DNA of 64,000 nucleotides, taken from assembly GCA_001600455.1 (NCBI GenBank), contig BCKC01000004.1:4204915-4268914 (forward strand), read 5' to 3'. Positions 1 to 64,000 of this stretch are shown here, in pieces. Under the pieces are notes generated by a model. That model was not told the DNA's origin, searched no databases, and saw only the letters and a list, made by a program, of their open reading frames with translations. Source of the DNA: Endocalyx cinctus (lineage: Eukaryota; Ascomycota; Sordariomycetes; Amphisphaeriales; Apiosporaceae). Position 1 is the first letter of the stretch; each line of letters begins with the position of its first letter. The position numbers were made by a program, and so were the translations under genes.

Positions 1-299
1 CTACCTAAACCCTCCTCGGCGCTCTTTGGTACCTTAGCAGCCGAGACTTTCAAGACGCGACCAAATAATTCGGATTGGTCCATGTTGTCGATAGCTTCCT
101 TCGCGTCGTCGGCATCCTCAAATTCGACGTACGCGAAACCTCTATGGGGATCTGTCGCATTTGGTGCATCATTTTTTGGTAGCGTTATATCGGTAATCTC
201 TCCAAATGGTATGAAAGCGTCGTGAAGATTCCCTTGCGTAACGACCGAGGCGAGACCTCCGACGTATACCGTTGCTTTCCAACGTGCAGCGTCTGTCAT
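1..299 (-). CDS. RRM-domain RNA-binding protein, cyclophilin-33/PPIE-type N-terminus (partial)
   Basis: The ATG is at 299 on the minus strand and the reading frame runs off the left edge, giving 99 codons. It encodes one RNA recognition motif: RNP2-like V-Y-V-G-G-L near residue 11 and RNP1-like R-G-F-A-Y-V-E-F near residue 60, followed by N-M-D-Q-S-E-L-F-G-R. This pattern is typical of the RRM that precedes the cyclophilin domain in PPIE/Cyp33, and of the related short fungal RRM proteins. The visible end, E-E-G-L-G, matches where fungal members continue into a short Trp-containing tail, which lies outside the window. The role is RNA binding, probably spliceosome-associated; this is inferred from the family. 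It is divergent from SEC31 across about 820 bp. Whether a cyclophilin domain follows cannot be seen. Confidence 0.8.
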   Translation of the reverse strand, partial: MTDAARWKATVYVGGLASVVTQGNLHDAFIPFGEITDITLPKNDAPNATDPHRGFAYVEFEDADDAKEAIDNMDQSELFGRVLKVSAAKVPKSAEEGLG

Positions 300-1118
300 A
301 TTGAAGTTTTGAAATTTTTGACTAAGGGTTGACACAACTCTTTTTTTTCTGTTCCTGTTTTTTTTCTTCCTCTTTTCTTTCCCCGACTCCCTCTTTTCTC
401 GGATTTTATTCCTGAGTTGATATCGTATATAAAGAGAGGCTCAAAAGTTATATGCAGCCAGACCAATCGATTAATTATTATTTATTAGCCTCGTCCACGG
501 GTCGAAACGAAATATAGTATATCACGTGGCTATACTCTGTACATAACCTTGGAATGGATTTTTATTTGGGCTTCATTTTTATCCACTCTGCCACTCTGCC
601 ACTGACACAGTAAACGTTTAATGGATGGTCTGTGCATTTATATCCACAATTTCATATTCTAAGCATATTTATTATACGGAGTCAGGAAGTACAGTAGTAA
701 TGGATACTTGCTTAAATACAGTAAATACAGTGTTTTATATACTCCCCCCTTGATTGAACTTGGCCTGTCATCTGTGAGCTCACACAACCCACCAAAATCC
801 AATCCCTCCCCATTGAGTTTGGATAGTAATAAGTGTATATCTGGCAACAACCTAATAACGACAACAAGATGAACTCTTAACATTTCTGCTTTTATGATTT
901 AATGACCACTAGTCAGCAAGCATCAAAACTTATTTTATATTAAATAAATATTATTTATAAATTTAGCTAGCTGGGCTAGAGTCATCAATGCCACCTGGCA
1001 TTTCTCGTCTTCATCTCATTTCTATCCCACTCTAAATCTTGGGTCTCGATTTGTTGATCTTGATTCCTTGTACTCCCTTAGATTTTTCTTCGAAATCTAT
1101 TTTTCAAATTAAATCAAC
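300..1118. promoter_or_regulatory. Divergent promoter region between the RRM gene and SEC31
   Basis: This AT-rich stretch has pyrimidine-rich tracts beside both start codons (T-rich and CT-rich just left of the RRM start at 310-405; TC-rich at 1000-1100 before SEC31). I see no coding exon in it. It most likely holds the two promoters and 5' leaders. Confidence 0.5.
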
Positions 1119-4100
1119 ATGGTTCGATTAAGGGAGATCGCACGAACTGCTGCCTTTGCCTGGTCACCATCTACCGACAAACCTTTATTGGTCACCGGAA
1201 CCAGAGCTGGGGCTGTTAATGCCGACTTCTCTGACGAAACCAAATTGGAATTATGGGATTTGAGTCTCGATAACCAAGAACAGGGACTTGAACTACAGCC
1301 TATCGCCACCCTCTCTGCTGATTCCAGGTAATTTACTTAGATGCGAGATGACGTAGAATTTCGCGAGCTGTAGTACTAATCTACCTATGTGCTCTTCAGG
1401 TTCTACGATATTGCCTGGGGCCAACCTTCTGAAGATTATCCCAACGGAATTATCGCCGGTGCCCTCGAAAACGGTTCCCTCGATCTCTGGGATGCCGAAA
1501 AGCTGATTGCCGGCGAGAGCGACGCCCTCATTTCGAGAACAACGAAACATACCGGTCCGATCAAGTCATTACAGTTCAACCCATTGAGACCGCAGATTTT
1601 AGCTACTGCCGGTGCTAAAGGCGAGCTGTTCATTTATGATGTAAACGACCCCGACAGCGCTTTTAGACTGGGCACCGCCGCTGCTCGATCAGACGACTTG
1701 GAATGCGTAGCTTGGAATATAAAAGTAGCTCATATTCTTGCTACCGGAGGCTCGGGCGGATTTGTTACGGTCTGGGATTTGAAAACTAAGAAGGCGTCAT
1801 TTACTCTCAACAACAATCGCAAGGCCGTCAGCTCCATTGCCTGGGATCCGAACAACTCCACTAAGCTCTTAACCGCCACGCCTGACGACTCGAACCCCCT
1901 TATCCTCCTGTGGGATCTGCGAAACTCGAACGCGCCAGAAAGGACCCTGCAAGGTCATGAACAAGGTGTCCTCTCCGTATCGTGGTGTCTGCAAGACCCT
2001 GACCTTCTTCTCTCTTGCGGAAAAGATAACAGAACTTTAATTTGGAACCCTCAAACTGGTGAATTCTACGGAGAGTTCCCCGAGGTTACAAACTGGACAT
2101 TCTTAACCCGATTTCATCCACAAAATCCAAACCTCTCGGCTACCGCGGCATTTGATGGCAAGATCACGGTCCAGACGCTCCAAAACACGAACCCATCTTC
2201 TTCTCAAAGCACGGCGCAACCTAATCTGGATGGTGAGGATTTCTTTACCCAGGTACAGACCCAACCACAAGGTGCCGCTTTCACCTTGCCCAAGGCCCCG
2301 AAGTGGTTTGAGAAGCCGATTGGTGCTTCATTTGGATTTGGCGGAAAACTAGTTATTTTCAAGGCCAGTCCCATCCAACCTGGACAAAAGCCTGCTTCGA
2401 AGCTGCAGATAACCCAATTTTCCGTCGACTCAGATATAGGTTCTGCTACGGAAAAGTTTGAAGAGACGCTGAAGTCTGGAGATATTGCCGCGATATGTGA
2501 ATCACATAAGGAAGAAGCTAAGACCGACGAAGAGAAGGCCGATTGGCGCGTAATAGAAACCCTTCTTTCCGACAACCCACGAGCGCAAATCGTCGATTAT
2601 CTTGGATTCACCGAAGAGGAAGAGGAAACAAATGGAGTTACCGAAGACACCGCCGAAACCAAGGAGGCTGAGCCTAAGCAGGAATCGTTAGATGTTAAGA
2701 CGCATAAGAAGCGCATATCCACTTTCTTCTCGGATGGAGCTGATGGTGAAGGCGAGGATTTCTTGGCCAGCTTGTCAGCTACTAAAGGAGCCAAGACCGA
2801 TAACCCTTTCCAACTTTTTGGCGAAAGCGATACCGCTGCTGATAAGCAAATTACAAAGGCATTGATGCTGGGTCAGTTCGAAAAGGCAATGGAAGTTTGT
2901 CTGAAGGAGAAGCGGATGGCGGATGCTTTTATGATTGCAAACTGTGGTGGTAAAGATTTGATGGACAAAGTTCAATCTGCGTATCTGTCTCAGAAGACCG
3001 GCATGCCTAGTTATTTACGTCTTCTAGGCTCCGTTATTGTGAAGAACCTTTGGGATGTCGTCTATAACGCCGACTTGGCCGATTGGAAAGAGACCATGGT
3101 GACTTTGTGCACCTTTGCAGACCCTACCGAATTCCCCGACCTTTGCGAAGCTTTGGGTGATCGCATCTACGAATCTGGGTCAAGGAAAGACGCCTCTTTT
3201 TGTTATGTAGTTGGATCTAAGCTCGAGAAGGTTGTTGAAATATGGATTGCCGAGCTGGAAGAAGCCGAAAAGGCTGCCATGGCAGAGGCCAACGACTCCT
3301 CTTTCTCTGTCCACGCGAGATCTTTACAACAGTTCATCGAAAAGGTTACCGTATTCCGCTACGTAACCAAGTTCCAAGACGGTGAAGTAAACTTATCGTC
3401 TGACTGGAAGTTAGCGTCACTTTACGATAAATACGTCGAGTACTCTGACATTGTGGCGGCGCATGGTCAACTTGCCGTTGCCCAAAAGTATTTGGATCTT
3501 CTTCCACCCAAGTTCGCGGCAGCAGATTTAGCCCGGGAGCGTTTGTCATTCGCAACCAAAAAGGCTGCTCCTCAGCCTACTTCGAGACAACCCACCCAAC
3601 GACCTATGGTTACTACGGCCGCTCAGCCAAGGGGACAACCACCAATGCCCACGCAACCGGCAGTGGGAGGCTACAGACCGACTCCCGCGGCACCTAGTGC
3701 TTCCCCTGCCAACCCATATGCGCCTCCTTCTGTTGCGCAGACACCCGCAGCGAATCCTTACGCTCCACCTGCCAGCCACAATCCTTATGCCCCGCCTATC
3801 AGCAGCAACCCTTATGCACCCCCAGGAATACAAACTCAACCAACTCCGATGGCTCCACCTCCACCATCTAACTACATGCCTTCACAGCCATCATTTGCCC
3901 CACCTAGGTCCTCGACACCTTCGAAACCACCGCCGCGAGCTGCTGCAGATGCCGGGAACTGGAATGACGTGCCGATGGTTGCAAGGCCTCCACCTAGGAG
4001 AAGCACACCGAGTGTAGCTCCTGTTACATCACCCTTCCCGAACCAGGCTAACCAACCAATGCCCCCCCCTCAGAGTCCCTATGCCTCACAGAGGGGAACT

Positions 4101-5060
4101 TCCACACCTCCGCCGCCTCCCAAGGGCCCGCCTCCTGCTGCTCGTGTGATGTCTCCGCTTGGCGGGCCGCCGCAAGCCGGTCAATTGCCACCCCCGCCAC
4201 GCCCCGGATCGTCTGCTGCCAATATGTATGCTCCTCCGGCAGGTCAGACTCCTGGAGGTGGACCGGGGTTGCCTCCGCCACCACCGATGGGTAACATTGT
4301 GCCTAGAACGTCATCGCCGTACAATCCACCACCGTCAGGTGGGCCACCCACCAACCGGTATGCGCCAGCACCGGCTCCTCCGCAAGCTAGCCAGCCTCCT
4401 CAGCAACCAGGCTTTGCTCCTCCACCAGGAGGTAGCCGACCTCCTCCGCCCAACCCCTACGCGCCTCCTCGACAAGCTACGCCCTCACAAAACCCGTACG
4501 CCCCTTCACCGTACGGAGCGCCACCGACGCAACAAGCTCCGCCCCCTATGGGTCCTCCGCCTTCGAATAGTGGTGGACCACCTCCGGCTGCAAGCACACC
4601 AGCTCCACCTCCACCGGCGGCAGCTCCACCACCGGCGGCTCCGCCTAAACACCCTCCAGGCGACCGTTCCCATATCCCATCTAATGCTCAGCAATTGGTG
4701 GACATCTTGAGCCGCGACATGCAACGAGTGGCGGCTAAAGCCCCCGCTCAGTTTGCCCCACAGGTAAAAGATACTCAGAAGCGACTGGGATTGCTCTTCG
4801 ATCACCTCAACAACCAGGAGCTGGTTAAGCCTGACACGATAGAGCAACTCACCGTTCTTGCGCAAGCACTTGAGCGTAGGGACTTTAACGAGGCGCATCG
4901 CCTACAGGTTGAGACGCAGCGGGACAAGCTAGAAGAATGTGGTAATTGGATGGTAAGTGATAGTTGACCCATTTATATCATACCTGAAAGAGAGCAATGC
5001 ACTAACGACAAGTAGGTCGGTGTGAAACGATTAATCCAAATGAGCAAGGTGACGGACTGA
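1119..5060 (+). CDS. sec31: Protein transport protein SEC31 (COPII outer coat)
   Basis: Three exons: 1119-1327, 1400-4952 and 5016-5060, giving about 1268 aa, the usual size for fungal Sec31. The ATG at 1119 begins M-V-R-L-R-E-I, typical of the family. The N-terminus (about 1-380) is a WD40 propeller, with several W-D/I-W-N repeat ends. An alpha-solenoid follows at about 480-760, then a very Pro-rich linker (about 800-1130) with repeated N-P-Y-A-P-P units, and a C-terminal helical domain. The second intron (branch site ACTAAC at 5001) joins W-M to V-G-V-K-R-L; without splicing the frame ends early in S-D-S. Sec31 pairs with Sec13 to form the outer cage of COPII vesicles leaving the ER. It is essential and constitutive in yeast. 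The assignment is firm. Confidence 0.96.
3711..3824 (+). repeat. Tandem N-P-Y-A-P-P coding repeats in SEC31
   Basis: Four copies of an Asn-Pro-Tyr-Ala-Pro-Pro unit occur here, separated by short Ala/Ser-rich spacers, with further copies near 4456 and 4492. They lie in the disordered linker, which in Sec31 contacts Sec23/Sec24. The repetition comes from the protein sequence and the codons vary, so it is not a recent DNA duplication. Confidence 0.85.
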
Positions 5061-5694
5061 ACAGTATGAGTAACTGAAGCCAAACTGGATGACATATAGG
5101 TGAGAAAGTGAAGCAGTATTTTAGTACGCAGTGGTTGACCCCCCACGAAGTTGATGCCGAAATGAACGAGCCGGAAAATGGAGGAAGACTTGAACGAGAG
5201 AAAAAGATAGTATATGTAAAACGAAAGAAAATATGAGGTAATTATTCTATAGAACATTACATCTCGCCTTACAAAGTGCTCATTTTCTCGTAGCATCTAA
5301 AGTTCCCGGAGGAGTTACAACATTGCTAATTGTGAGGTGAGTAGTACATACGTAGCTCAGGATGAAAGTATGTATGTAGTTGTACAGGCCACAATGTAGA
5401 ATCAACCACCAGCGACATGATAGCATTAGATTTATGATATTATACCCTTTTTATGGGGGAAAAAAGAAGGAAAAGAAAATAGTACCAACTGCACTGCATA
5501 TTTAAACTACGGTTATAAACTGACGAAAATGTTTAGGATATGATGATATGAAAAGGGTTGGTTAAGATGAGTTTCACCGACATATGAACCTTCAAAAGAA
5601 GTATTGCATATATACTCGATTCTCTTCCTAAAGACAAGACCAATCAGCTCTAGGACTTGGACATAAAGCAAGACTCATGATGGCGGATAAGTAT

Positions 5695-6012
5695 TCATAG
5701 ATCTAGGTGGTCTACTAACGTGCTTCTACGAGATTTTTCGTCGCTATAATTAAGATAGCTCTCAAAGTGGTCTTGGTTGTGGAAATCTTTCACTCCACGT
5801 AGCAAACGAACGTGCGCTGCCTCAAGGTTTTTACCAGAGTCATATGAGGCTTCAAGTTCTTGGAGGCTTTTTAAAATAATTTCATCTATTTAGTCCGCAG
5901 AAGACTTGTTGGATCACCGAGTATTCGATACGAGAATATTGCTTCTATTGTTTTGCGGGGAATTATCTCGAAGAATACGCGGGCTCGGTATATCATCGTC
6001 GCATAAAATCAT
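5695..6012 (-). pseudogene. Possible decayed or mis-spliced small gene (unknown)
   Basis: On the minus strand an ATG at 6012 opens a frame of 106 codons to a TGA at 5695-5697, interrupted by two in-frame stops: a TGA near 5914-5916 and a TAA at 5890-5892. The flanking parts look protein-like. The distal half has a helix-like, charged composition (L-Q-E-L-E-A-S-Y-D-S-G, later R-L-L-R-G-V-K-D-F-H) and ends S-T-L-V-D-H-L-D-L. I tried GT-AG introns of 32-65 nt across the two stops and none restored the frame. It may be a pseudogene, a gene with an intron I cannot place, or chance. I recognise no family. Confidence 0.25.
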
Positions 6013-8576
6013 TCGACATCTTCTCTTAGTAGGTAAGACTTCTAGCCGATCTGAATAGTTTCGATTTTACGTAAACCCTCATAGTAATAAATGAGCAATT
6101 AATCTTCGGTAGACTAACTGGCTTGAAGAGAAGAGTAGGAGGGAGGCTTGCTAGCTTCTAGGTAGAACTAAGTGTACCTACCTACCTACCTATGCACTTT
6201 GATGCTATTTCGAATTGCCGGTCCAGCTGATGCGTTAGGATCTTGGTCCAGCGATGGATACTCCTATTACCATGCCAAAAAAATAAGAAAGGAGTATCCC
6301 TTCGGGGTAATTCATAACATACAACCGAACACGGTTTCGAGGACTTCATTAGGCAAGATATCCCAGTTTCACCGCTTATTTCGGCGTAAGTTAGCTCTTT
6401 CTTGGATGAGAAGTTGGTTTGGAGTAATATATTGATGTGTTGGGTTTATTGAAGAAGTACGTAAGGGATTGAAATTTTGTGCGCGTGGTTAATGAACGCG
6501 AGTAATATCTCTTATTGTCAGTCTTCCAACAGCAGATAGAAGGTAAGAAAGGATCAGGGAAAGTAGCGTGAAAGGATCCCATTAAACAAGATTCACATGT
6601 CAAATTTTACCAACATTAAGAAATTAATTCGGCACCCCTCAATTTATTTATGAAGAAGACCCGAGGAACTTGTAGGAGACCCCAACTGCAGTCAGCCTCA
6701 AGAAGGGGGCGTGACCATCCAGTAGCGCTTATGCATATAAGAAAAACGTTCCGGCGGGAGGCCAAAACCAATAGTGAGTGCTCAGGAAGACCAAAACAGT
6801 AATGTTACTAAGACATTGTAGGGTTCCAAGCTGATGGTGCTGTTGTTGGTGGTGGTGGTGGGTGGGTGGTGCGGAGGAGGCTTGAACGGGTGTGTGACAC
6901 AGACTAGGGTAAACGCATGAAGAGAGATTATTCACTGCTGCATGGAAATATTCTATTCCTCCCCCCTTGCCTATCGGGCTCTACTCATTCCGCCGAATGG
7001 AAAAATAATAACTTTTTTTTTTCTTGCATCAACCTGAATGAAGCTCACTTAAGTGATATGACCTGCAGTAGCCCGCAACTTCTCCATCCGGGGATGCAGG
7101 AAGACGCGCAATTGATTTTCGGGTTATTTACACTAATATGACGAGTTATCCGAACCTGAAATGTAACCTGCACGCATGTATCCGTAATTGCTTGATATCT
7201 GATATCTAACCAATCTTACATCTCATTCGTTGCTTTGCTAAGTTACTGCTTACTCCCTTGACTCGGGCGTGGGTGGAAGATCTGAGCGAGAGTCTATCTG
7301 AACTTCACTCCCTTATCCACTGTCATGTTCCCCTATTCTAAAAGTCAAATGAAACAAATTGCTAAGTCTCCTGTGTAACCAATAGTTCCTTTTCTATGGT
7401 ATATGACAAAGAAGAGAAGGCTGGTGGCGTTTTAAATATCACTGCCCCGTTGCTATTCATAGGGTTTAGGGGCCACAATTTTCTTCCTTTTTTCCCCTTT
7501 TCTTTTTATTTCTATTTGACCGCTTTTCGAGTGAACAAACATAGAAACGAATGACTAATTGGTTAAACTACTTCCAAGTTTCCACTTGGAGGTGAAACTG
7601 TTGAGTCCCCACGCACTTAACCCCGAATTACTGTCCTAAAATGGAAAAACAGAGGTGCGAAAGTTATTCCTAGTTGAGAAGTAGTCACGTTAGAAGAAAT
7701 ACTGGAGAACAAAGGGTCCTTAAAAAAATGAGTGACTTCGTGGCTGTAATTAAGCAAAGAATTACCACACTTTAGTCGTTGATAAAAACTTTCGGCGATA
7801 AATCCTTTTGTAGAATGGTCTATGGATACCGCGGGCCGATGGTGGGAAAATATATTTATCGCTCTATATATGCTATGGATGTATATAATAAGCTAGGTAG
7901 TAGTATTTATGACTTGCGTATTATGATTATAAACATCCATGGCTACCATATATAGACAGGTGTCATCAAGAATGGATTTCCTGGTTACGTTGGCTTGGAG
8001 CGAGTGAGTGACAGGCGGTAGGTAGAGAAAGAAGACAACCCCCGACTTTTTATCCCCCAGTTACCCCGCAAAATGTATTCGCGCCCCTCTGAAGAACTGG
8101 AATGGTACGGTAGATGAGTGATTCGAGGATGTTGAAAAGTAATATGATCTCACATTTGCTACCCTTCCATCGAAGGAATTTAGACACGTACTTGGGTAAT
8201 TTGTAGTAAATTAACCTTTTTTTAAAGTTATCCAGTGACCGTTGACCGTTTGTTCTGACTTCGATACGCGAGATGATATCAATTCCACAATAGTTATTGA
8301 TTCTGGATTATTGTAAGCCTAAAAATAATAAGAAGAATAAGAAGAAGCAGTTTATATTAGTCTCGATCAAATTGTTGAATGGGTCATCTTCTTCATCTTG
8401 TTCTTTGCCCAAGATTCCACCAACCAACCAGTTCCATTGGCATTGTAGTCGACCCCTGCAACAACAACAACACACACACAAACCCCCGCCCCCATCCCAC
8501 ATTTTCTTTTCGAAAATATCTTTCCTTCACACCATCATAACACGCAGGCCTTAACTATCTTTGCCTTTCCGAGAAA

Positions 8577-8726
8577 ATGCGACCAATCCTTTGTATTTTA
8601 TTATGCTGCTGTACGATCCCATCTGCGATAGATCACCGATCCGTATGTCTCAACATGAACGGCATACATGTTTTACCTCGGCTCGTAACGATACTTTGCG
8701 TACTTAACGAAAGATCGACTTCGTGA
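8577..8726 (+). CDS. Possible small secreted peptide or first exon (unknown)
   Basis: An ATG at 8577 follows a CT/CA-rich leader-like stretch and opens 49 codons. They start M-R-P-I-L-C-I-L-L-C-C-C, a hydrophobic Cys-rich stretch that could be a signal peptide. A good donor-like GTATGT lies at about codon 23, so the visible frame could also be the first exon of a spliced gene whose later exons I could not identify. There is no homology I recognise. Confidence 0.15.
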   Translation: MRPILCILLCCCTIPSAIDHRSVCLNMNGIHVLPRLVTILCVLNERSTS

Positions 8727-9626
8727 TTTGTTCTTCCGTTTATGATTAGTTCTTGTAGGCAGTAGTTTAGTCAATAGTCCATAGAATGCGAACCGCTACT
8801 GGTTCTCGATGTAACTTAAAATCCCCGTCAATAATTCTTATATTCTTGATGCCTGAAGGGTTTTTTTTTTGTTTCTTTCCCGCTCGACGTTTACCCCACG
8901 GGGAAGACATCGGAGAAAATACCTAATTAATAATGACTCTCTGTGATAATACGCTTTAGTCTCTCGTAGTCTTGGTTTTTTTCCTGGAATAAACTTCGAT
9001 TTTAGGAAAGTCCTGCGAAAAGTGAGCCTTTCGGTCCCTTTTTGGCCCTCTCCCTCGACCCCAAAGTGAATTTCTGGTCATGTGGGCGAATGCCAACCCG
9101 CGAAACTGACTAAGACATAAGCATTCGGATTACGAGACAAACCGAATCTCAAGATTTGCATTCCTCTTCGTATGCGGTGTTATTCAACCCCCATCCCTGG
9201 TCGGTGAGCGCATAGCCACGAGAAAAGCAAGGGGATCCACCCTTCGGAAGCTTGGGCGGTTAGCTACTCTAGTGTAACTGCTGCAGGTCTTTTAGCCCAC
9301 TTAGGTGAACCTGAATACCATACCCGTTTGTGCTTCGGGACCACTTTCCCATTCCATAATCTTATACATCTCCATTATACTTTGGCTGGGAGAAGTCCAT
9401 AGAGACTCTTATTCTCTCAGCATCTAGGCAGCTGAGAAGAAAGAGTATTTAATGGATCGACATACCGCACGTTTTGCTTCATGATGTCAGTACTTTGATA
9501 GTATGTTCCCCTGATTCTCGTTTTCTTGGAACTCGTGGCCCCCTTGCTCTTTGAAGGGTCTGTCTTAACTCTTCGTTGTCTTGGTTCGCCCTCCTGTCTC
9601 ACCTATTCTGGTCCATTTTCGTCATC

Positions 9627-11345
9627 ATGAAGACCTCCATGTTCTCGTTGGCCTCGGCCGCGCTCTTTTTTGTCTTGGGATCTGCTCTACCTGCTCCTGC
9701 TCCCGTCCCCGAGCCTGAAGAGGTCGAGAATCGGGCGGCCGCGCCCTCGGTAACGATTGACGACGGTACCGTAGTCGGTAACACTCTTCTCGGTGTTGAG
9801 AACTTCGCTGGCATCCCGTTCGCCGACGCGCCTACGGGTAACTTACGCCTGAAGCCTCCTCAGAGGCTGAGCTCATCCTTCGGCACGCTCGACGCCAGCG
9901 GCGTAGGGCCGTCCTGCCCTCAGATGTTCTTCTCGACCGAGGGAGACCTCCTGACCACCGTCCTGGGCAACCTCATCAACTCGCCCTTCCTGCAGACGGT
10001 AACGGGCCAGACGGAGGACTGCCTCACGATGAGGGTGATGCGTCCCGCCGGCACCAAGGCCGGCGACAACCTGCCCGTGCTGTTCTGGATCTTCGGCGGT
10101 GGGTTCGAGCTCGGAAGCCCCCAGATGTACGACGCCACGGGGCTCCTCACCAACGCCGTCTCCCAGGGCAAGCCGTTCGTCTTCGCCGCCGTCAACTACC
10201 GCGTCGGCGGGTTCGGCTTCATGGCCGGCAAGGAGATCCTCGCCGACGGCGCGTCCAACCTCGGACTTTTGGATCAGCGCATGGGCCTCGAGTGGGTTCA
10301 GGATAACATCGAGGCCTTCGGAGGCGACCCGACCAAGGTGACCATCTGGGGAGAGTCGGCCGGAGCCATCTCCGTTTTCGATCAGATGGCCCTGTACGGT
10401 GGGAACAACACCTACAAAGGAAACGAGCTCTTCCGCGGCGCCATCATGAACAGCGGCAGCGTCGTTCCGGCTAATCCGGTTGACTCCGATCGCGCCCAGG
10501 AGATCTACGATACTGTGGTGTCCAACGGTGGATGCGCCGGCGCCTCTGACACGCTGCAGTGTCTGCGCGATCTCCCCTACGACACCTTCCTGGACGCAAC
10601 AAACAGCGTCCCAGGAATCCTGAGCTACACCTCGGTGGCTCTTTCTTACGTGCCGCGACCCGACGGCGTGGTCCTCCCTGATAGTCCGGAACTGCTTGCC
10701 AGCAGCGGCCGGTACGCGGCTGTGCCGATGATCATCGGCGACCAGGAAGATGAGGGCACGCTGTTCAGCTTATTCCAACCGAACATCACGACGACGGACC
10801 GACTGGTCGACTACATGAACGACGTGTTCTTCCAAGGGGCCAGCCGCGACGAAATGGCCTCCCTGGTAGCCACCTACCCGAACGACATCACGGCCGGCAG
10901 CCCCTTCAGCACGGGTATCTTCAACAACCCTTACCCGCAATTCAAGCGGCTGGCGGCGATGCTCGGGGACCTCGTGTTCACGCTGACGAGGCGGCTCTTC
11001 CTCGAATCGACCCTGGCCGCGAACCCGGACGTTCCGGCTTGGTCGTACCTGTCCTCGTACGACCGGGGCACCATCATCCTCGGAACCTTCCACGGGTCGG
11101 ATCTGCTGCAGGTGTTCTACGGGCTCTTGCCGAATTACGCGAGCGCCTCGATCCAGTCTTACTACTTCTCGTTCTTGTACGACCTCGACCCGAACTCGAA
11201 CAACAGCTACATGGAGTGGCCTCAGTGGAAGGATAATAGGGACCTCATGCAGTTTTGGTCGAATAGCGGAAATCTGTTGGCCGACGACTTTAGGACGACG
11301 AGTTATGAGTGGATTAAGTCGCATGTTCCCATTTTACATATTTGA
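9627..11345 (+). CDS. Secreted type-B carboxylesterase/lipase
   Basis: Single exon, 572 aa. An upstream in-frame ATG at 9576 exists, but the ATG at 9627 starts a clear signal peptide: M-K-T-S-M-F, a hydrophobic core, then A-L-P-A-P-A-P. The alpha/beta-hydrolase features of the fungal Geotrichum/Candida rugosa lipase group are present. The oxyanion loop is F-G-G-G-F, the nucleophile elbow is G-E-S-A-G with Ser at about residue 244, the acid is in D-E-G-T, and the catalytic His is in T-F-H-G-S-D. It probably hydrolyses ester substrates outside the cell; the true substrate cannot be read from sequence. The coding DNA is clearly more GC-rich than its flanks. It has no obvious functional link to its neighbours. 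Confidence 0.92.
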   Translation: MKTSMFSLASAALFFVLGSALPAPAPVPEPEEVENRAAAPSVTIDDGTVVGNTLLGVENFAGIPFADAPTGNLRLKPPQRLSSSFGTLDASGVGPSCPQMFFSTEGDLLTTVLGNLINSPFLQTVTGQTEDCLTMRVMRPAGTKAGDNLPVLFWIFGGGFELGSPQMYDATGLLTNAVSQGKPFVFAAVNYRVGGFGFMAGKEILADGASNLGLLDQRMGLEWVQDNIEAFGGDPTKVTIWGESAGAISVFDQMALYGGNNTYKGNELFRGAIMNSGSVVPANPVDSDRAQEIYDTVVSNGGCAGASDTLQCLRDLPYDTFLDATNSVPGILSYTSVALSYVPRPDGVVLPDSPELLASSGRYAAVPMIIGDQEDEGTLFSLFQPNITTTDRLVDYMNDVFFQGASRDEMASLVATYPNDITAGSPFSTGIFNNPYPQFKRLAAMLGDLVFTLTRRLFLESTLAANPDVPAWSYLSSYDRGTIILGTFHGSDLLQVFYGLLPNYASASIQSYYFSFLYDLDPNSNNSYMEWPQWKDNRDLMQFWSNSGNLLADDFRTTSYEWIKSHVPILHI

Positions 11346-12520
11346 TGATGCGATGGAAATTTAAGTACGTTGACTATCGGATGGCTTTGGAGCCCCTATT
11401 TTTCATCAAGGCGTTGGTTTATCTTTTTCTCTTAATTTCCGATGTTACATTGTTTGTTTTTCGGATCACAAATGGCAGGGGCAGGATGCCGTTTGGAGTT
11501 TGGTTGGTTGTCCGGGGATGGAAAGTCTGGTACTACCGGACAGGGTTTTCTTTTCTTTTTTTTCAACAACAATGTATTTCACCAGGGGTGGATGATGATG
11601 TCGACGATGATAATGAGTCTTGTACATAGCATGGGGTCGCTTTAAGTAAATATGGGAACTAAGCACTCGGATTTCAATTTTTCATACATTCTTATTAACC
11701 CACTGCCGTCGAAATCTGCCCATTAGCGTATGAAAGAACAAAACTTTCATAACTCAATCAATCTTCGATGTGATGAAATATCAATTGTCGTAAATTGAGA
11801 ATTAACCGTTATTCCACCTATCTTTCTCATTATTCATCCTGTCTACGTGTCTCACAAGAGTCTCCCCGTGACGTGATGAGGATCACTAATTAGATTCCCA
11901 AGAATAGAACATGTTTAACGACACATCTGTGGCTTACCCTCTACCGATACCAGCAACCTATTCACAATACGTAGTAGAGTGGTGACACAAATTTAAGACC
12001 ATGCTACCCAGAAACCCTTAGAAAACGGTACGACACGTGACACAAGACGGCTCAGATCCATATCACCGACCGCGTCAGGAGCGCGGCGGAGAAGCGTATT
12101 TCAAACGGCTACAAGCCCATTGGTTTATAATAGAAGAATAGAACTCGGATTTTTCTCAAATATTTTCAAAGTTTTCTGATAATATGAGTATTGGGCTATT
12201 TACTTCGCTTTTAGCTGTCGCCGGTCGCATTTCCGAATCCTCACTTGAAGGGGAAAAAACTGTATAAAAGTAGCCGAGCAAGTAGAGGAAGCAACCAATC
12301 ATATCAGGGGCATTACGGAGATCCTAACCACTTTAGTCACGTCATATCCAGCGGAGAAACCCAATATTCCCATTTCACCATGCTGGCGCTGCCGTCACAT
12401 GGATCCAAACATTCTCGCCAAATTTTACCGACGCTGTCTTATTACCGACATTGTTTTATTACCGACCCGTGACGTTTCGTCGGATTTTATAGACTCACAG
12501 GGAGAATCTCGTTATCTATC
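11346..12520. other. Intergenic, no gene seen
   Basis: 3' region of the carboxylesterase and promoter of the rhodanese-like gene. The short open frames at 11342-11645 lie directly in the 3' UTR and lack coding character. Confidence 0.5.
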
Positions 12521-13189
12521 ATGTCATTGACCGACCCAGTTGCCGAAACGCCAAAGGGCTTAACTATTGAGGAGGTTCTGCAGATGCTGAAGAGTGATGA
12601 TCAAGTCTCTGGGAAGGACTTTGTTGTGGTTGACCTTCGCCGCAACGACTTCGAGGTGAGTCATAATGATTAACATGATATCTGATTACCGCCCATTTTG
12701 AATGGGGATTCAGTTTCTTTTTTTTTTCCTTCTTCCTCTTTTTGTCTGTTCGTTCTAATTTTAGGCGCTTAGGGAGGTTTCATCCGTGGCTCCATAAACT
12801 TACCGGCGCAAAGTCTTCAGGGTACTCTCCCGACTTTATATACGATGTTTAAGTCGGCGGGTCTCCGTAAAGTGATCTGGTTCTGCGGTAGGTCGATGAA
12901 CAGTTAGCAGGGGATTGTTTAGCATTGCTACACCTCCTATGCAGTTACTTCTAGAGGCTGATGGTCTGTTTCAATTCAACGTGACTAAACTGCCATAGGC
13001 TCTTCCCGCGGTAGAGGCACACGAGCGTCTAATTGGTTCAATGAGTACCTATCCAATGTGGGCGACGATCAGATTGAAAGTCTAATTATGATAGGAGGAA
13101 TCAAGGGTTGGGTGGCCGCGGGTGGGGAGTTCCTGGAGTATATGCAGGATTTTGAACCTTCTTTCTGGACCCCGAAAGAAACAGCTTGA
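12521..13189 (+). CDS. Rhodanese-like protein, Cdc25/arsenate-reductase (Acr2/Ych1) type
   Basis: This small gene is easy to miss. Its three exons are 12521-12655, 12773-12887 and 12999-13189, giving 146 aa. The spliced protein is one rhodanese domain: V-V-V-D-L-R-R-N-D-F-E followed by G-G-F-I-R-G-S-I-N-L-P, then the active loop W-F-C-G-S-S-R-G-R-G-T-R (C-x5-R, Cys about 83), and I-G-G-I-K-G-W. The C-x5-R loop is the Cdc25/Acr2 phosphatase-arsenate reductase type. The same domain occurs in yeast Ych1 and S. pombe Ibp1. The activity could be arsenate reduction or phosphatase; the sequence does not decide between them. No arsenite pump lies beside it. Confidence 0.85.
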
Positions 13190-15448
13190 GATAGTAGAAG
13201 GCTAGAAGAGTGAGATGGAATCGTGTAGCTTCATTGATCGAATGCTGCAATAAATCATGATCATACTAAAATAGCTGTACGATAGTATGATTATTACCTA
13301 TTACTAGTATTCCAACACTTACATACCCCTTATAAATCCCCTTGGGATGAAGAGGATTTATTGCCTTCGTAGGTCAGGATATAACCAGCATATACTTCAT
13401 TAATATCTATCCATGAAGTTCCTCAAATTCAAGGGTTGGCTTGCTCCCCCGTTAGTAACATGAGTTTAATTCCTAAAGAAAGTTAGTCGGCTTAGTCACC
13501 CTCATATAAACTATCCGCCGACGACCCCTTTCATAGTCCACATATTCGCAAGGGGGTCTATGTTCTTAAAAGGTCTTGTGAGAAGAAGCTGGGTTCGTTA
13601 TTATTATAGTAGTAAGTCCTGGCGTCGACATCCGCGCTCTAAGGTCGTATTCAAGCTCAATCCTAATACAGGCCACGACGAACTGATCCAAGTCAACGAC
13701 ATATTCACGTCCCTTCTCACCATCCCCATGATTTCCGTTCTCCAAGAAAAGAACAACTCTCAAGTTCGCAGCCGATTCGCCCAAGTTTCTTCCAAGGCGG
13801 CCTTGCGGGACGCATTCGACGAGCGAGACCAGCAGTTTTTCACTTGTCGCGTTTGACACGCCCGAGAATTGGACCGAGACCGATACATGACGATGAAACT
13901 TCCTGGCTCGCTATTGCTGGCGTGGCCCGCCATTCCTCCGTCGTCGTCGTTATGTGCGTGAGCCCCGGTTCCTGAAAGACGGGCCAGAATAAAGAAGCCC
14001 GAGGAGTTCGCGCGGCGGTGTTGGGTGTCATGTCTCTGAAAACTGGGCGTACCGCTGCCGTGGGGGAATTTGCGCTCGACTATGCTGCGGCGAGGCATGT
14101 AGTCGGGTCACATGGGCAGTATATAGAAGGTGGGAAAAATACAGACATGAGGATTATCTTTTTCTTTCCATCATAATACTTTACACTTATTACTAAGTAT
14201 AATAGAATGACACCCCTGGTTTATAAGCGTGGAAGCCGAAATGATATGAAAGTTTTTTGGAAAGAGAGGATGGACGAACTAGCCTTTTCGGGGATGTAGT
14301 TATAGTAAAGCAGCTGAAGTGTGAGTCATGATGCATAATACATGGGTCTATATAGAGCTCATATTGTAGGGTAAGGGATGCGTGGATAACGTACGTTACA
14401 CCGGGGCTGGAAATAGGCCTATAAAGTTGGTACAGCTTATACGTAGCACCGAAAAGAGAAAACAACTAGGTATGACCAGTGATGATATACATAACTATAG
14501 CCCAGGTAGATCTCCTAGTGATTATCTATTTCCACAACTCTTTTCAGGTAGTATTGAATAGCATATTGGGGTGTTCGTAAGCAACTACCATGGTTTTAAC
14601 GCGGATAACCACGATGGTTTTAACACGGACAATCAACATGGTTTTAACACGGATTTGAAGGTAGATAAAGAGTTTTCAGGGAACTACGTTCCGCTTGAAG
14701 TCAATATTTCGAGAGAAAACTGGACTAGACGTAACATGGCTCATCAAGGCCACGTGTAGATGATGTGGATCGTAGTATATAATTGTAGTATGTGATGATA
14801 GCTTCATCATTCTCGGTCCCGAATCCTCCTAGCCCTAGCACTGGGTCCGAAATAATCAAGCCTGTTAAGTTCCCCGTCTACACGTTGAGGGCAACCACGC
14901 TTGACAATCTCCCCGATTGAATTCATCATATATTTCAATATATGATACGGCTATCCGTTCTTGACGAAACTAGGGCGCCGCGATTACGCTGCATGATAGG
15001 TATATTTTTTTTTTCCAAGGATAGGCTCGACCTATTGGCACGTTGTCTTAACATCGCGAATAGCAAATATTTTCTCTCACGAACTAGTGGGGGGCTGCAG
15101 GTCGGTAGGTGCTTAATATGTAGCTATGCAAGCACCAACAGAGGTGGGAGGCGGTGAGGAAGATGGAGAAGAAGTAGTGCTTTAATCTGAGATATCAAAA
15201 TGGAGTCCCTGATTTCGTACTATTGAACATCATTCTAGAAAACCCAGGGGTCTGGTTAACCTAGATATGAAGGGAATGATATACATTACAGGGTAACATG
15301 GTGTTATTTCCGAGTCAAGAAAAATCGAAAACATATATATAAGAGGTATTATTTGCATGGAGTAAAAGAAACGATTTTCTAGCTAGGCTTACCTCTTTAT
15401 TATCAAATATCATCGTTTTCTTCTTGCATCGATAAATACTTAGGAACT
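13190..15448. other. Intergenic, 2.3 kb, no convincing gene
   Basis: A GC-richer patch at 13600-14100 is open in several frames on both strands, but no frame shows a family, good splice signals or a preferred codon pattern. A 24-bp tandem repeat lies at 14590-14661. The right end carries the promoter of the terpene cyclase gene. Confidence 0.4.
14590..14661. repeat. 24-bp tandem repeat, three copies
   Basis: Three imperfect 24-bp units begin at 14590, 14614 and 14638, each opening with ATGGTTTTAAC followed by a variable 13 bp. Read in one plus-strand frame they would encode an eight-residue unit of the type H-G-F-N-T-D-N-Q. That frame has no ATG at its start, so I treat it as a DNA repeat rather than a gene. 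Confidence 0.7.
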
Positions 15449-17056
15449 ATGAGTTCTCGATTTAAGGCCTTGATATTTGACCTGGGAGGCGTTTTCCTGA
15501 ACTGGGACCCGGGATGCATGCCGGTAGTAGCATCAAGCCAGGTCCTCCAGATGATGAACTCAAACGTCTGGCATAATGTCGACAGAGGTCGTGTTACGGT
15601 GAAAGAGGCCTGCCAGTATTTCAGTACCATGATCGGCGAAGATGCTCTGCTGATTGAGCAAAATCTGGAGAAAGCTCAGGAATCCTTAGTCGTCAATTCA
15701 GGATTATCTCGACTTGCACAAGAACTGAAATGTTCTAACCCCGACTTGCAACTTTACGTAATGTCAAATATTTCCCGGGTGAGTGAGCGTTTCCAAAGCA
15801 CTTTTACATACTGCAGTAACATGAAGATTAATGCTAAACCAAAATAGGAACATTTTCGGATTATCAAAAAGTTACCTGGCTTTCCTCTGTCCATCTTCAC
15901 CGAGATGTTCGCGTCAGGGGAGGTTGGCATGAGGAAACCGGATCTTTGTTTTTTTGAACATGTTATTTCCCAGATTGGATTGCCGGCCGATCAGATGGTT
16001 ATGGTCGATGACCAGGCCGAGAATATCTGCGCGGCCCGATCCCTCGGGATAAATGGGCTGCTTCTAAATCGGGAAACCGCCGCTGGAATTCCCACCCAGC
16101 TCAGAAACTTATTCTTGGACCCGCTGCCGAGGGCGAAGAAATTCATGGAAGATAATGCGGGCCAGCACCACTCCATCATCGGCGACGATAATATCATATG
16201 GAAGGATAACTTCGCGCAACTGTTGATTCTCGATATCACCGGCGATCCAAATCTTGTGTACCTCCGGTTCCCATCCGGGAAGGTTCTCGAGTCCGGCATG
16301 CTCGTCAATAACGAGAAAAGTGAGAAGACGACCAGCCCGAACGATAAATCCAACGTCGAAAATGGCCTCTGGAATTACTTTTTCGGCGAATCCGAATACG
16401 CGGCGGGAGGATTCCCCCCAGACGCAGATACCACGTCGACGGCGTTCCTGTGTCTTCCCGAGCAATACCTGTCCGAGATGCCGGACGTGAAGTTAGTGCT
16501 GGACAAGATGGCGGAGAACTTGAGTCCTGACGGGATCATGCAGACATATTTCTGCGACGAGAGGCCCCGTAGCAGTCCCGAGGTCTGCTGCAATATCCTC
16601 CGGATGTTCTACCGCTTCGGCGACGGTGCGAACGACCCCCGAATCAAGAGAACGGAGGAATGGGTGATCCACTGTCTCGAGAACCGAGCTTGTCTCTACG
16701 GTAGCAGGTTCTACATCACGCCGGAGCCGTTCCTGTACTTTATCTCGCGCCTCTACGCGTCCGGCGCGTTCGGAGAAAAGAAGCTAGGATCTTTCAAGGA
16801 CGCGTTGAGAGAGCGCATCAACGTGACGACCGATCCATTGTCGCTCGCGCTCCGGATCGCGGCTTGCCAGGAGGTAGGGTTGAACCGCGAGGAGTATGAA
16901 AATGATTTGTCCTTTCTCAAATCTCTGCAGGAAGAAGACGGTGGCTGGCCGGCTGGTCAGCTTTGTCGCACGGGAAAGACTTCGTTAGCTATTGGTAACA
17001 GGGGCTTGACGACGGCTTTAGCTATCAAGATTATCCAAGAATTGGATAACGAGTGA
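15449..17056 (+). CDS. HAD-like drimane-type sesquiterpene cyclase (AstC-like, DxDTT)
   Basis: Two exons, 15449-15778 and 15848-17056, 512 aa. The N-terminal about 230 residues are an HAD fold: I-F-D-L-G-G-V at 9-15, S-N-I-S-R for motif II, K-P-D for motif III, and V-D-D near 164. The C-terminal half is an alpha-barrel terpene cyclase beta domain with the class II acid motif D-A-D-T-T at about 302-306, and the Q-E-E-D-G-G-W box near the end. This architecture is that of Aspergillus oryzae AstC and related drimenol/albicanol synthases, which protonate and bicyclise farnesyl diphosphate. The second Asp of the usual HAD D-x-D is Gly here, so phosphatase activity may be weak and the product may stay a diphosphate (inference). 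No P450 or prenyltransferase lies beside it. Confidence 0.88.
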
Positions 17057-18038
17057 TTAGAGCATAAACATGGGAAATTAATTCCTTTTCCGGTTCCTTT
17101 GTCGTATTTTGTAATCCGTGTATCAAGATAGAAATTAGGTTAGTGTTAATTGAAAATGAAGTCTTGTGGATGAAATGGTAAATACACGGTAATATTGAGG
17201 GCTTGTAAATATTGAATATTTCTTAACCGAAAACGGTAGCAGTTCTTGTAAGAAATTAGTGGCAAGTGATTAACCTAACTGCCGAATCATCAGCGCTTAC
17301 AAGGCCCAAGCGTATGATTATTTACATGTCATTTCTTTGGCACTCTCTGACATAGAATTTGATATCTATGTATTTAGCATATGAATTGAACCATACGACT
17401 TACTGTCGAATAGAAATAGTAGAAGCTTACAGGCGATGACGTTGACGTAAATAACAAGCATCACTAAGACTTAGGAACTTTCCTTCGCTTGAAGTTTATC
17501 TCATATAAGACGACGACGTCGACGATGATATCGAGGATATGATAACGAAAAACAAACTACTAAGTATCACATGCATACTATACACAATAAACGATGAATA
17601 ATAAGCTTATCTACGTCGCGTAATTGAGGTTATCTTGTACTTTTGACAGCGACAGATTAATCTACAATAACGCCGTTAATCGGTGAAGTCCGGCGTTACT
17701 ACCGAACCCCGCATAATACTTATCTCGCTTTGGCCTTTCAAGCTGTCCTGGCCCTGTCTGCTTACCTTTAAACTCCCTAGCTCGGTAGGGAGTTACGAGG
17801 TAGGATCTTCCCCTCCCTTTTATCCATTTAATCACCTACTTTATCGTCCCAGCATTCAGGGTACATGCCAGGGTCATTTCGGTCTAGATAACCGTTTTTT
17901 ATCAAGTCAATCTGCATGTTGGTTTCTCGGATCCAATAACAGCATAGTAGTTAGACCCATCCGCTTGCTTCCTTGGGATGGGCCGATGTAATGTAATCTA
18001 TAATCTCGAAATGCAATGATAAGCCGCGCGACAATAAA
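17057..18038. other. Intergenic, promoter of the MFS gene
   Basis: AT-rich 3' region of the terpene cyclase, then a pyrimidine-richer stretch leading to the transporter start. No coding exon seen. Confidence 0.5.
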
Positions 18039-19852
18039 ATGAGCACGCGTACCCAGTATGGCACCTTTTCAATTTCCGATGAACTCTCCAACTCGGATTC
18101 CAATTCTCGCGAAGAACAACAACAAGTAGAAAATCCAGGTCAATTGACAATCCCTACGACCAGTTTGACTATGGCGACCGAGGAAGGAAACACGAAGACC
18201 GTAGCCAGCGGTGAGGTTTTATCCGACGCAATTCAAAATGAACGTTCGCTGGGTTTCATAGAGGCCGTTAAGTTATATCCGACGTCTGTGGCTTGGTCGA
18301 TGTTCGTTTCGATCGGCGTAATCATGTTAGCCTTCGACCCTCAGATTATTGGAAACATGTTCGCGATTCCTCAGTTCCAAAAGGATTTTGGAGTCCCGCA
18401 CGAAGACGGAACTGTAAGTCTACCAGCTCCTCGAAAAAACTTTTAACACGTCATATACCAATGCGCATGTGTTGTCGCACGTAGTATGTTATTTCCGCCG
18501 CGTGGCAATCCGGTCTCTCGCTTGGAAATCCGATCGGCCAAGTCGTCGGCGCCTTATTTTCCGCGTACCCGATGGAACTATTCGGCCGTAAATGGACATT
18601 TTTCGGCTGTGTCCTCTTAACCGCGAGTCTCGTCTTCATCCAATTCTTCGCGAGGTCTATAGAAGTACTACTCGTAGGCGAGTTGCTTGGCGGACTTGTT
18701 CTGGGTTTCTACGTGGTTATTGGGCCTACGTATGCCTCGGAGGTCTGCCCTATGGCCCTCCGAGGTTACCTAACAAGTTTTACCAACCTTTGCTTCGTTA
18801 CAGGTCAATTGTTGGGTAACGCAGTCACCGCTAGCACCGAAGAGCTTGAAAGCCACTGGGCATACAGCATTCCTTTTGCTATTCAATGGTTTTGGGTCCT
18901 TGTTATTGTTCCCGGAATTTTCTTCATTCCCGAGAGTCCCTGGTGGTTGGTGCGTAAGGGTCGGATGGAAGAAGCCAGGTTGGCTCTCCAGAGACTAGCA
19001 TCTAAGAAAGTAGACGTCGATGCGACACTGGCTATAATCACCGAAACCGATAAACTTGAACTCGAAATGGAGGCTGGAAGCACGTACCTCGATACCGTTA
19101 GAGGTGTCAATCTTCGAAGAACTGAGATCTCCTCTGGAGTTTATATCACTCAGGTTCTGTCTGGCATATATCTCGTGAACTATGGCACCTACTTCTTTCA
19201 GCAGGCAGGTGTACCTGACAAGGATGCATTCAACCTTGGCGTCGGTTTCTTAGGTATGTCATACCACTAAATCCTGCCCCTATTAACCAGGAATACTAAC
19301 GAAGTGTGACTAGCTGTTGGATGGGTTAGCACCGTAATCTCGTGGTTTCTCATTGCGAGATTCGGCAGAAGACGCATCTTCAACATCGGTCTGTCCGTTC
19401 TCGTCGTTCTCATGCTCATCGTGGGAATTTTGGATTCGGTTCCCGGACGACCCTCCGGCGTCGAGTGGGCGGAGAGCTCTCTGCTCCTGGTTTGGAACGG
19501 TGCCTACGATTTATCAGTCGGACCCGTGACTTTCGTTATCCTCGGTGAATGTTCCGCGACACGTGTTCGGTCGAAGACGATAGCCGTCGCGACCGCCGCT
19601 CAGGCTGTTTTGGGTATCGGTATGACCGTAGCGATCCCTTATCTCATCAACCCAGACGAGGCCAATTTACAAGGAAAGTTGGGTTATTTCTTCGGCGGCC
19701 TTGGCGCTCTCTGCCTCGTCTGGTCCTATTTCCGAATTCCTGAGACGAAGGGCAGGACGTATGAGGAACTCGACATACTCTTTGAGCGGAAGGTTCCGGC
19801 CAAAGAATTTAAAAACTACAAGGTGGACGGGGTCATCGCCGCTCCGCACTAA
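18039..19852 (+). CDS. MFS sugar porter, maltose/alpha-glucoside permease type
   Basis: Three exons, 18039-18413, 18485-19253 and 19314-19852, 560 aa with about 12 membrane segments. The N-terminal about 80 residues are hydrophilic and acidic, as in MAL-type permeases. Family marks are G-R-K after TM2, the mid-loop P-E-S-P-W-W-L, R-F-G-R-R in the second half, and P-E-T-K-G-R-T after TM12, followed by E-E-L-D-I-L-F-E. It probably imports an alpha-glucoside or related sugar through the plasma membrane with protons; the substrate is not predictable. It follows the terpene cyclase on the same strand about 1 kb downstream. I see no evidence that it belongs with it. Confidence 0.93.
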
Positions 19853-20700
19853 ATTTTCTCGTATTTTTGTCGTATGTGATGTTGGGAGTAATTCAGATAA
19901 CAGGCTTTTCTACTTAATATATTGACGACGAGCGCGTCAGACGCAAATAGGATACCGACTACCTTCAAGATAATATACTTTTTTTTGAGGTCGTACGAGT
20001 ATTGAGGCCCAACTGTAACATAGACGATCCTTCCAGCCTACCTCATGACGGTAACATGACGGAGTGTGGCTTGGAGTTCTCAGCTGACTTCTTTTTGTAT
20101 TGGTAATCCCGAGCCCGCCTTCTAATTCAAGCCGTACAAGGCGTCCGAACCAGTTTAGCCTTTCCAGCCTCTTCGGAACGTAATCCCTACCGAACTTACC
20201 TGCTTATGGACGACAATAAGTGCAAGATCAGTGCAAAAGAACCCCAGCTTTTTTTTGCGGAGCCAATTGTCTTTTTGGGAAAGGATCGTGATCCGACCAT
20301 ATGCATGAACACGACACCGCCCCATTTTCTCTTGGCAGAAAAAGAGATTGGATGAATATGTTTCTGTTTTGTTCTTATTTTCCCTTCTCCTTTTTCATCT
20401 TTGGGGCCTTAAGGAATTTGGAAACTAATAAGCCAGCCGTTAAGTTTAAGAATTAAGACCCTGATTTACAATAAGTGCGGCTCAGTGGGCTGGTTATATT
20501 AATAGGCTTCATTTCCTTAGCATTGACATATTCTGTCATTTCCCTCATCTTCCAATATTATCTGCAATTGTCATTGCAATTCTTTTTCTCTCTTCTTCAC
20601 TTTTCACCAACACCTTAATTTATCAGCAAAAACCAATGAACGCAAATGTAATTTCTCAGAAGGGAATTGGGCGGGGATACCACAAAGAGGCCATTTCAAG
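19853..20700. other. Intergenic, promoter of the CorA-like gene
   Basis: No gene seen. A CT-rich leader with TTCACTTTTCACCAACACC lies at about 20597. A short upstream ATG at 20636 is out of frame with the main start and could act as a uORF. Confidence 0.45.
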
Positions 20701-23479
20701 ATGAACATGAACGCTGAGTACAATCTCGACGAATTAGACGCCGCTCTGAGCGAAGCGCGTAACCAAGCTCGCGACGTCGGCGGACCCCCGACGAAGCAGC
20801 CGGGCCGAAGTGGCGGCGGCGGCAGACGTACCGGGCCAGCGACCAGGAGAGGCAGCCTAGTGCCGGAACCGTCCATCCGAGGAATTTTTCCTCTTGGCAG
20901 TCGTGATGGCAAAGACAATAACGAGGACGACGACAACAACAATAACAACGGCAAAAAATCTCGCCCTAGCACGGCCGCCGACAAGAAGAATAAACGGCGG
21001 GCTAATCATCATTTGGACGAGCTGAACTTGTTCAACTTCGACCTCAGAGAGATTGTCCGCGACGTCTTGCTGTCAGATGGCGAGGGCGAAAGCACGGTTT
21101 CTTACAACGAATACGCTGTCTTCGACCCGCCAGATGATACGCCAGATGCCGAGCCGCATTCACCTAGCGTCATGTCTGACGGCACCGAGGCGTTGCAGAT
21201 GTTCCGCAATGCGGTGAAGAAAGGCCACGGTCTGGACTACCACGTAAGTTTTTTTTTTTTTTTACCCAACGGGGAAATTTTTCAGAAGCAGACCTTTTTA
21301 CCGGTGGCCACTTAAAATGCCTGGCTGTGACAAGTTTGTAATAATATAACACCTTTAGCTGACATCTTTTTTCCTTGCTATTTTAGGGAGAGTTCACGGC
21401 TAATCCAAAGGGAAAGCATGGATTACAGGGTAGAATGCGTCAAGTGTGAGTAGTGTGCCATTTCATATAAATAAATCCAACTTGAAAGCCGCGTCACGCG
21501 CGACAGAAATCTTAATACTTTGATAGATATGTATAAGCGAGGCCACAAGTAAAAATGGCTAAACGTATATCTCTCTTTCAGCATTGTTAACCGACGGATA
21601 CGGCCTAACGACTCCCCGGACGGGCTCAACATCGGCACGCGCGACGGGCTAGAACTTACCGTGGCTGATTACCGCAGTCTGGGTCTCCATTCGGGAACCT
21701 TGCCGTCCCTGTCGCGGGTCACGGTCGAGAGCCTGTTCTGGGATGCGAGGAAGGACACGTTGCGTAAGTACAAATTTCCCGCGGTAGACTGACTACTTTA
21801 CTTAAGAAGGGGTACTTATGCATTTCCTTCTACTAGACTTGATTCTGAGTTTCTCAACCAATCCGGCGCCGCCATATGATTTTCTATCGATGGCGTACAA
21901 ATTACGAACGCGGACGACAAACGCGCTCATCCGGCGCTCCTTCGACACGCGGTGGCACCAAGAAGACGCGCTGGACGAGTACGAGAAGAGGCTGGATTCG
22001 TGCCGAGCACGCTGGGCCCACCCTCTAGTGCTTCCGGTAGTTCTCTTACAGGTACAGCTTTTTCGGACCGAAGAGGCTGTCCAGAACAACAACGGAGAGG
22101 TGCTCTTACTGGAAGAACACGTCGATGCGGTCACGGGCACGACCGGACAGGCCAACGCCGAGACTTGGAGGAGGAACAACCAGGCGAAATTGAAACTACG
22201 AAAGCAGAGCAATTTCTCCTCGTCATTCTACCCGTTGAAGCGGCTTTCGAATCTGAAGGAAACCATCGAAGAGAAAGTGACCGGTAGCCAAGGACACGGA
22301 AACGGAAACGGCCATCCTCGGCACCAAAATCGTGAAAGTCAAAGTCAAACGGCAAGCAGTCCACCTCCCAGCTTCTACGACACCGATTACGTACCGCCGC
22401 AGACGATCCACCTCATGAAGGAGGCGCATGACGTGTTGAAAGGGTCTATCCAATTGCTGGATACGCTGCGCTGGATGGAAAGGGCCGTGAAGCTCATCAT
22501 ACAGGCAGGCGAGGAACTGGACCAGCGCATGAAAGACATGAGGGAAGAAGAGAGGCGCAAAGCTGCTAGGGGCGGCAAAGTGGAAGAAGAGGTCGATTAC
22601 GATGAAGACGACGACGACGATCTATCCTACCACTGGCACGAGATCCGGCAATATCTCGACTGCCTATGGCGGCTGTGCACCGCGCTCGAGACGGACCGAC
22701 GAATGTCCGAGCTCCGATGCCGGGCGCAAATCGACATCATCTACTCGAAGATGGCGCAGGAGGACAACAACCTGAACGCGCGCATGGCCGTGGCCTCGAC
22801 GCGAGACAGCTCGTCCATGAAAGCGCTCGCCGTGATCACGGCGATATTCCTGCCGGGGGAGTATATCGGCACCCTTTTCGGCGTGGACATGTTCAACTGG
22901 GAAAAGGGCACGGCGGGGGACCAGTCGGCCGGGAACGACGCGGCGAAGGGCTTGCCCAGACCGGTGGTGATGCCTTCGTTCTGGATCTACTGGGCGTTCA
23001 CGATCCCGCTGACGCTGTTCATCGTGAGCATCTGGCGGGCCTGGTGGGTTAATCAGGATAGGTATTTCCGGCGGCACCTGAGCAACGAGCTGAGCGACGA
23101 GAAGTACTGGACCACGGACGGGAAGCCGCGCGACCTCGACACCACTTTCGTGCAGGACTTCTTCAGCCTGTTCAGCCTGAGCGGGGCGAGGAGCTCGACG
23201 AACAGCACCGTCCTCGGATCCACGACCCCGTCCCGGACGACGCGCGAGTCGGCCGTGAATTCGGGTTTTAGCGTAGGCTCCCAAAGTCCCGGCTTACCCG
23301 GTAATTCGGGTTTTGCGAGGCGCAGTTGGACTATTAATCCGGAGGGACCGCCTGCGAACTATGCAGGCAAAGACGTGTCGGATTTCGACAGCGACGGGCC
23401 GAAAGGCTCGAGATCAAAGTTTCGCCAAATCACTTTTGCGAGACCGTCATACTCTAGACCGGGAGATTCGGCTGTATGA
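20701..23479 (+). CDS. CorA-like Mg2+ transporter-domain membrane protein
   Basis: Four exons, 20701-21243, 21387-21445, 21582-21763 and 21837-23479, about 808 aa. A long, low-complexity acidic N-terminus (D/N runs near 75-85) precedes a soluble alpha-rich region containing V-E-S-L-F-W-D. A coiled, charged helix follows, then two membrane helices close to the C-terminus: one starting S-S-M-K-A-L-A-V-I-T, ending near G-V-D-M-F-N-W, and a second starting F-W-I-Y-W-A-F-T. This is the CorA topology, but the canonical G-M-N after TM1 is missing (V-D-M-F-N occupies that place), as in many fungal CorA-like proteins. Mg2+ conduction is therefore unproven. The Ser/Arg-rich tail is about 150 aa. Confidence 0.88.
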
Positions 23480-24240
23480 GCGATTATGATCAGTTTAATT
23501 TGGTTTTTTGTATATAAGTAGAACTCCCGTGGTTTGGAGGACTGCCACTGTATGTACCTATTCTTTGCATGACAGATAACGATAAATATTTTAGTATATA
23601 ACCTCTAGAAATAGAAAGAAATAATGTTTTTACTCGTTAATATGTTAGAACAACTCTGGGCTGGTCATTTCTAGTGCTGAGTAATGTTATTGGTGCTCAT
23701 CTTTTTGCGTCTCTTTAAAATCTATCTACTCCGCTATCTCCTTTGGGGTAGGTCTCGTAGCCCGAGACTCCGACTCCAAGAAGGCTCTGTGTAACGGTCG
23801 TCAACGGATTGGTAGCTTTCTCATCACGAGGAACCCTGAAGATTTGACTTGAAGCGGCAGATTGGATGAAAGACAAAAAAAAAAAAAAAAAAAGAAAAGT
23901 AAGAATAGTCGACAGGTCTCATAGCTTAAAGTATTTTATTCAGATGTGATATGATATTCATGCTAAAATCCGTATACATACATGCGCGCAATCTACATCC
24001 AGCAATGCAACCAACACCTTGCACCCTTCGTTTGCGTTCATACCCGACCCAAAACAAGTGACTTTTTTTAAAACATGCCGAAATATGTCTGACCGTTACA
24101 TGAATAAATAGAGATAAGATTTTTTTTTTTCTTTCTGAAAAGGTATTAATTTCGAATTTCGAATCCCAAGCCATAGCCCTCAGACGCCAGTAGCAGTATA
24201 TATGCAGGGAAGATTTAGAGCTTGTAGACTCATAAGCTCT
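23480..24240. other. Convergent 3' ends, no gene
   Basis: Tail-to-tail interval between the CorA-like gene and a Zn2Cys6 gene. It contains a 19-bp poly-A run near 23875-23893 and a T run near 24120. No coding exon seen. Confidence 0.5.
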
Positions 24241-26808
24241 TCACTGATGATATCCCCATTGATACGTAGGGTCTGTACTCATGTAAGACCAAGGTAACAT
24301 CTCAAAGCCCGGCGCATCAATAGAGTAAGCCATATCCAACGACTCGGACAGCATCCCCTGCATCTGGGCGGCCGTCTGGTCGTCAAAAGTCCACGTCTCG
24401 GGTGGCTGTACGACGGGAACGGGGTAGGCATTATTGGCGCTACTACTAGCGGTGGTAGTAATAACCGGTATCCCCGCGTTAGTATTAGCGTTATTATCGG
24501 GCGCCGACGGCGACGATACCCAATTCTCGTCGGAGACGGGCTGCAGCTTCGGCGTTATTCTATTACCGTTTTGCGATATCCTCCCGCTCCCGCTGCTGCC
24601 CATCATCTTCTTGGCTAGCAGGTCCCCCTGCGCACCTAGGTCCCGGACGATCGAGGCGGCGTTAGCCGACGCCGGTAAGCTCCTACCGTACACTTCGAAT
24701 ACCGTGACGGAGAGGTCCACGGCGGATCGGGCCGCGGGCGTAGATTCGTGGCGGGGGTACGCCATGACGAAGCCGACGAGGGTCATGGTCGCGTTCCACT
24801 GCCACTGGAAAGCTTCGTGCCAGCCGGCGAGGATAGAGGTCGTCGAGAGGACCTGATGTAGGATTCGCGTGAGCGCTACGGCGTGAGCGGCCGATTGTGC
24901 GGCGAGCCTGTCGGCCATTGGGGTTGCTGTAGATGTGGAGGGGAGAGAAGGAGAATACGAGGATTCACTAGAGAATCTAATAAAAGGCCGGAGGAGGTTG
25001 GCGCTTAAGTTATGATACATCAGTTCCAGCAAGAGCCGTTGACGCTGTAGCCAGATAGAGGCGTACGGCTCGATTGAAAGAGATGAAAAATCCGTCGAAA
25101 ATGGTGCCTCGTTACCGGCGCGTGCTGTTCTCAGGACGTCCGGGACGGCGTTCGCCCAGTCTTGGATACGCTCTACGTAAGGAAGCAGGTACTCGGCGTG
25201 GGAGTCGACGGTCCGAAGATCGTTCCGATTGGACTGGTCGTTGGTAACACTGAGCTGCTTCTTATAAAAGGCGATGTAGGCCGTTCGAGCTGCCTGGAAA
25301 AGTTTAATATTTTCCGAGTTGAATGTCATCCAGGTCGTGCCATTTCCTAACGGCGCGAAGACGGAACCCGACAACATCGCTGCTTCTTGGTCATCTCCCG
25401 GTGGAATACAGGTGGTATCGGCGCGGTGCAGTAGGAACGGGCGACCTAATTTCATGCTGATCTTGCTCTCAAGTATATACAACGCCCACCATAACCTCTT
25501 TCTGAGCTCTCTCTCTCTCCGCGGTAATTCGTGTGACGGTTCTAAATGAAGGCCGAGCATGTAAGCCGTTCGCACGGCGAGTGTGCAGGTGCTATCCGCC
25601 ATATTCGGAAACGAGCCAGAGCAGAGGTACACTATAGATAGAATGTGACACTGCAGAGTCGTGATAGAAGGATGCTCGAGCTCGTTGGTGAGAAGCATCT
25701 GACAGCGTTGATAATGCCACCTTCCGGCAACACTGGCATCTGTGCTCCCATCGGCTTTTGGGTCCCCGCCGATACCCGGCTGAGCCATGCCGTATTGCAT
25801 ACATAGGGCAATAACTATATCGACCAGAGCGGAGGGCTTTCGCTCCCCGCCAACCGCGTCTATCCAGAGAGATTGGTAATGTTCTTTGAACGCAGCTTCG
25901 TCTAATACCAATACGGCGGTATGGAAGGACTGCCAGAAAAGTCCGATAAAGAATTCTTCCTGTGTCGGCGTTAAATAATCCTCGGGGGTGCCAATTAATT
26001 TGTCTGTTTTAGGGTGACAGTTAAAACCACGAATGTTGTCATTAGCAGACGGCTGACTGGAGCCGTAAAATAGTCTGGTAGAGGAATCCGGTAGCATGCG
26101 GTTGACCGGTCTAGTTTGCTCCAGGGTCGTGTTCAAGAAGGTGTTCAATCGCCTCAAGAAGTAAAATAACGACGAAGGTCCGTACCACGTCTCCTGCGGG
26201 GATCGCGTCGCACGAATGCGAATCCCATCGGAAATTTTCTCTCCCTTTGCTTGGCTGTCATCCTCATGATCGCTGGCAGAAGAATCAAGAGCTGCTTCTT
26301 CTGTTGTCGTCACTGTAGCTGTTGTTGTGCTTTCGACGTCTGAATAACCCGCAGATGTCAGATTACTGCTGGGCGGGGTGGTATGAGGTGTTTCGAGGCC
26401 AGAGACGGCCAGTTTCTGTTTAGAACGGCGCTCATTCTCTAGTTCCTTCTCTAGCTCCTTTACTCGGTTGCTCAGACGTTCAATCTCCCGATAAGCACGA
26501 GGAAGACTGCGCACTTCCTCGGCTCCTTGGTTACTGCACGGACCGCCCCTCTTTGCGCAATTAAGGCACGGTCTGTTATTATCGCATTTGATGCGGTGTA
26601 CCCGACACCAATCACAAGCTCTGGCAACCTGACTCCTCTTCTGACGAGTTTTCCGGTTTTGTAGTTGTTCTCCTAATACCGGTGCTGGTGCTGCTGATGA
26701 TGACGACGATGATTGTGGTGGTGGTGATGGTAATCTCGGAGTTTCTGGAGTGGCTAACCCTCTGCCAACATGAGGAGATGGGGCTATATCAGGAAGTTTG
26801 CTAAACAT
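24241..26808 (-). CDS. Zn2Cys6 transcription factor with fungal-specific TF domain
   Basis: One uninterrupted exon, 855 aa from the ATG at 26808 (M-F-S-K-L-P-D). The frame stays open upstream to 27147, but that part is AT-rich and not protein-like. The Zn cluster is C-D-W-C-R-V-H-R-I-K-C-D (C-x2-C-x6-C), then C-L-N-C and C-S-N, at about residues 54-81. A coiled coil follows (I-E-R-L-S-N-R-V-K-E-L-E-K). The fungal_trans middle homology region lies at about 250-600, with the R-K-R-L-W-W-A-L motif. The A-R-A-C-D-W-C type is common among sugar-use regulators (AraR/XlnR-like), but I could not confirm an orthologue. It sits next to a sugar porter and an amidohydrolase, which it may regulate (inference). 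Confidence 0.9.
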   Translation of the reverse strand: MFSKLPDIAPSPHVGRGLATPETPRLPSPPPQSSSSSSAAPAPVLGEQLQNRKTRQKRSQVARACDWCRVHRIKCDNNRPCLNCAKRGGPCSNQGAEEVRSLPRAYREIERLSNRVKELEKELENERRSKQKLAVSGLETPHTTPPSSNLTSAGYSDVESTTTATVTTTEEAALDSSASDHEDDSQAKGEKISDGIRIRATRSPQETWYGPSSLFYFLRRLNTFLNTTLEQTRPVNRMLPDSSTRLFYGSSQPSANDNIRGFNCHPKTDKLIGTPEDYLTPTQEEFFIGLFWQSFHTAVLVLDEAAFKEHYQSLWIDAVGGERKPSALVDIVIALCMQYGMAQPGIGGDPKADGSTDASVAGRWHYQRCQMLLTNELEHPSITTLQCHILSIVYLCSGSFPNMADSTCTLAVRTAYMLGLHLEPSHELPRRERELRKRLWWALYILESKISMKLGRPFLLHRADTTCIPPGDDQEAAMLSGSVFAPLGNGTTWMTFNSENIKLFQAARTAYIAFYKKQLSVTNDQSNRNDLRTVDSHAEYLLPYVERIQDWANAVPDVLRTARAGNEAPFSTDFSSLSIEPYASIWLQRQRLLLELMYHNLSANLLRPFIRFSSESSYSPSLPSTSTATPMADRLAAQSAAHAVALTRILHQVLSTTSILAGWHEAFQWQWNATMTLVGFVMAYPRHESTPAARSAVDLSVTVFEVYGRSLPASANAASIVRDLGAQGDLLAKKMMGSSGSGRISQNGNRITPKLQPVSDENWVSSPSAPDNNANTNAGIPVITTTASSSANNAYPVPVVQPPETWTFDDQTAAQMQGMLSESLDMAYSIDAPGFEMLPWSYMSTDPTYQWGYHQ

Positions 26809-27526
26809 TGATAATAAACAAAAGAGTGGAATGATAAGATTACATAAAAGAAAGGGGTAAAAGAAAAGAAAAACAAAAATAATAATTTGATAATATGAAA
26901 AATAAAAATAACAATAAAGATGGCAGTATTTTGGTTTAGACCAGGAGCAAAAAAAAAAAGAGAACACGGTTAAAGAAGCAAAACTCAAACAAGTCAAAAA
27001 CTTTTCAGAAGCAGTGACGTCTACAACATCGCGTGACTGTGTGGAGTTTTTTTTTTTCCTTACATTTTTTACCACGTACAGCCAAATAAGAGAACTCGTT
27101 AAATAACTGTTCCATTGAAATCCATTGAAAAATTGGCTGATCGGCAATTAATCAATAATTATTAGCCCCCACCACTCCACTGTAAGAACCAGATGCAAGC
27201 TGCAACAGATCACGAAATCGTAGATTTCCCGTTTACTAATATTAAAACTTACTTAATTTACGGAGTAACGGAGAAGAATTGACACGAAACACGAAACATA
27301 ATACGTATCTCATCCCTGTTGACTAATCTCGATAGTTATGCGAAAGTTTTTTGATCGATAGACGAGAGATATAGACTATGGGTTTTCAATCGCCCGAGGT
27401 ATTCTGTATAAATCATATTTTAGATACTTAAATACTCCGTATTCCTATTCGGTATTCTTATCTGTATTAGCATTTCTAATTACCCTCCCACACGCCCAAA
27501 AGTTTATTGTCCTTACTTCATCTCCC
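26809..27526. promoter_or_regulatory. Promoter of the Zn2Cys6 gene and MFS 3' region
   Basis: AT-rich leader with A/T runs, continuing to the 3' end of the sugar porter gene on the same strand. No exon seen. Confidence 0.45.
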
Positions 27527-29335
27527 TCAATTCTCTTCAACGAATAAAGCCTTTTCAACGTGACTCTCCTCGCTTTCTTCCACGTTATCCACCTTCGCCT
27601 TCCAACCCATCCACCAAGGACCGGCGAAAAGTTCCTCCATCCTCTCCATCGGCACCCCTTTCGTCTCGGGAGCCCACAAGCCGAGGACGACGAGGCCGAC
27701 GCCGCAGACGACGGCCCAGAACACGTACGCGCCCCAGACGTCGAGGCTCGCGAACATGTTGGGCGTGACCCGGACGATGGCGAACTGGAAGAACCAGTGC
27801 AGCGCCATGTTCGCGGCGTAGCACACGCCCCGGATCCTCGTCGGGTAGATCTCCGTGCCGTACAGGTACTGCACCGTGCACAGCCCGATGGACCAGCCGA
27901 CGGCGTATACAAAAACGCTCGCGATGGCCGCGTCCGACGCCGACTTGTTCGACCCGTCGCTCCACTGCGACATGTAGATCGCCATGTACACGTGCGTGAT
28001 CGTCTGGAGAAATAACCCGGATATGAAAGAAACTCGGCGGCCGAAAACGTCGACTAGACCCCAGGTGAATACCATCGTAAACACTAGTTTAACTATTCCG
28101 TAGGCCCCGCTCGTGATTAGTGAAGAATTAGTGCCCTTCACCCCCGCGTACTCGAAAATTTCAGGTATGAAGTAGGTAATCCCATTTCCGCCTTCGGAAT
28201 AATGAAATTTGTCAGCGAAACTAGCCCAATATGTTATATTTGATACGAGTTGTATTTTCTCTTACCTGACCATTGGGCGACGGTCTGCATCGTAGCGCCC
28301 AGGAGGAATCTTTTTCGGTACGTTCGTACAGAAGCGATCTCCTTCACAATAGTCCAAAGTGACGTATCGGCGAGGGCTTGTTCCTTGTTACTGATCTGCT
28401 GTTGTATCTCGTCGTACTCTTCCGCGATAGCTGGATCTGTCGGCTCGGTATTTCGGAGCCTTCCTAAGACCACTAATGCTTCCTCTACGCGATCTTTGGA
28501 TGCCAGCCACCGAGGCGTGTCGGATAGGAAACTAGATGCGATCAAAGCAATTCCGACGGGAATGAGAGGGATGGCGATCACGATGCGATACTGCTCTCGC
28601 GAGGGTGCTATTGTCGCATTGACTCCGTAGCTGATGAAGAATCCTATAAAACTCTAGCAATTAGATTTCTTCTTCCTTTCGTTCTTTCTTTCTTGCTTTT
28701 TCTTTTTGTGTTATAAACAGGTAAAATGAGGGAATCATAAGCAAGTGCAAATGATATAAATTGTGAAGGTCATGCATACCCAATGAGAGAAATGATAATA
28801 GAAACACCATGTAAATGCTCACGATCATGCCTCTAGACTTAGCCGGTGCGATCTCAGAGAGATAGAGAGGAGCGACGACAGTCAGTCCACCAGCCCCCAA
28901 ACCACCGAAGAGCCGACTAAACAGTATGAAGCCGATAATGCCGGACGAAAACGTCGTCATCAGATAACCGGCCATCCAAACGGAGATGCATATCTGCCAA
29001 GTCCGCAACCGACCGAGACGGTCGGTGATGAGAAGAGTGAGCAGAGAGCCGATAGCGGCACCGAGGACGCCAAAGGATGAGATGTTGGCTTTCAGATTGG
29101 CGAGTCCCACGGCATTATTGGTCCAGAGATCAGAATTCAGTCCAAAGTCGTTCTTGAATCCGCTCGTGTTGGTCGCTCCTGCGAACCCGCCTTCATCGTA
29201 ACCTACGCGCGATGAAATGTAAGCTCGCTATATTCTGTATACATATCACCCAATGACTTTTGACATACCTTTCGGAATAGATCCACAGGCAATTACGATA
29301 ATGGTACAGATATAATATAGATTTATTTTAGCCAT
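27527..29335 (-). CDS. MFS sugar porter (hexose/quinate-like)
   Basis: Four exons on the minus strand: 29269-29335, 28780-29202, 28266-28643 and 27527-28191, 510 aa. The ATG at 29335 gives M-A-K-I-N-L-Y-Y, and the first intron splits the Gly of the conserved G-Y-D-E-G motif. Other family marks are D-R-L-G-R after TM2, S-D-T-P-R-W-L-A-S in the middle loop, Q-W-S-G-G-N-G-I-T-Y-F in TM7, V-F-G-R-R, and P-E-T-K-G-V-P after TM12. It is a proton-coupled monosaccharide or quinate/uronate-type transporter. It is divergent from the amidohydrolase gene across 708 bp and downstream-adjacent to the Zn2Cys6 gene, so the three may form a small uptake-and-use unit (inference). Confidence 0.93.
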
Positions 29336-30043
29336 CTTGAGACACGGAAGACAACAAAAACACGATAGTTTAAGAACTATGGTCGGTCAATGACTTATTA
29401 TAAGAAAGAGAACGATGGATAACCGAGGGCAAAAAGCTCGTCGAAGCCCTACGGGTCAGATAAAAACTGTTTTTTTTTTTTTATGATATATTACCCTTCC
29501 CTGCATACTGACCCGTGATTGATTCTTCCGATTTTCCGACGGTGTACAAGTAAGATATGAACTGTCTATGGATATGGATGTGGGGAGGATCCCCTTCCCC
29601 ATGGAAACCCCCCCATACCAAGCAAACTCCCCACGGAAGACTAGAGGAAAGTGGAAACTTTTCTCCTCACGAAACTCATGGGGCTCCCTATATTGTACTA
29701 TTAGATATCACGACGGAATTTTTACCCCAAATTAGTCCTCGATGAAAAAAATTAAAAAAGGCTTAATTTTTGTTCGAACTTGGCAGATTTTCAAGTGAAA
29801 GATATACTCTCACGAATGCTGCGTGGGCGTGAGGTATTACGATCCCCCGCATATAGTGGATCTGTACCGGTGATATAATATTATAGTATACAGCGCTCCG
29901 CCAAGTCCTACACTACAAGAGTAGACGGGGGCGGGGCGGGACTCCTATAGTTCTAATGATTAGATGGGTCGGAATAAAAGCTCTTCGCTACGTGGGGGGT
30001 TCTTCTTGAAGTTGTTTAAAATGTTTTTTACGTTGTTGAAGGT
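29336..30043. promoter_or_regulatory. Divergent promoter between sugar porter and amidohydrolase
   Basis: Holds a C-rich patch at 29580-29650 and a GGGGCGGGGCGGG stretch near 29929, which could bind a zinc-finger (CreA/GC-box-like) factor. A nine-codon frame from an ATG at 30021 ends over the ATG at 30044. Confidence 0.45.
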
Positions 30044-31048
30044 ATGATACTGGAAAGCAAATTACTATCACGCTCCCTTAAGAGGATCGTCGAACTCAAG
30101 TTTCCGCCTCCATACCGCACATGTGTCAAAGTGTCCAATAAAATGGCGAACCCCGTCTCCAAAAAATCGCTAAAACAGCGCGTACCTCCCGGCTCGTGGG
30201 ATTCGCATATGCACGTGGTGGATCCCGACAAATATGCGCTGTCGGCCGATGCTCTATACCGGCCGCCGACGCACACGCTCGAGCAAGCCCTAGCTTTCGA
30301 GTCGTCCGTCGGTGTGGAGAACATCGTGCTGGTGCAGCCGTCCATATACGGCAACGACAATTCCTGCCTTCTCGACGCGCTGAAAACCCTCGGGCCCCGG
30401 AGAGGTAGGGGCGTCGTCGTGTTCGACGCCGACGACATTACCGAAGAGTCGTTGCGCGCATGGCACGACGTCGGCGTGCGCGGCGCTCGGGTAAACCTTC
30501 AGTCGGTGGGCAAATCGATGGATGCGACGGAGTTGGAGAAGGTGCTGAGACGGTACGCCGATATAATAAAACCCCTGGGTTGGGTGATCCAGATATACGT
30601 CCCGATGCACTTGATCAAACACTTGGAGAACGTGGTCCCGACCTTGGGCGTTCGTTTGTGTATCGATCATATGGGGTGTCCTATACTCGGCGACGACGCC
30701 GGTGATCAAAGCGATCGAGACCCTTACGAGATCCCTGGGTTTAAGTCGCTCATGACGCTACTGGAGGGAGGGAATACTTTCGTCAAACTATCCGCCCCGT
30801 ATAGAATGAGTAAGGTTGAGGGTTACGGTGATCTTGATGCAGTAGGGAAGGAGTTGATTAAGCGGAGGGGTCGCGATCGCGTGGTTGTCGCCACGGATTG
30901 GCCTCACACAAGGTTTGAAGGGATGGACATTCGGCCCTGGTTGGAAAAGGTTTTGGATTGGTGTGAGGATGACGAAGTCCTCATTTCCAGGCTTTTCAAA
31001 GAGAATGCGCAAGATCTTTGGAACGTCGACACGGCTATTGGTGAATAG
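30044..31048 (+). CDS. Amidohydrolase-superfamily lactonase/hydrolase (LigI/COG3618-like)
   Basis: Single exon. From the ATG at 30044 it is 334 aa; from the in-frame ATG at 30143 it is 301 aa. The second start fits the family better, because the domain opens soon after at P-P-G-S-W-D-S-H-M-H-V. The first would add a basic 33-residue leader, perhaps a mitochondrial presequence. The metal-ligand H-x-H is S-H-M-H, a conserved His is in I-D-H-M-G, and the C-terminal D-W-P-H motif is in A-T-D-W-P-H-T. These are the marks of LigI (2-pyrone-4,6-dicarboxylate lactonase) and of related sugar-lactone hydrolases or galactarolactone isomerase. The sugar porter next door makes a sugar-acid lactone substrate as likely as an aromatic one. 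Confidence 0.85.
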   Translation: MILESKLLSRSLKRIVELKFPPPYRTCVKVSNKMANPVSKKSLKQRVPPGSWDSHMHVVDPDKYALSADALYRPPTHTLEQALAFESSVGVENIVLVQPSIYGNDNSCLLDALKTLGPRRGRGVVVFDADDITEESLRAWHDVGVRGARVNLQSVGKSMDATELEKVLRRYADIIKPLGWVIQIYVPMHLIKHLENVVPTLGVRLCIDHMGCPILGDDAGDQSDRDPYEIPGFKSLMTLLEGGNTFVKLSAPYRMSKVEGYGDLDAVGKELIKRRGRDRVVVATDWPHTRFEGMDIRPWLEKVLDWCEDDEVLISRLFKENAQDLWNVDTAIGE

Positions 31049-31840
31049 TTCACCAACTATAGCCCTGGAATATAAAATTGAATGATTGGTTTACTATCTA
31101 CATCCGACGAAGCGCGACATCTATCGATGTATGGGATTATCAAGGCGCATTTCGTCATACAGATATCAGGCTGCTGTTGGTCTTAAAGCTTACGAGTTGA
31201 ATATAAATTAGTCCGGAATCACATTGAGTTTGTGCCGTATTGGTCGTAAATCTGGTACAACTCTGCTCGCTAAGGGTGGCCTCTCCAATTATGTTACCTG
31301 AGGATGGTAAATCTACTTATTATTCAAGTTTATCGCTTAGTTACTTTATCTCTCGTAATTAACAGTTCAAGTAGCGTTTTAATATCGAAAAAAGATGCAT
31401 TGCAATCTTAGAGTCTACCGCAAATAACGATGGATATAATGTGCATCAAAGCTCCGCACTACAGCTGTTTATATCGATGAACAAGTCAATAATTCAGCAC
31501 GATCAATATCTAGAAATGATCTCATTCCTATTCTCATTCTTCTACGACTTCAGATTTGTTTATGTATAAAATAATAAATGGATGATATATAGACGAAGAG
31601 AGAATTGTCGATATTGATTGTAGAAAAGGGGGGCTATTCCAATTGACTTGTCGGACTAATATCGGTCCGTTAAAGATCGTAGATAGGGTACAAAGTGATA
31701 AAAGTGGAGACCGAAATTTCCAAATGGAATAAACCGTGAAACCTTTTTGATAGCTTCAAATCGCATCAAGCAAAAATATTCTTATTCTATTCTGAGCAGC
31801 AGCACCGAGGGGGCAGGAAGCTCTCAACACATACTCCAAA
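31049..31840. other. Intergenic, no gene seen
   Basis: AT-rich, holding the 3' region of the amidohydrolase gene and the promoter of the mL61 gene. One isolated CGGTCCG lies at 31663-31669, the only non-coding copy outside the terpenol cluster. Confidence 0.5.
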
Positions 31841-32788
31841 ATGGTGAATCCGGGAAAGCGTATGAATATATTAAAAGCCGTGAGTTTTACTTCCTTCTGA
31901 ACTTAATTGGGAAGGCTTTTGAACTAATTTACTTAATTTTATGGTTTTTAGAAAGTAAGAAATTTGTTACCTCGAACCACGAAGAATCGACGCAATTTCT
32001 AACAATCGATCCTGTAATAGTTATTGAATATAAAGCATGGACCTGGAGCAGCCATATTACCGCCCGAGATTACCCGGATACATTTAAATTTTGCAAAGAG
32101 GTGGAATAATGGCCATTTCGGACCACGGTACGTTTAAGCACACGATAAGTCCCGACGTATCATTATTGCCTTTTCTTTGCATCGAGGTAGCCCCTGTGAA
32201 GAACGTATCAGTTCTATCAAGAGAGGAAATACCTTTGAGTATCCAATTGGCTAATATTTCGTTCTAATTTGGGGATGTAGCAAATTCTGGCGGGAATGTC
32301 TACCTCGATTAAAATACTGGAATCCGGCGATCCCGATGCTGGTGAATCGATCGGAAAACAACGAAGGGCCCGCGACGTTGACGATTTTCTTTAAACAGCA
32401 GCCGGCTGGAGGTTCCGGTTCGGGCCGCAGACAGAGGAGTATGCTCAGCAAGATCCCGCTGGCGGAGCAGCCGCACAGCAGCATCGAGAACGAGCACCCG
32501 GCCCCGGAGCCCGAGGAGGACGAACGTGTGGTGAAGCTGAACATGAAGGGTGTACACTCGGACACCATCCTAACCGAGTTCATGCAGATGACGGGAGCGA
32601 CCCTCGTCAAACCTACCCCCGAAGACCGGCTACAGATGCGCGAGGTCAAGGAGCTGAAGGGAAAGTCCGAGGCCGACAGAGCCATCAACCAGAAGTTCAT
32701 GGACGAGAAGAAGAGACGAGCGGATATGCTCGCCGCCGCCCACAGGGAGGCCGAAGAAATTAAGGCAGGTAATAATGACGCCGTTTAA
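31841..32788 (+). CDS. mrp49: Mitochondrial large-subunit ribosomal protein mL61 (Mrp49)
   Basis: Three exons, 31841-31879, 32021-32127 and 32281-32788, giving 217 aa. The first two exons are very short. Exon 1 encodes M-V-N-P-G-K-R-M-N-I-L-K-A. Exon 2 opens L-L-N-I-K-H-G-P-G-A-A and closes N-N-G-H-F-G-P-R. Exon 3 opens K-F-W-R-E-C-L-P-R-L-K-Y-W-N-P and continues L-V-N-R, then E-G-P-A-T-L-T-I-F-F. This is the L51/S25/CI-B8 thioredoxin-like domain of fungal Mrp49. It is a structural protein of the mitochondrial ribosome. A Gly/Ser/Arg-rich insertion and a charged C-terminal helix (K-K-R-R-A-D) extend the core. Phases match at both junctions (0 and 2). Confidence 0.9.
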
Positions 32789-33339
32789 AATAGAGAGTCG
32801 GGAATTGAGGTAAAAAGAGAGGCAAGGAAAAAAAAAAAACTAAAACTAGAACATGTATCAATACCCAATATCATTCATGGTACTTAAAAAGGGGACGTTG
32901 GTGGGGAGTGGGTTTGGCGACCAGTCACAACGCTGCCGAGGAAATCTCAGTTTCACCCGCCACGCACAACTCCTTTGAGATATCTTGTAAAAATTACGAA
33001 TTATTATATGTATAAACAAAAGTTGGGCATAGTGCTAGCGATCTGATTAAGCCGTTATATAAAACGACATAAGAGAGAATAAGCCATGTATTGTACCTTA
33101 TCTCGTCTATACGGTGCTCTAACGTAATAGCTTTTGATCCAGAACACAACTCGTACATATATTAACAAAATTATACATTCAATCAAACAATGCACCGAAG
33201 GAAGACGATGCCTGGGAAATGGTGATTACGTGTCGAAAGGAGGGATTGATGTAATTATACATACATGCTAGCAGATACTATCTCCCAACTTTCCATCCAG
33301 CTTAAGGTGACAATTCGCCTTGTTGTCAATGCTCAAGCC
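32789..33339. other. Convergent 3' ends of mL61 and HET genes
   Basis: No exon seen. A short A run lies near 32829-32838, next to the mL61 stop. Confidence 0.5.
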
Positions 33340-35602
33340 CTAAATGAGGACAAAGTCCTCTAGAGCAATTCCGGCAGCTCTCATAGTTTCGGGAAGTACC
33401 TCAAGCAAATGGGGCTTCCTCTCGTAAGTCTCTACCTTAATGCCCATTTCATTTAGAATCTCGGCCGGATCAGTGTTGAAAACATCTGTTTCAGAGTCAT
33501 ACAGTGCGAAATCAAGGCCGTCAATTATGTTGTCGTACCTTTCTGTCTCCGAAACAGACCGATAATGCTTCGGTAGCCTCTCGCGATAGATTGCTTCGCC
33601 GTCCATTAGTCCTTGCACGTAGCAAATGCCGACTACCAACCAGGTTGGACCACGGGCTGAATCAGAAGACGGGCGCAAAACGACGGGAAACCTGCAGCCT
33701 AGCAATACACAAATTAGGTCGCCTGGCTGTGTCCCCTCTGGTGCGAGCCCGATATAGCCGTTGGCCGTGCGGAAGAACCACCGGCCGACGAACATGTAGC
33801 GGCAAAAATCCAAGTAACCCTCTGGAAGTGTATCTGGCAAGTTTTTCAGCCCATCCCAACTTACGTCAGACGACCAAGCTAGTTCCAAGCCCTTTGTGCA
33901 TTCTGCCAGGTTTGGATGCGTCTTGTCTGGAGGTACGTAGGTTTCAGCGAAGTCATCGCCGATGAATGTTCGACAATACGCTTCCACACAGCTTTTTCCT
34001 GTCCTGTAAGGAGTATTTAGGGCCTCCTGAGATGGTTTAAGTTTCCGTAATATTTGCAGTACATCGTCATAGGTCCAGTCACACTCATCAAGCTGGAATT
34101 CTAGGACATGATCAACCCGTCCTGCTGCAACTCCCGCAGCAGAAATCGTATCATCGTTCATGATGTTAGTTTGGGCGGAGATCCAGCCACAGGCACTCCA
34201 CTTTGTCTGCGGCCGGGATGAGTAAATCAAGCGACTAGACCAGTCTGGAACCCAACTCGGTATATCCAACACCCTGGATGAAAGCTCACAAGTTTCGAGC
34301 AAGTTCAGCTTACGTTGGACTGTGAGTACGCGTGTTGCCACATCCACGTATACCTCCTTGACTGTTCGCAAGTAATCCGGGCGAACGCCTAGTGGCACAT
34401 CCTTCTGGCTCAGCAAGCTTAGGACGGCATAGATTCTATCACGAGGATCTTGGCATTTAGCGTCGCGCAGAAAGAGTCGAATATTAGCGAAATGGAACTC
34501 TCCCGGCGCCAAGGAACACAGGCCGTAGACTAGATCCTTCACCCCATTAAACGAGGGAAGCCGACTTGCCTCGATCCCGCCGTCGGAGGTTGCTTTGAGA
34601 TTAACGCAGGCCGCAGCGAGTCGAAAATCCTCCCACTCTATCTCTTTATGCCCGCATTGGACGACGGCTTTAGTCGCAAGGGCCGCCTCTTGCCGGATCC
34701 AGGTCCGTTCGAAGTAAGGACGTTCGAACAAGGAACAAATGGGATTAAGTTCTCCTGCCGTATATGGAAGTCGAATATTCTCGTCGGCCCATTGAGAGTC
34801 GCTCGTCTGCGCAGAAGGGCTCATAGTCTGATTATCCCAATCCACTTCGATTTTCTGACCCAAGTCTTGCATGAGGCCAAGCGCGAAGTTGCTATCATTT
34901 TCCTCCCGACCTAACCAGATCACCACTCGGTCGGCCAGAGGATATATCTTGCCCATGAGAGCCACTTGCTCATTCCTCTCGTAAGTATCTTGTTGGTTGA
35001 TACACATGGCGTCTATCCAGATCAGGCGGGACTTATCCTTCTGTCGCAGGTGTCTGAGCGCAATCTCCAAATTTCGGGTAATCGAAACGATGCCGTCATC
35101 GTGCGGCCCGGCGCCTACACGGACATGGGTAGGATCTTCGTTTGAGCCCCAGACATATGATAATGCTTCATACTTTGGGTGCTCTTCCTATAAGTGGCTT
35201 AGTCACGAAACTATTGCGAGCCCCTTGCCCACCAACTAATATCATAATATAAAAATATGTGAATCTAAAGTCTTGATCCCCTACAGAAATAATGAGGTTT
35301 GAGTGGCATTTTATTTGAGCTCGTCTAACCTATATAGTCTTTTGTTCTTTCACATTTCGTCTAGACTCTAGTTTCTTGCTAGGTGGAATGCCAACATATG
35401 TGGGCATCCCGTAAGCACGAGTCTTCAATCATTTACTAAACCCCTAATTACCACTCAGCCGAGTTAAATATGATTTACTAACCTCTAAAAGACGCGTCTG
35501 GAAAGAAACACATATTTCATCATCATAGCTCCCAGGTTCAAGGAGGGCCACTCTGATCTCGGCTTTGGGATCTGATAATAGTTTATACCTATGGGTTGTC
35601 AT
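33340..35602 (-). CDS. HET-domain (heterokaryon incompatibility-type) protein
   Basis: Two exons on the minus strand, 35483-35602 and 33340-35187, 655 aa. Exon 1 encodes M-T-T-H-R-Y-K-L-L and R-V-A-L-L-E-P-G-S. Exon 2 opens E-E-H-P-K-Y-E-A-L-S-Y-V-W-G, the first HET block. The second block is R-L-I-W-I-D-A-M-C-I-N-Q-Q. The third, with P-Y-F-E-R-T-W-I-R-Q-E, follows, and later D-P-R-D-R-I-Y-A-V-L-S-L-L. The 295-nt intron is long for this window, but both ends and the frame are consistent. HET domains act in allorecognition and regulated cell death in fungi and are TIR-like. No partner domain (NACHT, WD40, ankyrin) is attached. The C-terminal half is the usual variable region. It borders the terpenol cluster but shows none of its promoter motif. 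Confidence 0.92.
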
Positions 35603-36516
35603 AATGGCAGCTATACTATCGTGAGTATCGACTAATTTTTCCGCCGAGGCCTTGTCCCTTTGACAGAGGTTTTACGAGTTACGCGTGGCTCGTAGCTGTC
35701 GTATTGGTTGTGATTTCTCTCAGGATGTTGGCCTAAAGATATTTCGAAATGGTACCAATCGCCAAGGGGAAGAAGTATTCTATCAAATGCTGAAAATGTG
35801 GAGCGGGCCAGGATTAAACACACGTTATCAGCTGCGGGGATAAGCTGGTAGTTTGGGGACAGCAAAAAGGGTAGGTGAGAAATGATTGGCATTACAGATT
35901 TATACCAAATCGGAAAACTGCCTTCAGCAATTCTCTTTGCCGTGAATGATCCTGGGCCGTAGATGAGTCGCAGGTGAGCCGGTACTAGCTTGATTCGTCA
36001 GGGATACATGACCAAAGTGCTTTATTTGGGCATCAAGTTCGTTAACGAACATTTTAGGATTTATTCCGCCAGTAAACCTATGGTTACATATATAGTAACC
36101 GTATATAATCAACAACTAGAAATTCACGTTTGTAGTCTCGAATCTTTTTTAACTTCGAAGGCTTTTCTCTGTCCCTCTTGTAAACTGCCTTTTGTAATCT
36201 CCTTCACTGTACAATATTACTTCAGTAACTTGACTATTATTTACTAATATAATTTTATTTCAAGCTCACTCCTTAAATGTGTTATACCAACCTAACATTC
36301 TCCTTTAATTAAGTACATAGTTAAAGAATGGATGCCTGAAGTACCAATAACTGGCAACTTCTTCTAGATACACCAATGTTCATCCAATTATTTTGCAAGA
36401 TGCGAGATCTCAAGGTATCAATCGCTCGTGCTAATTCCAAAGAATGATAATCAAAAACTTTTTATACGCAAAGTTATACAATTCATATGCTTAGTCATGC
36501 CAAAGAATTAAGATAT
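35603..36516. other. Intergenic, one weak open frame
   Basis: An 86-codon ATG frame on the minus strand (35632-35892) begins M-P-I-I-S-H-L-P and ends in basic residues. It has no family I recognise and lies in the HET promoter, so I do not call it a gene. The remainder is AT-rich. Confidence 0.35.
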
Positions 36517-38970
36517 TCAAATAGCCGGTGAGAGGGTCAGAGGTGTTCGGCCCTCCAGCCGGATTTTGTAAGATGCCCTGCCGGCACCATCGGCCGTGAT
36601 CAAGTCTCCGGTACTGAGCTTGTAGCGACGGTTCGGGATCAGCCTATCGAAGCCGAGCTCGAAAGTACCGGCATCCTTTCCGTTGTACAGGACGAGATCC
36701 AGACCTATGCCGTCGTGGCTGTACGCCTTGGCGACCAGCACATCCGGGAACGGCGCCTCCTCGAGGATGGGACCCTCGAGCGCGTTCTGGGGCGGACCGT
36801 CGAGGGTCGAGTTCTTGAGATCCTGATGTCTGACCAAGCGAGCCATGAGGGCGATGTTCTGCGACGTGGCCGAGAGGCCCTTGTTGCGCAGGGCGCCGGA
36901 CTTGGTGGCCTCGACGGGGAAGTGGACCTGGTCTAAGCGTTCAAGAGCCTCCTTGCGGACTTTTTCGTAGCCGAACTCGGCCGCGGTCGCGGCCAGGAAG
37001 GCGTACAGGGGTCCCTCGCCGCCGCGGTAGTTACCAGGGTCCATCTTGTCGGCGCCCTTGAGGTCGCGGACCCGGATGCGGCCGTCCTTGTCGTAGGTGA
37101 CGAACTCCTTGCGGATGATGGCCCAGTTTCGGTGTGCGAGGTGGGGAAGGTAAGAGCTCAGAAGCATAGCGTTGATACAGTCGGTAATGGTACCGCAGAT
37201 GCCGGGGATCTAAAATTAGTACACTCTAGGTTAGTTTTGGATCACTTCTTCTGAATATGGGTAATATTTTGAAGCGGAAATATCTCACAGTCAAGCCAGT
37301 AATCTCGCTACGGATGGGAAGAATACGTCCGTCACACTCGGTGAACTCCTCCTCGAGGGAGCGCTCGAATCGGCTTCGCATCTTGTAGGCCAAGTCACGC
37401 TTGAGGATCTTGTCAGAGATCACCAGACCAGCCATTCCGATGAGGCTTTACACGTATCCAGATTAGCTTAAGAATTCAAAATGGAAGTTTCATTGGTAGT
37501 GATTTTAACCTACTTGCAGAGAGAGTATGTCCAGTTGGGTTCGCAAGGGTAGAGGCAGTAAGGGTTCTCAGTCATGTTCTCGTTAAGAGCATCGGCGAGA
37601 CCCTCGTAGCTGGTCTTGTAGTGCTTTCCATCGTCAACGACAAATTCTAATGAGTTCTTGTCGTTGTACTGTCGGTCGCCGGAAGACATGGCATACAGTC
37701 CAATAGCAGAGCTCAAGTAGCCGGTAACCATCTAGATGAAGTATGTAAGATTTGTGTTCATGGACCAATTGGTAAAACGGAGACTTACGATGTTGTCTTT
37801 CTTGATGGGGTTGAAGTCACTAAGCGTGAATCGACCAAAGATGGATTCCCACTTCCAGTAACTGATACTGTGATTAGCATCATCTTGTCTACTGCACAGA
37901 GCTTCGGACAACTTACGACATGATCTTCTTCTGAAGACTCTTCTCAATGCAGTTCTGGCAAGCGCGAGAGAGGTATCCGTGGAACCCGGGGGTATACAGG
38001 CCCTGGTATAGAGCAAGAACATCCGTGACGCCGTAAAGTTGATAACGGATAGCGCCGGTCTGAAACTGATCAATGACATCGTGATAGCTGAAGTCGCTGC
38101 GACCACTGAGGCCTCGCTCGATGATGTACTGGACGTGACGGAGAGTCTCCAAGCTCAACTCGCGGTCCTCTCGGGGTGGGGCGGGAACTGCTTCGGCTTG
38201 CTGCTCCTTGACGGCTTGAACGAGGTACTTGTTCCTCTCCTGCGCCTTAGAGTAGCCAGCGGCATTGAGCGAACGGGCGTTGCTCATGAGCCAGAAGATA
38301 CCAGAGTAGCAGAGAGCAGGCCAGACCATGGCGACCGGGCCGAATAGCGTGTTACCAGCCATGTAGCCGGCGGCGATAGCGCTACCGAACCAGAGCATCA
38401 ACGGGAAGGCGATACCGCCCATGGCGAACCACGCGAACATGGTCACCGGAAAGAGCGCGATGGTGATAATAAAAGCCAAGGTGGCGGGAACGGTAGCGAC
38501 CGCGGTGAAGCCGGCACCGGGAAACAATAAGCCGAGAGCGGCAGCACGGTACGACGTGCTTTCCAGGTTGTAGAATGCCCATAGTCCTGCTACGGAAAGA
38601 CCAATGTACTGGTAGAGTGTGCGACGCTGATGGTACTTCTTGATCATTCCTCGACCGGCATTAGGGGGAATTAAGACATCTATCCACTCAAGTTAGCGTA
38701 AAATAATTTGAAAAAAGACAAAATTACGTCTCACCTTTCAACGCCCAAGGACCCCACCCAAAGTCACCAACCTCCTCCTTCACGTTCGCCGAGCCATTGG
38801 CTTGCGACGATCTGTCTTTCAGTACTGTGACAGCGAGGGAATCGTCGTCATGGTGAATTCCATTTGGAGCAGGAATCACTTTCGTTAACTATTATTCCTG
38901 TCTTAGTAATTTTGCTCCCGGGAAAGCGTCTTGGAGTAATTTTGGAAGGACTACACACCGTATAGGACAT
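36517..38970 (-). CDS. Membrane-anchored linalool dehydratase/isomerase-family protein
   Basis: Seven exons on the minus strand: 38959-38970 (12 nt), 38735-38888, 37917-38679, 37789-37867, 37514-37731, 37289-37445 and 36517-37209. They give 691 aa with consistent phases. The first intron has a perfect TACTAAG branch site. Residues about 80-190 hold about four membrane helices. The rest is the (alpha/alpha)6 domain of linalool dehydratase/isomerase (Pfam Ldi). It has Y-W-K-W-E-S-I-F-G-R-F, then M-V-T-G-Y at 337-341, and two cysteines in C-E-P-N-x5-C at 399 and 408, the same 9-residue spacing as catalytic Cys171/Cys180 of Castellaniella Ldi. The place of its His129 appears to be Tyr341. The bacterial enzyme interconverts myrcene, linalool and geraniol. 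Expected role here: linalool to geraniol at a membrane. Confidence 0.85.
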
Positions 38971-39746
38971 GGTTACTTCAGTGAATAATCAATAAATACT
39001 CGAATTACCATGTGCGAAAATAACTCAGTATTCGATAATCTGGGAACTCGCTCTATTTCTAGTTCTTAGGGTCGGTGCTATTCGGTGGGATTAAAACATA
39101 TGTCCTATCCGTATCGGTCAATAACGCGGGGAGGCCAAGGGCGGACCGGTGTCTCGGATCGAGAACCATGCCAAATCGACTACCCACACATGCAGCTACT
39201 GCGTCACGTCCTGCACTGCTGTTCCCCATACCCCACAGAGTTACTCTCCACTTCGGACGATGCGGGGGAATAGGGGTAGTGGCCAAAGATATGGTGATGA
39301 ACGATTCGTGGCTCCTCACCTGGTACTAAACAAATCCATGTATACTAGCTAGGAAATTAGAACAAAATCGGCGAGGGATTTCGGCGGACCGTAACAAAGT
39401 CAGGAAATAAAACGTGGTGACGGTCCGCTTTCTGATAACTATCAATTTAGTATTGTGGCGGTGCTAGTTGTTACACAGAGAGATTAGTGACACAAAGACT
39501 ATTTATATACTTCACCAACGAGGGGTTCAATCATAGCTAGTTAGTTTGTATCAATCCATCAAGTTGATACCCCCGATTCAGAGTGTTGGGTGTTTTGTTC
39601 CTTTTCAGTATAGGAGTTATACATATTATATTTTGCCACATTAAACTCAAACTCAAGCCGATCTCATATACTTATGCACCTTACTGACGCTGCCCCAATT
39701 ATCTTTTCCATAATCGCTGTTCATTGTCAATACCACAGAATCCACG
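38971..39746. promoter_or_regulatory. Divergent LDI/ADH promoter with three CGGWCCG sites
   Basis: CGGACCG lies at 39142-39148 and 39385-39391, and CGGTCCG at 39421-39427. The last two form a perfect 9-bp inverted repeat (GCGGACCGT at 39384 and ACGGTCCGC at 39420). CGG with CCG one base apart is a typical binding site layout for a Zn2Cys6 dimer. The sites lie 172-451 bp from the LDI start and 320-600 bp from the ADH start. Confidence 0.75.
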
Positions 39747-41359
39747 ATGAGTGCCACACTTACACACACAACCGCCATCGTATGTCATCCACCAGTTAAC
39801 GCCGAGAGGCAATGGCTTCTGGAGGACATATTAGTCACGGAACCGGACGAATACGAAGCTCTCGTCGAAGTGGTTGCTTCAGGAGTCTGCCATACTGATT
39901 TAGGTTGCGGCACTGCACCGGATGGAACACCCGGTTTTCCTGTTTCTCCTTACCCAAGAGTTCTCGGGCACGAAGGTAATCACTACTCAAAGCTCTGTTA
40001 AATTATGAAAAAGCCACTGATGATTGGGGAAAAAAATTATAGGTTCCGGGTACGTTAAAGCGGTCGGTTCAAAAGTGACCAAAGTTCAACCCGGCGACGC
40101 CGTCCTCCTCTCTTTCTCCTTCTGCACACGATGTCACAACTGCCGATACGGCGCTCCGGGGTATTGCGCAAAATTCAACGAGCTCAACTTTACCGGAAAA
40201 GGGGATGCGTTCAGGGAAAGTAAACGGAGCGATTCGAGGAAGGTGGCTGGAGGTTTCTTCGGCCAGTCCAGCTTCTCGCGCCTGACTCTGGCAAAAGAGA
40301 CGTCGCTAGTGAACGTCAACAGCTTGGTCAAGAGCCCAGAAGAGCTGAAGCTTTTCGCTCCTTTGGGATGCGGCATTCAGGTAAGACTCCCGCTGTCATA
40401 ATCTTATCGTTCGTACACATATACTAATTGATTAAATAGACTGGCGCGGGCACAGTAACAGAACTGGCGAATCCAAAGCCCGATGATAAGATAGCCATCA
40501 TCGGTCTCGGCGGCGTTGGGCTTGCTGCTATAATGGTAAGTATCAGCGAAACTCGTCTCGCGATTGCTTCTCATTTATCCGGACTCTAAATATTCTGACA
40601 CGTAATTGTCTATATAGGCCGCCAAACTTCGAGGCTGTCGAATGATAATCGGTATCGATCGCGTACCCTCTCGGCTCGAATTAGCGAAAAGCCTCGGAGC
40701 CACCCATCTTGTGAACACATCCTCATTGCCAGGAACGACTTTGATCGACGAGATACGGAACATCACCGGCGGCTCCGGAAGTACGATAACAATAGATGCG
40801 ACCGGTGTGGTGCCCCTAATCCAGCAAGGCACTGAGTTTACCGCCAATCAGGGCAAGATGATCTTGCTTGGCGTAGCACCAATGGATGCAGGTTTGGAAA
40901 TTCAAATCACACCATTCATGGTGGTGAGTACCTTTTCCCCTTTTGGCGAACTAGGCGATTCAACCGCGCTAAGAATTATCGGACTTTTTTTACTAACGGA
41001 GTCTATTCCACAGACTGGTAAACAATTGCTGGGAAGCATGGAGGGCGGAGTTTATCCCGAAGATGTAAGGCAATCCAATTTAAGACCTGGTATAGCGACG
41101 TAACTGACTGAAATTGAATCTGATTTCTAGTATATCCCTCGTATGATCCAGTGGTATCGATCAGGCCAGTTCCCAATTGATAAATTAGTTTCATTCTATC
41201 AGGTATGTTCCATCTCGTACAATAACGCGTGGCAAATAAAGATACGAGAGAACCAGGGGACTAACCTTTGAGCTTAACACTGTTTAGGTAAATGATTATC
41301 GAAAAGCTATCAAAGACATGGAAGATGGGACTAGCATCAAGCCGGTGTTATTTTGGTAA
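39747..41359 (+). CDS. Zinc alcohol dehydrogenase (MDR family, aryl/terpenol type)
   Basis: Seven exons: 39747-39975, 40043-40380, 40440-40535, 40618-40923, 41014-41064, 41131-41202 and 41288-41359. They give 387 aa with phases that all agree. The catalytic zinc site is in G-V-C-H-T-D-L and G-H-E. The structural zinc loop is C-T-R-C-H-N-C-x7-C. The cofactor fold has G-L-G-G-V-G-L. The C-terminal part, with G-S-M-E-G-G and E-D-Y-I-P, resembles aryl/benzyl alcohol dehydrogenases, the class that contains bacterial geraniol dehydrogenase GeoA. Sitting divergent from the LDI gene and sharing its promoter motifs, it most likely oxidises geraniol to geranial (inference). The last four residues, V-L-F-W, are not a PTS1. 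Confidence 0.9.
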
Positions 41360-41732
41360 AATCGATATGTGTAATAACTAGCGAGAGCGGATATGCGCTT
41401 CCATGAGTCTGTGGCAAACATACATATTAGCTTTGGCTTGGATGGGAACGTTGTTACCCGATAATATCAATTATGATAATCCAGAATTAGAACATTTTCT
41501 TCGTGGTTCAAACTGATAGCCTATAATGAAGCCTTACCTGAAACTTATTCTATAAAATAATGAAACTTAGTATTTGCACATGCTTACCCCTACGGATTTG
41601 TCAGACACACGATAATCGCCTGGCGCATGATATGGAGATATAGTTCCTCTGTAATCTAGAGTCTAATTATCCTCAGCGCGGTTATGACGCCGTTGAAGTC
41701 AGGGTAGTCGGGAATTGTACAAAGCGAGATGC

Positions 41733-41942
41733 TTATTTTCCCGATTCTCCGAGTAGGATGGCCGACTTCGATTCAGCCCCAACGCGTGAATACGCGTTAT
41801 TGGAATGACCATCTTGACCCACAATCTTCAACTTGTCCGTTTGAGCTGAGCTTGCCGTGATACCTAGGCTAGATGTAAAGCGAAACAAACAAAATAATGT
41901 GACCATAATCGGCTGCGGGAACCGATAATATGCCAAGTCCAT
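41733..41942 (-). CDS. Candidate small protein in the cluster (unknown)
   Basis: An ATG at 41942 opens 69 codons on the minus strand. The N-terminus (M-D-L-A-Y-Y-R-F-P-Q-P, then I-M-V-T-L-F-C-L-F) is hydrophobic and could be a signal peptide or anchor, followed by a polar, Ser-rich stretch. The frame is short and could be chance. It is listed because the start lies only 70 bp from a double CGGWCCG site, as expected for a co-regulated gene. No family recognised, and I found no extending exons. Confidence 0.25.
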   Translation of the reverse strand: MDLAYYRFPQPIMVTLFCLFRFTSSLGITASSAQTDKLKIVGQDGHSNNAYSRVGAESKSAILLGESGK

Positions 41943-42011
41943 CGTGGGTTTTCCTGCCGACCCCCAAAATAGGTGGGGGATTATCCTTGAAATTGGAAAC
42001 TCAAAACCGCG

Positions 42012-42031
42012 CGGTCCGACATGGCGGACCG
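42012..42031. promoter_or_regulatory. Paired CGGWCCG sites, 13 bp apart
   Basis: CGGTCCG at 42012-42018 and CGGACCG at 42025-42031, starts 13 bp apart. The same 13-bp spacing occurs at 60441/60454. Confidence 0.65.
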
Positions 42032-42329
42032 TATGAGTTACCCCGCGAGCCCCGCGCCAAGACCTAGTTAAAGCTGGGGAACAAGACCAGAATTACGGCA
42101 TTGTGGGGATATCGTCACCTCGTGAGGGATGATACCAACGAGTTTGGTAAGTGAGGCTGTCAATCTGATCGTTGGTACAGAGATGAAATCCATAATTAGC
42201 ACCTCGTGATACAGCTGGGCAGTGACTCTAGATACCTCTATTAGATTAGGTGCTCTCTGTACTACTAGTCCTATAGGGAAAAAATTATGCTTTCAGCTGC
42301 TTGATTACTATACATACTAGGGAAATAGA

Positions 42330-44242
42330 CTATTCTACAATATCCTTGTTTACAAATATTGTCTGCACGTTGCAGAAACCCTTCAGGCCGTTCGCGCCCC
42401 ACTCTGTGCCAACTCCACTCTCCTTGTGACCCCCAAAAGGAGCCATAGGTGAGAGGTCGAAGTGCGTATTGATCCAGATGTTACCGGCTTGGACGGATCT
42501 ACCTATTTTGGTAGCTTTCTTGATATCGTTGCACCAAACCGAAGCTCCAAGACCCATAGAGGTGTTGTTTGCTCGGGCTATGACCTCCTCTTCCGACTTC
42601 CACCTAAGAAGTGGGACAATGGGGCCTAGAAATTTGATCCACGTCAGTGTTTTCCTAGCGACACGGTAGATGACCTGTAAAGATGAAAGAATGACTTACC
42701 AAATGGCTCCTCGACGACAATCCTCGAGTCCTCGGCGGGGTTGTCGATGATGGTGGGGGTAACGAAGAATCCCTTGTCGGAGGCTGCGAATTTACCCCCC
42801 GTAGCTACCTTCCATCCCTGCTTCTCAATATCGTCAAAGAACGTCTTGACGCGCTCGTACTGCATGGAGTTCTGTAGCGGTCCGTGCGTGACTCCGGACT
42901 TCGACCCGTCTCCTATGACGAAGTTCTTGACGTGCTTTACCACCGAATCGCGGAATTCGTCGTAGATGGACTCGTGTACATAGATACGCTTCAAGTTGAG
43001 ACAGATCTGAGGTGAAAGTTAGTTAGTGACAATGATTCCTCGTGAATTTTTATGAAAAAGGTGATGTAAAACATACCTGTCCGGAGTTCAAGAAAGCATA
43101 AAATGCGACCTGCGCGATACACATTTAGTAAAGTTTCATATGATGTCACAGAAAACGTAGGTAGCGACTATTTACCTTCTCGGCCACCTTGTCAATGTTG
43201 ATATCAGGACAGACGATAGCTGGGTCATTGCCTCCACTAAAAAAATAGTTAGTTTTTGACGATAATTCTGCAAGTTCACTGCTCATGGGTTGACTGACAG
43301 TTCAAGCGTAACTCTCTTTAATGTCTTGCTAGCGCTCTGGAGGACAAGTTTACCGGTGGTGGTAGATCCAGTGAAGCTGATCTTGTCGATACCGGGGTGG
43401 CTCGTGAGCCAAGGACCGAGCCGGTCGTCTCCACTCAGCGACTGTACGACACCAGGAGGGAAGAACTGCTGTGCCAACTCCACGAGCTTAAGACCGCAGT
43501 AGGGCGTGAAGGGCCTAGCCAAGAATATGCGAGTCAGTAACATTTCATATCTCCGGACTAAAATGGATTAGGGAAGAAGGATGTTTCTTACGATGGCTTC
43601 ACAATAATGACATTTCCCGTAAGCAGAGCAGGAGCGATCTTTCCCGTGGCGAGGAGAAGTGGGAAATTCCACGGAACGATAGCACCTACTACACCGACAG
43701 GAACGTATCGTGTCGTGATGGTACGCGTAGCGCTGTCTTCGATCACATCTTCCGGCATGTGGATGTCGGCCATGCCGCGCATCCACCCGATAGCGGAATC
43801 TGTCTCGTAGTCTGCTTGAGGAATCTATATCTCCAGCTGTTAGAAAAGAAAAACCATTATTCTAGTACATGTAATCGACCTGGAGCTTGAAACTTACGGG
43901 TTTACCCTGCTCGGCAATGAGTAGGTCCCTGAACTCCCCCCGCAGCTTATCCATGGCATCAGCGTAGGCCAGCACGGCCTTACGCCGCTCTTCGTAAGGC
44001 ACTTTGGACCAGATTGCGAAGGCTTTCTTGCCTGATTCTACGGCGCGGTCGAGGTCCTCCTCCGTCGCAACGGGGACGGGTTCCTTCTCCTCGAGCGTCG
44101 CTGGGTTCACGCCATGCCGCGTTTCCGAAGTAGGCGCGCTCTTACCGTCGATAATCTGGATGAAGTTGCCGCGGAAGTCCACAGACGGAGCGACCGTCTT
44201 GCTGCTTGCTTCCGACAAGATGGGGATTGCTGAGGGTGCCAT
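42330..44242 (-). CDS. NAD(P)+ aldehyde dehydrogenase
   Basis: Seven exons on the minus strand: 43898-44242, 43592-43824, 43299-43514, 43176-43236, 43077-43109, 42700-43006 and 42330-42625, 496 aa, the standard ALDH length. Motifs: P-W-N-F-P for substrate/cofactor entry, F-T-G-S-T-T-T-G-K, the general base Glu264 in L-E-L-G-G-N-D, and the nucleophile Cys298 in S-G-Q-I-C-L-N, 34 residues apart as in well-studied ALDHs. E-E-P-F-G-P and [10 protein letters not shown] complete the set. One exon is only 33 nt. In this cluster the expected reaction is geranial to geranate (inference from neighbours). The tail K-D-I-V-E is no PTS1. A CGGTCCG site lies 235 bp upstream of the start. Confidence 0.93.
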
Positions 44243-44969
44243 TTTGTTTTGTTTTCTTTCTTTTTATTATTTGTTTTTATTAAGAAGGTTAAGGAATCAC
44301 GGAATAGAATGTCCAAAAGAAAAAAATTAAGAGATCTGTTGACGATACTGAAGAACTTAACTGATAGTATATGACCAGGTTTATTTATGTGGATAGTCGA
44401 GCTGATAGTTTATATGTGCTATCCGCTTCGAAATTATCACCTGTCTAAATCCTGGGCGGGGCTTTAATCAGCACCGGTCCGAGTAGCGGTTTCACTCGGT
44501 GCGACTCTTCTTTCCCACCCATTCGCCAAGTTCGCTATGCCTCATAAGTGCAACTCTGGGGCATTACTAAGTACCCGGATACTAACCAATCTTGTATCCT
44601 ATGACGTGTCAGATAATTGGGGCTTGGTATGCTTCCCGTGCAATACGGAGAAACAAGGATACGGATATATAGTACCGAACCTTAATTGTGAGCCATCCTG
44701 GAGGCATGACTATATAATTAAGGCGAGGTCGTTAGTAACACTGGCCTATCCTAATCATCCACGTATATTGATTAGATATTCAAGTTACACATGATCCTAA
44801 TCTGAGGGCCAAGTATGTATAGCGATGACTTCGCTGACTATGGAGATATCCTACGTGGCTTCACATCTGATTGTCAGCAACCGCGAGTGTAAACACCAAG
44901 TCTTGATATTTCTGATTACTTATATACGCTAGTCTATTCGTAACATTGGGAACCCTCGATGCCTTTTCG
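44243..44969. promoter_or_regulatory. ALDH promoter with CGGTCCG at 44475-44481
   Basis: The site sits in CACCGGTCCGAG, followed 20 bp on by CGGTG. The rest is AT-rich. An 85-codon plus-strand frame at 44537-44794 has no coding character that I trust. The right end is the 3' region of the cluster regulator. Confidence 0.6.
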
Positions 44970-47592
44970 TCATACCGTTGAGCCATCGAAATCGACGAAT
45001 TCCTGATCACCACCAAGATCAAGTCCTAGATCCATCCCGAGATCTAGCATAGGGAAAGAATTTGTCCCTTCAGACATCGCATGGCCAGGCTCAGCCTCTG
45101 GTATGCCTAGGCCACTGCACATAACGCTGTAATCAACCATAGAAGCTATCAGCTCCTCCAGCTTTGGATCAACAGCGGAACTTCCGCTGGAACTAAGATC
45201 GACGGACCATAACTGGTCTCCAGCATCAAATAATGACAGTTGAAGGTGCTGCGCCAAATAAAGTCCATATTGTTAGCTCATGTATTTTAATCGCTAAATT
45301 TTAATAGATATAAACATACCAGTTTTGAAGCATGCTCCCAAACCCGGCCTAGTCTTTCTAATATTTGCAGGGCTTTCTGCCTGCCGTCGAGTAGCAGAGA
45401 GACTGACGAATTGGGCTGACGAGTATTCGAAGCCATATATAAAGTGATTATCGTGCCGGCAATCATTGTTGCGTAGGCGAAAAATGATGGTTGTACGTGA
45501 TGTCCTACCGTAGCTGCGGAGTCGAGGAGATTTACTAACTTGCTGGCGTGATCGTGACTAGTTTCTAATGCACGGGGTAAGAAGTCTGGAGGAACTCTAT
45601 AACTGAGTTTTTGGAGGCGAAGTTTTAGGAGGATGGGATGATTGAGGAGGCAGTACGAGAGGTGGAAAACTACGTGTGAGAAAATGAGATGTTCTGATTC
45701 TTGGTGGTCGATCGTCCCGTCCGGCTTCTTGTACCGATTCACGATGTCGCTTAAAGACGTATTATCGACGCGAAGATGTTGATTTACTAGGAGGAGGAAG
45801 GTGTTGATGGATGCGAACTCGGACCTCGAATCCCAAGGTGCCATCTGATCGGTTTCGCGCTGATGCAACACATACCTGGCGCAGCGACCGAGAGCCGAGG
45901 CTGCAAGTATGACGTAGGAAAAGTTTCCTCCGATGCTTTCGGGGTCGGCGCTCCAGTTCAAAACTCGATGAAGCGTCGCGGTCTTCTTGGAGAAGCCTTT
46001 CCTAAACGAATCTTCGTCGTAAGGTAATTGAACCTGGCAGTCCTCATCGTAGAGGGCGGGTGGGCGGCCCTTGCCGCAGGATACGAGCTTATCCAGGAGA
46101 TAAACCGACCAGAACACACGTCTCCTCTCCTCTTCTTCGGGTGCAGAAGGGTCACCGTTGGGTTCCTTCATGAACTGAAGATCCTGGCATATGCGAACGG
46201 CTAGGCCAATCTTGAGCCATCCTGAACTTGTCCGTCCAGCTATTGTGAAGTGAGGAGGCGTTAGCTCAAGAACCTTCAAGTGAGTGGTAAGCGATTCTGA
46301 TCTCACCTGTGAAATCAATGATGGCCAATATGTTGGTGGTCTGTGCTACGTGCAGATTGGGGCAATTCTCCGCCGTCATGTGATCATTGAGGACAGACAA
46401 CCAAGCTTCGCGAGCATAGGCTTCTGTCGCTTGGTGTTTGGCATCTTTATAATATTCATGATCTGTGAACCTGAGCGCTGATGCCAGAACGGCGAAAATT
46501 AGGCATTTGGGGAACAGATTATAATGGAGCTTCAGCCGAAAGCTCTGTTCATGAAAATATGAATAAGGCTGATTATGCACATATAGAAAATATGTGTCGA
46601 TCAAAGACTGTATTACTGGCTGAGGAGGAAGCGTCGAAAAGGATCTGAAGGGGGTTAGAACAGCCGAGAAGCGTTAGAATTACGACATAAGGTGGGGTTG
46701 GGGGAAGGGATATAGAATCTAGGAAGAATGGATGTGAATGGTTCGGGGAAAAAGAGGGGTGGGTGGCAACACTCAGATACTTACGACGAGGATTGTGAGT
46801 CCGAGTTAGAAAGCGAATTTACACTTAAAGATGGGGCACGTCGAGGCCTAGAGGAGGACGCTCTTCGATGCCGTCTCGCTCTTGCATCTCGAAGTTCGGA
46901 ATCGGGTGAAGGGTGCCGATTGGAGGATGATCCATAGCCGGTCGGGCTTAGGCCGCTAGTAATCGATTTGTAAGACACACAATACACGTAAGGGCGAGGT
47001 GAAAGTTGGTTACGAACCTAGTATCAATGGACATAGAGCCTTGTTCGCTAAGCCAGGCAAGTTGGCTTTCGATGGTCTTGATACGGTTCAGTAGCTCTGG
47101 CTGAGTTAGGTGAGTATATAAGAACGGTTGGGAAGTGTATGGGTTAAATCTTACATTACCAAGACTGGACTCAAAAGGATTCGGGGCTGATAAGCGACGA
47201 TGTTGCTGTGAGCTGGATTCTCCACGCGGCGGAGAATTGGCCGCCTTGGATGACGGTCGCTGGACGGAATATGGCTCATATTGACATGTTCGATTGGTTC
47301 TATGACAGTTTCTACATTTTGGTTTATCCCCGGAGCATTTACTCTTCCGTTGGCTGCGTAGTTAGAACGAACATCGGTTAGCTAATATTCTGGGGAGGGG
47401 ATACGGAGCAGCTATTTGTCTTTTAAAGAGATATAGTGACAAGAAAAGAATTGAAGTTTCATACCGGCAATTAGTACAGGCTTGTCGTATGCGACGGATG
47501 ACACCAGTCATGGCCCGGGTTGAATTGTCGGAATTCAGCCATGGATCTGTCGCGGGCACTGGTAATTGATGATGAGGGCTTGTTGACATCAT
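44970..47592 (-). CDS. Zn2Cys6 transcription factor, putative cluster regulator
   Basis: Seven exons on the minus strand: 47465-47592, 47155-47353, 47018-47100, 46785-46955, 46307-46644, 45320-46239 and 44970-45248, 705 aa. The first intron falls inside the Zn cluster. After splicing it reads C-T-N-C-R-Q-R-K-S-K-C-S, then C-R-N-C-H-R-T-N-R-T-C (C-x2-C-x6-C-x5-C-x2-C-x6-C). A dimerisation helix follows (L-L-N-R-I-K-T-I-E-S-Q-L), then a Ser/Arg-rich linker. The fungal_trans domain includes I-G-L-A-V-R-I-C-Q-D-L and R-R-V-F-W-S-V-Y-L-L-D. The C-terminus is acidic with repeated D-L-G units, a likely activation domain. It is the only regulator in the cluster and the obvious candidate to bind CGGWCCG. 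One such site lies 785 bp upstream of its own start. Confidence 0.9.
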
Positions 47593-48897
47593 GATTCTCT
47601 TTATCTGACTTTCACATTACTCTTGTGGCGCGGCGAGAAAGTTCACTTGGATAATGTAGGAAGCGAAGAGTTGATCGTGATGTTTAACATGGAAATAGAG
47701 AGGGGTATGAAAATAGACCTGCCAGACTTGAGCGTACTACGCCAATGGAGGCTGTTCTTACAGTACATAGACTGTATTCTAACCTGATAAGGACTGCGCT
47801 AAACCTATATTAACAGCCAAGTCCTAAGAGATACATCCCTGAAACTCCACCAACTTGGATAGCATCGGTTGTTCTTCTGGAGAAATGAAACGTGAAGAAG
47901 ACTTGTATAAATTACTTAGTACAGAATGTTCATGCTTTATTACGTATGTTGAAGATTAGTAACTGGAATGGTTGTTTGGGCTTGAAGGAAGGCGAGAAAT
48001 TAATGTTCTGTGTAGAGACATATCGGTGCCTACTTAATAACAAGTAGCAATAGTATTCGTTCATAGAGCCGGGTATGTATCTCTTAGGGATCGACCAGGC
48101 TCCCAGGTTCTTGACCCAATAAACCAAGCCAAGAATGACCTAAAGCAATCCACTTCTCCAATGGAGAAACAGGATAGTTCATAATACTACGTATTTGCGT
48201 ATATCCAATTTACTGTGTAGGTAAAGCTGAATGAGCCGGTTGCCTCGAGACAAAGCCAGTGTCTAGATTCATCTGCCAGCATGTCAACTACGTTTTCTGC
48301 TAACGTCCCCAAAGTCGATCTTTTTCTTTTGAAATTTCATAAGAAAATGAGCAATCGTAGAACTAGACTTCATTGACGGTCCGTCAGTATTTGAGATAAT
48401 TATTCATCGCCGATTTTATGTTGGATGTAGGACAGTCTAGTACTTCTTCTGTATAACAAGACGAGGGTGCCCCTGTTAAACCCCCCATCGCCCCCAATTC
48501 CTCAAGCCCCATCCACTCCAAAAACCAAAACAAACCAATTAAAGGCGCCAAGAACATGGGGAAAATACAGGCACCTCCATCCTAGCGAGCAGCATATCCT
48601 GGAGCATAAACAGTGACTAATCAATTTCGATAATAGCGGCCTATCATAGCCCCATGGGGTTCAGGGGACCAGGGAGCCAGGGAGGGTACACTCTAAACTA
48701 AGTACATACATACATACGTTAGGTTACGCAAATTCCGGGGAAAACACTATCCCGAGCCAATAGTGTAACACGGAGTAACATAGTACAAAATAAAATCTCC
48801 AATTAAAGACTGATACGAAATACCAGTCACGCGGTAACTGTTCCCACCCTGCCATCCACCATCCTCGTTCTTCTAATCTAACGGTCATCGTATCGAA
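47593..48897. promoter_or_regulatory. Regulator promoter with CGGTCCG at 48377-48383
   Basis: 1.3 kb without a convincing gene. The site is in TGACGGTCCGTCA, a 13-bp near-perfect palindrome. A C-rich patch lies at 48470-48520 and a short run of TACA repeats at 48703-48716. Autoregulation of the TF is possible. Confidence 0.5.
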
Positions 48898-50955
48898 TCA
48901 CAGTTTCGCTACTAATTTAACTGTACCCTTCTTGATCAGAGCATTTCCACGCGCTCGCGCGATATGCTTCTGGTGTTTTCCGCTACCCGTCTTGGGAATA
49001 TCATCGCCAACGCCGTCATCTCCCACCCAAAAGATATGTTTCGGTTGTTTTACGCGACCCAACTTCTGCGATACCCAGCTACGGATGCTTTCATCCGAGG
49101 GTCTTTGCCGCAGTCCGACCGCTAGCTTGAGGAAGGCCGCCACAACCTCGCCGTATCTGCTGTCTTCAAGGCCGACCACGCAGCTTTCTCCGATCGCGTC
49201 GTGTTCGAGTAGTCGGTCTTCGATCTCGCTTGGGGATATATTCTCTCCTCCTAGATAGCGTAGACAGTATTGAGTTAGTCAAATCGTAAACATATTATTT
49301 TTCAAGATTTAAGCGAGATGCGAGGTCGTGTCACACATACCTCGAATGATCAAGTCCTTGATCCGACCAGTCACTCGTCCGTAACCATCCGAGTCAAGGT
49401 ACCCCTCATCTCCAGTGTGCATCCAGACGATCCCATTCTCGTCGCGCTTCATCACTTCCTTCGTCTTCTTCTCATCTGCCCAGTATCCTTTCTGGAGGGC
49501 AAATCCAGACGTGCAGATTTCACCCCGCGCTCCCCTCGGGACAATTTTACCTTCCTTATCCACAATCTTGGCCCCCGTATGCGGCAAGACGCGCCCAATA
49601 GTATTGAACCTCTGCTCTATCGTATCATCGAGCGAAGCGATGAAAGTAACCGGACTGGTTTCCGTCATGCCGTATGCGATTATCATCCCGTCGATGTTTA
49701 GTTGCTCCTTAATCATCCTCATCAATGATGGTGTGACCATGGCGCCAGCCGCCAAGCCCGTCCGCACCGTGGTGATCTTCTGCTTGGTGGACTTCAGATA
49801 CTCCATCTCTGCTATGAACATGGTTGGGACACCCAGCAATGCTGTAGCTTTTTCTCGGATGACTGATTCAACGGCTAATTTGGCATTGAAGTTGTCTGAC
49901 GGGAAAACAATAGCGCTGCCGTGCGTGAAGCAGCCTAGGAAGCCCATTACCAGTCCGAAGCAGTGGAACAAGGGCGGCGGACAGCAGACGACATCTTTCT
50001 CTGTCAATTTCATCGCGATGCCATTAAATCTAGCGTCATTGAGTATATTTCTGCGTAAAATTTAAATTAGAACCCGCGTATTGTTGGAAGTCGACTATTG
50101 TTACTTACCTATGAGTTAGTGCAGCCGCTTTGGGATGACCCGTTGTTCCTGTAAACGGTCTCGATATTAGAATCCATATCCCCCTTCAGTGTTTTATTTT
50201 TCTTAAAAAAAAAAAAAAAAAGATCTGATGGGACTTGCCTGACGTAAATTGTAAATTGAGTATATCTGAGTTCGTAACCCTGCCTTCCGCACGTTCTAGA
50301 AGCGCATCGGTCACACGAGATACTTTAGGGTTTGAAGTGAAAGAGTCGTATGACTGGATAATATTTCCAATGGCTGCAGCTGGAGGCTCTCCAAAATATA
50401 TTATTCGCGGAGCAGATCCTTGAGTTTGAGAAAGCTCGGCAACTTTGGCGATATGTGCCTCTAGAGACCTATCGCCGATCTTCGTCGCTATGAAAAGTAG
50501 TTTGCAATCTACAAGTCATTAGCTTTTAAGTCCGATCTGGTTATAAGATGGAGGAAAAGAGAATAATCGTTAGGTGGAAAGCACATACTAACTCGTGACA
50601 TGGCCTGGATTAACTCCTGAGGAGAGAAATTATTATTTAGTACAGCGGCCGGACATCCGATCCTACCAGCGCCGGCAAAGACCTCAATGTATTCGTAACG
50701 GTTGCCTCCCATTATTCCTATGGTATCGCCCAGCTGCAAGCCAGCCTCAAGCATACATCTTGAGATCAACCTGCTTCGGTTTGCGATATCACGGAATGAG
50801 AGTCGCTTCGACTGCCAGGGAACGACAACAGAGTCTTTGTTCCCATACTTCGCAGCTTGAGTCTCGATGACATCTTTCAACGTTGTTTCCCACAGTGCCG
50901 GCTCGTTGGGCCCAAACACGATCGATGGAGATTCCTCAGTTGCTACTTTTGCCAT
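48898..50955 (-). CDS. AMP-forming acyl-CoA synthetase, PTS1 tail A-K-L
   Basis: Five exons on the minus strand: 50589-50955, 50239-50508, 50109-50148, 49341-50050 and 48898-49250, 579 aa. The second intron uses a GC donor (GCAAGT at 50238), fixed by the P-loop, which must read T-S-G-T-T-G-H-P-K-A across it. Other adenylation motifs: Y-G-M-T-E-T-S-P, H-T-G-D-E-G-Y, G-R-I-K-D-L-I-I-R-G-G-E-N, and the catalytic Lys in T-G-S-G-K. The last three residues, A-K-L, form a PTS1-type signal, so the enzyme is probably peroxisomal. Expected substrate from context: geranate or citronellate, giving the CoA ester. Medium-chain fatty acids or aromatic acids are alternatives that sequence alone does not exclude. 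CGGTCCG lies 177 bp upstream. Confidence 0.92.
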
Positions 50956-51927
50956 TGTCCTTAGTGAAATTGTTGCTTCCGGAATACATATGAGGACATG
51001 TATTGATGGCCATGATACATTAAAGTCATGTTTTAATTACCAGCGACGTCGCTAGAGATCGAGGCGCCTTCCTAACCTCCCTCCCCACAGACCCATATGG
51101 TGTTCCGGTACCTGAGAGATCCAGTTTATATCGGTCCGCTAAATATCTACGGGCCCGGGGTATTTCCGGGGAGACACTCAAGATATTCATTAGTTATTCT
51201 ATGCCGCTTCATTGGATTGCGGGCAGCCACAGTCTCCCATTATCCCATTATCACCCTATACAATCTTTTAACACACCATAAATTACTGAATCTTAATGAA
51301 AATCAAATATAAATTTCATAGAGGCTTAAATCATCCCTTAGAACGATGCATCTCAGCTAATTTTGATGATAGGCACAATTAACCTCTCCGGGATCTCGTC
51401 CCATTGAGATACTAGTTCTTCCCCGTTCCAGCAAGTGATTTTTTTTTTTTTTTTCATATTCCCAAGCATAGAAATTGGACCTTCATAGACCCAACTCACT
51501 ACTCAACACCATGATTCGTAAGGAGTCGTAGGCTATGATTCGTATGGAAAGGGAAACTTCTTGATTGGCTCACACTTACGGTCCGAACAACGGTACGACG
51601 ATAATGTGGAGCCGTTTTACCCCTATTTCGTCTAGTCCCTCCCCCCCTCACGGTCCGTGAAAAGCCCCGCAATAGATTGGAGACAATCCTTTCGCGTGAC
51701 CCGTAGCTGGTGCCACTGTAAGCTAGGGCATCCATCCACTGTAGAATCCCCTAAACCCCCCGTAAACTCGTGGAAGAGATACTCCTACAGGCCACAGTAT
51801 CTCTCATAGGGGAAAACACCAAGCACAAGCATATCGTGGGCTATGATTTGAGAAAAAAAAAGAAACAAAAGGAACTTACTGTAAGGATCCTGTCTGCCCG
51901 AGATTACCTAAAGCGAATGCGTAGACC
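50956..51927. promoter_or_regulatory. Divergent ligase/Cu-ATPase promoter with three CGGTCCG sites
   Basis: Sites at 51132-51138, 51579-51585 and 51651-51657. The first is close to the ligase start; the other two lie 277-349 bp before the ATPase start, so both genes may be in the regulon. A 17-bp T run lies near 51439-51455. Confidence 0.7.
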
Positions 51928-54753
51928 ATGGCTTGCTGCTACATCGCCGCATTCTGCATCAGCCAACTAGTCAAAGCGAGTCAGTTCTTGGATGTGGGAA
52001 GCAGTATCCAATACAATGAAGATAATGCAAAGGACTCGACCTATCACGCCGACGAAAGTGGCGATCAGAAGAATCACCTTCGTCAATCAAACCCATCATC
52101 TCTGATACTATCTCTCGGCGGTCTCACCTGCAGCGCATGCACAGCCGCGGTCGAGGAGGGTGTGGCGAAGCTTTCCGGGGTGGGAAAAGTCAGGGCTTCT
52201 TTGATATTTCAGCAAGCAACGGTAGTTGCTGCTGAAGGAGCTACTATCGATGAAGCATCGATATTGAAAACTGTCGAAGATCTTGGGTATACCGCTAGAT
52301 CGGGACCACGATCTCCGAAAGAGACAGTCGAGCTACTTGAGCTGAAGGAAGAAACAGCCCGCCTCAGCTCGAGTTTCTCTAATTTAATGAAGGCATCAAC
52401 AGCATTACAAGCTATGTCGATGGCAACCTCTCTGATTCGCAGTCATAATCTAGCTGCGCATTTTGCCCTGTGGTGTCTACACATAACTTCGGTGGGCACC
52501 GTCTTCTATGTCGTCTGTTTCTCACTGTCTTGGATCCATGCGGATGGGTGGAGTCGGATACGAAGAGGAAAATTGAACATGAACACACTCATATCCCTTT
52601 CGACGGGACTGAGCTCACTACTTTCACTCGCGAACTTGCTAGTCGAAGGACCCATCAACACAAATTCGTACTATACCACGACTGTAGGTCTGGGTCTTGT
52701 TATCGTTGCAGGGAGGTACTTGAATGCGCTGTCACGGCGCTCCGCATTCAAACAGCTAGTAAATGCTCATAAGCCGTTGATGGAAACCAAATATGTAAAA
52801 GTATACCCGACTATGGATGTAAGTGAAATCTCAAGCCCTTGATTATTTTTATCCATTGAAACTAAGTATTGGATAGATAGTACCGAGCACATACTTACGA
52901 GCGGGCGATCGGATCGTCATTGAACCATTTACCACCATCCAGTGCGACTGTATTGTGCTAGAAGGTTCTTCCGCTGTAAACGAATCAATCGTCACCGGCG
53001 AGTCTTTACCCACGAATAAGTCCTCCGGAGACTGCTTACTCGGTGGCACGCATAACATGCACGGTAGGATGATCTGCGAAGTGCAGCGGGAACAAGGAGA
53101 GTCGTTCTACTCGAAGCTTATCCAGAGCGCCGCGAGGTCGGGCCACGACGATTCTTCAGGCCACCAGATAATCTCTACAATTACGACATGGTTCGCTACT
53201 GTAGTCATAGCACTCGCCTTAATTGCGCCTTCTTTCCATGTAAGGCCATTAGCGAGTGTGTTACCGACGTATGAGATATTTCGCATGTGGGCCACGCGAG
53301 CCGTTACCATCCTTACGAGTGCTTGTCCTTGCGCACTGGGCTTAGCCATACCATCGGCTGCTGTTACTACTGTTGGTGAGTAACGCCCACATCATGGAGA
53401 TACCCCAAGGTTTATTTTCTCGCTAACGAGTATTGAATGATGTAGCTTCGGCATGGAAGAAAGGCATCCTGATCACCGGAGGTGTCGGCACAATCGAGCG
53501 CCTTCAGAAATCTCGAAGAATCGTATTCGACAAAACTGGGACCCTGACCGAAGCCACGTTAGACGTACACGATCTCTCACTCATTCTAGATTGGCGAGAT
53601 AGAGAAGAAACGGCCTGGAGATACATCTGCATCCTAGAAAGACAAGTGATCAATGACCATCCTTTAGCTCGTGCCATCTTCAGCTCGGGTATGAGGAAGT
53701 TAGGCTCTTCGTGGTCAATAAAAAAGCACATGGGAGAGCATCAGGATGTTACAAGTGACGTTGGCCGCGGAGTTCGTGGAGATATTCGACTCGAGGAAGG
53801 TGAGGCGTGGCGTCGTGTCATTATTGGTAACTGGCGATACCTTAGTGAAGCAGGTGTGGTTGGAATGCCAGGAAAATCTGATTCAGCTATTAGTAGTATG
53901 ATCAGTGTTTATTTCTCTGTGGACGGTAAATATGTTGGATTGCTCCATATTTCTGTAAGTCCTGTACGATGTATAATGCCGTCGAACAATACTGATAATG
54001 CCTTCAAGGACACCGTGAGGGAGAATGCGAATGCCACGATACGAGATCTTAACGCAGAAGGCTATACATGTGGAATGGTACGTCATCCTACTTTTTAATC
54101 TGAATTTCTTTCTAAAGTGTATAAAATTTAGCTTACGGGAGACACTCGAGAAGAAACTACTCGAGTCTCTAAACTACTTAACATCCCTATCCTGGGCTCC
54201 CAAGCGCTGCCAGCCGAAAAACAAGAATGCATAAGGTCTCTCCAAAGTATTGGTGATATTGTGACAATGGTGAGTTTCGTAGTATTTTCGTCAGCTTGTT
54301 TATAACTGATTGTTGGAATAGGTGGGAGACGGCCTTAACGATGCCCCTTCGTTAGCAATCGCAGATGTCGGCGTCGGCCTATGTAGAGATTCGGCGTACA
54401 GCGCTACTGGAGCGTCCGTCGTTATCTTGAATTCGAGGCTCGAATCACTGAATTTGGTCCTCAAGATGGCCGATCTGACCATGAAGCAAATACGATTTAA
54501 CCTTGGTTGGGTACTATTGTACAATATCATCGCTCTGAGTCTTACGACGGGATTTATATCCTTTAGAAACTTTACATTGACACCGTAAGTATCCTACGGT
54601 CTTACGATCCACATGGTATTAAATTTAAAGAAGAGTAACTGACAAATTAACGTTATTTACAGATCTATGGCAGCTCTTCTGATGTCAGCTTCCTCCATTC
54701 TATTAACCCTACAGAGCTTCCGACTCCGAACACAACTAGAGAATTTAGAATGA
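51928..54753 (+). CDS. Copper-transporting P1B-type ATPase (short, one HMA domain)
   Basis: Seven exons: 51928-52818, 52877-53375, 53446-53954, 54009-54077, 54132-54269, 54322-54584 and 54663-54753, 819 aa. One heavy-metal-binding domain has G-L-T-C-S-A-C. The actuator motif is V-T-G-E-S, the transmembrane metal site C-P-C-A-L-G-L-A, the phosphorylation site D-K-T-G-T-L-T, the nucleotide-domain motif D-H-P-L-A-R-A, and the hinge G-D-G-L-N-D-A-P. C-P-C indicates Cu(I)/Ag(I). It is shorter than Ccc2-type pumps and has one metal domain. The N-terminal M-A-C-C could add ligands. Intron 3 is only 54 nt. It could load a cuproenzyme or export copper. Its two upstream CGGTCCG sites suggest co-regulation with the terpenol genes, for a reason I cannot give. 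Confidence 0.9.
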
Positions 54754-55025
54754 GCTGTACCTACGTGCCTATGCAAAACTTATTCTCGGTTTTAAATGTA
54801 AATCAATGATTATAATGTATATAGCAATGAATTGACTGTAACTGATGCCCTTATGAATTACTTAAGTATCGACTATCTATGCGTGCTCCTTTCACGTCTG
54901 GGTTTATTACATAACTATACTAGAACAATTCAATCGTACGCCTTAATGACGATTCAATCTCTATATGCCGTGATCTTGAAGACAGTCTTAAGAATATATA
55001 TGATGCAATTTATATAAATACACGT

Positions 55026-57486
55026 CTAAGCAACACGGCACAACACTTTCCCCTCCTCTACCGAGTCTCCAGATTTCCACGTCGATTCAAACACACCTGT
55101 TCTATTCGACTTGATCGAGACCTCTAATTTCATACTCTCGATAATCATCACCACTTCTCCCTCCTTCACCTCGTCGCCCTGTTTCTTCTGTAGAGATAGC
55201 ACTTTGCACGGCATTGGAGCCTTGATGTCGGTGTCGGTCGCCAGGCTTTCGGCTTCAGCCATAGCTCGACAGCTCTCGCTGTAGGAAAGCAAACTGTTCC
55301 TCTGAAAAGCGACCCACGCACCGAGGTGAGGGAAATGGCAAAAAACGTCTTGCGTCTGGTGCAGCCAGTCAGACTTGTCTATTGAGGTGACACAGTGCGC
55401 TAGGACTTTCGTACCGCCTTGGCTTATCTCCATGGTCGCAGCAACACCGGAGGATTTTGCTAGATGGATAGATTCCCATTTTGATGAAGTGAAATTGGCT
55501 GCCTTGGAGGCTTGCGGGATCTTTCCTCGAAGGATTCCGCTGATGCGGTTATATTGGCTTGATGGAGCTATTACCTCCACGGAAGAAGATTTTGCTTTAT
55601 CTGCCTCCTCATGAGTAGATAAATCTACGATTTTCGCTTTGCCAGATTCTTTATCTGAAAACGGCGGAGTTGTCTCCCATATACATATGGAAATGTTCTT
55701 TGAAACACTTCCAACGTCGACTTCCGAGGCCGTCTTCGACTTGACCTCACTACTTATGACATCGCATTTCACACTCACTGGATCGTGAATTTGATTGCGG
55801 AAACTGGATGGAATGTTTCGGAAAGGCCGCCATCTCGGATTTTTAGAGCCTTGTAGATGTGAGATCTTACGTATGAAAAGACTCGGTATGATGGTCTCGG
55901 CAAGAGCTTGCAGCTCTACTCGAGGCAGCGGTTCGAGCAGCTGGTCCAGATTTCGCGGGATGAACTGCGTGCTGTATCGAGGGTCTTGAAACTCTGGATG
56001 CATCAGACACTTCTGGAGAAATAGCTGGTTCGTCTTGACGCCCACGCAAGCCGTCTCGGCTAGCACGCGCGCCATCTTCTTCAGCGCCGCCGTTCGCGTC
56101 GGCGCCCATACCACCAGCTTCGCGATCATCGAGTCGAAGTAGATGGACACGGAAGACCCGGACTGCACGGCCGTTTCGTACCTTACGTCCCGTCCGGGGC
56201 CCAGTATCCCGCTGGCCGGGTACCAGAGGCGGACCATCCCGTGTTCGGGGAAGAAATTGCGCGAGGGGTCCTCGGCGCACAGTCGACACTCGACGGCATG
56301 GCCAACTTGCCGGAGGTTCTGGACCTGCGGGACGGATTTGAGGTTACCTCCTGACGCGACGAATAACTGCAAGGCAACGAGGTCGACGCCGGTGATCTCT
56401 TCCGTGATAGGGTGCTCGACTTGCAAGCGCGCGTTGACTTCGAGGAAGAAGTATTTCGACGTCTCCACGTCGAAGACGAATTCTACAGTCCCGGCATTAT
56501 CGTATCCAATCAGCTTAGCGATCTCTAGAGCCGTCGAGGACATCTTTCCGCGTACTTCATCTCTCAGCAAGGTGCATGGCGTCTCTTCGACCACTTTCTG
56601 GTGACGGCGCTGGGCAGAACAGTCTCTCTCGAAGAAGCTGACGGCGTTACCGTGCGAGTCTCCGACGATCTGTATTTCGATGTGCTTGCTGGTCTCGATG
56701 TACTTCTCCAGGATGCAGTCGGAGGACCCAAACGACCTAGAAGCTTCGGACTGCACGCGCGACAACTCGTCTTTCAGCTGCGACGCCTCCCTCACGATAC
56801 GCATGCCCTTTCCTCCCCCACCCGAGGACGCTTTCAGCATGACCGGGTATCCTATATCCGCCGCCGCCTTCTCGAGATCGGCCAATTGCGTGCTGGAACC
56901 GGCGAATCCGGGGATCAGCGGGACGTGCGGTGCTCGCTCGGAAAGGTACTCCTTCGAGCGCCGCTTGTCTCCCAGCGTCGACATAGCGCTTGAACTGGGC
57001 CCGACGAAGATCAAGCCGGCCTTGCGAACTTTGTCGGCGAATTCCGCATTTTCGCTCAGGTACCCGTAGCCCGGGTGCACCGCCTGCGCACCAGACTCTA
57101 GTGCGTATTTGATAAGCAGATTGATGTTGAGGAACGGGTTGACCGAGTGCTCGTCTATGCTCCCCACATCTATGGCTTCGTCTACTTCGGCCACATGTCT
57201 CGAATTCTGATCCCTATGAGACGAGTGATTGAATTGTTAGTAGGGACGATCCGTGAAAAGTCTCGCTAAAATTTACTTACTCTTTTACGTATATCGCTAC
57301 AGTCCGAATAAGTAGCTTTCTGCATGTGTCTACAATTCGACACGCGATCTCGCCTCGGTTGGCAATGAAAAGCTTCTGAATCACCGGCTGGCCAGTCTCG
57401 GCGATGGTGGGTTGCGATGCTATGAAAAGGGGTGGCCGCTGAAAGCCGGCATCAAAGCTCTGAGAGGCTGCCTCACCTACTGCCAT
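55026..57486 (-). CDS. Biotin carboxylase/BCCP subunit (alpha) of a methylcrotonyl/geranyl-CoA-type carboxylase
   Basis: Two exons on the minus strand, 57281-57486 and 55026-57213, 797 aa. After a 35-residue leader the biotin carboxylase domain starts at Q-K-L-F-I-A-N-R-G-E-I-A. It has the ATP-grasp loop G-G-G-G-K-G-M and E-V-N-A-R-L-Q-V-E-H. A linker/BT region follows, then a C-terminal biotinyl domain with E-S-M-K, Lys about 764. It carboxylates biotin for the beta subunit encoded next door. The leader contains acidic residues and does not look like a mitochondrial presequence, unlike typical MCC alpha. No PTS1 or clear PTS2 is present, so entry into peroxisomes would need piggy-backing on beta (inference). 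Whether it is MCC or GCC is decided by beta, not alpha. Confidence 0.92.
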
Positions 57487-58162
57487 GTTGACGGCTCCAA
57501 GGTGTTTCTTGCTGTTAATGAGTTTGTTTTTTCCAACAATTCTTTAAAGGTAATTATTTAGTTTTCTAGCGCCTAAGTATCAAGCTGTAACATATCCAGC
57601 CTTTGAGCGTGTAGGGTCAGATTGATAGTGGTATTTGATTACTCTTTTGGTATTGAAAGTCACATTTCCTAATTAGGCCTGTTTTGAAGATTCGGTCCGC
57701 CTCCGCCTACGACTATTTTGCTAGAATTGTGAACCGGACCGAACGAAAAGTGGAGTTAGAAACTGGAGGACGCGGGCTTGGCAAAATAGTTCACACCTGA
57801 CGCACGCTTTGGGACTTCATGAAACAGCATATACCACAATACTATGTACATAGAAAACTAGTTAATTATTGTTGTTATTGTAGAAGAAAAAAAAACGCGA
57901 TCAAAGGTACCTGTTAGGATTTTATTATCGCCTTTTATCCCCTTATAACCTTTTCGCCCCTTAGTGCGTGTGCATCTTTACCTGACATATCAGTACAGTA
58001 AAATGTGACGCGATGAACGATGCTAATACACTCCATATTATCTTGGGAACTAGTCGCTGAAATTTATCTCTTTTTTTGTAGATTAAGTAGCAAATATAAA
58101 GAAGAAACTCTATCAATAGAATCTACAGATGTTACATAGCTAAATCTTCTATATCATTCGAA
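57487..58162. promoter_or_regulatory. Carboxylase alpha promoter with two CGGWCCG sites
   Basis: CGGTCCG at 57693-57699 and CGGACCG at 57735-57741, 207-255 bp before the alpha start. The right half is the AT-rich 3' region of the beta gene. Confidence 0.7.
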
Positions 58163-60227
58163 TTAAATCCTAGCTAAAACCCTACTACCAACCCCTACCT
58201 CCCTCGACTCATTCACCACCTCTAGGCACATACCCAGAACATTCCGCGTATCCCTCGGGTCAATGATTCCATCATCGATCAACATCCCGCTCGTAGAGTA
58301 ACATTCGGCGTCCTTCTGAGCCTGCGCTCTGAATTTCTCCGTTTGCTGCTTCGTCTTTTCCTCGGTCTGCCCCGCCTTGGCGCCCTGGATTTGCTCCATC
58401 ACACCCGCCAGCTGGTCCGGTCCCATGACGCTGCATTTTCCGGTCGGCCAGGTGAAGATGAAGCGCGGCTTGTACGCGCGCCCGCACATGGCGTAGTTCC
58501 CTGCGCCGTATGAGGCGCCCATGATGATGGAGATGTGTGGTACTTGGGAACACGAGACGGCGGAGACTAGCTGCGCGCCGACTTTGATGATGCCGGCGTG
58601 TTCAGCTTTGGCTCCGACCATGAATCCCGTTACGTTGTGGGCAAATATTATGGGCGTGTTCCTAGCGATAGCATATGTTGAGATCATCTTAGTTAGATTG
58701 AATCAGTTATCAGGGTAACTTACTCTTGATTGCACAGCCGAATAAACTGAGCGGCCTTGGCGGCCTCTTTCGGATTTATGATTGACACTTGATTCGCGAC
58801 GATACCAACAGGGTGACCTGTACATGATCAGCTTCTAACACTTCTTTCACATTTCAGTTGATCAATGGGTGCTCGTACCCATTATGTGCGCCCAGGCAGT
58901 CAACATATTTGTACCAAATTTAGGTTTAAAGATAGAAAGTCTCGAATCATCGACAATCCTCAGAAGAACTTCTCTCATGTCGAAAGGCTTGCGAATATCG
59001 GTGTCCACTAGGTATAGCAGATCCTCGACTGGATATCGAGGAGCCAGGGGCTCCTTTGTCTGATAACTTAGTAAACCTGGCTGCACTTTCAGAGATGCAG
59101 CCCAATCTCGCGCCATACGGATTGCTTCAAATCTAATAATAGGGTCAGCATGAATTCTATCTTTCCAGGTCTCACCTCACTATGAATATACTTACTCATC
59201 CGTGGCAATTTGGTCCGATAAACCTGTCACAGTTGCATGTATCTCGGCGCCGCCTAGCTCTTCCGCTCCGATATCCTCACCCGTCGCCATTTTGACCAAT
59301 GGAGGACCTCCGAGGAAAGCTTGGGCTTGGTTCTTAACGAAGATCGTATAATCTGACAGGGCGGGATGATAGGCTCCGCCAGCTGTGGAAGAGCCAAAGA
59401 CGATGGCACATGATGATTGTCCCTGGGATGTCCGCATGGCCAGATCATGAAATAACTGACCGCCCTTGTGGAAAACTCGGAACTGCTGAGGCAAGAAAAC
59501 GCCAGCCTATACCTTGACGTGTTAGAATTGCCAGGTGAAGTAGTGTACCTGCTCTTCGAACTTACGGATTGGACTAGTGAGATTAAAGGTAATTTGTTTT
59601 CTGTCGCTATCTCTAGTATGCGGTTGACTTTGATCACTGTCCCTGACTGTTAATAAATATGTTCACTATCAAGTTCCGGGGGCAGATCTCATGATAGTCT
59701 CACCCGTCATCTCGTTCCATGCTCCTCCGCTCTGCGTCGGGATATGCGACATCAGAACACAGATTCTCCCGCTATTCCCAATTTGTTAAAAAAGAGTTCT
59801 TCCTTCTGGGAATATACTAGGGCTGGCTCTTTTCTCACCTCACAGATCCGATGCCCGCAATAATATTTCCACATGGCGTTGAATTGCTATTTCCATAACC
59901 CGCGAAAGGACATAGCTCTAGGAAAGGAGAGTCTTGATCCAGAAGCAGGGCAATTCGATCTCGGGCTAGAATGAATAATTAGCTTTGGAGATACAATTAT
60001 TATTAAAAAAAAAAAAAAAAAAAAGACTTAGAAGAACACTGACGAAGTAGCTGGCCTCGGCCTTGATGTCGTGAGAGAGACGCATCATTTCCCTCTGCCG
60101 CTGCATCTTTGCTTGCGCTATCGAATTTCGATAATATCGATCTCCAGCTTTCTCTGTTATTCAAGAAGTTTTGCTCGCGAAGATCCACTTTGGAGTCTTC
60201 AACTGGGAACTGGTGTGATGTCGCCAT
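58163..60227 (-). CDS. Carboxyltransferase (beta) subunit, geranyl-CoA/methylcrotonyl-CoA carboxylase type
   Basis: Eight exons on the minus strand: 60044-60227, 59839-59965, 59704-59771, 59566-59636, 59196-59506, 58879-59132, 58724-58817 and 58163-58661. They give 535 aa with phases consistent throughout. Motifs: R-G-Q-L-L-P-R-D-R-I, G-S-S-T-A-G-G-A-Y-H-P, L-G-G-P-P-L-V-K-M-A-T-G-E, E-E-L-G-G-A-E-I-H and G-A-S-Y-G-A-G-N-Y-A-M-C-G-R. Where MCC beta usually reads V-F-P-D-R-E-H-F-G-R, this protein reads V-F-H-K-G-G-Q, shorter and without the Phe. Loss of a bulky Phe for Gly is the published basis for the larger pocket of bacterial GCC; that this is the same position is my inference. The C-terminus A-R-I is a PTS1-like tail, and there is no mitochondrial leader. 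Confidence 0.9.
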
Positions 60228-60672
60228 GGTGCATTGAGTGGCTTTCAGACTGAAATTTGCTTGCGTTCACCAAAATTATTACAATTAAACTTAATAATAA
60301 TTTAAAAATTGACTTTTTGTCGTCTCGAAATCTCTCGCGATATCGCCAATCAAGTAGAGAGTCCTGCCATCTCAGATCATTTCGTCAGGCCCCGCTTATT
60401 CGCCCTACCTGCTTGTACGCTGGGGATTGGCTAGCTTAGGCGGACCGTAGCGCCGGACCGCACTCTTACACGCGATTTCTATAGCGGTCCGGGTACCACT
60501 AAGCCACTGTAAACAACACTAATCGTCACTTACACCGTCATAGCTACTAAGGATGTTTAGACGAGAAAACGAAAAGAAGCAATAGAATGGTAGTCATATG
60601 AACCTCAAGGGAAGCTCTCTCTAAACCGAATGCTTTCGTAAATGCAATCCTATCTATTTCTCGTCGGTAAGC
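60228..60672. promoter_or_regulatory. Divergent carboxylase-beta/lyase promoter with three CGGWCCG sites
   Basis: CGGACCG at 60441-60447 and 60454-60460 (starts 13 bp apart) and CGGTCCG at 60485-60491. This is the densest group in the window, midway between the two start codons. Confidence 0.75.
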
Positions 60673-62544
60673 ATGGGGCCCACCGTTAGAATCATCGAAG
60701 TAGGGCCGCGCGACGGGCTGCAAAATATTCGCGAGCAAGTATCGACCGAGGACAAGCTTCAATTGATACAGAAGCTTCACGGTGCAGGGCTGAAAAATAT
60801 CGAACTCACATCTTTTGTCTCTCCAAAAGCCATTCCTCAGCTTAAGGATGGGGCACAAGTATTGCAAAGTCACCTCGTTCGATCGCTCCTCCAAGATCGG
60901 ACTCTTCGCCTCCCAGTTCTAGTTCCGAATATCAGGGGCGTGAAGGCTGCTATAGAGTCTGGAGTTTCCGAGGTAGCTGTCTTCGTTAGTGCGACCGAGG
61001 GTTTTAGCAGAGCAAACATTAATTGTACTGTTGAAGAGGGTATCGCAAGGGCTAGGTTGGTCTCGCAGGAAGCTAAAACCCATGGATTGACTGTTCGAGG
61101 GTATGTTCTCTCCATTTTCCGCTATCTATCCTGAAACCTCTGACTGATGTTCTCTCACTAAATCAGATACGTCTCGTGCATATTTGCCGATCCATTTGAT
61201 GGGCCCACTCCTTTATCCGCCGTATTAAAAGTAGTTCAAGATTTGTTCAACATGGGCTGCTACGAGGTTAGTCTCGGAGACACCCTAGGTGTCGGATCGC
61301 CGGAAAATGTCCGGCAGCTTCTCCGATATCTCGGTGAAAACCACGTCTCCCTCGATAAAATAGCGGGGCATTTCCATGACACTTACGGCCAAGCGCTCGC
61401 CAACGTCTGGGAGGCGTACTGCTGCGGAGTTCGAACATTCGACAGCAGTGTCGCCGGCCTGGGAGGGTGCCCGTTCGCACCAGGGGCCCAGGGTAACGTG
61501 GCAACAGAGGATGTGGTCTACATGTTTGAGAACTCCGGTATCAGTACGGGATTAGACCTACCGAAGCTCGTGGCTACGGGAAGTTGGATTTCGGCAAAGC
61601 TGTCTAAGCCGACAGCGAGTCGGACCGCAGCTGCGATGTCGGCGAAGTTTAAGACTAAGAAAGTAGTTCCATCATCCCGAACAGCTCATACTGTAAAATC
61701 GACGCTGAACTGGGTCTTAATGAAAGATACTGGCAACTTATTAGTGCATCGTTCGGGAGCTAACATTAAGATCACGATGAACCAGTCGAGAATCGGGAAT
61801 ACCCTCACAGCCCCGATGACCCGGGACTTGACAGATCTTTTCGTAAGCTTGTCGGATGATCCCACAGTTAGCCGTATAGCAATCACCGGGAACGGAAAGT
61901 TTTTCTGCACCGGGATGGACCTAGGCAAGCAGAGTACGGCGGTTGGATCTGGCGGTTCCTCGTCAGATTCTCAATTCGAAAGACTCACCCGCCTATTCGA
62001 AACCATCGATAAGTGCCCCAAAGTAACCATAGCAGCACTGAATGGCCCCGCGTTCGGCGGAGGAGTTGGCCTGGCGCTTTCGTGCGATTTTAGACTGTGT
62101 GCGAAAAACGCCAGCCTAACCCTCAGCGAGACAAAGCTGGGCTTATGTCCGGCCGTTATCTCCAAATATCTCGTCCGCGAGCTTGGCGTGCCTTTCAGCA
62201 GAGAAGCGATGCTGTTGCCTCGCCCCCTCTCCCCGACGGAGCTGAAATCGAAGGGAGTGATTATGAATATTGCGGATGATCAAAGCCAGCTAGTTGAGAT
62301 GCTGGACTCGCTTCTAGTACAGCTGAAGATTGCATCATCAGATGCTTCAAATTGGTGCAAACAGTTAGTCCGGGAAGGGTGGGTACATGGAGGATTAAAA
62401 GAACAGGATGATACGATAAAGAAATTATTCCAAAAGATGATGGAACCTAATGCCCCGGGCAGCTTTGGTGTCAGGGAGTTTCAAGCTAAACGAAAGGTGA
62501 ATTGGGATGAATACCATAATCTTAAACCATCTAGTAAACTGTAA
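60673..62544 (+). CDS. HMG-CoA lyase / enoyl-CoA hydratase fusion, PTS1 tail S-K-L
   Basis: Two exons, 60673-61100 and 61167-62544, 601 aa. Residues about 1-310 are an HMG-CoA lyase: E-V-G-P-R-D-G-L-Q-N, metal ligands G-H-F-H-D at about 210-214, and the signature G-L-G-G-C-P-F-A-P-G-A-Q-G-N with Cys about 244. Residues about 325-590 are a crotonase: the oxyanion-hole loop F-F-C-T-G-M-D-L, A-L-N-G-P-A-F-G-G-G-V-G-L, and S-E-T-K-L-G-L-C-P-A. In leucine and acyclic terpene breakdown these two activities are consecutive: hydration of (isohexenyl/methyl)glutaconyl-CoA, then lyase cleavage. The last three residues, S-K-L, are the canonical PTS1. The start, M-G-P-T-V-R-I-I-E-V, leaves no room for a mitochondrial leader. 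I know of no described fungal protein with this fusion. Confidence 0.92.
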
Positions 62545-62973
62545 CATAAATCATATTAAAGCATCGAAATTATAACACTATTGTCATTTTTATTTGACTG
62601 GTTATGGAAATATCTACATAATTCACCAAACCAAGTGGCCTCAGAATTCCTCATCAGTATTACAATTGGATCGCCCATTCCAATTAATAACTTTAATACA
62701 ACCGAGATATGCAATATCGTCGTGGATCGTAATTAATTATGCGGGATCAGTAACTATATCTTTCGCCGAGGAAGCTTATCTTAAAGTAATATAAATACTA
62801 AACCTAGAAGTGAAGCTGCGCAGGTAGAAAATATCGAAATATATATTCCGGTTTCCAATAATATTCTGTTCAATTTTGAGTATCCTTCGATCAAGTTTCG
62901 CGTACCCAAAAATTCCTTAGTAATATCTATCTAGTACACATTTCCATGAAGATGCGATCATGAATGTAGAGCA
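62545..62973. other. Convergent 3' ends, no gene
   Basis: AT-rich interval without CGGWCCG sites, marking the likely right border of the cluster. Confidence 0.5.
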
Positions 62974-64000
62974 TCAGCGAGCAAGTGGGTTCCATCCACT
63001 CATAACCATATCAACAGCTGTCTTAGTAGCTTCGTCTAGATTCTCTTTAGGCAGTCCAAGAGTTTCGTTGGAATAAGACCCTTCGGGAATCTCTAGCCCA
63101 CCAGCCTGCGAGCGAATGAAAAGTTTCGCATACATACTTTTCCCGATCCCGGTCATAATACCTTTAGCAAACTCCTCCATGCCATCCTGCGCTCGCTTGG
63201 CTGTTGACTCGTACTTAATCTCCCAATCCTCATCCTTGGTTCCCAGAACGCGATGAAGACTGTCAAGCATATCACGCTGGCTAATCTTGAAGCTGGTGAT
63301 GTACAATGGGCTGTTCTTCCAGTCGGAGAGAGCCGGGCTCGCATCTTCCTCGGGAAGCGCAAGCAGCGCGGCTACGGCGCGTCCGCACTGTGTCCATGTA
63401 CTCACGTCGACGAGCGTCTCACCCCTATCGAAGAGCGTGACTTTCCTTTCCGAGATGGTAAAACCAAACCACGACTCCCCAAGCGCTAGGCTCCACTCGT
63501 ACCATACGCCGCACACGAGAGAGATGTACGGGATTCCGAGCCTTTCGATCTCAGATAGCTGCTGTTTGACGACGGCGCCGAAGCTCTCATCGGCAAGCTT
63601 TGGGTTGCGGATGTCGCTACCGTAGAAGTTTGGCATCACGTACGAAACACCCGCTTTAACAGCTGCGGCGACGATCCGACCGTGGAGGTCGGGAGGGGCT
63701 CTTACGGGAAGGGTGATGATAAGGAATTGCTGGCCTTGAAGAGCGGTAATTAGTGACTCTTCGTTATTATAGTCAACATTGATGCGATTGACCCCTTCAG
63801 GGAGAGTCCCTTTGCTTTCGACGCGACTTAGGGCCGTGAGGTTATGCTTTCCTGCCTTGAGAATGGCATCGACGAAGACTTGTCCTATGTGGCCAGTAGC
63901 CTAGGAGAAAGTTAGATCTTTCATTGGAAAATCAAATTAATGATTCGATCCAAGCACTTACACCAGTGATGGCAACATTCTTGATAACCGACTTCGGGGG
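62974..64000 (-). CDS. NmrA-like/isoflavone-reductase-type NAD(P)-binding protein (5' part missing)
   Basis: Two exons are visible on the minus strand, 63962-64000 (cut by the window end) and 62974-63900; about 322 residues are seen. The dinucleotide motif spans the intron: A-I-T-G then A-T-G-H-I-G-Q. Only a short N-terminus appears to be missing. Further marks are S-Y-V-M-P-N-F-Y-G-S and L-V-C-G-V-W-Y-E-W, typical of atypical short-chain dehydrogenases of the NmrA group in fungi, which act as redox sensors or ketone/phenylcoumaran-type reductases. It lies beyond the last CGGWCCG site, so membership in the terpenol cluster is doubtful, though its own promoter is outside the window. Confidence 0.85.

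What the first reader, a model, noticed from the sequence alone, without database searches (positions are those of the whole stretch)
36517..62544. Apparent fungal gene cluster for acyclic monoterpenol (linalool/geraniol) breakdown
Seen in sequence: adjacent genes for an LDI-family protein, zinc ADH, ALDH, acyl-CoA ligase, both subunits of an MCC/GCC-type carboxylase and an HMG-CoA lyase/hydratase fusion, with a Zn2Cys6 regulator among them. Established: bacterial Ldi/GeoA/GeoB and Atu/Liu enzymes carry out exactly this series. Inference: the cluster takes linalool or geraniol through geranoyl-CoA, gamma-carboxylation, hydration and lyase cleavage. A plain leucine-catabolism cluster would normally carry isovaleryl-CoA dehydrogenase, absent here, and would have no need for LDI, ADH, ALDH and a ligase. 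I know of no described fungal cluster combining these genes.
Basis: partly seen in the sequence, partly recalled or inferred. Interest (0 to 1): 0.95.

Follow-up and report, generated by a model that had tools for sequence, protein, structure and literature searches.

The report
Fungal peroxisomal plant-terpene (linalool/geraniol) breakdown cluster
A filamentous fungus carries nine neighbouring genes that look like a route for eating plant scent alcohols such as linalool and geraniol, a route known so far from bacteria, here apparently rebuilt inside a fungal organelle, the peroxisome.

Summary
Evidence favours acyclic-terpenoid over leucine breakdown. (1) The genome has another, MCC-type beta subunit with a mitochondrial-looking leader beside an isovaleryl-CoA dehydrogenase gene. 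(2) The cluster beta subunit has the published geranyl-CoA-carboxylase pocket: Gly for Phe (103 of 117 readable relatives, the rest Ala or Thr) and no 3-residue insertion (117 of 117). (3) The Ldi protein resembles Thauera linalool isomerase, and in Thauera that gene lies near a carboxylase with the same pocket. (4) Ligase, beta and lyase/hydratase end in AKL, ARI and SKL, which predicts a peroxisomal pathway. (5) CGGWCCG stands in 6 of 6 promoter regions. Against: overall beta similarity is slightly higher to MCC-like than to GCC proteins, and the tree puts it in a fungal group of its own; the lyase is HMGL-type, not AtuA; in most other fungi that could be judged the isomerase gene is not near the core. 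Substrate, location and regulation are inferred, not shown.

The parts
36517..38970 (-). Ldi-family protein, 691 aa, linalool isomerase (Lis) type with hydrophobic N-terminal part; seven exons
   Evidence: model; N terminus MSYTLTKV agrees with P0121; Pfam Ldi 1.6e-76; 35% to Thauera lis ORF; fold of homologue P0121 matches LDI
39747..41359 (+). zinc alcohol dehydrogenase of the benzyl-alcohol-dehydrogenase kind (GeoA-like by recall), 387 aa
   Evidence: best PDB match 1f8f, 9e-74; 39-41% to ADH genes near several bacterial Ldi genes
42330..44242 (-). aldehyde dehydrogenase, 496 aa; NCBIfam names no subfamily at cut-off
44970..47592 (-). Zn2Cys6 transcription factor with Fungal_trans domain, 723 aa; candidate regulator
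48898..50955 (-). acyl-CoA ligase, 579 aa, C terminus AKL; NCBIfam names no subfamily at cut-off
51928..54753 (+). heavy-metal P1B-type ATPase, 837 aa, CPC motif; copper subfamily cut-off not reached; role unknown
   Evidence: (TIGR01525 351.7 bits, cut-off 346.25)
55026..57486 (-). carboxylase alpha subunit (biotin carboxylase plus biotin carrier), 797 aa, no mitochondrial-looking leader
58163..60227 (-). carboxylase beta subunit, 537 aa, GCC-type pocket (VF-HKGGQLF), C terminus ARI, no mitochondrial-looking leader
60673..62544 (+). HMG-CoA lyase fused to enoyl-CoA hydratase, 601 aa, C terminus SKL
   Evidence: (NF004283 over its cut-off for the lyase half)
39142..39427 (.). three CGGWCCG sites in the shared LDI/ADH promoter (39142, 39385, 39421)
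42012..42031 (.). paired CGGWCCG sites (42012, 42025) between the 3' ends of ADH and ALDH
44475..44481 (.). CGGWCCG site upstream of ALDH
48377..48383 (.). CGGWCCG site upstream of the regulator
51132..51657 (.). three CGGWCCG sites between ligase and ATPase (51132, 51579, 51651)
57693..57741 (.). two CGGWCCG sites upstream of carboxylase alpha
60441..60491 (.). three CGGWCCG sites in the shared beta / lyase-hydratase promoter (60441, 60454, 60485)

Best explanation
A co-regulated fungal cluster for using acyclic terpenoid alcohols as food. Proposed steps, all inferred from sequence: the Lis-type enzyme isomerises linalool to geraniol; the ADH and ALDH oxidise geraniol to geranic acid; the ligase (AKL), inside the peroxisome, makes geranoyl-CoA; a GCC-type alpha/beta carboxylase (beta ends ARI) carboxylates the beta-methyl branch (gamma carbon); the hydratase half of the fusion (SKL) adds water; the HMG-CoA-lyase half cleaves off an acetyl unit; general beta-oxidation and the separate MCC/leucine route finish the job. 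The Zn2Cys6 protein probably acts through the CGGWCCG palindromes.
For: Gene content and intact motifs. GCC pocket by the rules of Jurado et al. 2015 (PMC4673880, passages and discussion): window VF---HKGGQLF, PaGCC IF---VEGARGF, human MCC VFPDRDHFGRTF. Of 120 listed relatives 117 could be read: G 103, A 10, T 4, F 0, none with the insertion. Second MCC-type beta beside an IVD gene, second alpha, second HMGL. One Ldi gene found in the genome. Thauera lis has the membrane-anchored form (PMC4791888, passages) and lies near a carboxylase with the same pocket; both subunits are marked as identified by MS in the study of linalool growth (PMC4847356). Window Ldi is 35% identical to that lis ORF, homologue P0121 34% over 635 columns. 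C termini: 113 of 120 beta and 95 of 120 lyase-hydratase relatives end in [SAC][KRH][LMI], 0 of 120 Ldi relatives. Promoter motif; its paired form occurs 26 times in 44.8 Mb, four of these pairs (three places) here.
Against: No activity, expression or localisation data. Over the whole beta chain phmmer scores MCC-like or PCC-named chains above PaGCC (439, 437, 428 and, for human MCC, 416 bits; PaGCC 408), and the own C8 beta is 49% identical against 44% for Thauera AtuC; in the tree it nests with neither. In eight genomes locus numbers put Ldi far from the core, and in Thelonectria olida they lie on contigs of different length; only Colletotrichum kahawae and Clonostachys chloroleuca suggest linkage. 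The His of Castellaniella Ldi is Tyr here (Trp in Thauera Lis). Alpha has no recognised peroxisomal signal. AtuA-family genes lie elsewhere in this genome. Genome-wide the paired motif is no commoner than its reversed control (26 against 23); only its concentration here stands out. No NCBIfam subfamily names ALDH, ligase or hydratase at cut-off. The ATPase has no place in the scheme.
Confidence: 0.7

Rival explanations
1. Same enzymes but a different isoprenoid: longer (nerolidol/farnesol, C15) or the fungus's own prenyl side chains. The core is a general peroxisomal remover of beta-methyl branches and linalool is not the main substrate.
For: The core (beta near lyase-hydratase, locus numbers at most 2 apart in 12 genomes) is widespread in Pezizomycotina, and where it could be judged mostly without a nearby Ldi. 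GCC is reported to use other substrates too (PMC3199775, passage). Bacterial long-form Ldi genes mostly lie without a carboxylase in the DNA held (beta-like in 3 of 80, alpha-like in 6 of 80), though many flanks are cut.
Against: The three bacterial Ldi loci with a beta-like carboxylase have the GCC pocket, and one is from a linalool grower. In this window Ldi, ADH and core share one promoter motif.
Confidence: 0.2
2. A hemiterpenol route: Ldi converts 2-methyl-3-buten-2-ol to prenol, which is oxidised to 3-methylcrotonate and goes through an ordinary MCC reaction, hydratase and HMG-CoA lyase.
For: Every enzyme class fits, and no isovaleryl-CoA dehydrogenase would be needed; the lyase is HMGL-type (NF004283 6.2e-113). 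The bacterial precedent for this route is recalled, from no call.
Against: The pocket is of the GCC kind; wild-type GCC was only very weakly active on 3-methylcrotonyl-CoA and MCC F191G was essentially inactive on it (PMC4673880).
Confidence: 0.06
3. Plain leucine or isovalerate catabolism, with the cluster as the genome's ordinary MCC locus.
For: Databases name many relatives methylcrotonoyl-CoA carboxylase; overall similarity to MCC-like chains is high.
Against: A separate MCC-type beta with mitochondrial-looking leader sits beside an IVD gene, with an alpha-like and an HMGL-like gene elsewhere; the cluster set lacks such leaders and has PTS1-like C termini.
Confidence: 0.02
4. Detoxification or production of terpenols: Ldi and the oxidoreductases only modify terpenols, and the carboxylase core next to them is unrelated.
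For: Ldi and core are unlinked in most fungi that could be judged; for Thauera Lis geraniol to linalool is the thermodynamically favoured direction (PMC4791888).
Against: One promoter motif across all six promoter regions; bacterial co-location of Ldi, ADH, ligase, ALDH and GCC-type carboxylase.
Confidence: 0.05

Closest known systems
Thauera linaloolentis 47Lol linalool pathway (lis, geoAB, atuACFEH; PMC4847356, PMC4791888, passages)
   Same: Ldi-family isomerase with hydrophobic N-terminal part, alcohol and aldehyde dehydrogenases, ligase, GCC-type alpha and beta, hydratase; same pocket signature in beta; lis lies downstream of atuCFE
   Different: Here fungal, intron-bearing, with a Zn2Cys6 regulator and CGGWCCG motif; PTS1-like C termini; in the cluster an HMG-CoA lyase fused to the hydratase in place of AtuA; carboxylase of a separate group; extra metal ATPase
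Pseudomonas Atu pathway and GCC (PaGCC, PDB 5ikl; PMC4673880)
   Same: Gly at the 162 position, no MCC insertion, the order carboxylase-hydratase-lyase
   Different: atuABCDEFGH as listed in PMC4847356 holds AtuA and no Ldi; PMC3199775 (2011, passage) says GCC had been observed only in bacteria
The genome's own leucine-type genes (C8 beta beside IVD, C8 alpha-like, C4 HMGL-like)
   Same: Same enzyme classes for the last three steps
   Different: MCC pocket with Phe and insertion, mitochondrial-looking leaders, IVD neighbour, no CGGWCCG between beta and IVD
Castellaniella defragrans Ldi (PDB 5hlr, 5g1u)
   Same: Fold: the 27 best Foldseek matches of homologue P0121 are Ldi chains; two conserved Cys
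   Different: Shorter (about 370 residues in the crystals), 16-18% identical in the fold matches, His where 102 of 120 relatives here have Tyr, Phe or Trp and 18 were not read

Membership tests
Geranyl-CoA carboxylase (GCC) beta subunit | Gly in place of MCC Phe191 (PMC4673880) | tested here: met
   relatives: 103 Gly, 10 Ala, 4 Thr, 0 Phe of 117 read, 3 of 120 not read
Geranyl-CoA carboxylase (GCC) beta subunit | No 3-residue insertion before that position (PMC4673880) | tested here: met
Geranyl-CoA carboxylase (GCC) beta subunit | Common descent with bacterial GCC | tested here: not met
   Tree of 29 rows: 21 fungal, 4 GCC and 4 MCC-pocket rows form three separate groups, fungal branch 100/100; only 8 outside rows, grouped by me. 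So: should work like a GCC, but filed as a separate lineage
Geranyl-CoA carboxylase (GCC) beta subunit | Carboxylates geranoyl-CoA | not testable with these tools
   needs enzyme assay
Linalool isomerase (Lis) | Ldi domain with conserved Cys pair, similarity over most of the length to Thauera Lis | tested here: met
   (CEP(x6)C in 115 of 120 relatives)
Linalool isomerase (Lis) | Four N-terminal transmembrane helices (PMC4791888) | tested here: inconclusive
   simple hydropathy gives 3 segments here and 4 in the Thauera ORF; the model of P0121 has several N-terminal helices
Linalool isomerase (Lis) | Interconverts linalool and geraniol | not testable with these tools
   needs assay
Atu/linalool gene set | Ldi/Lis, alcohol and aldehyde dehydrogenase, ligase, carboxylase beta and alpha, hydratase together | tested here: met
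   at the level of families, not of tested substrates
Atu/linalool gene set | AtuA lyase in the set | tested here: not met
   HMGL-type lyase in the cluster; AtuA-family matches only elsewhere: two on C10, one on C7, a weak one on C4
Leucine (MCC) locus | MCC pocket, mitochondrial-looking leader, IVD neighbour | tested here: not met
   present at C8, not here
Peroxisomal (PTS1) proteins | C-terminal [SAC][KRH][LMI] (rule recalled), conserved in relatives | tested here: met
   AKL, ARI, SKL; relatives 113 of 120 (beta) and 95 of 120 (lyase-hydratase); ligase relatives not searched; not measured in a cell

The most novel reading that the evidence does not exclude
Pezizomycotina carry an old, functionally unrecognised third lineage of gamma-carboxylating acyl-CoA carboxylase that works in peroxisomes on branched isoprenoid acids together with a one-protein hydratase/lyase, and some lineages have joined it to a linalool isomerase to mineralise acyclic monoterpenols. 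Many proteins now named methylcrotonyl-CoA carboxylase in fungal databases would be this enzyme.
Probability: 0.55. Interest if true: 0.85.

Novelty: new variant of a known kind. Interest (0 to 1): 0.74.

Why it matters
A 2011 study says GCC had been observed only in bacteria, and notes acyl-CoA carboxylases in fungi and some green algae without a function (PMC3199775, passages). The fungal section of a 2014 review names Grosmannia clavigera, on pinenes and carene, as the recent case of fungal growth on monoterpenes (PMC4097962, passage). If the reading is right, fungi mineralise plant terpenols by a bacterial-type chemistry moved into the peroxisome, which would place a biotin carboxylase there, give a testable regulator and DNA site, correct the naming of a large fungal protein family, and show a swap of the key lyase.

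Tried and rejected
Leucine catabolism: set aside because of the separate MCC-type beta beside IVD and the pocket signature. Castellaniella-type Ldi as the model: replaced by Thauera Lis. Hydratase active-site comparison with bacterial AtuE: the pattern was not found in the bacterial frames used, so nothing is claimed. Extension to the right: no pathway gene or motif seen. Other genome places with paired CGGWCCG: 8 of 22 read, chosen for short gaps, all inside stop-to-stop ORFs of at least 170 codons; no regulon found, 14 not read. Haem_oxygenas_2 search: a mistaken query, of use only for the genome size. Histoplasma peroxisome paper (PMC13343957, passages): it names MCC and pyruvate carboxylase as endogenously biotinylated; the passages seen say nothing on this lineage. 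Literature: ten searches; those aimed at fungi showed no title on this cluster among the rows listed (one search listed 20 of 492), and the library lacks most subscription journals; a Grosmannia limonene paper that I recalled is not held. Synteny in other fungi was judged by eye from locus numbers and contig lengths in listings of 120.


Full report
WHAT IS THERE. The window lies at C4:4204915-4268914 of a 44.8-Mb, 15-contig genome that is not named; the cluster ends about 190 kb before the end of contig C4 (length). Named relatives of its proteins among the top rows are mostly Pezizomycotina. I spliced nine genes by hand. A recheck finds each in frame with one stop; 40 of 41 introns are GT-AG, one ligase intron is GC-AG. 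The Ldi gene gained a short first exon (38970-38959) whose product agrees with homologue P0121. Pfam confirms the families, and the catalytic motifs I looked for are intact. NCBIfam places the lyase half and the ATPase over a cut-off (HMG-CoA lyase; heavy-metal ATPase, not the copper subfamily), and names no subfamily at cut-off for ADH, ALDH, ligase or the hydratase half among the rows shown.

ONE REGULON. I noticed CGGWCCG while reading promoters, so the test is after the fact. It occurs 25 times in the window against 7.2 expected. Among all 7-mers, CGGACCG is the most enriched in the cluster's 6237 intergenic bases, 15 against 10 in the rest of the window (about 90 of those bases proved to belong to the Ldi gene). 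All six promoter regions serving the nine genes have at least one site; the next of the 64 palindromes of the same form reaches three. Pairs at most 30 bp apart occur 26 times in the whole genome, no more than the reversed control pattern (23), but four of the 26 (three places) are in this cluster. I read eight of the other 22, those with short gaps; all eight lie inside long stop-to-stop ORFs. The stretch between the C8 carboxylase beta gene and the IVD gene has no site. One pair (42012, 42025) stands between two 3' ends and is unexplained. That the cluster's own Zn2Cys6 protein binds the site is inference.

NOT THE LEUCINE LOCUS. The same genome has a second beta subunit on C8 with a mitochondrial-looking leader (judged by eye), divergent to a gene whose five best PDB matches are isovaleryl-CoA dehydrogenases (2.2e-133, next kind 2.9e-74). 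A second alpha-like gene with such a leader is on C8; NCBIfam gives it no name at cut-off. A separate HMG-CoA-lyase-like gene is on C4. The cluster carboxylase subunits lack such leaders.

THE CARBOXYLASE POCKET. Jurado et al. 2015 (PMC4673880; passages and discussion read) tell GCC from MCC by Gly162 in place of Phe191 and by the lack of three residues just before it, and show by mutation that this residue governs use of geranyl-CoA. The window beta aligns without a gap to PaGCC there. In the alignment all 21 fungal rows lack the three residues, while the C8 paralogue, human MCC, 4q0g and 9tps have them, with Phe. Of 120 listed relatives 117 could be read: Gly 103, Ala 10, Thr 4; three (P0028, P0069, P0096) did not match the pattern. 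Against this, the whole chain scores higher with MCC-like or PCC-named chains than with PaGCC (439, 437, 428, 416 against 408 bits), and identity is 49% to the C8 paralogue (best stretch) and 44% to Thauera AtuC. In the tree the fungal family is a third group. I formed the outside groups myself: four GCC (PaGCC and three bacterial Ldi neighbours) and four with the MCC pocket, two of which (4q0g, 9tps) bear PCC-type names in the PDB. With eight outside rows the root is open. By pocket it should work like GCC; by descent I do not file it as GCC. The alpha subunit's biotin carboxylase part scores higher with Thauera AtuF (46.8%, 423 bits) and the Steroidobacter alpha (41.0%, 380 bits) than with the own C8 alpha (42.0%, 340 bits).

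THE ISOMERASE. Only one Ldi gene was found in the genome. Its family is the long form. Thauera linaloolentis linalool isomerase has four predicted N-terminal helices and an Ldi-like domain (PMC4791888, passages), and the lis locus is among those found (L048). The window protein is 35% identical to that ORF, homologue P0121 34% over 635 columns. Both share CLYPCEPNW, and both have an aromatic residue where Castellaniella Ldi has His. An AlphaFold model of P0121 (mean pLDDT 88.2) has Ldi chains as its 27 best PDB matches. Hydropathy shows three strong segments here and four in Thauera.

BACTERIAL COMPANY. Of 146 confirmed long-form Ldi loci in one-per-species genomes, 80 were kept. Within up to 10 kb on each side, by blastp at E 1e-8 and half coverage: ALDH-like 24 of 80, ECH-like 15, ligase-like 13, ADH-like 9, alpha-like 6, beta-like 3, HMGL-like 2, metal-ATPase-like 1. 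Many flanks were cut by contig ends. The three beta-like genes (T. linaloolentis, Thauera sp. Sel9, a Steroidobacter MAG) all have the GCC pocket. The Steroidobacter locus holds carboxylase beta and alpha, a hydratase, AtuA, ADH, Ldi, ligase and ALDH within about 14 kb. For T. linaloolentis the paper reports atuCFE-lis and geoAB-atuA over 24 kb, with both carboxylase subunits marked as identified by mass spectrometry (PMC4847356; abstract and passages).

PEROXISOME. The ligase ends in AKL, beta in ARI and the lyase-hydratase in SKL. Of 120 listed relatives each, 113 beta and 95 lyase-hydratase proteins end in [SAC][KRH][LMI], and none of 120 Ldi relatives. Ligase relatives were not searched. 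The alpha subunit has neither PTS1 nor a PTS2-like stretch in its first 80 residues; it would have to enter with beta. That the tripeptide pattern is a peroxisomal signal is recalled knowledge.

HOW COMMON. In 12 genomes the beta and lyase-hydratase genes have locus numbers at most two apart, so the core is widespread. Fused gene predictions (P0116, P0254, P0309) point to alpha, ligase and beta as neighbours too. Ldi is different. In eight genomes with both (Exophiala spinifera, E. bonariae, E. xenobiotica, Rhinocladiella mackenziei, Cladophialophora chaetospira, Fusarium decemcellulare, Neonectria ditissima, Cosmosporella sp. VM-42) locus numbers are far apart, and in Thelonectria olida, one of the nearest by sequence, the contig lengths differ. 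In several of these the Ldi is a distant one (39-60% identity). Only Colletotrichum kahawae (P0146 and P0322, both 68975-bp contig) and Clonostachys chloroleuca (P0148 and P0253, both 712062-bp contig) suggest linkage. The lists stop at 120, so absence cannot be claimed for other species.

MECHANISM AND DOUBT. The best reading is linalool or geraniol to geranoyl-CoA, gamma-carboxylation, hydration and lyase cleavage in the peroxisome. Shown: gene content, pocket signature, C-terminal tripeptides, motif. Inferred: every reaction, the location and the regulator. HMG-CoA lyase as cleaver of the larger acid has a recalled bacterial precedent only; the genome also has AtuA-family matches on C10 (two), C7 and, weakly, C4 that might serve. 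No substrate has been tested. My literature searches showed no account of such a fungal cluster among the rows listed, within a library of open-licence papers.

Noticed in passing
51928-54753: Heavy-metal P1B-type ATPase (CPC motif) inside the cluster with motif sites in its promoter; no evident role in terpenol breakdown.
   Followed up: partly
42012-42031: Paired CGGWCCG sites with the same 13-bp spacing as 60441/60454, but lying between two gene 3' ends.
   Followed up: partly
G000:C10:933749 and 1854338, C7:2872504, C4:1118890: AtuA-family (PF07287) matches elsewhere in this fungal genome, two over 500 bits, one 415 and one weak (45 bits); the protein at C10:1854338 ends in EKL.
   Followed up: partly
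15383-17056: HAD-like protein (Pfam HAD_2 below its cut-off) followed by a stretch with an EDGGW motif; perhaps a HAD-type terpene cyclase, by recall only.
   Followed up: partly
24241-27147: Another Zn2Cys6 regulator, in a single long reading frame, near transporter-like reading frames.
   Followed up: partly
33340-35187: HET-domain (heterokaryon incompatibility) gene just left of the cluster.
   Followed up: partly
P0188: Paramyrothecium foliicola protein predicted as ALDH fused to an Ldi domain, which suggests that these two genes are neighbours there.
   Followed up: no
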